From NCBI GenBank assembly GCA_934045905.1, contig OW203771.1:19290069-19354068 (forward strand): DNA of 64,000 nt, written 5' to 3'. The notes under the pieces are model-generated. The model did no database searches, was not told where the DNA came from, and was given only the letters and a program-made list of their open reading frames with translations. The position numbers and the translations under genes are program-made. This stretch comes from Leuctra nigra. Lineage: Eukaryota; Arthropoda; Insecta; Plecoptera; Leuctridae. Shown piece after piece: positions 1 to 64,000 of this stretch (positions are counted from its first letter, which is position 1; each line of letters starts with the position of its first letter).

Positions 1-240
1 ATGAGATACAGAAGGGGTCCTAATATTGAACCTTGCGGAACACCCGAATTTACAGGCTTTAAAACACTAAAGACATCTTTCAATTTAACAGTAATTAATC
101 GTTCATGCAAATAATCTATAAACCAAGTTAACATAGGACCTCTAACGCCAATTTTTTCAAGTAAAATAATGAGCTTGTCATGGTTAATAGTATCAAACGC
201 CTTTGAGTAGTCAATAAACAGAGCCAAAACAAACAAACAT
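1..240 (-). pseudogene. LINE reverse transcriptase fragment, cut by the window edge
   Basis: Read on the minus strand, this segment encodes the middle of a non-LTR retrotransposon reverse transcriptase. The block LALFIDYSKAFDTINHDKL (RT catalytic block A, with the Asp in FIDYSKAFD) is followed by SGVPQGSILGPLLYL (block B). The frame is open as far as the left edge, so the YADD box would lie outside the window. Upstream of about position 240 the similarity stops, which suggests a 5' truncated copy. It resembles the RT of the LINE at 48,455-53,208 (same clade, not the same copy). The call as a LINE RT is secure; whether the element is intact cannot be judged. Confidence 0.85.
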
Positions 241-449
241 TAAAATCGAAACAATGATTATCTTTGATAAATGAACTTAATAGATTGGTATTAATTTCAA
301 TCATGTGGCAAAAATTAAATACTTACCGGCGAAAATCAAATTCTCTTCTTAAGACACTAAATTAATATTGTTTTATGTCAAATAATGCATCCCCAAATGC
401 TCATAAAAAGCAACCATCCAATGAAAACAGACCAGGGGGTGATTTTGTG

Positions 450-928
<479 letters not shown>

Positions 929-960
929 ATCCTGTGCCTACGTCGACCCTTCACAACAAC

Positions 961-976
961 GGCCCTTTTCAGGGCC
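961..976 (+). terminator. Histone mRNA 3' stem-loop (H3)
   Basis: GGCCCTTTTCAGGGCC is a perfect 6-bp stem with a 4-nt loop. It is the binding site of stem-loop binding protein, which directs cleavage of non-polyadenylated histone mRNA. A purine-rich stretch (AAAGAAC, about 991-997) about 15 nt downstream fits the U7 snRNA-pairing downstream element. Confidence 0.95.
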
Positions 977-997
977 ACACAAAACTTTATAAAGAAC

Positions 998-1849
998 ATA
1001 GTTATGTTTGCGCTTACCCAGATGTGATAATGATGGACTTTTTTCGTGAATCTCTCACTTAGGGACACACCCACAACACACACATGCATGATGGTTGTGT
1101 TCCATGGTCCTTACTCCTCCTTACGTTTCGTTAAAGTAGCAAAGTATTAAACAGAGGTTGGTTGATGGGAATTTTTGCTAAGGATAATTCTTTAACACTC
1201 TGCACTAGTACCCTTCGTGACCAAGTTCTTTGCATTCCCTCAGTCGTGGGAATGAGTCCCCGTGTTCCATTTCCATTTTTGAGTCCCCTAATAATAGGCC
1301 ATGATCGTTTCTCTCCAACCTCTCGTCCTTTCCTATCATTCAAATCATCTTCCATTAGCAATCTTCGTTTCATCAACGGGTTCCTAGTCTCGTTGCAGAT
1401 GAGAGCATGGTCACTGACGTCTGATTTAAAGAGTGTTCTAGGGAAGTCACTTCCTATCATTATTACAGCATAATGCTGTAATTACAATTATGATTAATTA
1501 TTGATGATTGTAATTATATAATGATTACGGCACAGCTTTTTGTCAGAAGAATGATCCTGTAAAGAGAGCTAAATGGGAACAACACCTACTTTGCATCCGA
1601 AGAAACGGGTTAATTATTATTCTATTTTATATTGTATGGGTAATAAATGTAGAATGGTTATTTTGTTATAACGTTGGTTTGCTACCAAACAATTTTTAAA
1701 TTGTATAATTGATGACACAATGATTAAATACGTACCAGTTTTTAATCTATTGATATTGTTTGTTGAAGCACGTAATCATTTTACGACTCAGATGTCTTTT
1801 GACCGCTATTTCACGTGTAAGTTAGTTGAACATTGAATTAATATTTTTG
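998..1849. other. Intergenic sequence, no gene seen
   Basis: I see no coding frame with protein-like composition here. A short perfect palindrome around 1,464-1,484 (attacagcat / atgctgtaat) lies in an AT-rich stretch. Confidence 0.5.
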
Positions 1850-2040
1850 TTTGGTGAAGAGTAGGTAAGGATGGAAGGAGGCGGTTGTGGCTTATTAGTA
1901 GGGTACCTTCCCAACATTTGCCTGTCGACTGAGGGAATACCACGAAAAAAATCCCAGTCAGGAAGGACGGCCGCGGGAATCGAACCCGGGCCTCCGGAAT
2001 ACAAGTTCAGAGCGTTACCACTCAGCCCTGCCTGTTCTGA
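1850..2040 (-). repeat. tRNA-derived SINE, truncated copy (family S2)
   Basis: On the minus strand this reads as a tRNA-like head with an A box (GCTGAGTGGTAACGC) and a B box (GGTTCGATTCC). It is followed by the same body found in the full-length copy at 50,795-51,081. The 3' part with the poly-A tail is missing, so this is a truncated, older copy. The head looks tRNA-Ser-like, but the source tRNA is uncertain. Confidence 0.8.
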
Positions 2041-2817
2041 TCAAAATCATATTTGTACCCAACAAATTGTTTTGTCGGAACATTTTACGACATCATATCC
2101 AAAGAAATATCATTCAATCGGCGATACCGTGAATCCGTATGAAACTTGAATCGAACGATATCGAAAATGGGTCCTCCGGAGATACGGATTAGAAAATGCA
2201 GTGCTAGTTTTAGGCGAAGTTTTTTACTTTATTGCACATGAAGTGATAAGTGAAGGATACGTAAGGAAGTGAAGTTTCCATGTTTTCTAAGCACAAATTA
2301 CTACCATTGTTCTTCACGTATCTATGTTTTTTCAGTCAGATGTCAACATCAAGGATGTTTGGGACCACCTCCTTTGGTCGTAGTGAATGGACAACTCATA
2401 CCCAACATCGAGCTAAGTCTTCCCCAAATATTTGGATTTTGAAACATGTCTCGAATCTCTGTTTTGTGTGTTGTTTTTTAATTACAGTTCAAAAGAAGTA
2501 ACGAATCAGGCCACATTTTTCACAAAAGATTGATTATTATCCTGATTGATGACCTATTGATTTCTAGAAATAATTTAGTTTTAAATATCCGAACTTCAGA
2601 TGTAGAATGCTGGTAGTCCATTTCGATTATACTGGAGGTTAGCTCATAAACCAGAACATTTCGGTTTAGTGGTGACAAACTGTAAAATATGTTAACATCA
2701 GTCAAATGGCAATGAAAGTGATTGATGGCAACTTCCAAAAAGTGTGCAGCGCAAGATCGAGTATCTGTACCTATCTCTGAGGTACAGTCTTTATTCCTTC
2801 CTCTGCCGTTGTTCCAG

Positions 2818-3035
2818 AACTTCGACTTCGATCCAGAAGTCGCATTATGAAGTGCGTAGCATGAATTCCGTTTCGTGGAGACCGTCGAGGAGTTCCTCCC
2901 CAAGGAGAGCGACTCTGATCCCGAGACAGCCGAGATTCCCGTCGACAGCACCAGTTACACCCCCGAGGCTTTGGCGGGAGTGTCCGTCGTGCGACGATGG
3001 AAGTTTACCTTTGATGACAGAGCCAGACTTCAGAG
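2818..3035 (+). pseudogene. Relic internal exon with two in-frame stops
   Basis: A GC-rich island preceded by a good polypyrimidine tract and AG (2,816-2,817), and followed by GT (3,036-3,037). In one frame it reads NFDFDPEVAL, TGA, SA, TAG, and then about 58 codons of protein-like acidic sequence including HEFRFVETVEEFLPKESDSD and VVRRWKFTFDDRARLQ. Third positions are mostly G or C, as in the histone genes. Both stops could come from single C-to-T changes (CGA, CAG). The protein is not recognised. An alternative open frame over the same bases has an unconvincing Arg/Pro/Ser-rich composition. Confidence 0.5.
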
Positions 3036-3175
3036 GTAGAATGCCGGAAGTCAAGCGTTAGTAATGCAATGCGAAACCCTGCGCATGTTAAGGGTATTAT
3101 GATGAACCATAACATGCATGATGTCATCGAACCCTCCCCTAGACAATGATATTTTGTTCTTTCAGATGTTTTGGT

Positions 3176-3191
3176 GGCCCTGAAAAGGGCC
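3176..3191 (-). terminator. Histone mRNA 3' stem-loop (H2B)
   Basis: Same 16-nt stem-loop as the H3 gene, on the minus strand, 33 nt after the H2B stop. A GAAAGAACA purine element follows about 13 nt downstream. Confidence 0.95.
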
Positions 3192-3224
3192 GTTGTTTTT
3201 TAAAGAGAGAATGGCTGGGTCGAT

Positions 3225-3596
3225 TTACTTGGAGCTGGTGTACTTGGTGACAGCCTTGGTGCCTTCACTCACGGCGTGCTTGGCGAGTTCACCGGGCAGA
3301 AGCAGACGGACAGCGGTCTGAATCTCGCGACTCGTGATCGTGGAGCGCTTGTTGTAGTGCGCAAGACGAGAAGCCTCGGCGGCGATGCGCTCGAAGATGT
3401 CGTTGACGAAGCTGTTCATGATGCTCATCGCCTTGGACGAGACGCCGGTGTCGGGGTGGACCTGCTTCAACACCTTGTAGATGTAGATGGCGTAGCTCTC
3501 CTTGCGCTTGCGCTTCCTCTTCTTGTCTCCCTTGCTGATGTTCTTCTGAGCCTTGCCGGCTTTCTTCGCTGCTTTCCCGCTAGTCTTCGGTGGCAT
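3225..3596 (-). CDS. H2B: Histone H2B
   Basis: Complete intronless 123-codon frame for canonical H2B, which dimerises with H2A in the nucleosome core. It has the Lys-rich N-terminal tail ([13 protein letters not shown]), the basic [10 protein letters not shown] stretch, the histone fold beginning at about residue 35 ([17 protein letters not shown]) and the conserved C-terminus AVTKYTSSK. The overall form is typical of insects. The minus-strand upstream region has a TATA-like TATAATAAAA at about 3,652-3,661. It is followed in the same direction by no other gene, and faces H3 across 2.3 kb. Confidence 0.98.
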
Positions 3597-4540
3597 GATG
3601 AGTTCTTCGGTGCAAATCTGCTCGAATGATGACTTTGGCAGTAAAGCCGTTTTATTATATTACGTAATAATAAAGCAAGGCGATCCAATAAGGATGCTGC
3701 TAAATAACCGCCGATGCAATATTATGTAAGGAGGGGGAATGACAATGGCATTGATATGATAATGAGGGGAGATCCCAGGTACAGCAGCTGCCTGGAGTTC
3801 CCGCCAGACCTGTGACGTAAGGGCCAGGTAGACAGCAGCTGCCTCAAACCCCCTCCCCCCTGCCCCTTCCATAACAGCCCATGTGACGTAACACAACGTT
3901 CTGAACAACCTATTAAAGGGTCGAGGATTAATTTATACAAATATAATATAGAACTCAAATGAGAATTTTAATGATTATCTATGAAACAGATGATTGATAT
4001 TAAAATTCCAATAAAAATATTAAACAACCACCTTCAATTCCTACCCACTTTCCACCTTTCCTCTTGCTTCATCGTCATCACATCAAACTAACTGCTGAAA
4101 CTCTATCATCGAGCTGTTCGGACAACTGTTGGGAGAGAGATTGCATTTCACTACCTACTCTGTAACCTCTTCGCCTCTACAGCCTGAAGATGCTTGCTGA
4201 ATGCTGACCAGCCCTGTACAGAGCATTGACCGACAAATGGCTCTGATAGTAAAAGTTGCCTCAAATAGACTATTTTTTATACAGATTGGTGATTTGCAAG
4301 ACTGGTTTTATCACTGGCGTTTATAATCGTAATCATCATCATCATCGTTCTCCAGTCGTCTTCATAAAACATACAATTGGTTTAAATCTTGATAACTAAT
4401 TTAAAAATTACATTATTTTTATAAAATAAAAAAGTACCACACCTGTCACCATTTGTAAAAAAACTTTTTGGGAAAAGCTACGAATCCGAGGTTACAGACA
4501 AGATGAAGTAAAGACTCTTTGCTCTTTCAAATGTTATTGT

Positions 4541-4556
4541 GGCCCTGAAAAGGGCC
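4541..4556 (-). terminator. Histone mRNA 3' stem-loop (H2A)
   Basis: Minus-strand copy of the 16-nt histone stem-loop, 28 nt after the H2A stop, followed by TTGAAAGAGC as a candidate U7-pairing element. Confidence 0.95.
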
Positions 4557-4584
4557 GTTGTGTATCGGATGGACAGGGACAGGT

Positions 4585-4995
<411 letters not shown>

Positions 4996-5795
4996 CTAAG
5001 TCAGTCGATGATACAAATTTTACCGATTCATCGCCTTGTTGTTAACTTTTCTGAATCCAGGCGGACCAATGAAAATTAATGTTACCTCATCTTCACATCG
5101 CGTGCGCAGAACTCATGCGCAAGGGGAGCAGAGTACTGGTTGTCCATGTAGTCATGTGTCTTGTGGCTTGGCTTGTCTTAATGGAACGAATCAACACGAA
5201 TCAAAGAACTAATCTAAGAAATCAACATTCAAAACAAACGCCGTACCGTACTAAATACCGACAGTGACGATTGTCACTGAAGTACACTAACCCATAAAGC
5301 AAAATCAAGAAAGCAAAAGAAGATGTTTGTGAGTAAAGTACCTATGTTTTCTTCCACATGTTATCTTATGGCAGACAAGTAAAATCGTGACACATTTAGA
5401 TCTAATTTTTATGTAGTTCCAACTTTAAACAACAACATATTTTCTGGTTGATAAATGGATATCCTATTAGGAAAAAAATTGAAAACAATACCAACGTGTG
5501 CTATTTTAAAAGTTATTAACCAAAAACTAAATTTTTTCCCTATACCTCCTGTGTTGAAGTTTTGTTCATTCACGGAAGACAATAAAAGGTAATTCATTAC
5601 GGTAATTTCAGAAAATAAATATATATATTTTTTTTCAAGAAGGAGGCTCGTTCTAATATCGACAGTTTTTGTTTCATTCTCGTCATCTTCACTAAACACA
5701 TTATAAGTATGTGTGATTTGTATTGTTTTATAAACAGTGGCCTGCTAAACAATGGCCGATCTACTTATATGTAGGTATGTGGAACTTTTTGTAAT

Positions 5796-6642
5796 TTGAG
5801 CGAGCGAAGCGAGCGTCTCCTTTTGGCTCATTTGGCACGGACCTCTATTTTTTGTTTGTTTGTTTGTTTGTTTGTTTGTTTGTTTGTTTGTTTGTTTGTT
5901 TGTTTGTTTGTTTGTTTGTATTTTTTTCTGTTGGGTGAGGCTGTACAGGTCAGAGTTTTTCTTCGATCGATCTGAAATTTTGCACACATGTAGAGACAAC
6001 CTTTTCTGTTTGCAGACCTCATTTTTTTTTAAAATCCATTCATTGGTTAAAATTGAAATAAACATCTCCTGATAGGTTGAAAAATGAAAATAGTCTTCGA
6101 TAAATCTGATCAAATTCATATTTTGGCTATACAGGCCAGAGTTTTTCTTTGATCGAGCTGAAATTTTGCACACATGTAAAACCAACCTTCTCTGTTTGCA
6201 GACCATAATTTTTTTGAAATCCATTAATTGGTTAAAATATAAATAAATATCTATGAAAACAATCTTCGATAATTCAGATCAAACTCATATTTTGCCTGAT
6301 CTTTAAGACCAACATTGTCTCTTATTTTACAAAATTTTATCCCAATCAGTTAAGAACGTATGAACTTATTAACATTTTTAATATCTGTCAGTAATGAAGT
6401 ATCAAATAGAATGTTTTTCAGTGCCAATTGAATTGCAACTAATTTGCTATATTTACCAGGATGTTTAGATGTTATCTCAAGTTTCAATGAAAAGCATAAT
6501 ATTATGTTGTGTTGATTGAGTGATCATATTTCAATTCAATATGGATGTATATGATTTCTGTGCTTGTGTACGCATTTCCGGTTCGAGAATTTGCACCTCC
6601 CTGTGCTCGCTCACCAACGCGTTACACTGAGCGTTTTCCTAG
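5796..6642 (+). mobile_element. Helitron-like non-autonomous element, full-length copy (family H)
   Basis: Starts with TTGAGCGAGCGAAGCGAGCG and ends with CCTAG followed by T. Twelve nt before its end there is a hairpin with arms CGCTCA / TGAGCG around an ACGCGTT-containing loop. There are no terminal inverted repeats, no TSD and no coding capacity. A CTAG end with a subterminal hairpin and insertion between A and T is Helitron-like; the 5' end (TT and not TC) is atypical. Related copies, most of them reversed, lie at 12,870, 19,413, 19,860, 46,071, 46,995, 55,457, 55,874 and 57,052. This copy carries a long TTTG microsatellite. Confidence 0.6.
5850..5920. repeat. (TTTG)n microsatellite
   Basis: About 17 perfect tetranucleotide copies inside the Helitron-like element. 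Frames that run through it in both directions are artefacts. Confidence 0.95.
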
Positions 6643-6747
6643 TGTGTAGGTCGTAAGTGCCGGTTCTGATGTGTGGCAAATTTTAATGTTAGGTTATATA
6701 TACAATGTCAATGCAATGAAAGACTATTTGTTCTTTAGAAGTTTTGT

Positions 6748-6763
6748 GGCCCTGAAAAGGGCC
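6748..6763 (-). terminator. Histone mRNA 3' stem-loop (H4)
   Basis: Minus-strand 16-nt histone stem-loop, 35 nt after the H4 stop, followed by an AAAGAACA downstream purine element. Confidence 0.95.
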
Positions 6764-6798
6764 TTTGTTTATTGCTGAAGTCGTCGTAGATAGTTTGT

Positions 6799-7844
<1,046 letters not shown>

Positions 7845-8155
7845 GCGGCAATTACCGAGGTCTGACGACGCCCACTACAAACGGGACGTTACCTTACATC
7901 TGCAAGTAGGAGATTCAGTAGACAGTGCGCCATGCGGGGACAAACAGCAGGTGTTGTGGTACGAACATTGCGGCAATTACCGAGGTCTGACGACGTCCAC
8001 TACAAACGGGACGCTACCTTACATCTGTGAGCAGGAGATTCAGTAGACAGTGCGCCACGCGGGGACAAATAGCAGGTGTTTTAGTACGAACATAGCGGCA
8101 ATTACCGAGGTCTGACGACGTCCACTACAAACGGGACGCTACCTTACATCTGCGC
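7845..8155. repeat. 125-bp tandem repeat, about 2.5 copies
   Basis: The segment beginning gcggcaattaccgaggtctg occurs at 7,845, 7,970 and 8,095, giving a period of exactly 125 bp with few substitutions. It has no coding potential and is GC-richer than its surroundings. Its function is unknown; it may be a minisatellite or part of a larger element. Confidence 0.9.
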
Positions 8156-9340
8156 AAAGAAATAACACTGTTTGAGAGGTTACTTAATTAAAACTATAAA
8201 AGTTAAAGGGCTGAAACTGTCACATGTTATAGAAGAAAAATGATAATTTGATTTGTGCATTTTTCAGAAATATTCGAGTAATGCGAAAATAGTTACATGT
8301 ATTTGAATAAGGACGAAGAAAAATCGTTTCATCAGCGGTTAATTTGCGCGCGTTTGAGTTTAAACAAGAACTAGAAACTTGTTAAAACGAATCACATGTT
8401 TTGTACATATGTAAAAGATTGCGTTGAACATAATTTCACATAAAAATGACTCCATTTAGTAAAGCATGTCTGTGTCTTATTGAGACTTGGATTTTTTTTG
8501 GAGGGAAAAGTTTTTGTAACTGAATTTCCAATGTTGAATTGAAAATTTTAACTCCGCTTATTGTCGTTATACGAAAGTTACATGAATTCACACATATACC
8601 TATACACTTAAAAATCCAAGACAAATTCGCGTAGATGTATTAAACATAAATTTATGTATACCGAGTAATTTATAAATAAACATAAATTCACCTCATTTCT
8701 ACAAAGAAACTCCAAAACAATTCAGCAAACACTTTTCAACTGTAAATTCAATCATTTGTAATTTTTTTTCAAAATGAAGGAGTACGTTTGAAACTTTTAC
8801 ATTTTACAATTTTGTATGTTTTCTAACGTGTACAAATTTCAGAATCCTATCTTATCGAAACCAAAATACTTTTTTTAGCGCCACCTGTATTCAAACATTA
8901 TTCAAAGCAAATCAAAGACAACATCACTGCTCGTTTGTTTGATGCATTTTGCCTTCCTCTATTTTCAACCGACAAATGGGCACGATTTTATGAAAATTAG
9001 TCGATTCTAAAACTATTAAATTCTGTGATTTCCAAAGACTAGCTCAGAAAATGTTCCAAAGTTGGCGGCCATATTTGATGATGAAACTTAGGTCTGTACT
9101 GATGTCCCATGGGTTTAACAAGTTTAAACACTTATAGATATTTGTAAAACAATCTGCAAGGTTACATTGGATTGTTTAAAATCGTATCCACTGGTAGAAT
9201 TTAATACGTTATATACCCATTAAATATTAAAAACATAATGAACCACTGTTCAAGTCTCTGTTATTATTATATTTTTGGGAAAGGGAACGGAATTTACAAA
9301 AGGAAGAAAATTAAGCAATACATAGAAATAAATACCCTTA

Positions 9341-9360
9341 ACAGTTTTATTGACAGTTTG
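9341..9360 (-). promoter_or_regulatory. Candidate poly-A signal of Gly-rich gene 1
   Basis: Minus-strand AATAAA in gtcaataaaactg, about 370 nt after the stop. It is conserved in units 2 (near 16,433) and 3 (near 26,090). Confidence 0.5.
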
Positions 9361-9716
9361 AAAATATAACACTCGAATTACTAAAGCAAATTATATTACA
9401 GATCAAACGTGTATATTTATTAAGTACCTGTAAAAGAGTAATATAAATTATAACATTCAATGAGATTCAAATTTCATTAAATTCAAACACTTTGCATATA
9501 AAACACGGCAATGGTGCAGTTTTAATTTCAACGCTTCATGTCGCGTTTATTTTTTATTTAAATGAGAGCAAACACACGGGCGTTTATATCACGCGACGGT
9601 TTTGTACAGCTGACATAGCATACCTTGACGGCTGCTAAAAACCACGCCCCGTGTGTTCGATGAAAAAATACGTCGCGTGCTTTAGACCTCCGTGCGCAAT
9701 AAGAACAACGATGACA

Positions 9717-12534
9717 CTAATCGCCGTTATGATGATCCTCATGATCATGATCTCTTGAATGATCCCTATTGCGTCCTCTATCTCCACTACCTCCACTACC
9801 TCCATTAGATCCTTGGCTTCCTCCACGACCTCCACCATTGCCTTGACCATTTACAAACCCTCCGCTTGCATATCCTCCACCATTTCCGCCACCTCCACCA
9901 CTTCCACCACCTCCACCATTGCCTTGACCATTTACAAACCCTCCACTCGCATATCCTCCACCATTTCCACCACCTCCACCACCTCCACCATTGCCTTGAC
10001 CATTTACAAACCCTCCGCTTGCATATCCTCCACCATTTCCGCCACCTCCACCACTGCCACCTCCATTGCCAAATACTGGAGCATCATTTCCCATTACGTG
10101 TACGCCGGATTCACCGCCACCATTCCCACTTCCATATCCACTTCCATTTCCACTTCCATTTCCACTTCCATTTCCACCACCAAATCCGCTACCTTCACTT
10201 CCATTTCCACTTATAAATTCTGCACCTCCAAACCCACCCCCACCCCCACCCCCACCACCGCCGCCGCCGCCGCCGCTTCCAAATCCAGTGCCTCCACCAA
10301 ATCCATTTCCATTCCCACCTCCATTTCCAACTCCATTACCTCCACCTACAGCTCCTCCATTTCCACTTCCACCTCCACTTCCAACTCCATTACCTCCACC
10401 TACAGCTCCTCCATTTCCACTTCCACCTCCACTTCCAACTCCATTACCTCCACCTACAGCTCCTCCATTTCCATTCCCACCTCCACTTCCAACTCCATTA
10501 CCTCCACCTACAGCTCCTCCATTTCCACTTCCACCTCCACTTCCAACTCCATTACCTCCACCTACAGCTCCTCCATTTCCATTCACACCTCCACTTCCAA
10601 ATCCGACATTTCCAATGTTATTATTATCATTTCCACTCCTATACGGTCCATTTCCATGTCCTCTTCTTCCACCTCCAGAATTCCCCCAACCCCCACCACC
10701 TCCACTTCTGGATGTACCTCCTCCGTGTCCGTGCCCATTTCCATTTCCATTGCCATAACCATTTCCATTTCCATTTCCATTTCCATTTCCATTTCCATTT
10801 CCATAACCATTTCCATTTCCATTGCCATAACCATTTCCATTGCCATAACCATTTCCATTTCCATTTCCATAACCATTTCCATTTCCATTGCCATTGCCAT
10901 AACCATTTCCATTTCCATTTCCATAACCATTTCCATTTCCATTGCCATTGCCATAACCATTTCCATATCCATTTCCATTTCCATTGCCATTACCATATCC
11001 ATATCCATTTCCATTCACATTTGATCCTCCACCTCCTCCACCTCCTCCACCACCACCTCCACTCCCAACTCCTCCATTTCCGAAACTATTTCCATCTCCT
11101 GCTCCACTTCCACTCCCCCCACCCCCTCCACCGCCACCACGGCCATTAGCACATTTTCCACCAATTACTACATTTCCATTGATGTCAACATTTGAACTGG
11201 ACCCATTATATTCTGTCTCACCATCACCCATGTAGTCCTCATGGGGATGATTATTATTATGTTGCTCACTATAGGTGTCATTCTTAATACCTTGCTGTTG
11301 AGCATTTGGCATTGTATTAGGAGTTGAAGTGTAGGACGGATCATCAACAATCGGGTCCTCAGTATCTGTTATTGTTGTGTTTTCATTTGGAGAAATTCCC
11401 GTCGCTGTTGGCAGACTTAATCCATCCTTGACGGAAAAGGAGACTGAAAAATATGTAGATCGATAATTTATAATCGTGAGTTATGTTATCAACAATCTAG
11501 GTATAAGATGACAGTTTATTTTCGTCCATTGCAAATAGTGCATTGATTGATAGATACTTTTGTTTCAAAGTGTATATTGGTTGGGGATATTACATAATTG
11601 AGCAGAACGTTTTGAGAGAGATTCAAAGAATTAGAGCAATATACTAAAACCCCACAAAATATAATTCTATGGCAATGCATTTCTTCTCAAAGGAATATTA
11701 TGGAAAAATAAAGATTCATTAAATTAGGGTTTGTTCAACTACTGTTATAAATAAATTGTACACTTTTACCGTAATTTGTAATGTTTAAAATGTAAAAATT
11801 CCTTTTAGGATTCAAATATTTTTGAATTATTTTTGAATTAAGAATTATCGGGTTTGTGATACCGAAATAAAAATATCTCATAAAAAAGTCAAAGTAAATA
11901 CGTCTCATCTTTATAGTCCCCGAAACGCGCGTGCGTACAGTGACACCTTGGCTCGCTCTTGCCACACAGAGGGACCGGCTTGAACCGACTCAAATTTTTG
12001 CACCCACACGAATGTCATAACAACGGTAACATTAATTGTTGAAATCCTCTCATAGTTTGAATGGTGAAAATGAACAGTTTAACCGATTTACTTCAAATCA
12101 CTTATAGTCATTGAACCCTACATTTTATGACATTTTACAATTCTGCTAAATTTTCAAGTTAAATTAAATTTAAAAAATATCATATAATTAGTCGAAAATG
12201 AAAACATTCAAATCAATTAAAATTTTGCAGAGTGATCAAGATGCACCATCTCATATTTTCTTATTGCCATTTTAAGAGAATTAAATAGCATTTTGAATAG
12301 AAATTAGCGAAAAAAACAAAATGTAATTATCCCAGAAAGCAATGGTAAGTAGCAAAGAAAATCAGAAATAATGTAGGTAGTCGATCGTGTTCGGTTGGAG
12401 ATGTTACACTTGCTCGCTCATCAACGCGTTTCACTGAGCATTTCCTATTAGAAGATGAGAATAATAAAAATCAACAAAATCAAAATGTAACCATGAAATA
12501 GCTTACCTAATACAAGAACCACCAGGCCGATCAT
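9717..12534 (-). CDS. Secreted Gly/Asn-rich repeat protein 1 (two coding exons)
   Basis: Coding exon 1 is 12,507-12,534 (28 nt). The intron is 11,444-12,506 (gtaagc...tttttcag, phase 1) and exon 2 is 9,717-11,443. The spliced product is 584 residues. MIGLVVLVLVSFSVKD gives a signal peptide, cleaved probably near SLPTA. An acidic linker follows, then poly-Gly, many GNGNGYG units, five GGNGVGSGGG-type 18-residue repeats, three GGYASGGFVNGQGN repeats and a charged tail ending in Asp/His-rich HSRDHDHEDHHNGD, which might bind metal. The composition is that of extracellular structural or adhesive proteins; the actual role is unknown. The start is chosen because exon 1 joins in frame and follows a TATA box. 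Plus-strand Pro- and His-rich frames over it are complements of the repeat. Confidence 0.85.
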
Positions 12535-12575
12535 CGTTGAGCAGTAGACTGTAGCTTCTGAAGTTGTGTCTCTGC

Positions 12576-12582
12576 TTTTATA
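12576..12582 (-). promoter_or_regulatory. TATA box of Gly-rich gene 1
   Basis: Minus-strand TATAAAA about 42 nt upstream of the ATG, conserved in genes 2 and 3. Confidence 0.75.
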
Positions 12583-12688
12583 CGATTTCCCGTACTGTTA
12601 TTTTGTCTTATCTTACCGGGTCCTTCGAACATATGTGTCACTGTTATAGCTAATTACTTAAAACACGAGGCATTGGGTAGTAGTAGCA

Positions 12689-12752
12689 TGAGTCATGTAG
12701 GTAATAAGCTATAATCACACTTATTGTATGAGTCATGATTAGTATGAGTCAT
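12689..12752. promoter_or_regulatory. Three TGAGTCAT motifs (AP-1/CNC-like) upstream of gene 1
   Basis: TGAGTCAT occurs at 12,689-12,696, 12,729-12,736 and 12,745-12,752, about 110-170 nt upstream of the TATA box. The cluster is kept in units 2 and 3. TGAGTCA is the classic bZIP (Fos/Jun-type) site; its use here is inferred. Confidence 0.5.
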
Positions 12753-12869
12753 GTACCTATTGGTAATTAACTCATGAAAGCTTGCCATGGGAGGAAATGA
12801 CTAATAAAATAAGAAATAATTAGTCATAAATCTTGGTTATAATAACGCTTCAGAAGTAGTGCATAATAA

Positions 12870-13856
12870 CTAGGAAAACGCTTATTATAACGCGTTGATA
12901 AGCGAGCCTTCGTACTGCATGCGATGTAATGTGTGCGTCAAATATGTCCAACAGGAATTCCGTACCAAACGCACAGAAACATATCCCTTGATCCACTCAA
13001 TCAACATAAAAGTATCTGTTTTCTATGAAACTTAAGAATAGCAATCCTTACACTTTTGTACATAAAGCAAATCAGATTCAATTTTGCAGTGGAGGACAAT
13101 CATTTCAAAACTTCATGACAGGTTATTTAAACTGTCAATAAGTGCATGTTCTTGACTGATTGGGCTGAAAATTTGTATAATAAGAGGCAATGTTGGTTTT
13201 AACGACAATGCAAAATATGAGTTGGATCATATTTATCGAAGACCATTTAATAGGTCATACGGTGGTGTGACTACATGCCATTTTAAATTGAGCATACAAC
13301 TGTCAGTAAAATGTATATTACTCTTTTATTACTCTTTTATTACTCTTTGTAATGAAGTTCATAACAGATTTTTACAGATTTGTCAAAAAAACACTTATAT
13401 GCACTTATAAACACTTATAAACACTTATAAACACTATTGTACTTTTTGCCTTAAAAAAAGAGATCACCACGGACCTCGAAACGTCGGCACAAATAAAGTT
13501 GTTTCATACACAATAATAACCCATTTCATTTCAATAACTTATAACACTTATATACCAATCACCATGCAAAATTTGGTGGTGATTGCTCAAACGATTCCAA
13601 TTTTATTGGCACACAGAGTTGCGTTTCTTTCATATTGCCAAGCTAAATCGAGTTTCTGATGAAATTAATCGATCGATTTTGCTAGAAATCATTAGCCTTC
13701 TGCACTGAATAGTGATTAATATTTGTGAAAAAAATTGTCCCGATCCGTTACTTTGTTTAAAATGTAATGCAAAAAACACAAATAAACACACACACACAAA
13801 AAAATAAAAAATTGAACCATAAGGTTCAAAACGAGACGCTCGTTCCGCTCGCTTAA
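12870..13856 (-). mobile_element. Helitron-like element (family H), old copy in unit 1
   Basis: Plus-strand CTAGGAAAACGC at the left and gctcgcttaa at the right mark a reversed family-H element. At about 13,390-13,540 it holds material absent from the unit 2 copy, including short tandem acactTATAA units and a segment with ctcgaaacgtcgg...aataaag. Unit 3 appears to keep the empty site (around 28,945-28,960). Confidence 0.55.
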
Positions 13857-14019
13857 TAATATATAATATAAAATAGGCGAAATTAAGAAACATTCTACTT
13901 TCCATTAACTCCATTAAAATGGTTCAACTGTTACTAGTCCGTTGACAATACCTCTGAATAGTTACCTCCAACTGCCATCTTATCCATTTAATATAAAAAA
14001 TTAAATTGTGAAAAACTAA

Positions 14020-15200
14020 AGTTATTCGTGGATAGAAATATTTAGGAATTAGGTTTGATGAAAAATTAAATTTGCTAGAACAAGTAAAAAGGGTTGCTAA
14101 GTAATCGATTTAAAATACTAACTATGTCATGAGTAATTTAAAGCATGTTGACAAATATGTAAAAAAAAAAAATCAAGCATTAAACACTCATAAGACTCAT
14201 ACTAGATTATGGGAGTGCAATTTGGGACCCATACAAAATAAATGAAATAACTCTTTTGGAGAAATCACAAAGAATGGCTATAAGGAGAGTGATAAATGAG
14301 AAGTGGGCAGTAAAGAGAAATAAACAGGGAGTGGTTGTGAAAGAGTGGGTGAGCCCGACAGAGTTGATGAAGGAATTAAAGTGGGAGAAGTTGGAGGTCA
14401 GGAGAAAGATAACGCGGTTATGTAACTTTTTCAGAATATGTGATGCGATCTGTGAAAAAGAACCTGTGGGTGAAGAATAGTGATTTCCAGCTTTTTGCTC
14501 TCTGGAAAGAGGAACACATTAGGAATAAATTATACAAAAAATTATAAATTCTGATAATAAATAAGGTTATATATTTTTAAATGTTATTATTCGAAAACTT
14601 ACAAAGCAGGAAAAATAAGTTTAAAGTAAAGCAACCAGTTTTTAATGTGTTTTTTTAGAGTATTTTAGTAGGTATTTGTATTCACAGAGATTGAAGAAAA
14701 CACCACTAGGTAGCAGATAAAGCCATATTCCGAAAATCGATAAAATAGCCATTTTAACACATAATTGAATTTTGCTGCAAACTAACTCTTTCACCCACAG
14801 GTCCCTCTTCACAGATTACATCACATATCACACACACACATATAAGCAAATTGGCGGGTGGAAATATTTTGGACAGTTTTTGAAATAAAAATAAAAGAAC
14901 CGAACAGATAAGCATGAAATTCAAATTATAGAATGGCCCATAAAAACAGATATTGGAAAAAATGCATTTTTACTTAGAACAATTAGGGAATGGATAATTT
15001 GGAAGGTGTGTTTGACTCTGTAGTTATTGAGGAATGTAGTGTTAGGGAATTCAGGGATAAGTTAATTAGTTACATAGTAGTAGAGCAATGTAGTAATTTA
15101 ATGTATAGAAGCAATGTTTAAATGTTTAAATTGTTGTAGTCTTAGTTTTGTTTATGATATTAATTAAATTCCTTGCCACCAGGGAAACCCATTTGTAAGA
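14020..15200 (+). pseudogene. Degenerate LINE 3' end (C-terminal RT region) in unit 1
   Basis: Broken plus-strand frames encode YLGIRFDEKLNLLEQVKRVAK (about 14,037), LILDYGSAIWDPYKINE followed by LLEKSQRMAIRRV (about 14,195-14,300), and FLLRTIREW (about 14,970). This is the conserved region after the RT domain in CR1/Jockey-like LINEs. It is broken by stops and frameshifts. The parallel copy in unit 2 is at 21,205 onward. Confidence 0.7.
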
Positions 15201-15424
15201 TGAAAATAAAATGAAAATGAAATCTGTCCGAATAAAACTTAGACCCTATCGCGACTACCATTCTTACACAGACGTAGCATTAGCTGCCTAAAATATAGAT
15301 ATTTGAATACAGAGGGGTGATTTGCAAGACTGGTTTTCACGAACTTTTATCAGAACATAACGAGGCGGCTGTATAACCTCTGTAAAATATATTTGTTCAA
15401 AATGGAAATAAACTGAAACTGTAA

Positions 15425-15890
15425 CTTGTAGGCTACTATTTATATAAACGATGCGCCAAGTATATTTTAGTTGACTTGGCCCATTTTTTGATATCACTAC
15501 TTTTCAGTGCTGAACTTTTAGATTTCTTCTATTTTTTTTATAGTTGAAGAGACTTGGCTAGGAATTTTTACACCGAGTTTTTTTTATGGGGATTATCTGA
15601 AGAAAACCGTACAATTTCATGATTTTCACAGTCCTACAGCTCGCAAACGGCATGATGTATTGTTACCAAATTTGGTAATGTGGTGCCGGTGGGCTCGAAA
15701 TTAAGATATTTCACAACAATGTGAGATTTCCCAATTTTGAGATCCAGTAGGCCAAAAATTTCACTTATTGCTTACAATAAAAGTGTTTGGTCTGCTCCTC
15801 ATAGTATATAAATGCATTTATGGTATGTTGAGTAAGTGCGACTTGGCTGAGTGGAGCGACCGCTCCACTAGATAGATATGTTTACAATGA
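15425..15890. repeat. Interspersed repeat J with 8-bp-arm palindrome
   Basis: Contains cgatgcgccaagtat near its left end and GTGGAGCG-AC-CGCTCCAC near its right end. Related copies are at about 25,085-25,535 and 31,420-31,680 (same orientation) and 30,290-30,475 (reversed). The class is not recognised. Confidence 0.7.
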
Positions 15891-16671
15891 CAAGTCCATG
15901 ACATGCGAGACGAAAAAAATTACATGCATTTGAATTAAAACGTTGAAAAATCGTTTATACCAGCTAGCGTTTAAATAGCGCGCGTTTGAGTTTAAACAAG
16001 AAATAGAAACTTGCAACATCATAGCTCGTTTGGCGCATTTTGTCTTCCTCTATTATGGGACTGCAACTTTTACAACTCATGACAAATGGGCATAGGTTTA
16101 TATAAATTAGTCGATTCTAAAACTGAATAGACTTGCTTAGAAAATATTCCAAATATTTGATGATGAAACATCCAGGTCAGTACTGATGTCACAAGGGCTG
16201 AACAAGTTTTAATACTAACAGATCTTTGTAAAAAAAATAGTCTCCATGGTAACATCGTTTTTTTAAATGGAAACAACCTCTAGTTTTTTTTTAAAAATGT
16301 GAGATACCTATTATCAAATACCTAATTATCCACTGTTCAAGCCTTTGATATTATTATATTTATGGGAAAGGGAACGGAATTTACTAAAGGAATAAAATAA
16401 AACAATACCTACATAGAAATATCATTCACAGTTTTATTGACAAGCAAATTATGTACAGATCAAACGTGAATATTTAATTTTCTGTAAAAGAGTTAAATAA
16501 ACAATAACATTCATTTAAAGAGATTCAAAATTCCTTAAATTCAAACACTTTAGATATAAAAGACGTCAATGGTGCAGTTTAATAAGCAACGCACAATGTC
16601 GCGTTTATTTTCCGTGTGCAATAAGAACAAGTGTGTTCGATGACACTAATCAATCGTCGTGACGATGATGC

Positions 16672-19080
16672 TCATGATCCTCTTGAATGATCCATATTGC
16701 GCCGTCTATCTCCACTACCTCCACTACCTCCATTAGATCCTTGGCTTCCTCCACGACCTCCACTACCTCCACTACCTCCATTAGATCCTTGGCTTCCTCC
16801 ACGACCTCCACTACCTCCACTACCTCCACTACCTCCATTAGATCCTTGGCTTCCTCCACGACCTCCACTACCTCCATTAGATCCTTGGCTTCCTCCACGA
16901 CCTCCACTACCTCCACTACCTCCACTACCTCCATTAGATCCTTGGCTTCCTCCACGACCTCCACCATCACCTCCACCACCATTGCCTTGTCCATTTACAG
17001 ACCCTCCACTTGCATGTCCTCCGCCACCTCCACCACCTCCACCACCACCATTGCCTTGTCCATTTACAGACCCTCCACTTGCATATCCTCCACCACCTCC
17101 ACCACCTCCGCCACCTCCACTACCACCATTGGCTTGACCACTTATAAACCCTCCACTTGCATATACTCCGCCACCTCCACCACCTCCACCACCACAATTG
17201 CCTTGTCCATTTACAGACCCTCCACTTGCATGTCCTCCGCCACCTCCGCCACCTCCACCACCTCCACCACCACCATTGCCTTGTCCATTTACAGACCCTC
17301 CACTTGCATGTCCTCCACTTGCATGTCCTCCACCACCTCCACCTCCACCACCTCCACCACCACCATTGGCTTGTACATTTACAAACCCTCCACTTGCATT
17401 ACCTCCACCCCTTCCACCCCCTCCACCATTGCCGTTTCCATTTCCATACCCATTTCTATTTCCTTTTCCATTTCCATTTCCATTTCCATTTCCATTTCCA
17501 TAACCATTTCCATTTCCCTTGCCATAACCATTTCCATTTCCATTTCCATATCCATTTCCATTTCCATATCCATTTCCATTCACATTTGATCCTCCACCTC
17601 CTCCACCTCCTCCACTACCACCTCCACTCCCAACTCCTCCATTTCCGAAACTATTTCCATCTCCTGCTCCACTTCCACTCCCCCCACCCCCTCCACCGCC
17701 ACCACGGCCATTAGCACATTTTCCACCAATTACTACATTTCCATTGATGTCAACATTTGAACTGGACCCATTATATTCTGTCTCACCATCACCCATGTAG
17801 TCCTCATGGGGATGATTATTATTATGTTGCTCACTATAGGTGTCATTCTTAATACCTTGCTGTTGAGCATTTGGCATTGTATTAGGAGTTGAAGTGTAGG
17901 ACGGATCATCAACAATCGGGTCCTCAGTATCTGTTATTGTTGTGTTTTCATTTGGAGAAATTCCCGTCGCTGTTGGCAGACTAAATCCATCCTTGACGGA
18001 AAAGGAGACTGAAAAATATAGAAGATCGTTAATTTATAATCGTGAGTTATGATATCAACAATCTAAGTATAAGATGACAGTTTATTTTCGTCCATTGCAA
18101 ATAGTGCATTGATTGGTAGATACTTTTCTTTCAAAGTGTGTATTGGTTGATCATAATTGAGCAGAATGTTTTGAGAGAGATTCAAAGAATTAGAGCAATA
18201 TACTAGAACCCCACAAAATATAATTCTGTGGCAATGCATTTCTTCTCAAAGGAATATTATGGAAAAATAAAGATTCATTAAATAAGGGTTTGTTCAACTA
18301 CCATTATAAATAAATTGTACACTTTTACCGTAATTTGTAATGTTTAAAATGTAAAAATTCCTTTTAGGAGGATTCAAATATTTTTGAAATATTTTTGAAT
18401 TAAGAATTATCGGATTTGTGATACCGAAATAAAAAATATCTCATTAAAAAGTCAAGGTAAATACGTCTGGCTCGCTCTTGCCACTTGAACTGCATGATAA
18501 ACCTTTTAACAAATCGATCTCAAATTTTGCACACACACGAATGTCATACCAACGGTTACATTCATTATAATTTTCAAATTCTCTGATAGTTTAAATGATG
18601 AAAATTAACCGTTTAGCCGATTTACCTACTTGAAATTACTAATGGTCATTGAGCCAATTTTTTATGACATTTTACAATTCAGCTAAAGTCTGAAATTAAA
18701 TTATATTTAAAAAATATAAAAAATATCTTTTGATTAGTCGAAAATGAAAGTCGATCAATTACTATTTTGCAGAGTGATAAAGACCACCACACCATCTCCT
18801 ATTTTCTTATTGCCATTTTAAGAGTATTAAATAGCTCTTTGAAAATCAATTATCGAAAATTACCAAATGTAATTATCCTAGAAAGCAATGGAAAGTTGCA
18901 AATAAAATCAGAAATAATGAAGGTAGTCGATCGTGTTCGGTTGGAGATGTTACACTTGCTCGCTTATTAAAAGGTTTCACTGAGCATTTCCTATTAGAAG
19001 ATGAGAATAATAAAAATCACCAAAATCAAAATATTACCATGAAATAGCTTACCTAATACAAGAACCACCAGGCCGATCAT
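16672..19080 (-). CDS. Secreted Gly-rich repeat protein 2 (two coding exons)
   Basis: Paralogue of gene 1. Coding exon 1 is 19,053-19,080 (28 nt), the phase-1 intron is 18,009-19,052 and exon 2 is 16,672-18,008; the product is 454 residues. The signal peptide and acidic N-terminus are the same as in gene 1. The middle has GNGNGYGKGN units and then long poly-Gly tracts separated by HASGGSVNGQGN modules. The end is RGGSQGSNGGSGGSG repeats. The reading frame ends at NMDHSRGS, because one extra G relative to gene 1 shifts the frame. The Asp/His tail (DHEHHRHDD) survives only in another frame. Function is unknown; an extracellular structural or glue-like role is inferred from composition. Confidence 0.85.
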
Positions 19081-19121
19081 CGTTGAGCAGTAGACTGTAA
19101 CTTCTGAAGTTGTGTCTCTAC

Positions 19122-19128
19122 TTTTATA
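19122..19128 (-). promoter_or_regulatory. TATA box of Gly-rich gene 2
   Basis: Minus-strand TATAAAA at the same offset (about 42 nt) from the ATG as in genes 1 and 3. Confidence 0.75.
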
Positions 19129-19234
19129 CGATTTCCCGTACTGTTATTTTGTCTTATCTTACTGGGTTCTACAAAAATATGTGTCACTGTTATAGCTAAT
19201 TACTTAAAACACGAGCCATTGGGTATTAGTAGTA

Positions 19235-19295
19235 TGAGTCATGTAGGTAATAAGCTATAATCACACTTGTATGAGTCATGATTAGTATGAGTCAT
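19235..19295. promoter_or_regulatory. Three TGAGTCAT motifs upstream of gene 2
   Basis: Copies at 19,235-19,242, 19,272-19,279 and 19,288-19,295, the same cluster as in gene 1. Confidence 0.5.
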
Positions 19296-19412
19296 GTACC
19301 TATTGCTTATTAACTCATGAAAGCTTGCCATGGGAGGAAATGACTAATAACATAAGTAATAATTAGTCATAAATCTTGGTTATAATAACGCTTCAGAAGT
19401 AGTGCATAATAA

Positions 19413-21058
19413 CTAGGAAAACGCTTATTATAACGCGTTGATAAGCGAGCCTTCGTACTGCATGCGATGTAATGTGTGCGTCAAATATGTCCAACAGAAA
19501 TTCCGTACCAAACACACAGAAACATATCCTTTGATCCACTCAATCAACATAAAAGTATCTGTTTTCTATGAAACTTAAGAATAGCAATCTATACACTTTG
19601 GTACATGAAGCAAATCAGATTCAATTTTGCAGTGGAGAACAATCAATTCAATTCTTCATGACAGTTATAAAAACTGTCAATAAGTGCATGTTCTTGACTG
19701 ATTGGGCTGAAAATTTGTAAAATAAGAGACAATGTTGGTCTTAACGACAATGCAAAATATGAGTTGGATCATATTTATCGAAGACCATTTAATAGGTCAA
19801 ACGGTGGTGTGACTACATGCCATTTTAAATTGAGCATACAACTGTCAGTAAAATGTATACTAGGAAAACGCTCAGTGTAACGCGTTGATGAGCGAGCACG
19901 GGTACGTGCAAATTCTCGAACCGGAAATGCGTACACACTGCAAAGAAAACATATACATCCATATTTAATTGAAATATGATCACTCCATCAACATAAAAGT
20001 ATGCTTTTCATTGAAACTTGAAAATAGCATCTAAGCACCCTGGTACATAATATCAATTCAGATTCAATTCAAGTGGCGCTGGAAAACATTCATTTCGATA
20101 CTTCATATCTGACAGCTATTAAAAATGTCAATCAGTTCATACGTTCTTAACTTTTTGGAATGAAAATTTGTAAAATAAGAGGCAATGTTGGTCCTGACGA
20201 CCATGCAAAATATGAGTTTAATCAGATATAGACCATAAAAAGGGTGGTGTGGCTACAAGCCATTATAAATTAAGCTTTACAAATGTCATTAAAATGTATA
20301 TTAGGTACTCTTAAAGTTCATGATAGATTTTACAGATTTGTCAAAAAATAGGTACTTAAAATGCTGGTACCAATGACAATGCAAATTTTGGTGATGATCG
20401 GTCAAACGATTGCAATTATAATGACACACAGAGTTTCTTTCATCCCCATTGCCAAGCACGCATCAAGTACACATCAAGTTTCCGATGTAACTAATAGATC
20501 AATCATGCTGAAAATCATTTTGACTATAACGAGAATAGTAATATAAGTTTTGTGAAAAAATTGGCCTGATCCATTACTTCGTTTGGCAGGAGACGCCAAA
20601 TGCACAAATAAACACACACAAAAAAAACAGAGATTCGAGCCATAAGTTTCAAGTGGAGACGCTCGCTACGCTCGCTCAATTACTCTTGAAGTTCATTACA
20701 GATTTTTACAGATTTTTCAAAAAAACACTTATATGCACTTATAACACTTATATACCAATCACCATGCAAAATTTGGTGGTGATTGGTCAAACGATTCCAA
20801 TTTTATTGGCACACAGGGTTGCGTTTCTTTCATATTGCCAAGCTTAATCAAGTTTCTGATGAAATTAATCGATCGATTTTGCTGGAAATCATTAGCCTTC
20901 TGCACTGAACAGTGATGAATCTTTTGTGAAAAAAATTGGCCCGATCCGTTACTTTGTTTAAAATGTAATGCAAAAAACACAAATAAACACACACACACAA
21001 AAAAATAAAAAAATTGAACCATAATTTTTAAAAAGAGACGCTCGTTCCGCTCGCTTAA
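19413..21058 (-). mobile_element. Helitron-like element, unit 2 counterpart, interrupted
   Basis: Same insertion as 12,870-13,856 in unit 1, so it predates the duplication of units 1 and 2. It is split by a younger family-H copy at 19,860-20,679. Confidence 0.55.
19860..20679 (-). mobile_element. Helitron-like element (family H), young nested copy
   Basis: 820 bp, from CTAGGAAAACGCTCAG on the left to ctacgctcgctcaa on the right (reversed orientation). Unit 1 keeps the unoccupied site aaatgtata/ttactc. The join is exact, between A and T, with no target-site duplication. The hairpin near the CTAG end is intact. It has no coding capacity. Confidence 0.65.
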
Positions 21059-21204
21059 TAATATATAATATAAAATAGGCGAAATTAAGAAACATTCTAC
21101 TTTCCATTAACTCCATTAAAATGGTTCGACTGTTACTAGTCCATTGACAATACCTCTGAATAGTTACCTCCAACTGCCATCTTATCCATTTAATATATTG
21201 AAAA

Positions 21205-22292
21205 ATTAAAGTTATTCATGGATAGAAATATTTAGGAATTAGGTTTGATGAAAAATTAAATTTGCAAGAACAAGTAAAAAGGGTTACTAAGTAATCGATT
21301 TAAAATACTAACTATGTCATGAGTAATTTAAAGCATGTTGACAAATACGTAAAAAAAATCAAGCATTTAAACACTCATAAGACTCATACTAGATTATGGG
21401 AGTGCAATTTGGGACCCATACAAAATAAATGAAATAACTCTTTTGGAGAAAGCACAAAGAATGGCTATAAGGAGAGTGATGAATGAAACCAGGAAGTGGG
21501 CAGTAAAGAGAAATAAACAGGGAGTTGTTTTGAAAGAGGGGGTGAGCCCGACAGAGTTGATGAAGGAATTAAAGTGGGAGAAGTTGGAGGTCAGGAGAAA
21601 GATAACGCGGTTATGTAACTTTTTCAGAATATGTGATGCGATCTGTGAAAAGGGACCTGTGGGTGAAGGATAGTGATTTCCAGCTTTTTGCTCTTTAAAA
21701 AGAGGAACACATTAGGAATAAATTATTAAAAAAATTATAAATTCTGATAATAAATAAAGTTATATATTTTTAAATTTTATTATTCGAAAACTTACAAAGC
21801 AGGAAAAATAAGTTTAAAGTAAAGCGACCAGTTTTTAATGTTTTTTTTTTTAGAGTATTATAGTAGGTATTTGTATTCACAGAGATTGAAGAAAACACCA
21901 CTAGGTAGCAGATAAAGCCATATTCCGAAAATCGATAAAATAGCCATTTTAACACATAATTGAATTTTGCTGCAAACTAACTCTTTCACCCACAGGTCCC
22001 TTTTCACAGATTACATCACATATCATCACACACATATAAGCAAATTGGCGGGTGGAAATATTTTGGACAGTTTTTGAAATTAAAATAAAAGAACCGAACA
22101 GATAAGCATGAAAATCAAATTATAGAATGGCCCATAGAAACAGATATTGGAAAAAATGCATTTTTACTTAGAACAATTAGAGAATGGATAATTTGGAAGG
22201 TGTGTTTGACTCTGTAGTTATTGAGGAATGTAGTGTTAGGGAATTCAGGGATAAGTTAATTAGTTACATAGAAGTAGAGCAATGTAGTAATT
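21205..22292 (+). pseudogene. Degenerate LINE 3' end in unit 2, left part
   Basis: Counterpart of 14,020-15,200, with the same LILDYGSAIWDPYKINE and AQRMAIRRVMNE blocks. It is interrupted at 22,292 by another LINE; the remainder resumes at 24,187 and runs to about 24,290. Confidence 0.7.
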
Positions 22293-24186
22293 GACAAATA
22301 TATGGCTAACTTATTGATGGAAGATGGAGCCCCAAGAACGAATTGGAAGAGGTTTTACAGCTACATCAATAGCAAAAAATGCAGCTCAAGATCGATACCA
22401 GCAATAAAACTGAACAATAAGATACTAACAACAAATCTAGACAAAGCCAACGCTCTCAACGACTTTTATGGAAATGTTTTCTCAACGAAGAACCATAGAG
22501 CTCCTTCCATTGTTGGAGATAATTCGAATCCCCTGGTGATTAGTACTCATGGAATATGGGATGTTATTAAAAATCTAAAACCTGGAACTACTGCTGGTCC
22601 AGACGGTATCACAGGAGATCTACTAAAAACTGCAGGATCGGCAGGACTAGACTATCTACATATAATTTTTTCACAATCGATAGAAGAAAGCACCCTACCC
22701 ACCGATTGGACAATGGCAATTGTCTCGCCAATACACAAGGGTGGTAGTAAGAGCTCCGTTTCCAACTATAGGCCTATAAGTCTAACTTGTATTCCATGTA
22801 AAATACTTGAGAAGATAATTGAAAAACAAATCAGGCAAATCCTAGACGAAACTCAATTCTTCACAAGAAGTCAATTTGGCTTCCGACCTCACTACTCTTG
22901 CGAGGCTAGTCTCGTGGGTCTTACACAAGACCTAGTTCAAGAAGTGGACTTCAGAGCAAAGCAAGTTGATGCCATCCTAATAGATTTTGCCAAAGCATTT
23001 GATTTAGTGCCACATGACCTCCTTATGGAAAAGATATCCCAACTAAATCTTAACAAGGAAGTCATTAAGTGGATATGGAGCTTTCTAAATAACAGAAAGC
23101 AAGTAGTAAGGATTGAAGGAGAAATCTCCCTGCCAATTACAGTGACATCAGGAGTACCCCAGGGAAGTGTTCTCGGTCCACTCCTCTTCTTGATCTTTAT
23201 GAACGATCTTCCACAGTGTATCTTGCACTCCAAATTGCGGCTGTTCGCAGACGACTGTATAATCTACAGGACTGTCAACAACACCAATGACTGCGGGCAG
23301 CTCCAGGAAGACCTCGAAGAACTAGCCAAGTGGGTGGACCTGAATCAGATGCGAATCAACATCGATAAGACCATCAAGATGTCATTCAGCACTAGGAAAA
23401 CACGGATACAGTACCAGTACCAGCTTGGGAACCTACCAATTGATCCCACAAAGGATGCTAAGTACCTTGGAGTGTGGCTGTCTGATGACCTGAAGTGGAA
23501 TAACCACATTGATGTAACTTCAAAGAAGGCATCCAAATCACTGCAGTTCGTCATGAGGAACCTCAAAGGTGCAGCAAAGAAGGCAAAGGAACTGGCATAT
23601 CTCACCCTTGTTCGTCCACAGATGGAATATTGTGCCAGTGTGTGGAGTCCATATACCATGGTGAATAAACACCAGCTGGATATGGTACAGAGGAGGGCTG
23701 CACGGTATGTTGAGAGTTCATTCGGAAACTCTCCTGGCCCCACTGAACTCATAAAATCACTGAAGTGGGAGTCTCTGGAAGACCGGCGAGACGCATCCAG
23801 AGCTATCGCTATATACAGGGCTTACTGCCATGAAGAGGCTTGGGAGGAGCTAGGTGAGCTACTGCAGAGACCGAATTACACCGCGAGAGGAGACCACACC
23901 GAGAAAATTCGTCTGTTGCAGCCGCGAACAGACACTGGCAAGTTCTCTCTCGCAGCGCATGGGATCAGATTGTGGAACAACCTGCCTGCCAGCGTCGTGG
24001 AGCCACTTCCCCAGAACAATAAAGAATTGAGGAAGAGGATGAAGTCCATTATTCCGACATGAACTTATAAAACTACAACAACCGACGAATAAGTGCACTT
24101 AAGAACATTGACTATTATTAATAATTGAAACATGTATAGTAGCATTAGTCAAAGTTGTATCAATCAATAAATAATAATAATAATAA
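22293..24186 (+). mobile_element. 5'-truncated LINE with intact reverse transcriptase
   Basis: The insertion is delimited by unit 1, where gtagtaatt joins directly to taatgtatag. Here about 1.9 kb lies between the two halves. It ends in an AATAATAATAAT microsatellite tail, as in many CR1/L2-like LINEs. No clear target-site duplication is seen. The endonuclease part is absent. Confidence 0.85.
22302..24062 (+). CDS. LINE reverse transcriptase (ORF2 C-terminal part)
   Basis: An open frame of 586 codons. The RT domain spans about residues 140-370: NYRPISLTCIPCKILEKI, QFGFRPHYSC, DAILIDFAKAFDLVPHDLL (block A Asp), SGVPQGSVLGPLLF and the catalytic RLFADDCIIY. The C-terminal region has LVRPQMEYCASVWSPYT and AAHGIRLWNNLP, as in CR1/Jockey-group LINEs. 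The protein copies element RNA at the target site. The apurinic endonuclease domain is missing through 5' truncation, so the copy is probably not autonomous, yet the RT frame has no stop, which points to a recent insertion. The start codon is only the first Met in the truncated frame. Confidence 0.9.
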   Translation: MANLLMEDGAPRTNWKRFYSYINSKKCSSRSIPAIKLNNKILTTNLDKANALNDFYGNVFSTKNHRAPSIVGDNSNPLVISTHGIWDVIKNLKPGTTAGPDGITGDLLKTAGSAGLDYLHIIFSQSIEESTLPTDWTMAIVSPIHKGGSKSSVSNYRPISLTCIPCKILEKIIEKQIRQILDETQFFTRSQFGFRPHYSCEASLVGLTQDLVQEVDFRAKQVDAILIDFAKAFDLVPHDLLMEKISQLNLNKEVIKWIWSFLNNRKQVVRIEGEISLPITVTSGVPQGSVLGPLLFLIFMNDLPQCILHSKLRLFADDCIIYRTVNNTNDCGQLQEDLEELAKWVDLNQMRINIDKTIKMSFSTRKTRIQYQYQLGNLPIDPTKDAKYLGVWLSDDLKWNNHIDVTSKKASKSLQFVMRNLKGAAKKAKELAYLTLVRPQMEYCASVWSPYTMVNKHQLDMVQRRAARYVESSFGNSPGPTELIKSLKWESLEDRRDASRAIAIYRAYCHEEAWEELGELLQRPNYTARGDHTEKIRLLQPRTDTGKFSLAAHGIRLWNNLPASVVEPLPQNNKELRKRMKSIIPT

Positions 24187-24459
24187 TGTATAGGAGCAAT
24201 GTTTAAATGTTTAAATTGTTGTAGTCTTAGTTTAGTTTATGATATTAATTAAATTCCTTGCCACTTGGGAAACCCATTTGTAAGATGAAAATAAAAAGAA
24301 AATGAAATCTGTCCGAATAAAAGTTAGACCCTATCGCGACTACCATTCTTACACAGACGTAGCATTAGCTGCCTAAAATATAGATATTTGAATACAGAGG
24401 GGTGATTTGCAAGACTGGTTTTCACGAACTTTTATCAGAACATAACGAGGCGGCTGTAT

Positions 24460-24898
24460 TGTCACTATACATCGCGGTTTCGCAACCCGCGATTCATCCC
24501 TGCATGATTGGTTGCATAACCATCAGGGAGGACTGTATATCTCCCAGTGCACTTTGTTCATGCCTGGTCAGCGGTATTGATAGCCGCCGAACCAAGAGGT
24601 AAGAATCGGGGAGTCGGCCAGAAGATCCAGCCAAGACAACATCGTTTGGACTCCAGGGGCGCGGGACATACGCGGGACGTGCGGGACGGGCATGGGGCCG
24701 AGGACCACGTGTCTGGTCGGACATTGTGAGATAAGTGCCAGAACAGTTTCACCGTTGTAGCTTCACTACACTATTGTTAACCTTTCTAATTATCTTGTGC
24801 CTATTAATAAATTGCTTTCTATGTAAATGTATTTCTTCTCTAGCTACAACCCCCCAAATTGTATAATTGATCCCAACGAGAAAGGCAATCTCGTGACA
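24460..24898. mobile_element. Solo LTR (TGTCAC...GTGACA) with 4-bp TSD
   Basis: A 439-bp segment starting TGTCAC and ending GTGACA, flanked by gtat at 24,456-24,459 and 24,899-24,902. Unit 1 has the empty site (ggctgtataacctc, about 15,367). It is GC-richer than the flanks and contains an AATAAATTG poly-A-type signal. TG...CA ends with a 4-bp duplication fit a Gypsy-type LTR left after LTR-LTR recombination. No internal coding region remains. Confidence 0.8.
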
Positions 24899-25084
24899 GT
24901 ATAACCTCTGTAAAATAAATTTGTTCAAAATAGAAATAAAGTAGTAGTAAACCGTTTATTAGCATCATGCTATTTTTGCTCAATACATTTCATATATTAC
25001 ATTTCATTTAGTAATACATTAATACATTAATACAGTACAATATGCAATATACTAATACACTGAAACTGTAACTTGTAGGCTATA

Positions 25085-25535
25085 CTTTTTATATAAACGA
25101 TGCGCCAAGTATATTTTGGTTGACTTGGCCACTTTTTTGATATCACTACTTTTCAGTGCTGAATTTTTAGATTTCTTCTATTTTTTTATAGTTGAATAGA
25201 CTTGGCTAGTATTTTTTACACCGAGTTTTTTTTATGGGGATTATCTGAAGAAAACCGTACAATTTCATGATTTCACAGTCCTACAGCTCGCAAACGGCAT
25301 AATGTATTGTTACCAAATTTGGTAATGTGGTGGGCTCGAAATTAAGATATTTCACAACAATGTGAGATTTCCTAATTTTGAGATCCAGTAGGCCAAAAAT
25401 GTCACTTATTGCTTAGAGTAAAAGTGTTTGGTCTGCTCCTCAGTTTATAAATGCTATTATGGTATGTTGAGTGAGTGTGAGTGTACAGTACGACTTGGCT
25501 GAGTGGAGCGACCGCTCCACTAGATAGATATGTTT
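25085..25535. repeat. Interspersed repeat J, second copy
   Basis: Near-identical to 15,425-15,890, including the GTGGAGCG/CGCTCCAC palindrome. Immediately before it, about 110 bp of AT-rich sequence with aatacatt repeats (24,945-25,055) is absent from unit 1. Confidence 0.7.
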
Positions 25536-26323
25536 ACAATGACAAGTCCATGACATGCGAGACGAAAAAAAGTACATGCATTTGAATTAAAACGTTGAAA
25601 AATCGTTTATACCAGCTAGCGTTTAAATAGCGCGCGTTTGAGTTTAAACAAGAAATAGAAACTTGCAACATCATAGCTCGTTTGGCGCATTTTGTCTTCC
25701 TCTATTATGGGACTGCAACTTTTACAACTCATGACAAATGGGCATAGGTTTATGAAAATTAGTCGATTCTAAAACTGAATAGACTTGCTTAGAAAATATT
25801 CCAAATATTTGATGATGAAACATTCAGGTCAGTACTGATGTCACAAGGGCTTAACAAGTTTTAATACTAACAGATATTTGTAAAAAAAATAGTCTCCAAG
25901 GTAACATCGTTTTTTTAAGTGGAAACAACCTCTAGTTTTTTTTTAAATATGTTAGATACCCATTATCAAATACCTAATTATCCACTGTTCAAGCCTTTGA
26001 TATTATTATATTTATGGGAAAGGGAACGGAATTTACTAAAGGAATAAAATAAAACAATACCTACATAGAAATATCATTCACAGTTTTATTGACAAGCAAA
26101 TTATGTACAGATCAAACGTGAATATTTAATTTTCTGTAAAAGAGTTAAATAAACAATAACATTCATTTAAAGAGATTCAAAATTCCTTAAATTCAAACAC
26201 TTTAGATATAAAAGACGTCAATGGTGCAGTTTAATAAGCAACGCACAATGTCGCGTTTATTTTCCGTGTGCAATAAGAACAAGTGTGTTCGATGACACTA
26301 ATCAATCGTCGTGACGATGATGC

Positions 26324-28624
26324 TCATGATCCTCTTGAATGATCCATATTGCGCCGTCTATCTCCACTACCTCCACTACCTCCATTAGTTCCTTGGCTTC
26401 CTCCACGACCTCCACTACCTCCACTACCTCCACTACCTCCATTAGATCCTTGGCTTCCTCCACGACCTCCACTACCTCCATTAGATCCTTGGCTTCCTCC
26501 ACGACCTCCACTACCTCCACTACCTCCACTACCTCCATTAGATCCTTGGCTTCCTCCACGACCTCCACCATCACCTCCACCACCATTGCCTTGTCCATTT
26601 ACAGACCCTCCACTTGCATGTACTCCGCCACCTCCACCACCTCCACCACCACCATTGCCTTGTCCATTTACAGACCCTCCACTTGCATGTCCTCCGCCAC
26701 CTCCGCCACCTCCACCACCTCCACCACCACCATTGCCTTGTCCATTTACAGACCCTCCACTTGCATGTCCTCCACTTGCATGTCCTCCACCACCTCCGCC
26801 ACCGCCACCTCCACCACCACCATTGCCTTGTCCATTTACAGACCCTCCACTTGCATATCCTCCGCCACCTCCACCACCTCCACCACCTCCACCACCTCCA
26901 CCACCACCATTGGCTTGTACATTTACAAACCCTCCACTTGCATTACCTCCACCCCTTCCACCCCCTCCACCATTGCCGTTTCCATTTCCATACCCATTTC
27001 CATTTCCTTTTCCATTTCCATTTCCATTTCCATTTCCATTTCCATAACCATTTCCATTTCCCTTGCCATAACCATTTCCATTTCCATTTCCATATCCATT
27101 TCCATTTCCATATCCATTTCCATTCACATTTGATCCTCCACCTCCTCCACCACCACCTCCACTCCCAACTCCTCCATTTCCGAAACTATTTCCACCTCCT
27201 GCTCCACTTCCACTCCCCCCACCCCCTCCACCGCCACCACGGCCATTAGCACATTTTCCACCAATTACTACATTTCCATTGATGTCAACATTTGAACTGG
27301 ACCCATTATATTCTGTCTCACCATCACCCATGTAGTCCTCATGGGGATGATCATTATTATGTTGCTCACTATAGGTGTCATTCTTAATACCTTGCTGTTG
27401 AGCATTTGGCATTGTATTAGGAGTTGAAGTGTAGGACGGATCATCAACAATCGGGTCCTCAGTATCTGTTATTGTTGTGTTTTCATTTGGAGAAATTCCC
27501 GTCGCTGTTGGCAGACTAAATCCATCCTTGACGGAAAAGGAAACTGAAAAATACGAAGATCGTTAATTTATAGTGAGTTATGTTATCAACAATCTAGGTA
27601 TAAGATGACAGTTTATTTTCGTCCATTGCAAATAGTGCATTGATTGATAGATACTTTTGTTTCAAAGTGTATATTGGTTGGGGATATTACATAATTGAGC
27701 AGAACGTTTTGAGAGAGATTCAAAGAATTAGAGCAATATACTAAAACCCCACAAAATATAATTTGATGGCAATGCATTTCTTCTCAAAGGAATATTATGG
27801 AAAAATAAAGATTAATTAAATAAGGGTTTGTTGAACTACTGTTATAAATAAATTTTACACTTTTACCGTAATTTGTAATGTTTAAAATGTAAAAATTCCT
27901 TTTAGGATTCAAATATTTTTGAATTATTTTTGAATTAAGAATTATCGGGTTTGTGATACCGAAATAAAAATATCTCATAAAAAAGTCAAAGTAAATACGT
28001 CTCATCTTTATAGTCCCCGAAACGCGCGTGCGTACAGTGACACCTTGGCTCGCTCTTGCCACACAGAGGGACCGGCTAGAACCGACTCAAATTTTTGCAC
28101 CCACACGAATGTCATATCAACGGTAACATTAATTGTTGAAATCCTCTCATAGTTTGAATGGTGAAAATGAACAGTTTAACCGATTTACTTCAAATCACTT
28201 ATAGTCATTGGACCCTACATTTTATAACATTTTACAATTCTGCTAAATTTTCAAGTTAAATTAAATTTAAAAAATATCATATAATTAGTCGAAAATGAAA
28301 ACATTTAAATCAATTAAAATTTTGCAGAGTGATCAAGATGAACCATCTCATATTTTCTGATTTCTATTTTAAGAGTATTAAATAGCATTTTGAATAGAAA
28401 TTAGCGAAAAAAACAAAATGTAATTATCCCAGAAAGCAATGGAAAGTTGCAAAGAAAATCAGAAATAATGTAGGTCTATCGTGTTCGGTTGGAGATGTTA
28501 TGCTCGCTCATCAACGCGTTTCACTGAGCATTTCCTATTAGAAGATGAGAATAATAAAAATCAACAAAATCAAAATGTAACCATGAAATAGCTTACCTAA
28601 TACAAGAACCACCAGGCCGATCAT
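26324..28624 (-). CDS. Secreted Gly-rich repeat protein 3 (two coding exons)
   Basis: Third paralogue. Coding exon 1 is 28,597-28,624 (28 nt), the phase-1 intron is 27,544-28,596 and exon 2 is 26,324-27,543; the product is 415 residues. The signal peptide is identical to those of genes 1 and 2. The repeat region (GYGKGN units, poly-Gly plus HASGGSVNGQGN modules, RGGSQGSNGGSGG end) closely follows gene 2, with a different number of units. It carries the same frameshifted end as gene 2 (NMDHSRGS). Its intron, exon 1 and core promoter are instead gene-1-like, so it is a mosaic. Function is unknown, as for its paralogues. Confidence 0.85.
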
Positions 28625-28665
28625 CGTTGAGCAGTAGACTGTAACTTCTGAAGTTGTGTCTCTGC

Positions 28666-28672
28666 TTTTATA
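28666..28672 (-). promoter_or_regulatory. TATA box of Gly-rich gene 3
   Basis: Minus-strand TATAAAA, same spacing as in genes 1 and 2. Confidence 0.75.
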
Positions 28673-28778
28673 CGATTTCCCGTACTGTTATTTTGTCTTA
28701 TCTTACTGGGTCCTTCGAACATATGTGTCACTGTTATAGCTAATTACTCAAAACACGAGGCATTGGGTATTAGTAGTA

Positions 28779-28839
28779 TGAGTCATGTAGGTAATAAGCT
28801 ATAATCACACTTGTATGAGTCATGATTAGTATGAGTCAT
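28779..28839. promoter_or_regulatory. Three TGAGTCAT motifs upstream of gene 3
   Basis: Copies at 28,779-28,786, 28,816-28,823 and 28,832-28,839. Confidence 0.5.
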
Positions 28840-29013
28840 GTACCTATTGGTAATTAACTCATGAAAGCTTGCCATGGGAGAAAATGACTAATAACATAAG
28901 TAATAATTAGTCATAAATCTTGGTTATAATATAAAGCTTCGCAAGTATAGTGCAATAACATTAAATAGGCGAAATTTAGAAACATTTTACTTTCCATTAA
29001 CTCCATTAAAATG

Positions 29014-29584
29014 ATATGAAGGGATGTGTGTTGTGAATAATATCCGACGAACCGGGGCTGTAACCCGGGACCTCTCACTTGCCGGGCGAGAGCTCTACCA
29101 ACTGAGCTACCCGATCGGACGGACGGACATTAGACACAACACACTGATGAGGGTTAGAGATCTCCGAGGAGAATGGAATGAAAGTAGAGAATGCTTCTAC
29201 GAACTGTCATACCACCGGTGACGATGCTGTCACCATCACCATGTCTCTTTGCACTTGCGTGCGCAACCCTCTTTTACTCGACTGAACGAGTTGCTTTTTA
29301 GCTCGAATGATGAGAATGTAGGTTTCTTTTCCAAAGAACACACATCATTCGAACACACATTCTTTCCTACCCTTCATTCCATTCTCCTCGGAGATCTCTA
29401 ACCCTCATCAGTGTGTTGTGTCTAATGTCCGTCCGTCCGATCGGGTAGCTCAGTTGGTAGAGCTCTCGCCCGGCAAGTGAGAGGTCCCGGGTTCGAGCCC
29501 CGGTTCGGTCGGATATTTTTCACAACACACATCCCTTCATATCATCCTGATTCCATGGAAGTTTTCCAAAGAAACCTACATTCT
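29014..29584. mobile_element. Inverted dimer of a tRNA-derived SINE (family S1) with 13-bp TSD
   Basis: A 571-bp insertion flanked by ctccattaaaatg at 29,001-29,013 and 29,585-29,597. The two halves are near-perfect inverted repeats of about 170 bp (29,014 onward against about 29,379-29,546) around a spacer. Each half contains a tRNA-like head and the tail tgtgttgtgaaaaatatcc; only the right half has the full 3' end (cctacattct). The TSD length fits LINE-mediated insertion. Confidence 0.8.
29439..29511 (+). ncRNA. tRNA-Ala(GGC)-like head of SINE
   Basis: Folds as a complete cloverleaf: acceptor GATCGGG/TTCGGTC, D arm GCTC/GAGC, anticodon stem CTCGC/GTGAG with loop CCGGCAA, T arm CCGGG-TTCGAGC-CCCGG. 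The anticodon reads GGC (Ala), but position 33 is C in place of the universal U. It sits inside a SINE dimer, so it is most likely the Pol III promoter of the SINE and not a working tRNA. Confidence 0.65.
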
Positions 29585-29790
29585 CTCCATTAAAATGGTT
29601 CATCTGTTACTAGTCCATGGACAATACCTCTGAGTATTGTCAATTTTCCATTGGATAAAAAACCTCTCCATCTGTCCTGATAAAACTAAGACCCTATCGC
29701 GACTACCAATCTTACACAGACGTAGCATAAGTTGCCTAAAATATAGATATTTGTATACAGAGGGGTGATTTGCAAGATTGGTTTTTACGT

Positions 29791-31363
29791 CATATAATAA
29801 ACCAATTGTCAGTTAAATTTTATATTTTTATAAAATAATAGTAGTAAATAATAAATATTGAATATTCTCAAATATTAATCTTTAATGAGGTCACTCCTGA
29901 TTTGTAAATTGGGAACCCAAGATTTTAATAAATAGGTTTAACGCAAATAAATAAATTTAAGTATCCGAGTACATTGGCGCTAGGCTTGTTCAGATCCGTT
30001 AATGAATGGAATTTTTAAACATTTTAGACCGAATTATCTTTAATAAAAGCACCCTTTTGAAATTACAGATTGACACCATCACGGTATCGTTTCATAAGTA
30101 AAACTTATTCGTAGCTGTTGGAAAATTAAAAAAAAAATCACATGAAAGAAGTTACAGACATTTTTCGAATTTCATCTAAATCATTTATTACGACGCCATT
30201 TTGATAACTAAATATTTATATTTTGACTTAGACAATGTGCAATAGATGCCAGGTCTAAATTTGGGCTTTGTACCATTCGTAATTCTCCAGTAATTAAATC
30301 CCCATAAAAACACTTCGTGTAAAAATAACAGCCAAGTCTCTTCAACTAAAAAAAAATTTGAAATCTAAAAATTCTGCACTGAAAAGTAGTGATATCAAAA
30401 AATGAGCCTAGTCAAAACTTTATTTGAAAATCAAAAAATACTTGGCGCATCGTGTATATAAATAGCTTTTTTTTAATACATCAAATATCCTATAATCCTA
30501 TAATGCCCTAAAAAAACGATGCGCCAAGTATTTTTTAGTTTATTCTTACAACTTGTGACAATCGAATGAACAATTACTAATTCCTTTAAAAAAATCACCC
30601 TTTACAATTTGGTTATTGTCAGGAAGAAAAGCAAAGGTTTCATTCCAATCGGTCAACCTAGTTCCGAGATATGGCAACACTTCGGTTTTAAAAATGGCTG
30701 CTGAACTTTCTGCAGTGCCACATAGAATTTATAACTATAAATGATGTGTATAATTTTAAGCTTTCTGAATATGTATTCATTGTATAGAGAGGGGATAATA
30801 ACAATTTTTTAATATGAATGACGTCATTTCCGGTCTCATAATAGAAAAATTCTAGTTTGACTGTTTTTATGTCTTAGATGGCCTTCCGAATCGTTTGCCA
30901 CTAGTTTCGGACTGATCAGTCTACTAGTTTTCGAGATATGATGTCACTTCCGGTTTCAAAATGGCGGTTTCCGTTTGGTTTTATAATAAGTAAGTTGAGA
31001 TATCAAAAGAACATGCGTTACATAAATATCAAAATAATCCGATCAACTTTTGTTGGCGAAATGCCAATGGACGTACAAATTGCATGACGTCATTTCCGGT
31101 TTCGTTTACATAATTTTTAGTCTTTTGCTAATGTTAATCCATAAAGTTGACCGTCTGAATCGTTTGGCGCTATTTTCGTTCCAATCAGCTCAGCCGTTGT
31201 CGAGATATGATGTCACTTACGGTTTCAAAATGGCGGCACGAAAAAATTCAAGGGGGGAAGGGCAAATCAGACGCCAAAAGTGCACACGTGGTAAACATTT
31301 GAGATCAATCGGTTCAGCCGTTTAGGCTGTGGCCTGTTTACCGGATTCTAGCTCCAGCCTAAG

Positions 31364-31407
<44 letters not shown>

Positions 31408-31680
31408 TGAAAACCGCCCTAAAACACTGTTTTCACGGCCCTCTAGCTCGCAAAGGGCGTAACCTATTGTTGCCAAATTTGTTATATGTTGTAGGGTGGG
31501 CCATAGCTCGAAATTGAGATATTTCGCAACAATGTGAGATTTCCCAATTTTAAGATCCAGTAAGCCGAAAATGCCACTTTGATGCTTACAGTAAAAGTGG
31601 GTTCCTCCAGCCTTTTTAAATGCGAGTGTGCGCGCCGTACGACTTGGCTGGCGTGGAGCGACCGCTCCACTAGATAAATA
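29791..31680. repeat. Patchwork of degenerate repeats, no gene
   Basis: Holds repeat J pieces (30,290-30,475 reversed; 31,420-31,680 direct). It also has an inverted pair around cgatgcgccaagtattttt (about 30,434-30,456 and 30,515-30,540). A degenerate direct repeat of about 260-270 bp runs from about 30,650 to 31,330; its units contain cgagatatgatgtcacttccggttt and aaaatggcgg. A (TTA)n microsatellite lies at 31,364-31,407. No frame looks protein-coding. Confidence 0.6.
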
Positions 31681-33378
31681 GTTTTGGCGGCCATCTTGAA
31701 TAACTTCGCCATATTTGATTTCTCAAAATGACACCAACATTTTTTTCAATGTCAGGTTGTGTACTACACGAATCAGCTAGCTGTAAAATTGCTTTCGACT
31801 CTTAAAAAACACGGATTTATATAAGGGACCAGACTTTAATACAAACTTTACTTTATTTCTAGCTTAATGTCGATACCTATTCCTTCTTGCTCACGAAAAT
31901 TATTTACCGAAAAGTGCTGGTAATAATTGTTTTGAACTTGACAATAGTTTCATATTGATTAGGTTTTCAGTCAGTGCTGCGATTGCTGTAGGAAATAATT
32001 TGTTTTCAAAAAGCGTTTATTTTATTTTAAGTGATACTGGGAATAGTTTTGTTTTTCATATTTATTTATTTTCAGTACAACACAAAAAATACAATCTCTA
32101 AAACAAAATGCCACAAAGCAATTGTACACATGCAACCACAATGTATCAGAAAGAGACAAAAGTACATAGAAACAATAAACCAACGGTACAATTAAATTCA
32201 AGTGCATTTAAGTGATTCAGTGTTATTAGCTCTCCAAAGTATGCACTGCATTTTAGAAGTCACATTTTAAATAATTTTTAATATAATGGACATTTTTATT
32301 ATAATGTTCATAGGTTTATTTATTAACACTAATACATTTTCATGTATTAAACAGATGGGGTATTATTTTTGTTGTGTGATGAATAGTTTACAAGGAACGA
32401 ATTTACAAAGTTTGGTAGATTGTAGCTGTCTACGAAACACGATTTGACGTCACACGCCGAGTCGGGCCGTATAGTTTTGATCAATGAAAACGCCAGACGG
32501 TTTCAAAACGCTTTTTTCAGGACTTGGGCTCCAGAGCCAGTTCTATGCATCCCGTAACACTGGGAACACGGCGTGTGGCGTACAGCTTGTTTTTGCAGAG
32601 GAGTGAAATGTTGAAAACTAATAAATTAATTACCTATGGGAAATATATGAATTAAAAAATATAATAAAATTTCACATTGCTCTTTGAGGCTATTCTGTAT
32701 ACAAACAAAATATAATCTCAACATTCACCAATTCCCCATTGACCAGGAATAATTATCTGATGAAATTATTATGTTATGTATTGTAATGTAATTTTAATAA
32801 ACAAGACATAGGTTTGAAATTTATAACAACACAAATTAATGTGATTTCCAATCATATGTATACAAAGTTGATCTGATGAATGTTGTTTATGCAAATATAT
32901 TTTAATAACTTACATTTGAATTTTCTGGACACTAAGGCAGAGCATACATTTTATTTTCTTTAATTATTCGTTATCATGGGACCGTTCAAGCAGACTGTTG
33001 AAATTAATTTGTACCTAACTCTTCAATCGCACATTCCGCTATGCCGCTAGCATGAAAGTGTCGTCAGAAGTTATTATTTCGAAGAAGTATAATAATAATT
33101 AACATTAATATATTACAAAATATCCCTTGGGGCACTCCAGTACATATCACTGAAAAAAAACAATACCCACTTGATACTTAATATTTAAATAATGTTCACA
33201 CACAATTACACACTAAACTGATTTTTCAAAAATCAAGTAGTTACTTCTCGCTGACGCTAACACTTTATAGAATGAAATACAATATGTATTATACACACAG
33301 CAACGTTTAACAAAAGTTATGTAAATTAAAACTCTTCTATCCATTTTCTTTCTACCCTTGGTCACCTTACTTTAATCT
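31681..33378. other. Intergenic sequence, no gene seen
   Basis: AT-rich, with a GC-richer patch at 32,435-32,590 (gtcacacgccgagtcggg...). I find no coding frame or recognisable element. The last few hundred bases are the 3' flank of the gene at 33,379. Confidence 0.5.
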
Positions 33379-36300
33379 TCAACCTTGAAATCCTCCATAT
33401 CCCCCCTGCATTCCAACATATCCACCCTGCATTCCAACAGCCGGACTTCCAACATATCCACTCGGTCTTCCAGCAACCGGACTTCCAACATATCCACTCT
33501 GCATTCCAACAACCGGATTTCCAACATATCCACTCTGCATTCCAACAACCGGATTTCCAACATATCCACTCTGCATTCCAACAACCGGATTTCCAACATA
33601 TCCACTCTGCATTCCAACAACCGGACTTCCAACATATCCACCCTGCATTCCAATAATCGGACTTCCAACATATCCACCCTGCATTCCAACAACCGGACCT
33701 CCAACATATCCACTTGGTCTTCCAACAACCGGATTTCCAACATATCCACTTTGCATTCCAACAACCGGACCTCCAACATAAACACTCGGTCTTGCAACAA
33801 CCGGACTTACAGCAACCGGACTACCAACATACCCTGAATAACCACCGTAACCGCCTCCGTAGACAGGTGAAGTAGGCGCGTTCCAGCCTGAACCCACGTA
33901 TCCTCCAGTGGGACCTGGCCGGTTGAATCCTGGATTATATATGCCTCCAATAGGTGCAATGACAGGATAACCGGGTGACATCCCAACATTGCTCCCGTAA
34001 TACCCGTGTGTGCTACCAACATTGCCCACACCACCCTGAGAAGCCCCTTGATTAACATTCGTCGATCCAACCTGCCCTTTGTAACTGTTCGCATAAGCGA
34101 CGAGAAAGCTACCTGAATTAGCAATTATAGTCCCGCCAGTGGAGCCTCCACTACTTCCACTTCCGGTAGGGGCTGCAGCTCCTCCACTACTGCTACTTGA
34201 AGAATTTCCGACTGTGCCTCCACTGCTTCCACTTCCTGCAGTTGCTGCAGATCCACCATTACTTCCACTTCCGGTAGTTGCTGCAGCTCCTACACTACTG
34301 CTATTTGAAGAACTACCGGCGGTGCCTCCACTACTTCCACTTCCGGTAGTTGCTGCAGATCCTACACTACTGCTATTTGAAGAACTACCGGCGGTGCCTC
34401 CACTACTTCCACTTCTGGTAGTTGCTGCAGATCCTCCACTACTGCTATTTGAAGAACTACCGGCTGTACTTCCACTGCTTCCACTTCCGGTAGTTGCTGC
34501 AGATCCTCCACTACCGGTACTCGAATGACTACCCATTGTGCCTCCTGAACCACTAACACCAGAAGAACTAAAAGATCCTCCACTACCGGTACTTGAATGA
34601 CTGCCATGTGTGCCTCCTGAACCACTAACACCAGAAGAACTAAAAGATCCTCCACTACCGGTACTTGAATGACTGCCATGTGTGCCTCCTGAACCACTAG
34701 CACCAGAAGAACTAAAAGATCCTCCACTACCGGTACTTGAATGACTGCCATGTGTGCCTCCTGAACCACTAACACCTGTAGAACTAGAAGAGCCTCCAGT
34801 ACTGTTACTTGAAGAACTACCGGCTGTGCCTCCACTACTTCCACTTCCGGTAGTTGATGTAGACCCTCCAGTACTGTTACTCGAAGAACTACCGGCTGTA
34901 CCTCCACCACTTCCACTTCCGGTAGTTGATGCAGATCCTACACTACTGCTATTTGATGAACTCCCGGCTGTGCCTCCACTACTTCCACTTCCGGTGGTTG
35001 CTGCAGACCCTCCACTACTTCCACTTCCGGTAGTTGCTACAGATCCTACACTACTGCTACTTGAAGAACTTCCGGCAGTGCCTCCACTACTTCCACTTCC
35101 TGCCGGTGCCACAAATCCTCCACTAATGCTACTTGAAGAACTACCCACAGAACCTATTTGATTCGGAATTGGATAACCAGGCAAAGTATACACACTTCCT
35201 TGGTAGCTACCTTGATATGCATTTGTATTACTAGGCGAACTATACATACTACCCTGGTAGCTTCCTTGGTATGCATTTGTGTTACTAGGCGAACTATACA
35301 TACTTGCTTGATTGGCATAAGATAATCTAGGCGAATTATACAAACTACCATGGTAGACTCCTTGATTGCCATATGTAAAACTAGGCGAGATATACATATT
35401 ACTAGGAGCGACTTGTGGCGTGGCATATATCGGACCAGGGGGATTGTACACAGTACTCTGAACGGTTCTTGGTACGGCATTTGTAAAACCTGGGGAACTG
35501 TACACATTGTTCGGAACGACTTGTGGCGTGGCATATATCGGACCAGGGGGATTGTACACAGTACTCTGAACGGTTCTTGGTACGGCATTTGTAAAACCTG
35601 GGGAACTGTACACATTGTTCGGAACGACTTGTGGCGTGGCATATATCGGACCAGGGGAATTGTACACAGTACTCTGAACGGTTCTTGGTATGGCATTTGT
35701 AAAACCTGGGGAACTGTACACATTATTCGGAACGACTTGTGGCATGGCATATATAGGACCAGGGGAATTGTACACAGTACTCTGAACGGGTCTTGGTATG
35801 GCATTTGTAAGACCACCCATGTTATACATACTACCTTGATAGCCTCCTTGCATGCCATTTGTAAGACCACCCATGTTATACATACTACCTTGATAGCCTC
35901 CTTGAATGCCATTTGTAAAACCACCTTGTTGATAGGGAATACCAAATCCGAAAGCACGTTTTTGTCGTGACAATGGATGAGGTTTTACAGGTGTACTAGC
36001 TGCAAGCTTCCTTGGCTTCTGTTTGTCTTCAGGTTTGGTTTCCGGCTTTGGAGAGTTTGCTTCAGGCTTATCTGGTTTGATGAAATCCCATGATGGGTTG
36101 CTTGTGACGTCATCCAAAGGATTTAGAACTGATTGCGGAGAAAATTCATCTTCTTGGAGATTTGGAAATGGTTCTTTACCGTTGACATTTTCGGTGAGAG
36201 TCCCAGCTGAAAGTATTGGAGCTAAAAATGAAAGAGTTACTAACAAATTTGAGTAAGTTTGTTTAATTTGAACCAAATTTTTAGAAAAATACAATAGTAT

Positions 36301-38589
36301 TTATCAGGGATGACGAATAAACAACAATTTTGAGTACTTTCAATAATTTGGAGAAAATAATCAATGGGTAGGACCCAGGTATTTGGTAGGACCGTAGGGA
36401 TGATTAATTTATTCAAGTACCTATGTCACCAAAGACGTTTGAGTGATAATAGACTTGTAGAAGATTAGCCGAAGATGCGATAAGAGAGAATGTAAAACAA
36501 TGATAGTCACCAAGTTGTTAAAACAGCCCCCCCCCCCCCCATCTGTGGGCGCCCATGTCATTAATTAAAGGTTTCCTATGCCTAGATGTAGGAAACCTGC
36601 AAGCAATGAAATTAAAATCTTTTTTCTTATTGTTGAGCATTAATCTTGCAACGGATATGATCCGTACATGCATTGAGTTTAATTTAGGTTTCAGTTTTGC
36701 ATTTTTAGAAGGTATTGTTGCCTATCTTTATTATACAGGGTTGGCGGTTGCTTAATATAATAATGCATGATTTTGGGTTGGGATTGGATTTTGGGATTCG
36801 ATGAAAACATCGACCTAAAGAGTCAATACTAAAATATAGGAACTGATCGTTTAAATATTTAAATAATTATGCAAGGTTTTGTGAATGTAATTTATGTTGA
36901 AATAATTTTAACGATGTAAATTCGATTAGGTAATTTTGCCAGTTAATGTTTGATGTTTTACAAAAACAAAAATCACAGGATCTCGTTCAAAAACTGCACC
37001 TGGGACCACTCACATGTAGTGTGTGTACAAAAAAATTTGAAAAACCATTTTTTATGATTTAATTTAAAAAAAAAATTAAACAAACTACTCTTATATAGTG
37101 ATTTGCTGGAGTAAGATTAGGACATACCCCGTAACACAAGTGCCCCACTACCAGAAAAGTACACAATAATATAATATACAAATATAAGAAGAGTAGGTAC
37201 TGGTATTGCTTGCTTAAAAATTTGCATGGTATTACGGCCGACAAAAATAAATTGATTTTCTTAATTTTCAGTCAAATCGTACACATGCAATCATCATTGC
37301 AAGAAGTTGTACTTGGCCAAACTAAAAGCGGTAGGTATTCGAAAGAAACGGATTGACTGAATAAGATGTGTGGCTATTCTAAGTCGTTACCTAACTCTAG
37401 TAGATGAGCTCTTATTTCATTACAAGGCTGGATTGTAAGTCTAAAGCTGGCTTTCCATGCTCCGTCATCTTCCGTCAACGTCCGTCACCATCCGACGAAA
37501 ACGACCACGTGACCCGTCTCGACCAATCAGAGCCATCCCCAAAAATCTCGGACGGCGAGGGATTGGTCGAGACGGGTCACGTGGTCGTTTTCGTCGGACG
37601 GTGACGGACATTGACGGAAGATGACGGAGCATTGGAAAGCCAGCATAACCCGCAGCCAATCCGTTTCGTTCAAATATCGTGTTTAGTTAGGCAAAAAATA
37701 TCTGTGGTTGATATATTGGAAACAACCAGTCTTGGGGAGGAACTAGTTACCGGGAACTTGTTTCTTTTTGGGGATCTTTTAGGGGAACTTAGTTCCTTTA
37801 TTTTTAATAGAATTTAGAAACTAAAAAGTTCCTTTTGAACGGACTTTGAAACTTATTTTACGCTATTTTTTAAGTTCCTTTAGAATAGAAATATAGTTTC
37901 TTATGACATTATAGCACAGAATTTATAACGAATAATGATCCATTTTTTGTGTCTTCCTAAATTTACCTGATTTCTGAAAATATACTGCTTGAACGCTTTG
38001 CTCACTCAAAAAATCCGGTTTGTTTTTGGTGGGCATTGTAACTTAAAGGAACTTAGTTCCTTACTGGTAACTTTCCAGTTCCTTTATTTGAAAGGAATTA
38101 GGAACTGGAACTAGTTCCTTTTTTATCAAACGAACTGGAACTTGAATTAGTTCATTTTTTTAGGAACTTACCCAACACTGGAAACAACAATAACGATTTC
38201 ATGAAAACAGGGGTCTATTCTCGAAACAGTCATCACGTCATATCTATAGTTAAGTTATGATATCAATGAGGTTCGTCCTATCTCTCACCATGTTAATATT
38301 ATGACTTTTCGTCATAATAACTTATGACGTGATAACTGTTTCGAGAATAGGGGCCCAGATCATTTCCAGACATACCGACACAAAAAGTATTTTTTGTTTG
38401 AACATTTTTAATGCTTTACATTTTAGTTTCTTATGCCACACAGTCATAACCGGCTGGTTTGGGGAAATACTTGCATTCGTACAGTTTTAAAGATTACATA
38501 GAAAAATAACGGTGATAATTTTTATTGATAATCTTTAATTTTGTAATTCTTTGCAACTTACCTAGAACTGCTAGAATAAGAAGCTTCAT
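33379..38589 (-). CDS. Secreted pro-protein with RQKR site and Tyr/Gly/Ser repeats (two coding exons)
   Basis: Coding exon 1 is 38,562-38,589 (28 nt), the phase-1 intron is 36,222-38,561 (gtaagt...ttttag) and exon 2 is 33,379-36,221; the product is 956 residues. MKLLILAVLAPILSAG is the signal peptide. A charged propeptide follows with LNPLDDVTSNPSWDFIKP and ends in the furin-type site RQKR (95-98). The mature part has four blocks: TNGMQGGYQGSMYN; TVQSTVYNSPGPIYATPQ with VVPNNVYSSPGFTNA; a long Gly/Ser region (GSGSSGGTAGSSSS); and at least ten YVGNPVVGMQSG 12-residue repeats. This is a silk- or glue-like composition. The propeptide pairs it with the gene at 41,125. The intron holds a hairpin and two MITEs. 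Confidence 0.85.
37446..37644. repeat. 200-bp near-perfect hairpin (84-bp arms)
   Basis: Arms 37,446-37,528 and 37,561-37,644 are reverse complements with about three mismatches and one indel, around a 32-nt spacer. The arms begin gctggctttcca and include gaaaacgaccacgtgacc. It lies in the intron of the RQKR gene, so it would be transcribed. It could be a MITE, or the source of a long hairpin RNA. No clear TSD. Confidence 0.85.
37727..38180. mobile_element. hAT-type MITE with 8-bp TSD
   Basis: A 454-bp non-coding element. Its ends are CAGTCTTGGGGA and, reversed, CAGTGTTGGGTA. It is flanked by the identical 8-mer gaaacaac (37,719-37,726 and 38,181-38,188). CAGTGTTGGG-type ends with 8-bp duplications are characteristic of hAT elements. 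The inside is rich in ggaactagttcc-like repeats. Confidence 0.85.
38210..38356. mobile_element. Small MITE with about 30-bp inverted ends
   Basis: The ends read ggggtctattctcgaaacag and, reversed, gggcccctattctcgaaac, continuing through atcacgtcat. 147 bp, non-coding. The superfamily and TSD are unclear. Confidence 0.7.
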
Positions 38590-38760
38590 GACGGACTGCG
38601 AACCCTGCGAAGTCGGTTGAAGCTCTGTGGCCGTGAAAATCTATTAAATTCTGACAAATATATTTGATTGTTGTCGCGTTCTTCGATATTACGCTGAATC
38701 GTACAGTTATATCTAGGTTCATGTCAATAATTGTAGGTATTAAGCTACCTTCGCGTGAAC

Positions 38761-38787
38761 TTAATATTTGGTTTCGCTTATCAACAC
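38761..38787 (-). promoter_or_regulatory. Upstream block shared with the 41,125 gene
   Basis: ttaatatttggtttcgctta and the following tcaac, about 170-200 nt upstream of the ATG, recur as ttaattatttggcttttggt plus tatcaac at 44,051-44,077, upstream of the paralogue. This suggests common regulation or common origin. Confidence 0.4.
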
Positions 38788-38889
38788 CGAATATCGCTTC
38801 GAAAAGAATTACAATTCTGAAAATGTTTTAATTAACGAAATGAAGGAAAAAAATGTCAAGGCGTCTTGAGCTTAACATTTTAACTAGTA

Positions 38890-39000
38890 GAATGGGATAT
38901 ACGAAGTGAAAATTATCCACCCGATTCTGGGCTTGAACCTGGTACCTCTTACTTGCCAGGCGAGAGCTTTACCAACTGAGCTTCGCGGCCGAACTGACAT
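38890..39000 (-). repeat. tRNA-derived SINE remnant (family S1)
   Basis: The minus strand has aagctcagttggtaaagc (A box) and ggttcaagccc (B box). The anticodon-loop region CTGGCAA also gives GGC, and a tail similar to the family-S1 dimer follows. Acceptor and T-stem pairing is broken, so this is not a working tRNA. Confidence 0.7.
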
Positions 39001-39322
39001 ATCCGTCCCACCCTATAACATGGCAGTAGAATGAGATTGTTTTACTTCGATAACATATAAAGTATATTTCCAATATTGCTGTTGTGTAAATTCGTTATTC
39101 GACTTGGATTAGAAGGACAGTTTCAAGTGATGTTGGAGTTACAAGGCATCTGGCAATAGTCAAAATTATTCAATTGTTTCTTTTTCCAAATAGTTATATT
39201 ATATTTCGTTAAAATTACTATAGGTTCTTTGCTTTTATTTACTTCGTTAAACATGAGTTACCTATATTAGTTGATTGTTTGTTTCATGTTTTTTTTTTGC
39301 TTTTTATCAATTTGCACTTTAC

Positions 39323-39352
39323 CTGATGAAGGTTATTGAATTATTACCGAAA
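39323..39352 (+). ncRNA. Hammerhead-ribozyme-like core, possibly from a Penelope-type 3' end
   Basis: CTGATGA followed 19 nt later by GAAA, with a short GGT/ACC stem II between them, then aatattgtaatttaataaa. This arrangement is seen at the 3' ends of Penelope-like elements. Stems I and III cannot be drawn convincingly, so activity is doubtful. Confidence 0.25.
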
Positions 39353-39467
39353 TATTGTAATTTAATAAATTAAAAAGAACTTGTGAAAGTCCAAAGACAG
39401 TTTTGATTAATCAATGATTTCAATAATGTACTTTCAGAAAGTTAGAATCACATATTTTATTTTATTT

Positions 39468-39675
39468 TTGAGCGAGCGACTCCTTCTGACTCTTTTGACA
39501 CGGACATCTGTTTTTTTTTTGGGGGGGGGGTGGGGTTGAATTTTTGGCTGCTACCTGGAGCAATAGAAGTCGCATCGTTTCGCCGATCGATCTGAAATTT
39601 TGCACACATATAGAGAGAAAAAACAGAGGTCCGTGTCAAAAGGGTCAAAAGGAGACGCTCGCTTCGCTTGCTCAA
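39468..39675. mobile_element. Fold-back derivative of family H ends
   Basis: 208 bp in which both ends carry the family-H 5' terminus in opposite orientation (ttgagcgagcga at the left, tcgcttgctcaa at the right). The inversion extends through the cggacatctgttttt / cagaggtccg region. The inside has a G run (39,521-39,530). Confidence 0.65.
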
Positions 39676-41124
39676 TTATTGTGTTCGGTAAAGTAGCTTT
39701 TGTTTAAAGGTACGTGTTAATTTTAAAATAAAATGTATCATTTAAATCACTCCGATTTTGGAATGAAAACTGTATTCTGCATATCTACTGCTGTTTTACC
39801 AATTGAATGCACGATAAACTCAATTGGTGTGATTTATAAAATGTGTTTTAAGAAAACATGTTTTTCAAAGAAAACATCATAGTAATATTTTGTCCACGGA
39901 CTGGAGTGCCAATATGTCATATTACCCTACATACACAACTGGATTTTGGGACTGATATACGAACTGCATTTATATAGGTATCTAATAGAATTCCATTCCA
40001 AATATCACTTAATATTTGCATTTGTAGATTTAAAGTACTTGAAGGGTACAGGGGAAGAAAGTAATTTTTTTGGGGGAAAAATTATGGTTTAAGGTGTCAC
40101 CTTTCCAGTTATTTTTATGAGCTTTCAGAATATTCCCTCGGTTTTGAGCAAATATTGTTACAAAGTCTTTAAAAGCAATTGAAATATCGATCTGTATGGA
40201 AGATTGAAGCTCTACATAAAACTTCGTTTATCTCAGTTCCATCCGAATATGACTTACCTATTGCATTCTTCCCATGCGAACGTGCCCTGCAACTGCATGC
40301 TACATTTGTCATTAATTAATCATGTAGATTTCATTCATTTGTATACCTTTTTTGAACCAATTGCCTACAGTAAAAAGTTTCCTTTCGGTATGCCATTCGC
40401 TCGCGCTGATCGAGCTAATTTCGCTCGCCCTAGTTCGAGCTGATGATAAAGTTATTTAATAGTTCTGAATAATTGTTTTGACATTGACAATAGTTTCATA
40501 TCGATGAGTTGTTCCATTAGTCACCGCCGTGATTACACAAAGAATTATGTTGTCTAAAATTGTTTTTAAGCATTTGTTAGATTAACCATGTTACAAATAA
40601 TAATTCATTAAAACATGGGCTACTTCAAGCTTGGCTTGAAACGCCACTACATTTGGGAAATAAAATTATAAATAATGCATCAGACGCGATTAATTAAAAA
40701 CATTCCAGTATTTCTCTGTCGTCTTCCAATCTTTTGAGAGTTGACTGACTGAATCCTAAGATCATTCCACTAATCCGACAAAAAAAAGTTGATTCGGTAA
40801 TTTCACACACTGTATATTTAAAATTGCTGTTTTCATTGCCCAAACTTGGAATACCTATAGGATAGGATATTTTGCATACCTATATGTTCAAAAACAAATA
40901 GCGATGAACACACAGAACGCTTTATTGATGTTTTTTTTGTAGACATATATTGTTCCAACCTTTACAATAATATCATTCAGCCATTTCGCTCTCTCAACTA
41001 AATAGTGATAACACACAGTACACTTTATTGAAATCAAAACATTATTTTATACATACATTTTGCCAACCTTTCCAACAATATATTTCAACTATTTCGCTTT
41101 CTATTAACCACTTTACCGTCATTA
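39676..41124. other. Intergenic sequence; 3' flank duplication at its end
   Basis: No gene is seen up to 40,900. Positions 40,915-41,015 and 41,018-41,105 are two diverged copies of the same about 95-bp segment, each with a minus-strand TCAATAAAG poly-A signal (ctttattga). They are presumably a duplicated 3' UTR end of the gene at 41,125. Confidence 0.5.
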
Positions 41125-43882
41125 CTATCCTCCGAATTGACCTCCGTTGAAATTTGAAAAGAGCCCATTTAAACCTGACCCCCCAAACATACCATTTAGA
41201 TTCGACATGCCAAATCCCTGACTACCTCCACCATTTCCATTAAAAGCGTAGCCTGAAGGGTTCCCAACATTGAGCGCAGTATTTCCTTGGGTACCAGCTA
41301 CGGGACCCCCTTGATTGTTATTAACAGTACCACCTACAAGGCCCCCTTGATTTCCATTGGTAGGAGTTCCCAGATTACTTAAACCACCCAGAAAGCCTCC
41401 CTGATTACCATTTGTAAATCCTCCAAAATTACCCAAACTTCCCAGGATGCCTCCTGGTTTGCTATTTGCAGAGCTACCTGAGTTACTTAAACCTCCCTGA
41501 TTACCATTTGTAAATCCTCCAAAATTACCCAAACTTCCCAGGATGCCTCCTGGTTTGCTATTTGCAGAGCTACCTGAGTTACTTAAACCTCCCTGATTAC
41601 CATTTGGAAATCCTCCAAAATTACCCAAACTTCCCAGGATGCCTCCTGGTTTGCTATTTGCAGAGTTACCTGAGTTACTTAAACCTCCCTGATTACCATT
41701 TGGAAATCCTCCAAAATACCCCAAACTTCCCAGGATGCCTCCTGGTTTGCTATTTGCAGAGCTACCAGAGTTACTTAAACCTCCCTGATTACCATTTGGA
41801 AATCCTCCAAAATTACCCAAACTTCCCAGGATGCCTCCTGGTTTGCTATTTGCAGAGCTACCAGAGTTACTTAAACCTCCCTGATTACCATTTGGAAATC
41901 CTCCAAAATTACCCAAACTTCCCAGGATGCCTCCTGGTTTGCTATTTGCAGAGCTACCTGAGTTACTTAAACCTCCCTGATTACCATTTGGAAATCCTCC
42001 AAAATTACCCAAACTTCCCAGGATGCCTCCTGGTTTGCTATTTGCAGAGCTACCTGAGTTACTTAAACCTCCCTGATTACTATTTGGAAATCCGCCAAAA
42101 TTACCCAAACTTCCCAGGATGCCTCCTGGTTTGCTATTTGCAGAGTTACCTGAGTTACTTAAAGCTCCCAGAAAACCTCCCTGATTACCATTTCCAAAAC
42201 TTCCGAAATTACCCAAACTTCCCAGAAAACCTCCGGAATTTCCATTTGTAAAACCAGCTAAATTTCCTGAATTGCCTTGTTGGTTAGGTATAATATTTCC
42301 AACAACACGCTTTTGTCGTACTAATGGAAGTGTTTTTACAGAATTAGCTTCAAAGTTCCATGGTTTCTGTTTCTCTACTTCCGGTTTTGATTCCATCTTG
42401 GGAGAGTTAGGCGCAGGTTCTTCTGGATTGATGAAATCCCATGATGGGTTGTTAGTTACGTCTTCCAAAGGATTTTGAGGATTTTCAATTGCCTTACCGA
42501 TTACATTCTCCAAGAGTATCCCAGCTGAAATCAATAGAAGTGGGAAGTTGAATACTCTACTAAAAAAGTAATTGCTTATGAAAGTAATCTTTCGCACAAT
42601 AATGCACAATAGGACAATAATGCAAAAATGCAATATTATTAATTAGGAAACACAATTTGGAATAAATTCTTAAAACTAATGCTTTCCTTTTTTGCATGAA
42701 AAGTTGAGGTTCAATTACAAAATACATCGTTATGCATCGTTAGCATAATTATGGTACGTGTATCCACTACCTACACAGAAATGAAAAAAGAAAACCGAAA
42801 CGTGGAAAAGGGATACACGGATGAAAGAAACGAAAAATTAAACCAAAAAACCATAGAGTTTAATTATATTGAAACTATAATAATAATACTGTCATTATTG
42901 TTATTATTGCGAAAAAGAATTGAATGGAATATAATTTAAATTGAAATCAGCATTGTGAAATGATGGTATTCTTACTTATGGAAACGCATCAGACGTTCAT
43001 TTAAAGAAAGTTGCAAATTTGCAGAGCAGAATTGTAAGGAGCATAACACTGGAGAGTGAGATTCTTCATGAAGGCATTAACACTCATTTTCAACAAGCCC
43101 AGATATTACCTTTTGAATATTTAAGACGTTATAGATTTTTATTACAATATTATTTTGATAATGATAATAAAGTGTGCTTAAAAAGAAATCGAGAGACAAG
43201 GGACGCTATTCAAAATTTAAATCAGTTTCAGGTGCCACTTTTTAATAATAAACATGGTAAGAGAACGCTAGCTTATGAAACTCCAATTATATTTAACAAC
43301 ATTCCGTTTAATATGAGACAATATACAAAGTTTAGTGAAGTAAAAGTAAATATTAAAAAACATTTTCTATCCTTGCTGCAATTATAGTTTGAAAGTTAAA
43401 AATATAAAAAAATGTATCGATCTCTCTCATATCTCTCTCGATCGCTGCGATCTCTCTCATTGTTGTGCTCTTGCACAACTTGCTCTTGTTGTTCAGTTCA
43501 ATTCAATTTATTACATCTTGCAAAGAATATTATAGGTACTACCTTCTCTCTCTGTGCATTTTATTTGTATTTATATTTATATTTATTTATATGTAACTAA
43601 AGTGTATATCAATGTGTTAATTATATATGTGTTATTTGCCACATTCAAGTCTCAATGGGGCTTTGTGGCTGCGACCAATTTTGTAATTATTTGTATTTGT
43701 ATGTTATTTTTGTAAAATAAAAAAAAATAAAAAAAAATAAAAATTTATTTGAAATTCCTTGAAATTATGGAACATACTAAAATAATTTCATCCATTTTGT
43801 ATTGCTGCTGACCAATTAATACCACAAAATTAATAATGGGTATTTGTGACTTACCTAGAATTGCGATAATAAGGAGCTTCAT
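41125..43882 (-). CDS. Secreted pro-protein with RQKR site and 32-residue Gly/Asn/Ser repeats (two coding exons)
   Basis: Coding exon 1 is 43,855-43,882 (28 nt), the phase-1 intron is 42,525-43,854 (gtaagt...tttcag) and exon 2 is 41,125-42,524; the product is 475 residues. The signal peptide is MKLLIIAILAGILLEN. The propeptide (NPLEDVTNNPSWDFINPEEP, then NSPKMESKPEVEKQKP) is clearly homologous to that of the 33,379 gene and also ends in RQKR (79-82). The mature part consists of about eight exact 32-residue repeats (96 bp) such as GGLSNSGSSANSKPGG followed by ILGSLGNFGGFPNGNQ, then a Gly/Asn/Phe-rich end. A LINE fragment sits in the intron. Likely a cleaved, secreted structural protein; tissue unknown. 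Confidence 0.85.
42955..43745 (+). pseudogene. 5'-truncated LINE fragment in an intron
   Basis: The frame starting GILTYGNASDVHLKKVANLQ continues for about 140 codons through NKHGKRTLAYETPIIFNNIP to a stop at 43,387. This is the C-terminus after the RT domain, matching NKYGKRQLAVNIPNILNLIP in the LINE at 48,455. A 3' UTR and an A-rich tail (43,717-43,745) follow. It is antisense to the host gene. Confidence 0.8.
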
Positions 43883-44022
43883 GACTGTGATTTGCGTGGT
43901 GTCGAAAGAAGTCTAATAGCCGAATGAAGTTCCTTTTCAACTTTTCACAAACATTGTTGTTTTGCTTTGCTGTTATCAGAAAACGTTCCACTGTCAGGAT
44001 TATGTAATACTTGTTAGTTGTG

Positions 44023-44030
44023 TGAGTCAT
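44023..44030. promoter_or_regulatory. TGAGTCAT motif upstream of the 41,125 gene
   Basis: Same bZIP-type octamer as in the three Gly-rich gene promoters, about 140 nt upstream of the ATG. Confidence 0.35.
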
Positions 44031-44744
44031 ACCTATTCCTTCGTGCCGACTTAATTATTTGGCTTTTGGTTATCAACATTCAATAATCATTTCCACGTGA
44101 TTTTTTTTTATCATGTTCGAAGAAATTTAGGAATTTTTATATTTGGTGTAATTAGTCAGAATTTTTGCCAATGTCCTGATTCTACAACAATTTTCGAATT
44201 CTAGAGCAGAATCGCAATGTGTATAAAGCTTATGGCAAAATCTAATTGCTAGCGGATTTGCTAACCACTTTGGAGTTATAGAATCAGGTGCCGTAGTTAT
44301 GAGTAGAGGGCAAATGTTGAAATTTTAGTTGCGTATCTGGGAATAGCCTCTTTGCACACGGGGTAAAATAACGTAAGAATTTAAATTTTATTTTTAAGTT
44401 TCCTATAGGTACTTTTACAAAAAAAAAAGACATAGGTATACGTAAATAACAATGGAAGTTGTGAAACATCCCAAGTCTCTTGCAGGAGGAGAAATTAAGA
44501 GTAAGACGCTTGGAAGATTACTCTCATCATTTTAGTAATACTCGACATGTAATTTTAATTTCAGTTCAAAAGGAACTATAGTTCCTAAAGTATGCCATGA
44601 CAATGGGTAAAAGAACAAGCATGAAAATAGTAGTAGAAGATACACTGAGTAAAGAATCGGTCTCGTGTATCTCCCTTCCCCTACAAAATAATTCAGAAAT
44701 GATAAATTAGTTAAAATTAGTACATATAAACCAATTAAATTAGT

Positions 44745-44815
44745 TTATATTTAACGTCGCACTTTTCTGCAACTAGTATAATGGCGTCTGACACATAGTT
44801 ATGATTGGGTTTATA
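44745..44815 (-). repeat. SINE fragment (family S2, 3' body)
   Basis: taacgtcgcacttttctgca and the following ctaatggcg-like stretch match the 3' part of the SINE at 50,795-51,081. No head or tail remains. Confidence 0.65.
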
Positions 44816-45328
44816 CTAAGTACGATTTGTTTCAGAATAATTCAAAAGTATTATTTCAAAACATACACTGTAGATGGAGAAAAACTGCATTTAATTAAAA
44901 TTCATCCACCTGTTGCCTGGGTGAATACTTAAAATCATCCCATTTGCGATGCTAGAAAAAAAGCGCCGTTCCAATGTTCAATTTATTTATTACTGAAGCA
45001 AGATATCGGTACCTATACAGTGGTGCAGTGGTAACATAGTGCTTTGTTGGTATTAAATCAAAAGATAATACGTCTAGAAGATTTGTATTGTCTGTTTGTA
45101 TCTTTGTTAATACACATTTTTCTTTCTATTTAATAACAAAAAACAATGTTAAATGAAAGATAATACAAAAGATATTACGTGCGAGGACTCTTTGTGAATC
45201 GAACACTCTGTACGATAATGAAATGAATATAACAAGATAACGAATACCCTTCAATATCAACAATCTGATCAGTGTGCCTTACTTTATGCTATTATCTAAA
45301 TTGTGTTTTTGACCTTCACATGGAAATC
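44816..45328. other. Intergenic sequence, no gene seen
   Basis: AT-rich. The last part is the 3' flank of the small secreted-protein gene. Confidence 0.5.
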
Positions 45329-46825
45329 CTAGAAGCCTCCAAATGCCCCAACTTGATTAATCAAACCTCCAAAGAAATTATCAATCCCTGCTTGAGGAAC
45401 TTCTTGATTTACAACAGGTTCTATCTTGTTTTCCAAACCCTCAAGAAATGCATTAAAACCTGACACCACCATTTGCTCTAAATCGCCTAGGAAGTTATCA
45501 GAATTCCCTTGATTTTCATCAACTTTTTGATCTCCATTATTAGTATAAGCATACCCTCCATATTTGAATCCATTACTCTCTCCACTATACTTAATGCCGT
45601 GAGAATCGCCATTATTAATGACTTGGAATCCTGTAGGATCAACGTCGGTAGTGACATCTAGGAAAGAAGTTTGAAGAGTTGGCTCGAGTGAAGATGGTGT
45701 GTCTGTGGATGGAAGCGACGTAACACCATCTGCAGTTGGTCTACAGGCAACATCCTTCGCGAGAATGGAGACTGAAATCACATAGGTTATAAAGATGGCT
45801 GACACAATGATATTTGACGTGAGGGGCAAAGGTTGGCTAGCAAAAGCATATTAAAAAAATACGCTTTGACATTTATGTTTGTAATTTGTTGTTGAAAGCT
45901 AAAGGGTGGCTAAAGTTTGATTAGCCAACTGAGTTTATTATTTTTTCATGCCAGAAAATAATATCTTTCTGATTCTAATAAAAATCGTCAATGCAATAAA
46001 TAAATTGAACTCTCCCCATTTGTCAAATCAGATGAGAATATCATGAGATTTCACAACACATTTTGTACTTCTAGGAAAACGCTCTGTGTAAAGTATTGGT
46101 AAGTGAGCTTTCGTGATGCTTGCGAATTGACTCATATGACTTTCTCTCATTATGACATCAGTGTGTGTGCATAATTTCAGATCGATTGGTTGAACTTTGT
46201 GGCCTGGGCAGTGCGGTCAAGAGCACAGACATAAAAAAAACACAGAGAAAGAGCCATAACAGTCCTGTTGTAACCAGGGACTGGAACCGAGAAGAACCGC
46301 TATTTTTTTATAGGAATCGGAACCAGAATCTGACCCATATTATTTTTTTAAGTGGAACCGGAACCGGAGCCCTTATTAATATTAATAATTGTTTGGGTTC
46401 CATAACGGAAGGGTTCTTTAAATAATTAATTGAATTGAATTTTTACTTCATTGCCATTCAAATTTGAAATTATTACCATATACAGTTTTTCAAATAAATG
46501 ATTACCGAGGAAAATTAATGTTAGACATTTCAGAGCATGTAAATTCCTAAATTCGATTTTAAAAAAAATATTGTATTATTGTCAGAATTTGATGAAACCG
46601 ATGAGAACCCTTATGGAACCGAAATGAAACTGGATCCGGAACCTTTATTTTTTCCAGGAACCGGAACCGGAATCGATATTCATTTGGGTTCCAGTCCCTG
46701 GTTGTAACGAATCATTTAAATGAGAGCTACTCTCATTTAAAAATTTCAATTACAGAATGTAGCTTCCTGAATATAAATAAAATTAGTTTTTACTCACCAA
46801 AAACGACAGCAATAGAGAACTTCAT
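45329..46825 (-). CDS. Small secreted acidic protein, member of the 28-nt-exon family (two coding exons)
   Basis: Coding exon 1 is 46,798-46,825 (28 nt), the phase-1 intron is 45,772-46,797 (gtgagt...tttcag) and exon 2 is 45,329-45,771; the product is 156 residues. The signal peptide is MKFSIAVVFVSILAKDVACR. The rest is acidic and Asn/Gly-rich: TSFLDVTTDVDPTGFQ resembles the DVT-containing propeptide motif of the RQKR genes, and it is followed by KYGGYAYTNNG, a LEGLENKIEPVVNQE stretch and the C-terminus NQVGAFGGF. It has no RQKR site and no long repeats, so it may be a short, ancestral-like or partner member. Its intron contains an hAT MITE and a truncated Helitron-like copy. Function is unknown. 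Confidence 0.75.
46071..46266 (-). mobile_element. Truncated Helitron-like element
   Basis: The CTAGGAAAACGCTCTGTG end of family H is followed by the subfamily body seen at 57,052-57,971 (cctgggcagtgc, cacagagaaagagccata). The other end is absent beyond the hAT MITE insertion. Confidence 0.55.
46275..46700. mobile_element. hAT-type MITE with perfect 8-bp TSD
   Basis: 426 bp. Both ends read CAGGGACTGGAACC (14/14), and the element is flanked by gttgtaac at 46,267-46,274 and 46,701-46,708. The inside is rich in ggaaccggaacc motifs with no open frame. It is inserted in the intron of the 156-residue secreted-protein gene. Confidence 0.9.
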
Positions 46826-46857
46826 TGTAATAGTTCGTGACTTTCAACTGGTGTATG

Positions 46858-46863
46858 TTTATA
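46858..46863 (-). promoter_or_regulatory. TATA box of the small secreted-protein gene
   Basis: Minus-strand TATAAA, 33 nt upstream of the ATG. Confidence 0.6.
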
Positions 46864-46994
46864 CTTCAGCTTTTCAGTTTCACAATAATTAGTCACTGAA
46901 TTTCCTGTTATCACATATTTGTAAAATAACAGTTTGTTAAAAAGATAAGTGAAAATGTCACGTGCTACAAAACATTGATTATGAAAGTAAATTA

Positions 46995-47487
46995 TTGAGC
47001 GAGCGAAGCGAGCGACTCCTTTTGGCTCTTTTGGCACGGACCTCTGTTTTTTTGGTTGTTTTTTTTCTGTTGGGTGAGGCTGTACAGGTCACAGTTTTTC
47101 TTCGATCGAGCTGCAATTTTGCACACATGTAGAGACAACCTTTTCTGTTTGCAGACCCCAATTTTTTTTAATCCATTCATTTGTTAAAATTGAAATAAAC
47201 ATCTCCTGAATGCTTGAAAAATGAAAATGGTCTTCGATAAATCTGATCAAATTCATATTTTGACTATACAGGTCAGAGTTTTTCTTCGATCTAGCTGAAA
47301 TTTTGCACACATGTAGAGACAACCTTTTCTGTTCGCAGACCTTAATTTATTTTGAAATCCATTCATTGGTTAAAATTTAAATAAACATCTCCTGACAGGT
47401 TGTAAAAAGAAAAGGTCTTCGACAATTGTGATCAAACTCATATTTTGCATGGTCAGTCAAACCAACATTGTCTCTTATTTTACAATT
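46995..47487 (+). mobile_element. Helitron-like element, 3'-truncated
   Basis: Begins ttgagcgagcgaagcgagcg and carries the family-H body as far as attgtctcttattttacaat. It then meets a short reversed piece of the same family that is interrupted by the large DNA transposon. Confidence 0.6.
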
Positions 47488-48285
47488 TGTGATTCAATCA
47501 ATTGGCACTGTAGACTGGGCAAGAAACTAAAAAATAATAACTTTTTGGCCCGACGTGTTAAAAGCTGCCAACAAAGTGAATATTATAGATTTTTACATGC
47601 TGAATCCGAAAAACATTGTTGGCAGTCTCCATTTTTACTATTTCACCCTTAAATCTCATTAAGGGTTGATTTCGGTAGCCCAAAAGAAATATAATCACAG
47701 AATCCACAATATGTACTCTAGAGAGAAGTAAAAAAAACAGAAATATTCAGCAAAGAGTAAGACTAATTAATGAAATGGCTACTTCAAAAATGCGACTTAA
47801 TTTATTACTGAGGTCGAAATCAGGGTGCACCAATAAACAAGCGGCAGAAAAAATGATTGCATCCATTTGTGCAAGGCCGTATATTGAAAACTACTGAACG
47901 TAAAGTAAAAAATAAAAATGCATGTGTAACCTCAATACTTGTTGAATGCAATGAAGTTTTCATACAGAGAATTGTGCGAATATTTTGATCCCAATAAATT
48001 CGGAAAGACAAGTGAACGGATCTCTCAGCCAGCGCCTAGCGTGTCGCCTGCGAGTAACGCGCTCCGCTGATTGGTCGGCTGCCTGAAGGTCACAATCACG
48101 CTAGAGAATTATTCAGTGGCGGGTTGGCAATTCATTTACCAGGAAACAAAGTTAATTCTTATTAATTGGGATATTTACTTTAAAAAGTCCGTACCTCCGT
48201 AAAGAGGTCCGTAAACAATTAGTTACATTCTAGATATATTATTAATTTAAAAAATATACCCACAGGTAAATCTTATTTTACAAAG

Positions 48286-48454
48286 GAACCATATTGATTC
48301 AATCAATACTTTTCTGCTACACACTACATACTATCATCTCCATCTTGATCTAATACATTGGCACATGATCAGTGAAATTCGTCTTTGATTTGCGGTAACT
48401 ATAAATCACAATGCTGGACAAATGATTGCAAAATATTACCCTCGATATTACCTA
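48286..48454. repeat. First copy of a 171-bp degenerate tandem repeat, split by the LINE
   Basis: The segment aggaaccatattg...cacactacatactatc...caaaatatta recurs at about 53,268-53,430 and, more diverged, at 53,440-53,520. The LINE insertion separated copy 1 from copies 2 and 3. Confidence 0.7.
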
Positions 48455-48764
48455 TTTTTTTTTTTTTTTATTAGTCACACAGATACACACAGTACATTAT
48501 TACAAAAAATACATCAAACAAAATCCTGCAAAGCCATGCAGGCTTATCTGCAGGTGTATATCATAAAAGAAAAATTAACAATACAAATAATGCGGTGTGA
48601 CAACACAAGAAAAATACAAGATCAAAAAAAAAACTCCCACAACAATAATAAGCACCAATGCCGTAGTGAAACAACAAAATAAATCTAGACTCTATTATTA
48701 TACAATGAATTATTACCAACGAGCAATCTGTCACAGCTTTTATAGAAGATCAGCAAAAATAAAA

Positions 48765-50750
48765 TTAACAATTGAAAAGAAACCAATTTTTTAACTCGCG
48801 TTTAATTTCAGCATATTTTTCTAAATTCTTTAAGTTATCAGGGATTAAATTTAAAATATTCGGAATGTTAACAGCTAACTGCCTCTTACCATATTTGTTG
48901 GTATAGTTGGGGACTGTGTAAGTTATATGAGTTTGAGCTCTAGTATTTTTTGAGTGTACAAATAAATTCCTAAATTCAGGACAATAATAATGTTTTAAAA
49001 TCAATCTGTACTTGAAAAGCTGTAAAAAAGGTAACAGATTAGCAAACTTATATAATTGATCAATTGAAGCCTCGTGCAATTTAATATGGGGTGGAGCAAT
49101 TGTTCTTATCATCTTATTTTGAAGGGATTCTATACGTTTAACATGGCCAGCAGTAGCATTTCCCCACGCCAAGATTCCATACAGTAATAAAGATTCAGCA
49201 AGAGCACAATACACAGATCTGATAATTTCAAATGGTAATATAAATTTAAGTTTGTATAAATGAAAAGAGCATATTCGCAATCGATTACAGAGAATGTCAA
49301 TGTGTGGCTTCCAGCTGAAATGGCGGTCAAGTAACACACCTAAGTAAACATAAGTGCTCACAATGTCAATTTCATCCTCACATTGACAACATCTTGATCC
49401 GCAACTCATTAAATGTAGACAAGAAGATGTATGGAATTTAACCTGTACAGGAGAATCAATACTAGAGTTGAAAGGTGAACACAAGTGCATTATTTTTGTT
49501 TTACTTGAATTAATGATTAAATCGTGATCATGACTCCATTGCAATACCCGCGTAAAGTCCTCCTGTAGATATTGATTAGCAATTGACAAATTTTTATGAA
49601 CAGATAACAATACAGTGTCATCCGCATACATATAAATCTTACACTTTGAGATTACACTGAACAAAGAATTCACATACAATAAGTACAAAATGGGACCTAA
49701 AATTGAACCTTGGGGAACACCGGTCGAAATACTTTTAATATCACTAGAAAAGTTATCAATCCTAACAAAAAACTTTCCACCCTCTAAGTAATTAATGAAC
49801 CAAGACAATAATTGCCCTCTAATTCCAGCACTTTCAATAGCGAGAACCAATTTTCCATGATTTAAGGTGTCAAAAGCCTTAGCATAATCTATAAATAAAG
49901 CTAAAACATTCATATTATTATCTAGCTTAGAGTTAACTAAATCAGAAAAGGACAACAGAAGATCCGATGTGCTCTTCCCCTTTTGAAATCCATATTGCAT
50001 GTTATTAATTATTTTATGATCCTCTAAATATTTAGTCAAATTTATAGCAACACATCGCTCCATTATTTTCTCAACAGCCGGCAACAACGAAATAGGTCTA
50101 TAATTTACATATTGCATGTGACTGCCTTTCTTGTAAATCGGCTTAACTACAGAAACTTTTAAATTTTTAGGGACTAAACCAGTTTTAATGCTAACATTAA
50201 CTAAATGTGCTAAAGTTGGACTAATTTCATCTACAATATTTTTCAAATCAGACACTCTTATTCCCTCAAATCCTGGCTTCTTGTTACTATCAGATTTATT
50301 TATAATATCCTTAATATCAGCTCCCGTGATAGTTGGCATACGCATTGATCGATTAGCAGATGAAAGAGAGCAGTTAGATAACGTGCAAATATCACAACTA
50401 TGCAATATTTTAGTCACTTCCGTAATGAACGTGTCCGCAAATTCATTAACTATTGTATTATTATTATATGTTTTACCAAGATATCTTCTAATCACTTCAT
50501 CGACCGAAAGCTTCCGCGGCTTAGATAATATATCACTAATTACTTTCCATGTACCCTTTGCGTCCCTACTCGTTTCTACCAACTGTTGTTTATAATAGAG
50601 CTCCCTACTGCGAATTATTTCCTTGTTTACTAGATTCCTAAATTTTCTGTACTCTGCTCTATACATCGTTTTAAGAAGGTTGGAACAATTTTTCCATCGT
50701 CGAAATAGCTTATCCCGCTCCTTCATCATTTGTATCAATTCATTTGACAT
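48765..50750 (-). CDS. LINE ORF2, reverse transcriptase part
   Basis: Open for 661 codons from an internal Met. The RT domain lies at about residues 200-430, with NYRPISLLPAVEKIMERC, QYGFQKGKSTSDLLL, LALFIDYAKAFDTLNHGKL, STGVPQGSILGPILYLL and the catalytic IYMYADDTVLL. The C-terminal region has GVLLDRHFSWKPHIDILCN and NKYGKRQLAVNIPNILN. It reverse-transcribes element RNA at the nicked target. It is the second half of ORF2, separated from the endonuclease by the SINE at 50,795-51,081. No internal stop or frameshift. Confidence 0.92.
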   Translation of the reverse strand: MSNELIQMMKERDKLFRRWKNCSNLLKTMYRAEYRKFRNLVNKEIIRSRELYYKQQLVETSRDAKGTWKVISDILSKPRKLSVDEVIRRYLGKTYNNNTIVNEFADTFITEVTKILHSCDICTLSNCSLSSANRSMRMPTITGADIKDIINKSDSNKKPGFEGIRVSDLKNIVDEISPTLAHLVNVSIKTGLVPKNLKVSVVKPIYKKGSHMQYVNYRPISLLPAVEKIMERCVAINLTKYLEDHKIINNMQYGFQKGKSTSDLLLSFSDLVNSKLDNNMNVLALFIDYAKAFDTLNHGKLVLAIESAGIRGQLLSWFINYLEGGKFFVRIDNFSSDIKSISTGVPQGSILGPILYLLYVNSLFSVISKCKIYMYADDTVLLSVHKNLSIANQYLQEDFTRVLQWSHDHDLIINSSKTKIMHLCSPFNSSIDSPVQVKFHTSSCLHLMSCGSRCCQCEDEIDIVSTYVYLGVLLDRHFSWKPHIDILCNRLRICSFHLYKLKFILPFEIIRSVYCALAESLLLYGILAWGNATAGHVKRIESLQNKMIRTIAPPHIKLHEASIDQLYKFANLLPFLQLFKYRLILKHYYCPEFRNLFVHSKNTRAQTHITYTVPNYTNKYGKRQLAVNIPNILNLIPDNLKNLEKYAEIKRELKNWFLFNC

Positions 50751-50794
50751 CCATTTTTTAATTGGTCTCGACTTCTTGAAGGTGTTAGAACTTT

Positions 50795-51081
50795 TTTTTT
50801 TTTTTGTCTGGGGCTTAACGTCGCACTGTTCTGCAGCGAGGCTAATGGCGACGGATGGATGATTATGATGATGATTGGGAGATGATGGTGAAGAGTAGGT
50901 AAGGATGGAAGGTGGGAAGGAGGCGGTCGTGGCCTATTAGTTGGGTACCTTCCCAGCATTTGCCTGAAGACTGAGGGAAAACCACGAAAAAACCCCAGTC
51001 AGGAAGGACGGCCGCGGGAATCGAACCCGGGCCTCCGGAATACAAGCTGAGAGCGTTAACCACTCACCCAACCTGTTCCGT
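50795..51081 (-). mobile_element. Full-length tRNA-derived SINE (family S2) with 13-bp TSD
   Basis: 287 bp on the minus strand: a tRNA-like head (GGGTGAGTGGTTAACGC A box, GGTTCGATTCC B box), a body and a poly-A tail (poly-T at 50,795-50,805). It is flanked by gtgttagaacttt at 50,782-50,794 and 51,082-51,094. It lies inside ORF2 of the LINE. SINE plus one TSD copy is 300 bp, a multiple of three, so the frames on either side match. Confidence 0.95.
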
Positions 51082-52037
51082 GTGTTAGAACTTTCAGAGC
51101 AACATGCATCATAACTAGTTTTAAAAATATCTTCTATACAATCATAAATCCCATCTTGCTCTAATATAATATTTTTCCAATTAACCTCCTTCAATATCCT
51201 AATTAATTTTTTCTCTTGAAAATATTTACTACTAGTATTGTTTAATTCCGGTTCTATTATGAGTTTATTATTGCTTATGTCTACTCCTATCATATAGTGG
51301 TCAGTTAATTTTGTCTCATAAATTACGGATTTAATTACGCTGTTATTTCCGGCAATCCGTACAAATATATGATCAATGCAAGTAGATGACAAGGTATTGT
51401 TTACAATTTCTTCACGCGTAGCCTCATTAATACAGGAAGAAAAACCATTTGACATCAGCACATCCTTATACCTATTGATCAACAAATCATCTTCCTTCAG
51501 CAAGTCCAAATTTATGTCCCCTACAATTACAATGTTATTGTTTACATTATCAAAATACTGCTCGATCTCAGACACAAATCGATCCTTGTAACAATCAGGC
51601 GGTCTATAAATGCAAAACAACAGAACAGAAAATTGGTTGTTTACACACTTAACTTCTCCAAATAATCCCTCAAAATTTGTAAACACCTTTTGCTTTTCTT
51701 CATAGTTAAACGTATTTCTAACAAAGAGGGCAATTCCGCCACCACGGCGATCTTTACGTACTTTAAAGAAAGCTGTGAATCCTTCTATATTGTAATAATC
51801 ATCGTGAACCAATTTCGATATTTCTGTAAGTACTAAAATGTCAATATTTTTAATACTCTTATTCAATAACAATAACAACTGATTCCAGTTAGCATTAATT
51901 GATCTAATGTTGCAATGCAGAATCGTCAATCCACTAGCCTCCTGGCACCACATATCAATATCAGCTGTTCGTGATTGAATTATAGTATCACTTAAATAAA
52001 AATTTTCATTGACAATTTCATCGTAATCAAACCACAT
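51082..52037 (-). CDS. LINE ORF2, endonuclease part
   Basis: N-terminal half of ORF2, from Met at 52,037. It is an apurinic-like endonuclease: LTILHCNIRSINANWNQLL (catalytic Asn), DILVLTEISK (catalytic Glu), RRGGGIALFVRNTF, NNIVIVGDINLDLL (Asp/Asn pair) and the C-terminal KLTDHYMIGVDI (SDH-like DH). This enzyme nicks the target strand. The frame runs into the SINE and ends there; on the far side the RT half continues in the same frame. ORF2 starts 9 nt after the ORF1 stop. Confidence 0.9.
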
Positions 52038-52046
52038 TCTTTACGT

Positions 52047-52991
52047 TTAAGGGTTGTTTACAACTTTGACTGGCTCTTCTTTAACTAACTTATCTAAATC
52101 GGTATGGTCACGGATTTTAATGACAGTTGGAGAATCTTCGTCTTTACGAACTAGAATATTACCTTGTTTAAACCAGACAAATTTATACATACAGTCCTTC
52201 GCAACACGTTTGGCCTGTGCTAAAAGCCCACGGTTGTAGTAGGTCAGATTTTCATTTATGTAAATACGTTGATTTAGTTTATCACCAAAAAGTTCGCTGC
52301 TATTGAGAGAAGATATTTGCCGTTTCTTATTAATGAACATATCCCTCTTCTTACGACTGAGAAGCTGGACGATGATCCTCGGAGGGCGATTCTGGTTCTT
52401 CCCCGGAAGCCGATGAGCCGCATCAATGTCACTGGCCACGAGAGGAATGTCCAACTCATTAGCCAACTTCAAAACAATCGCTTCGACAGACTCGTTATTA
52501 TATTGCACAATATTATCAAGTTCAAAGTTCTTATTTCTGCTATATTGGTCCATATAATTTACTTGTCTCTCTAGATTCATTATCACTTCATCCTGATCCT
52601 CACATTTACGTTGCAAAAACTCACAGTTACTTTTGATGTCTTTTACAGACTCTTTCACAGTTTGTATCTCAGAAACAATGTCCTCCTTAAGTTTCTTTAA
52701 TTCGTTGCTGAACGACAGCAAATTTTCGCGCACCTCCTTTTGGAAATTCAGGAAGAGGTCCTTAAAAGCAACTTCCGGAAAAGCAAATGACGTTGCACTA
52801 TTTGGGTCAGGAGTTGTTGACTTTTTACGACACAACTGACATCGCCATTCCGATTTTGAATCCTTTGACTTATTTGCATAAGTCGTTTTCTTCAATCCCG
52901 AGCACGGATAATGAAGACCTCCCTGACACCCTTCGCAAGTAATGAAATCGCCGTCGGTCGGCAATAGCTCCTCACATTTGCTACACGACAT
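52047..52991 (-). CDS. LINE ORF1, PHD finger and coiled-coil RNA-binding protein
   Basis: 314 codons from Met at 52,991. The frame is open for 74 more codons upstream, but that stretch looks like 5' UTR. At residues 1-60 a C4HC3 PHD-type finger is visible: CSKCEELL, CEGCQGG, LHYPCSG, WRCQLCRKK. It is followed by a Glu/Lys-rich coiled coil (about 85-165). The C-terminal domain has SDIDAAHRLPGKNQ and PRIIVQLLSRKKRDMFI, as in ORF1 proteins of insect CR1-like LINEs. It probably packages element RNA. It directly precedes ORF2. No frame damage. Confidence 0.85.
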   Translation of the reverse strand: MSCSKCEELLPTDGDFITCEGCQGGLHYPCSGLKKTTYANKSKDSKSEWRCQLCRKKSTTPDPNSATSFAFPEVAFKDLFLNFQKEVRENLLSFSNELKKLKEDIVSEIQTVKESVKDIKSNCEFLQRKCEDQDEVIMNLERQVNYMDQYSRNKNFELDNIVQYNNESVEAIVLKLANELDIPLVASDIDAAHRLPGKNQNRPPRIIVQLLSRKKRDMFINKKRQISSLNSSELFGDKLNQRIYINENLTYYNRGLLAQAKRVAKDCMYKFVWFKQGNILVRKDEDSPTVIKIRDHTDLDKLVKEEPVKVVNNP

Positions 52992-53267
52992 TGGCACAGA
53001 GAATAAATAGCAAAATATCAAGCAGTAAACACGATACACAGTTCCAAAACGACAACACACAGTCAGGAGCTCAGCAGAAGCACGTCCTAACACGACCGCA
53101 GCTACGATGCGAATCGTAGCAATCGATTCGCAATGATTCGCAATGCGAATCGTATGAATCTTATTCCACCTACAATTGAATAGGAACCATATTGAATAGG
53201 AAACTGTTGACATTACCTAAAAATAAACTACTACAGGATGAAATATCCCTATCAAGAATATGTTAAT

Positions 53268-53520
53268 AGGAACCATATTGTTTCAATCATTACTTTTCTT
53301 CTGTTTTACACACTACATACTATCGTCTTCATCTTGATCTAATACATTAATGCAACTTTGACTTGTGGTAACTAGACATCTAGTGCTCGACAAATGTTGC
53401 AAAATATTACCTGCATCTTATTATGTAACTATACAACTGAGAGGAACAATTGTTTCAGACAACTTTTCTATTGTACACACTACATACTATCGTCTTCCTG
53501 GCACAGGAACATTCATGACC
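53268..53520. repeat. 171-bp degenerate tandem repeat, copies 2 and 3
   Basis: cacactacatactatcgtctt occurs at the same phase near 53,315 and 53,480. See 48,286-48,454 for the first copy. Confidence 0.65.
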
Positions 53521-54484
53521 GAAACAAAGTGCAAGCATCAGTGCAATGCAATTTTGATTTACGGCGTTATTGCTCCCATTGTTGCTTGAAACGATCTTGT
53601 TTCTCTTAACTTCTCTTCGAAAATATACCAAGCACTTTAAGTGATATTTAGCCTCAAGAGCGTCATGATAGAGAATATGCATACATTTATTAAAGAATAT
53701 ATTCCAAAATAATAACATAATTATTTGTTGGTAAAACATCGCTATTTTCACACTTAAAAGGGTAAATTTTCATTCTTAATGTGAAATTGAAATCGCAGTT
53801 AACGCGGGAAAATAGTATTCCTGAAATTTCCTAACGAATGACATGTCATTTTTATCAACCAACAATGATGTTGCCATGGTTACAATAAAATATGACATCA
53901 CACGTTAGGTGTAATGTCAGCATGGATGTCAGCAATAGTGTTTTCCCGCCAAAATGTCAACGGAATTTAAATGTCATATTTATGAATAAAATGTACACTT
54001 TTGAGTTTGAAAATAGTGTGTTTTACAAGCATTTATGTTGTTAATGTGAAAAATTGAACCGAATTAAAAAACATTTGCATATATATTCCCTATTGTACCA
54101 TCTAGGTCTACTCCAATTGACCTGTGGTGTTTTGCGTCTTCCAAAATGCTCATAGAATTTGTTTCAACATTTACTAGTTTTTCATTTTTCAATTCGGTTC
54201 TCTACAAAACATGCAGTGATTTGCTGAAAATCTGGACTCTTCACTACTTCTGCGACGAGGCGATGAATGTTTGTCTTAGTTAAATCAGAGTAGCATCCTC
54301 TGTGCCAATGGGTTGTCTCCGTTGTCTCCGACAGAACATTTTTAATTTTAACAAACTGGGGAGAATATTTGATATCATGAACTGCCTCTCTAAATTGGAG
54401 ACAATCTCTAACTCTCTCTCTACCCTTTTCAGAAACATTTTGCATGTCTTCTTGGCCTGCATTGTTGCAGAATATGCATTGCAT
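53455..54484 (-). pseudogene. Degenerate Cys/His-containing gene of the DNA transposon
   Basis: Two minus-strand pieces look like one protein family. The first (54,182-54,484, 100 codons) has MQCIFCNNAGQEDMQN and THWHRGCYSDLTKTNIHRL, a C-x2-C...H-x3-C pattern. About 500 bp downstream the second has HDALEAKYHLKCLVYFRREV, another H-x3-C block. Similar spaced Cys/His blocks occur in uncharacterised arthropod proteins that I associate with transposons, but I cannot name the family. There are stops between the pieces. Given the surrounding TIRs this is probably what is left of the element's own gene. Confidence 0.4.
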
Positions 54485-55456
54485 GGTCGTCTCGAAAGTT
54501 TATTATGAAGAAAACAATACGACTATTTAGTCAAACAATTTCCTCCTTGAACCAAAATCTACTTGATAGCTTTAGAGCGGACGGTGTAATTAATTAATAA
54601 TTACATTGTTTTGACTAGGTACCTATTGAAGGCACGTGTGTTATCCGGCCTTGATTCACTGTACTTATCATCACAAATTATAATCAATACTAAATCAATA
54701 TGTTTTAGGAAGTGAATATTCACCTACACATGTCAAACTCACCATGACATTCAACAAATTATATTTTGTTCACATAATATTGGTAAAGAAGCAGAGGCAC
54801 AGCGAATCACGCTCGAGCCAGACAGGCAGATTTCCCCCCACTCTCGGAACACGCCACCTCTAGAAGCTCTGTGATTGGTTACGCGGGATCAGCTAGCACA
54901 GCGCTGAAAGTTGAGATTAAATGACTTCGCCGTCTTCTTTCAATTATAACTCAACAAATAAAATATGTACACTAGATCTGTCAACTGCATCATGGCCACA
55001 CATTATTAATGATGTTTTTGGGAAAGTTTCAAAACTAAATCTTAAACCGTTTAGTTGCAATCACGTGGTATACGTAATTGGTGCTCCGCAAAAACAAAAA
55101 AATTTGAGTTTGAAGCGGTTTGAAGGGCAATTTTTGGATTCAATTTGATACGAATTGACAATTCTGAATTAGCAGAGTTCTTCTTTAATCTTTTCTCTAC
55201 AAAACACATTTTTAAATTAATTTTAGGACAACTATCTTCCAACTTATGTACTAGGATTCAGAATTGCAGAAATCGTGTTTTGGGAGGGGGTTTGGGGGGG
55301 TTTTGGGGGGTTAAAACACAAAATTGAAAGTGCCAACAATGGTTTTCGGATGCAGCATGTTTTTCTGAGTAAGAATATCTTTGTTGGCAGCTTTTAACAC
55401 CCTGGTGCACCACTCATGAGAAGGAGACACATTTCTTAAAAACCTATCCCAGTCTA

Positions 55457-55852
55457 CTGGAAAACATTCATTTCGCATACTTCAAATCTGACAGCTATTA
55501 AATATGTCAATAAGTGCATACGTTCTTAACTGATTGGGATGAACATTTGTAAAATAAGAGACAATGTTGGTCTGACTGACCATGCAAAATATGAGTTTGA
55601 TCACATTTGTCGAAGACCATTTTCATTTTTCAGCCTATTAGGAGATATTTATCTAAATTTTAACCAATGAATGGATTTCCAAATAATTTAGGGTTTGCAA
55701 ACAGAAAAGGTTGTTTCTACATGTGTGCAAAATTTCAGCTCGACCGAAGAAAAACTCGGACCTGTATAGCCTCACCCAACAGAAAAAAAAACAAAAAAAA
55801 ACAGAGGTCCGTGCCAAAAGAGCCATATGGAGACGCTCGCTTCTCTCGCTCG
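55457..55852 (-). mobile_element. Helitron-like element, right part of the copy split by the DNA transposon
   Basis: Reversed family-H body from ctggaaaacattc to the 5' terminus (cgctcgcttctctcgctcg). Its missing left portion begins on the other side of the transposon, at 47,488-47,510. Confidence 0.6.
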
Positions 55853-55873
55853 AAAAAAGAGAGCGATAATATA

Positions 55874-56656
55874 CTAGGAAACGCTCAGTGTAACGCGTTG
55901 ATGAGCGAGCACGGGTACGTGCAAATTCTCGAACCGGAAATGCGTACACAACGCACAGAAAACATAATACATCCATATTGAATTGATTATGATATCAACT
56001 TAAAAGTATATTATGCTTTTCATCGAAACTTTAAAATAGAATCTAAGCACCTGGTTCATAAAGCAAATCAGAATCAATTCAATTGGCACTGGAAAACATT
56101 CTTAATTTCGATACTTCATAACTAACAGATATTAAAAATTTCAATACGTTCATACGTTCTTAACTGATTGGGATGAAATTTTGTAAAATAAGAGACAATA
56201 TTGGTTTTAATGATCATGCAAAATATGAGTTTGATCAGAATTATCGAAGACCGTTTTGATTTTTCAGCCTATCAGGAGATATTTAGTCAAATTTTAACCA
56301 ATGAATGGGTTTCAAAAAAAATTATGGTATGCAAACAGAGAAGGTTGGTTTTACATATTGTGTACAAAATTTCAGCTCGATCAAAGAAAAACTCTGATCT
56401 GTATGATCTGTATTAATATTAAAATATGTGTTTGATCCGATTTATCGAGGACCAGTTTCATATTTTAGCCAATGAATAAATTGCAAAAAAATTTGGGGTC
56501 TGCAAACAGAAAAGGTTGTCTCCACATGTGTGCAAAATTTCAGCTCGATCGAAGAAAAACTCTGACCTGTATACAGTCAGGTAACGAAAAAAAAGAAAAA
56601 AAAGCAGAGGTCCGTGCCAAAAGAGCCAAAAGGAGACGCTCGCTTCGCTCGCTCAA
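55874..56656 (-). mobile_element. Helitron-like element (family H), full-length reversed copy
   Basis: 783 bp, from ctaggaaacgctcag to cgcttcgctcgctcaa. The same hairpin (TGAGCG/CGCTCA region) and body as at 5,796-6,642. A fragment starting with another family-H 5' end (attgagcgagcg) follows at about 56,684. Confidence 0.65.
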
Positions 56657-57051
56657 TGAATGAAGATGTTCTCTCAGCTTACATTGAGCGAGCGTTGTTT
56701 GTGCTCAGACCTGTGTTTATTTGTTGTTTGTTTGGTTTGTTCGTTAGTCTGTTTATTTGGTTTTGCAATAGAGCTGAAATTGTGACGATTGTAAAAACCA
56801 TAGTAAAAAAGACTAAAGACTGATACTGGTTTACAGACTAAAGTACTAAATCTTCTTATTGATTTAAAATTAAAAATATTCCTATCAGGTTGCAATTTTA
56901 CATGGTTATTCAATATGTTTTCATGATTTTGAAAATTTCAGTCAAATCCTCCGACTGATTAAAATTTGAAAATATATCTGCTTATTGGTTGAAAAATTAA
57001 TATAGCCACATCATGTTCAAGTTAGCATTATCAAAACCAACAGTATACCTA

Positions 57052-57873
57052 CTAGGAAAACGCTCTGTGTAACGCGTTGATGAGCGAGCACGGATACACG
57101 CAACACCTCGAACCGAATTTATGTCTATCGAATGTTATTAAAAGCCAATAATTCTTTAATTTCGTCACATACTTCTATAAAAATCTCCAAAATCTCCAAA
57201 AATATTGGTGCCAATCCTTGCTAAGTTTTAAGTTGATCGATTAAACCTTTATGATTGAACGGTTCCTTGTTAATTTTCAAAAATCACAGGATCGCGTTCA
57301 AAAAATATACCTGGGACCACCCATATGATATGATATGTAGTGTGTGTACACAATATCAGATCAATCTGTTGAACGGTCATTATTAGTTTCATATCGTTTA
57401 AAACTTTCTGCTCTAACTACCTTGCCTTGAACTGTAGATTCGAAGTCGCCGTGAATTTGACAGCCAACACGCAAAATGTCCCTAAAATGACAAAAACTTT
57501 TGAAAATAACGACAGATTAGAGTGAAAATTGGCAAAAATACTTTAAATGTTGGTACCAATGACCATGCGAAGTTTTTAGTTGGTCGGTCAATCGGTTCCA
57601 GTTTAAATTTAAAAAATAACAGGAAAAATGGTTTCAAATTTGAACCAATTGGAGGATTTGGCTGAATTTTTTTTGATTGGGTACAATGTTGGTTGCAATG
57701 ACTTTTTTAAATTTAAAATTGATCGAACCAACCAATCGAAAGATAATTTTTATAAAATTTGAACCAATCACAGGATCCCGTTTAGAAAAGATCCTAGGGA
57801 TCGCATAGATTACGTTAGTATGTGTACACAATTTCAGATCGATTGGTTGTGCGGTTTGACCTGGGCAGTGCAG

Positions 57874-57917
<44 letters not shown>

Positions 57918-57971
57918 ACACAGAGAAAGTGCCATAAGAGTACCGTGGTGACGCTCGCTACGCTCGCTCAA
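57052..57971 (-). mobile_element. Helitron-like element, subfamily with internal A tract
   Basis: 920 bp, from ctaggaaaacgctctgtg to ctacgctcgctcaa. It shares both termini with family H but has a different body (gttgatcggt-type and aaccaatcacaggatc repeats), the same as in the truncated copy at 46,071. A 41-nt A run lies at 57,876-57,916. Confidence 0.6.
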
Positions 57972-59540
57972 TAATATCTTATGATACAAATTTTCAGACC
58001 AATCAGTCAAGAACTTTCTTAATAATTGACATTTTCTATCTTGAAATAGATGACAAAGGTGATGGATATCTGAAAGAAAATCCCCAACAACTGGATTTGG
58101 TTTGTTTAACAAGACCAATCTGGGTCAATAAATATACCTGTAATTGAAGTTATAAAGAAGAACAAAAAATGGGGTACAACATGAGGGTAGTCATAAGGTC
58201 GTAGTGCAATAAGGAATTGGATTGACAGCATACGGTAAACCTGTCAACAAGTTTCATTACGTCCCAGGAAGTGTACAATTCAAGAAACAAAGAATTTTCT
58301 TCTTAATATTATTTATTATTATTAATTATCGAGCAATTTGAACATAGTGTAACATAGCAGTCTTAAAACACTGAAAATATAGGCATCCTGCATGAGAAAA
58401 GGTTGCCATAGTAACCTATACAAAAGTATAGGGAAAAACAAATCTGACAGCGGCAATCCAAATCTCATATTTTGAGTGATTACTTGTGAAAGAAAGATAT
58501 TTAAGTAAGTACAAGCTAATAATAATACGCAATATTTATCTTTACACATGTTCAAGTTAAATATTCATCTGATAAATATGATTTATTGCTATTATTTAGA
58601 GCTTTGACACATTTCCCCTACCATAGCAGCCTCCATTTTTCTACCACTGTGACGTCACGAGCAGGATTCCTATTAGATTGCAACCCCCATTTTCCCCGAT
58701 AACTTATGAGTATTTACAAATTATCGAGAAAGTGATTTTTAACGCAAACGCATGGTCTAACGCAAAATAGTCGGTCTGGACCGACTATTTTGTTTATAAT
58801 GTTTTAGGCACAATAATAAGTTGTTCAGAGTGAAAACATAATCATTAAGATGAACCCAAACTTGAGCAATAAATTCAAATTCAAATCCATAAAATTCCTC
58901 ATAATTGGAATAAAGCTGAACTAAAACAAAGTGATTGCTACAAAGCATATCTTAATAAAATATTAATGTAAACAAAAACACATTAATTAACACATTGATA
59001 TTTTTCACAACGCACATCCCTTCATATCATCCTGACTCCATGGAAGTTTTCCACAGAAACCTACATTCTCTTAATTAATATAGTTACATATTTATAGCAC
59101 TAATTAGTTGTTAATTAATAATAATTATTTGAATAACAATAATTAGTTATTTAAGTTCAAAAAATACAGATTGAAAGTAGTATAATGAAATTTAGCAACT
59201 TTTTATATTTCGTGGAATATAGTACACAAATCTATTTAACAAAAATACAAATTATTTACAAATGACACACTTGTATTAATAATTAGAAGTGTTATGTAGT
59301 GTTTGTGTATATCAAGTGTTGGTAGCAATTCCTAAATAATCCGTATTTGACAACACACGACTAATTACAGGAAGTTACATATTAAATAAATCCCAATGAT
59401 AAGCTATTTCCATTATCCAATAATACAGCTGGACCATAACTTCCAACTCCTTCAAAATGTTAAGATATACCCCAATAAACCTTTTATCTGTATTTCCACT
59501 ACATAGACAACAACTCCCCATCCACATCTATAGTAACACC
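57972..59540. other. Intergenic sequence with a palindrome and a SINE tail fragment
   Basis: No gene is seen. A perfect hairpin aaaatagtcggtc-tg-gaccgactatttt occupies 58,764-58,791. Positions 58,985-59,075 match the 3' end of the family-S1 SINE (cacatcccttcatatcatcc, then cctacattct) without a tRNA head. Confidence 0.55.
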
Positions 59541-62500
59541 TTACACTTCCAAATACCCGGCCCGAAGTCTTATTTTACCAGATACAGTTGGCGTTCCTGT
59601 AGTTGTGGTTTTCGTAATTCCTCCCAAAGTGCCTCCAGATCCACTTCCTCGTCCCAAACCACCCTCACTGGCTTCAGTTCCTGCTCCCCTTATTCCACTT
59701 GATTTACTGCCTCTTAACATGTCAACAATAACAACCTTAGTACCGGCGCTACTGACCCCACTAGGTGTACTGCTTCCAAATATACCTCCAAATTCACTTC
59801 CTCGTCCCAAAGTGCCCCCACCAACACCGTGAATTGCCCCCCTAGGTGTACTGCTTCCAAATATACCTCCAGTTTCACTTCTTCGTCCCAAAGTGCCCCC
59901 ACCAACACCGTCAACTGCCCCACTAGGTGTACTGCCTTTCAGTATACCTCCAGATTCACTTCCTCGTCCCAAAGTGCCCCAAAGTCCCAAAGTACTGCTT
60001 TTGACTAAGTGACCGCTTCCAGCTCCACTATCTGAACCAATAGCCCTTCCAGAAGATTCTGTTCGACTTCTACCATCTGAGTTTCCGCCGTTAAAGAATT
60101 TAGTCTCATTTTTCCCTCCAGGAGCAGTAGCTTGTGTTCTTCCGTACCAATTCTTGCCATTACCGAAATCAGATCTGTTTCCATTCACACCTCTAGGAAT
60201 AATGTTTTCTTCTCCTCCACTAAAACTACCGCCACTAGGCCCATTCAAGTCCCATTTTACTCCATTTCTGAATTCAGTTCCACCATCACCTCCGGATCTT
60301 CCGTAAGCAGGCCTATAACCAAACCATTTCCAATAATTTCTGAATTCGGAACCATTTCCATCATTACCTCCAGGAAAATAATCTTCTGTTCTTCCGTAAG
60401 CAGGCCTATATCCGCCCCATTGTCCTCCATTTCTAAATCCAGTTCTATTTTCATCATCACCTTCAGACCTTCCAAAAGCAGTCATATACCCGACCCTTTG
60501 TCCTCCATTTCCAATTTCATTTCGATTTTCAGCATCACCTTCAGATCTTCCGTAAGCAGGCCTATACCCGCCCCATTGTCCTCCATTTCCACTTTCATTT
60601 CGATTTTCAGCATCACCTTCAGATCTTCCGTAAGCAGGCCTATACCCGCCCCATTGTCCTCCATTTCCACTTTCATTTCGATTTTCAGCATCACCTTCAG
60701 ATCTTCCGTAAGCAGGCCTATACCCGCCCCATTGTCCTCCATTTCCACTTTCATTTCGATTTTCAGCATCACCTTCAGATCTTCCGTAAGCAGGCCTATA
60801 CCCGCCCCATTGTCCTCCATTTCCAATTTCATTTCGATTTTCAGCATCACCTTCAGATCTTCCGTAAGCAGGCCTATACCCGCCCCATTGTCCTCCATTT
60901 CCACTTTCATTTCGATTTTCAGCATCACCTTCAGATCTTCCGTAAACAGGCCTATACCTGCCCCATTGTCCTCTGTTACCAAATTCAGATCGATTTTCTT
61001 TATCACCTTCAGATCTTCCGTAAGCAGGCCTATAACCGAACCATTTCCAATAATTTCTGACATCGGAATTGTTTCCAACATTATTTCCAGGAAACGAGTC
61101 CCCTGTTCTTCCACCCTGTCCGCCGCCACCAGAGCCATTTCGGTCCGAGTTCCAGTAATTTCCGAAAGCACTTCCAGTAGACGTGTTTTGTGTTTCCTTT
61201 CCGCATTTTCCGCCACCGGACTCATTTCCGTTAAAATTACTGTCACTTCCGATATTAGTTCTATTTCCATTTACAACTCCAGGCGTTCCTCCATGATTTC
61301 TCCCTTCTCCCCTTCCTTCTCCTCCCCCTCCTTCTCCACCCCTTCCTTCTCCACCCCTTCCATCTCTTCCCCTTCCATCTCCTCCCCTTCCATCTCCTCC
61401 CCGTTCTTCATTTGTATAATGGGAAGACTCTGAATGTTCCGTTGTTGGTTGTGTATCAGTTAGTGGAGTGACAGATGTAATAGGATCAGTTGTTTGAGGG
61501 GCAGATTCGGACCATTCTGTTGTTGTTGGTTGTGTATCAGTTAGTTGAGTGACAGATGAAATAGGATCTGTTGTTTGAGGGGCAGATTCGGACCATTCTG
61601 TTGTTGTTTCTTGTGTATCAGTTAGTTGAGTGACAGATGAAATAGGATCAGTTGTTTGAGGGGCAGATTCTGACCATTCTGTTGTTGTTGCTTGTGTATC
61701 AGTTAGTTGAGTGACAGATGTAATAGGATCAGTTGTTTGAGGGGCAGATTCTGACCATTCTGTTGTTGTTGGTTGTGTATCAGTTAGTGGAGTGACAGAT
61801 GTAATAGGATCAGTTGTTTGAGGGGCAGATTCTGACCATTCTGTTGTTGTTGGTTGTGTATCAGTTAGTGGAGTGACAGATGTAATAGGATCAGTTGTTT
61901 GAGGGGCAGATTCGGACCATTCTGTTGTTGTTGGTTGTGTATCAGTTAGTGGAGTGACAGATGTAATAGGATCAGTTGTTTGAGGGGCAGATTCGGACCA
62001 TCCTGTTGTTGTTGGTTGTGTATCAGTTAGTGGAGTGACAGATGTAATAGGATCAGTTGTTTGAGGGGCAGATTCTGACCATTCTGTTGTTGTTGGTTGT
62101 GTATCAGTTAGTGGAGTGACAGATGTAATAGGATCAGTTGTTTGAGGGGCAGATTCTGACCATTCTGTTGTTGTTGGTTGTGTATCAGTTAGTGGAGTGA
62201 CAGATGTAATAGGATCGGTTGTTTGAGCAGTAGATTCTGACCATTCTGTTGTTGTTGGTTGTGTATCAGTTAGTGGAGTGACAGATTTTTGAGTGGTGGA
62301 TGGGTGAATGGTAGAAGAGAGAGGGACAGATGAGTGAGGGGTAGATGATTGGATACTTGAGGAATTAGGAATTGATGATCGGGGGGTTGATGATCGGGTT
62401 CTTGATGATTTAAGGGTTGATGATGGGACGGTTGATGATTTAGGGGTTGATGATCGGGTGGTAGAAGTTTTAGGGGTAGATGATTTGTTTGTTGATGATT

Positions 62501-64000
62501 TAGGGGTAGATGATTGGGTGGTAGATGATTTAGGGGTAGATAATTGAGTGGTTGATGCTTTAGGGGTTGACGATTGAGTGGTTGATGTTTTATGGGTTGA
62601 TGATCGGGTGGTAGATGTTTTAGGAGTAGATGATTCGGTTGTTGATGATTTAGGGGTAAATGATTGGGTGGTTGATGTTTTATGGGTAGAAGATTGGGTT
62701 GTATATGATTTAGTTGTAGATAATTGGGTGGTAGATGATTTAGGGATAGATGATTGGTTTGTAAATGTTTTAGGTGTAGATGAGTGAGTAGTTGATATTT
62801 TAGGGGTAGATGATTTAGTGATAGATGATTGTGTAGTTAAAGTTTTAGAGGTAGATGATTTAGTGATAGATGATTGTGTAGTTAAAGTTTTAGGGGTAGA
62901 TGATTGGGTGGTATATGATTTAGTTGTGGATGATTTAGGGATAGATGATTGGGTGGTTAATGTTTTAGGTGTAGATGAGTGATCAGTAGATATTTTAGAG
63001 GTAGATGATTGGGTGGTATATGCTTTATTTGTGGATGATTGGGTAGTATGTGTTTTAGGGCTTGATAATTGGGTGGCAGATGGTTTATAGATAGATGATT
63101 GGGTAGTAAATGATTTAGGGGTTTTTGTTTGGGTGTAAGATGATTTAGGGGTAGATGTGTGAGCTGTAGATGGCGGAGGGGTAGAAGACTGACGGACCGA
63201 TGAGTGAGGAGAATATGCTCTAGTGGCATATTCTGACCATTCAGTTGTTGGTAAATCAGATGTTTCAGTGGCATATTCTGACCATTCAGTTGTTGGTAAA
63301 TCAGATGTTTCAGTGGCTGATTCTGACCATTCAGTTGTTGGTAAATCAGATGTTTCAGTGGCTGATTCTGACCATTCAGTTGTTGGTGAATCAGTAAGTT
63401 GAGGGTCAGACGTAATTGGATCAGATGTTTCAGTGACATATTCTGACCATTCAGTTGTTGGTAAATCAGATGTTTCAGTGGCATATTCTGACCATTCAGT
63501 AGTTGGTGAATCAGTAAATTGAGGGTCAGATAAATTAGGATCAGATGTTTGAGGGGCTGATTCTGACCATTCAGTTGTTGGTGAATCAGTAAATTGGGAG
63601 TTAGGTGTAATTGGATAAGATGTTTGAGGGACAAATTCTGACCATTCAGTTGATTGTGAATCAGTAAATTGAGTGACAAATGTTGGAGTGTCAGATAACT
63701 GAGGGTGGGATGTCCCACGGAAAGATGACTGTGTCGCAGATGATTGGGATATTGGTTCTCTGTCAGGCGATATTGTACCTGGAGATAATATAACTTTAAA
63801 TTGGGTTGTAGGAGGTGGGGTAACAGAAGGTAAAGCAATTGGTACTTGAATAATAGGTTTACTATTAAATCCTCCACGTCCTTTCTCATCCGTATCGTCT
63901 CCGCCACCGCTCCAACCACCGCCCCATCCTCTGACCCAGTCCCCGACCCAGCCAAGGCCCCAGCCACCACGTCTCCCTTCACCTCCTCCCCAGCCACCTC
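59541..64000 (-). CDS. Mucin-like Thr/Ser/Gly-rich repeat protein, partial (5' end beyond the window)
   Basis: One uninterrupted minus-strand frame of at least 1,485 residues; it enters from the right edge and stops at 59,541. No Met occurs in this frame before 60,485, so the start and any signal exon lie outside. Visible order: a Trp/Gly-rich segment (GGWGGGEGRRGGWGLGW); repeats with TTEWSE and SAPQTSD; a long KSSTTQSSTP region; about ten 27-residue repeats (SESAPQTTDPITSVTPLTD then TQPTTTEW); a GGDGRGG stretch; seven or so 26-residue repeats (NGGQWGGYRPAYGRSEGD); and a Gly/Ser C-terminus. Dense Thr/Ser suggests O-glycosylation. Probably a secreted sheath, coat or glue mucin. It may be a seventh member of the secreted-protein cluster. 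Confidence 0.8.
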   Translation of the reverse strand, partial: GGWGGGEGRRGGWGLGWVGDWVRGWGGGWSGGGDDTDEKGRGGFNSKPIIQVPIALPSVTPPPTTQFKVILSPGTISPDREPISQSSATQSSFRGTSHPQLSDTPTFVTQFTDSQSTEWSEFVPQTSYPITPNSQFTDSPTTEWSESAPQTSDPNLSDPQFTDSPTTEWSEYATETSDLPTTEWSEYVTETSDPITSDPQLTDSPTTEWSESATETSDLPTTEWSESATETSDLPTTEWSEYATETSDLPTTEWSEYATRAYSPHSSVRQSSTPPPSTAHTSTPKSSYTQTKTPKSFTTQSSIYKPSATQLSSPKTHTTQSSTNKAYTTQSSTSKISTDHSSTPKTLTTQSSIPKSSTTKSYTTQSSTPKTLTTQSSITKSSTSKTLTTQSSITKSSTPKISTTHSSTPKTFTNQSSIPKSSTTQLSTTKSYTTQSSTHKTSTTQSFTPKSSTTESSTPKTSTTRSSTHKTSTTQSSTPKASTTQLSTPKSSTTQSSTPKSSTNKSSTPKTSTTRSSTPKSSTVPSSTLKSSRTRSSTPRSSIPNSSSIQSSTPHSSVPLSSTIHPSTTQKSVTPLTDTQPTTTEWSESTAQTTDPITSVTPLTDTQPTTTEWSESAPQTTDPITSVTPLTDTQPTTTEWSESAPQTTDPITSVTPLTDTQPTTTGWSESAPQTTDPITSVTPLTDTQPTTTEWSESAPQTTDPITSVTPLTDTQPTTTEWSESAPQTTDPITSVTPLTDTQPTTTEWSESAPQTTDPITSVTQLTDTQATTTEWSESAPQTTDPISSVTQLTDTQETTTEWSESAPQTTDPISSVTQLTDTQPTTTEWSESAPQTTDPITSVTPLTDTQPTTEHSESSHYTNEERGGDGRGGDGRGRDGRGGEGRGGEGGGGEGRGEGRNHGGTPGVVNGNRTNIGSDSNFNGNESGGGKCGKETQNTSTGSAFGNYWNSDRNGSGGGGQGGRTGDSFPGNNVGNNSDVRNYWKWFGYRPAYGRSEGDKENRSEFGNRGQWGRYRPVYGRSEGDAENRNESGNGGQWGGYRPAYGRSEGDAENRNEIGNGGQWGGYRPAYGRSEGDAENRNESGNGGQWGGYRPAYGRSEGDAENRNESGNGGQWGGYRPAYGRSEGDAENRNESGNGGQWGGYRPAYGRSEGDAENRNEIGNGGQRVGYMTAFGRSEGDDENRTGFRNGGQWGGYRPAYGRTEDYFPGGNDGNGSEFRNYWKWFGYRPAYGRSGGDGGTEFRNGVKWDLNGPSGGSFSGGEENIIPRGVNGNRSDFGNGKNWYGRTQATAPGGKNETKFFNGGNSDGRSRTESSGRAIGSDSGAGSGHLVKSSTLGLWGTLGRGSESGGILKGSTPSGAVDGVGGGTLGRRSETGGIFGSSTPRGAIHGVGGGTLGRGSEFGGIFGSSTPSGVSSAGTKVVIVDMLRGSKSSGIRGAGTEASEGGLGRGSGSGGTLGGITKTTTTGTPTVSGKIRLRAGYLEV

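Follow-up and report, generated by a model that had tools for sequence, protein, structure and literature searches.

Six genes on the minus strand of the window (the whole 64,000-nt stretch) are probably a tandem set that encodes secreted structural proteins (a glue, silk or coating from one gland) and descends from one ancestral two-exon gene. There is good support for a family of secreted, mostly repetitive structural proteins whose secretion front is conserved and whose body changes fast. The copies would have been made by unequal crossing-over inside genes and reshuffled by gene conversion, and growth and turnover of the exon-2 repeats would leave the front in place and change the body. 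The genes are numbered g1 to g6 from their ATGs at 12,534; 19,080; 28,624; 38,589; 43,882 and 46,825, and all exon coordinates below refer to the minus strand.

Architecture of the six genes

The first-pass annotation had described six same-strand genes with a first coding exon of exactly 28 nt, and this was confirmed for each of the six ATGs. In g1 the exon (12507..12534) encodes MIGLVVLVL and the first base of codon 10, and those of g2 (19053..19080) and g3 (28597..28624) are identical to it. The corresponding exons of g4 (38562..38589), g5 (43855..43882) and g6 (46798..46825) encode MKLLILAVL, MKLLIIAIL and MKFSIAVVF. The donor that follows agrees with the consensus GTRAG, being GTAAG in g1 to g5 and GTGAG in g6. 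As had also been claimed, a phase-1 intron comes next in all six models, the rest of the coding sequence lies in one exon, and the two exons join in frame without an internal stop. The predicted introns of g1 to g6 measure 1,063, 1,044, 1,053, 2,355, 1,330 and 1,026 nt. A 31-nt candidate exon (MKSLLLFPVL) was also seen at 38202 on the minus strand, within the g4 intron.

Exon 2 of g1 (9717..11443, acceptor TATTTTTCAG) completes a Gly/Asn repeat protein of 584 aa; with the second exons of g2 (16672..18008) and g3 (26324..27543) the totals are 454 and 415 aa. The second exon of g4 (33379..36206), for which a second candidate acceptor, also in frame, is present 15 nt upstream, carries Tyr/Ser/Gly repeats in a protein of 951 aa. 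That of g5 (41125..42524; 475 aa in total) has 8.1 copies of a 32-aa (96-nt) repeat after an RQKR motif (TRF). The g6 protein is acidic (exon 2 at 45329..45771; 156 aa in total) and its second exon gave no TRF row at a score of at least 100; this lack of repeats counts against the main reading. The translations of g1 to g6 contain 1, 2, 1, 0, 0 and 1 Cys, none of them within the last 49 residues.

Hydropathy suggests that the six N-termini are signal peptides, and by our reading of the -3,-1 rule the predicted signal peptide is about 19 residues long. It would be encoded jointly by the 28-nt exon and the opening nine or ten codons of exon 2. A non-repetitive prosegment would follow, which in both g4 and g5 ends in RQKR, a putative furin-type site (residues 90-93 and 79-82, respectively). 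If the genes are transcribed and spliced as modeled, their products would be secreted, those of g4 and g5 would lose the prosegment, and the material would consist of the repetitive bodies.

Comparison with known secreted-protein genes

Sequence search often fails to find structural secretions because they evolve so rapidly. We searched a very large protein set, in which, given its uncertain coverage of insects, a missing match is weak evidence; whole g6 yielded 13 word-sharing candidates and no relative at E 10, while g5 residues 1-100 (38 candidates) and g2 residues 1-112 (80 candidates) yielded no relative at E 1. At E 0.1, Pfam assigned no family to whole g6 or to the N-terminal parts of g1, g4 and g5; at E 0.01 it assigned none to g7, a long open reading frame described below. 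The parts scanned therefore contain no known chitin-binding or chorion domain. A PDB search with g6 gave one match, which at E 0.72 was not meaningful. A structure model of g6 residues 11-156, the part encoded by exon 2, was computed without an alignment and is poor (mean pLDDT 50.6); it tentatively shows a pair of C-terminal helices. Because no relative was found, the function of the genes is read from composition and architecture, for which silk, glue or sheath genes are the natural comparison.

The 28-nt phase-1 first exon is already known from the glue genes of Drosophila, where, in the published account, Sgs1, Sgs3x and Sgs7/8 have a constant first coding exon of 28 bp and a phase-1 intron at residue 10, and the first exon of the Sgs3 copies varies from 19 to 31 bp (PMC10835880). 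Second-exon repeats in several of the genes (Sgs1, Sgs3, Sgs3x, Sgs7, Sgs8 and Eig71Ee), partial clustering and gene conversion are also described (PMC10835880; PMC6352337). All six genes here match that description in having a 28-nt first exon and a phase-1 intron at residue 10, within the predicted signal peptide. However, the C-terminal IRXC[L/V]C motif reported for the glue proteins is absent from the six translated proteins, the introns are 1.0-2.4 kb long rather than the 50-71 bp given for Sgs1, and the bodies are Gly/Asn/Ser-rich (g7 is Thr/Ser-rich), whereas those of the glue proteins are described as Pro/Thr/Ser-rich. The RQKR site of g4 and g5 is a further difference. In secreted animal proteins at large, phase-1 introns are described as peaking around residue 20, near the signal-peptide cleavage site; all six introns here share this phase and lie ahead of the peak, at residue 10.

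Lepidopteran heavy-chain fibroins have conserved N- and C-terminal domains. The Yponomeuta gene is described as having two exons, of which the first is very short and encodes 10 signal-peptide residues, and the second is huge, Gly-rich and repetitive, giving a protein of 5,763 aa (PMC9684489). A very short first exon before one long repetitive exon is likewise present in five of the six genes here (g6 has no repeat row), whereas the fibroin described is a single protein of that size and the locus here encodes a clustered set of proteins of 156-951 aa. Such genes could be sought without any sequence similarity, by looking for a repeat exon preceded by a short phase-1 signal exon, a pattern that the fly glue genes fit as described and that moth fibroin fits roughly. 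For the clustered ampullate silk genes (MaSp) of the spider Argiope, duplication, intergenic gene conversion and repeat homogenisation have been described, together with repeated introns within the MaSp2 genes (PMC9779670). By description alone, our locus may be likened to that cluster in the first three of these features.

Egg-membrane proteins have prosegments that are removed at dibasic sites, and silkmoth chorion proteins have an A/B-type chorion central domain. The first of these points would count for a possible, though rather unlikely, alternative, in which the genes encode egg-shell, ootheca or cuticle proteins, that is, two-exon secreted genes with Gly/Tyr-rich bodies from follicle cells, the colleterial gland or the epidermis. 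It also gains from silkmoth chorion genes, which are described as clustered, with a minor first exon (about 50 nt), a major second exon of 300-500 nt and inferred gene conversion (PMC4639761). Clustered two-exon secreted genes, a minor exon 1 and inferred gene conversion are common to that description and to our locus. However, exon 1 is 28 nt in all six genes here, and the second exon in the silkmoth description is only 300-500 nt, with no long arrays mentioned there (PMC4639761). The proteins here have 0-2 Cys each, in contrast to the high-cysteine chorion proteins. The lack of a Pfam family in the parts scanned, namely the N-terminal parts of g1, g4 and g5, whole g6, and g7, may also speak against this alternative.

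Relationships among the genes

The mature parts had been considered unrelated, a claim that does not hold. By sequence comparison they fall into three groups, namely g1 to g3, g4 with g5, and g6. The genes g1, g2 and g3 are tandem copies, paralogous also in their bodies; over the first 330 nt of exon 2 they agree at 327-329 positions, with only three variable sites. The g4 and g5 proteins are 50% identical over about 156 aa (BLAST, E 3.6e-39). Their first repeats, of about 18 aa, are common to both, and the later ones diverge, g5 having 96-nt units and g4 having units of 108, 72 and 36 nt (TRF).

Likeness between the groups was assessed by 28 permutation tests on residues, with uncorrected p values. 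Just past the intron, g6 resembles g1 and g3 (residues 11-28, 0 of 20,000 permutations for each pair), and over residues 11-19 the p value was 0.0033 for g5-g6 and 0.0063 for g4-g6. BLAST of the first 100 residues within the six-sequence set gave E 0.005 for g1-g6 and E 0.53 for g5-g6. The exon-1 residues showed no significant likeness between groups beyond composition, with p 0.38-0.46 for g1 against g4, g5 and g6 and for g3 against g6, 0.054 for g4 against g6 and 0.081 for g5 against g6. Because the likeness of g1 to g4 or g5 was not significant by permutation, a single ancestor of all the groups would depend on the weaker g6 link. The lasting module is the whole predicted signal peptide and the prosegment start, spanning the intron. 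The proposal of a conserved secretion module with a replaced material part was thus borne out for the conserved front and the fast-changing body; exon 1 as the module was not, since its likeness between groups is not significant and exon-2 residues 11-28 carry the signal (g1/g3 against g6).

The similarity among g1, g2 and g3 is mosaic. The g3 intron is 98.1% identical to that of g1 and 89.0% to that of g2 (94.5% minus one divergent block), while its exon-2 repeat body is 97.4% identical to that of g2 and 75.2% to that of g1, and its 3' flank 98.6% and 82.2%, respectively. The best switch point in g3 lies at 27563..27583 on the minus strand, 20-40 nt before exon 2, with the g1-like intron upstream and the g2-like exon-2 body and 3' flank downstream. 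It could sit as far down as 27094, and the switch may fall inside exon 2 because the first 330 nt have so few variable sites. A one-switch model of g3 fits 405 of 433 sites; when the divergent intron block is left out it fits 336 of 358, and when the repeat body is left out as well, 126 of 140. In each case, 0 of 2,000 permutations were as good. With three sequences, each site counted has one copy odd, and 24 sites with g3 odd and 10 with all three different were left out.

The divergent block in the g2 intron, 450 columns long, holds 69 of the 93 intron sites at which g2 is odd and may reflect a single local event. The g1-g2 spacer matches the g2-g3 spacer, which is the pattern expected from unequal exchange. 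Although g1 and g3 share the closer intron, the sequence further upstream in g3 has no relationship to that of g1 or g2, so more than one event is needed. Overall, it looks as if front and back halves were traded between copies, and the mosaic is a concrete case of how gene fronts and bodies may be recombined.

Exon shuffling, in which repeat exons of unrelated origin acquired one and the same signal-peptide exon via the phase-1 intron, is decidedly unlikely. With all six introns in phase 1, every combination of an exon 1 with an exon 2 would be in frame, and the best g3 switch point just before exon 2 agrees with such joining. However, that switch may lie inside the exon, the g1 to g3 bodies are paralogous rather than foreign, and the exon-2 residues adjoining the intron are alike in g1/g3 and g6 and in g4 and g5, which argues that exon 2 travelled with exon 1. 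Because it is exon 2 that encodes the resemblance of g1/g3 to g6, a better fit is common descent in which the replacement took place within exon 2. A bolder and unlikely reading is that the locus represents a glue or silk system separate from the families known in flies and moths. Recombination at the intron/exon-2 border would repeatedly couple one secretion front to different bodies, with g3 or g2 as a caught example, and the 28-nt phase-1 front would be an ancient arthropod feature that glue and fibroin genes have inherited too.

Coding evidence and other content of the window

We scored as a unit an ATG, a stop-free 28-nt exon and GTRAG, with a mean hydropathy of residues 2-9 of at least 1.9. 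The window contains six units on the minus strand and none on the plus strand, whereas 200 Markov-1 randomised windows contained a mean of 0.095 over both strands (maximum 2). The hydropathy threshold was chosen after seeing the six genes, just under g6 (1.95), and a threshold of 1.0 left the counts unchanged. The six units are not independent, because g1 to g3 are copies with an identical exon 1.

Inside the exons of the six genes and the g7 reading frame, the period was divisible by 3 in 58 of 58 TRF rows (score at least 100; rows overlap), which supports coding in the chosen frame. The three rows outside have periods of 4, 125 and 36. The substitution pattern of g4 and g5 supports coding more weakly than the repeat periods, with dN 0.240 and dS 0.618 over 93 codons in the chosen frame alone, and differences of 21, 17 and 33 by codon position, a borderline third-position excess (chi-square p 0.053). 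The prosegment starts are 99% conserved among g1 to g3, while their introns differ by up to 11%. That low-complexity reading frames lie by chance beside unrelated hydrophobic 28-nt stretches, without any genes, is extremely improbable: simple repeats do keep several frames open, on the plus strand too (421 aa opposite g1), and the g4/g5 excess is borderline, but the unit counts, the repeat periods and the conserved prosegment starts all oppose it.

A further minus-strand reading frame, g7 (59541..63998), encodes at least 1,485 aa and runs off the window. It has mucin-like Thr/Ser/Pro repeats (27 aa, 10.4 copies), followed by 26-aa Gly/Asn/Arg repeats (8.5 copies). Our guess is that g7 belongs to the gene family, with its first exon beyond the window. 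Core histones and three histone 3' stem-loops, which show that the DNA is from an animal and, by the histone H2B sequence, probably an insect, are also found in the window.

Gene structure and coding evidence

The cluster is real: its genes resemble silk or glue genes, look like orphans and share an architecture that is already known. All six ATGs proposed in the first-pass annotation (12,534; 19,080; 28,624; 38,589; 43,882; 46,825; genes g1 to g6) were present on the minus strand. Each opened a first coding exon of exactly 28 nt, as claimed, with the donor GTAAG in five genes and GTGAG in g6. Exon 1 was joined in phase 1 to the CAG acceptor preceding each large open reading frame (exon 2), and all six models gave uninterrupted proteins, which upheld the proposed in-frame joining. 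From g1 to g6, these minus-strand models had introns of 1,063, 1,044, 1,053, 2,355, 1,330 and 1,026 nt, and proteins of 584, 454, 415, 951, 475 and 156 aa. In g4, a second possible in-frame acceptor lies 15 nt upstream of the one used, which was chosen because the resulting residues are of the same kind as in g5. The g4 intron also holds a 31-nt phase-1 hydrophobic candidate exon at 38202 (-) (MKSLLLFPVL, donor GTAAG), possibly a remnant or an alternative first exon.

Both strands of the window were scanned for an ATG opening a 28-nt stop-free exon with hydrophobic residues 2-9, followed by GTRAG. Six units were found on the minus strand, not independent because g1-g3 are copies, and none on the plus strand; 200 Markov-1 randomisations in 2-kb blocks gave a mean of 0.095 units with both strands summed (maximum 2). 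The hydropathy threshold of 1.9 was set once the g6 value (1.95) was known, and a threshold of 1.0 returned the identical count. When the exon length was varied between 19 and 60 nt, the only further hits were at 20 nt (one per strand) and 41 nt (two, plus strand). The window held 61 tandem-repeat rows (score ≥100), 58 of them within exon 2 segments or a seventh open reading frame. The period was divisible by 3 in all 58, which overlap and thus are not independent events; the remaining three had periods of 4, 125 and 36. Between g4 and g5, 93 aligned N-terminal codons showed 21 differences at first positions, 17 at second and 33 at third (dN 0.240, dS 0.618), the third-position excess being borderline by itself (p 0.053, coding frame alone compared).

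Kinship of the mature parts and the shared front

The mature parts, previously described as unrelated, are instead related in groups. g4 and g5 shared 50% identity across ~156 aa (E 3.6e-39). Their prosegments both end in RQKR (residues 90-93 in g4, 79-82 in g5), and their first repeats, ~18 aa and GGFTNGxQGGYxGS-like, are in common. Past these the two diverge, with a 96-nt unit amplified to 8.1 copies in g5 and units of 108, 72 and 36 nt in g4. In g1-g3, exon 2 opens with 330 nt that are identical at 327-329 positions (11113-11443, 17678-18008 and 27213-27543, minus strand; at most 3 nt apart). There dS was 0-0.011 (130 codons), against introns up to 11% different, which would suggest homogenisation beyond what amino-acid constraint alone gives.

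Of the conserved secretion module proposed earlier, a homologous front does exist, but it extends across the intron. At residues 11-28, the acidic g6 matched g1 and g3 at 7 of 18 positions (0 of 20,000 permutations each); its likeness to g5 and g4 at residues 11-19 was weaker (permutation p 0.0033 and 0.0063). These p values are uncorrected in a set of 28 tests, from which g2 was left out as identical to g3 there. Within the set, similarity of g1 to g4 or g5 was not significant, nor were exon-1 residues between groups (g4-g6, 0.054; g5-g6, 0.081; others ≥0.38); those of g4 and g5 were (p 0.0005). BLAST of the first 100 residues within the six-sequence set gave E 0.005 for g1-g6 and 0.53 for g5-g6. 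Thus the homology spans the intron. A putative cleavage after residue 19 would, on our own reading, fit the -3,-1 rule in all four distinct fronts.

Possible exchange among the tandem copies

An apparent mosaic between the g1-g3 copies, as read from their alignment, is an interesting feature of the cluster. In the three-way alignment, the intron (minus its last 43 columns) was 98.1% identical between g1 and g3 and 89.0% between g2 and g3. In the exon-2 body, g2-g3 identity was 97.4% versus 75.2% for g1-g3, and in the 3' flank 98.6% versus 82.2%. A single switch in g3 from g1-like to g2-like sequence fitted 405 of 433 sites, each of them a position where just one of the three copies is odd, and no permutation of site order among 2,000 gave as good a fit. 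Left of the switch, g3 sites were g1-like by 101 to 13, and right of it g2-like by 304 to 15; 24 sites with g3 odd and 10 with all three different were left out of this count. The best switch point was 27583-27563, 20-40 nt ahead of exon 2 (27543), and the true one may fall anywhere down to 27094, given that just three sites vary in the opening 330 nt of exon 2.

The concentration of g2-odd intron sites counts against a simple mosaic reading: 69 of 93 lay within one 450-column block, where g2 was 81.6-81.8% identical to g1 and g3. Outside the block, intron identities were 98.8% (g1-g3), 95.5% (g1-g2) and 94.5% (g2-g3). The same switch fitted 336 of 358 sites without the block, and 126 of 140 without block and repeat body (a fit reached by none of 2,000 permutations in either case). 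Farther upstream, g1 and g2 were 91.7% identical and g3 was unrelated to them (44.5 and 47.3%), a pattern for which a single event cannot account.

The g1-g2 spacer (13537-15374, 15407 onward) matches the g2-g3 spacer (20737-22292, 24184-24459, 25054 onward), where the match is broken by a LINE at 22292-24184. Unequal crossing-over inside the genes would explain this match, and later gene conversion, in one direction or the other, may have left g1 and g3 sharing the closer intron. The LINE reverse transcriptase ORF lies at 22278-24062 (+) (RVT_1 E 1.9e-36); as the matching g1-g2 spacer lacks it, the element most simply arrived after the duplication.

Known counterparts and neighbouring features

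A published study of Drosophila glue genes describes a like arrangement: a first coding exon always of 28 bp in Sgs1, Sgs3x and Sgs7/8, a phase-1 intron at residue 10 in the Sgs1-3-7-8 genes and, in Sgs1, one long repeat exon after it (PMC10835880). It also describes duplication and gene conversion for Sgs3b, Sgs7 and Sgs8 (PMC10835880), and in D. melanogaster this intron is given elsewhere as common to five of the eight glue genes (PMC6352337). The Yponomeuta fibroin heavy chain likewise has 10 signal-peptide residues in exon 1 and a very large exon 2 (PMC9684489), a likeness by architecture alone. With these fly glue and moth fibroin precedents, the architecture is of a known kind. In contrast, exon 1 of silkmoth chorion genes is given as ~50 nt (PMC4639761). 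In vertebrates and arthropods alike, an excess of phase-1 introns is reported close to signal-peptide cleavage sites, at ~residue 20 (PMC1626468). Membership of the Sgs family was rejected: the proteins carry no C-terminal IRXC[L/V]C motif and 0-2 Cys each, none in the last 49 residues. A protein database, with insect coverage lacking a positive control, returned no relative of g6, g5 residues 1-100 or g2 residues 1-112.

We infer that, most likely, one gland would express the g1-g6 proteins and secrete them to form a structural material. Secretion would be directed by the signal peptide, which the intron divides at codon 10; the prosegment following it would be removed at RQKR in g4 and g5; and the body, which is of Gly/Asn, Tyr/Ser/Gly or Gly/Asn/Ser type depending on the gene, would assemble or stick. 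This body would alter over time through repeat turnover and exchange among neighbours. The seventh open reading frame (63998-59541, at least 1,485 aa), on the same minus strand and open at the window edge, is mucin-like, with 27-aa units (10.4 copies) followed by 26-aa Gly/Asn/Arg units (8.5 copies). It may be a further member of the locus, with its first exon beyond the visible sequence; finding a mucin beside Gly-rich proteins would be in keeping with a coating of glue or silk.

Core histone genes H3 (+), H2B, H2A and H4 (-) occupy 455-7209, with histone 3' stem-loops at 956, 3151 and 6723. A second LINE at 48765-53216 (-) has an ORF1 with PHD and Baculo_FP-type parts, as well as endonuclease and reverse transcriptase parts. 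Two inverted tRNA-Ala (ggc) calls, at 29043-29118 (-) and 29438-29512 (+), are 96% alike over 183 columns and are possibly tRNA-derived SINEs.
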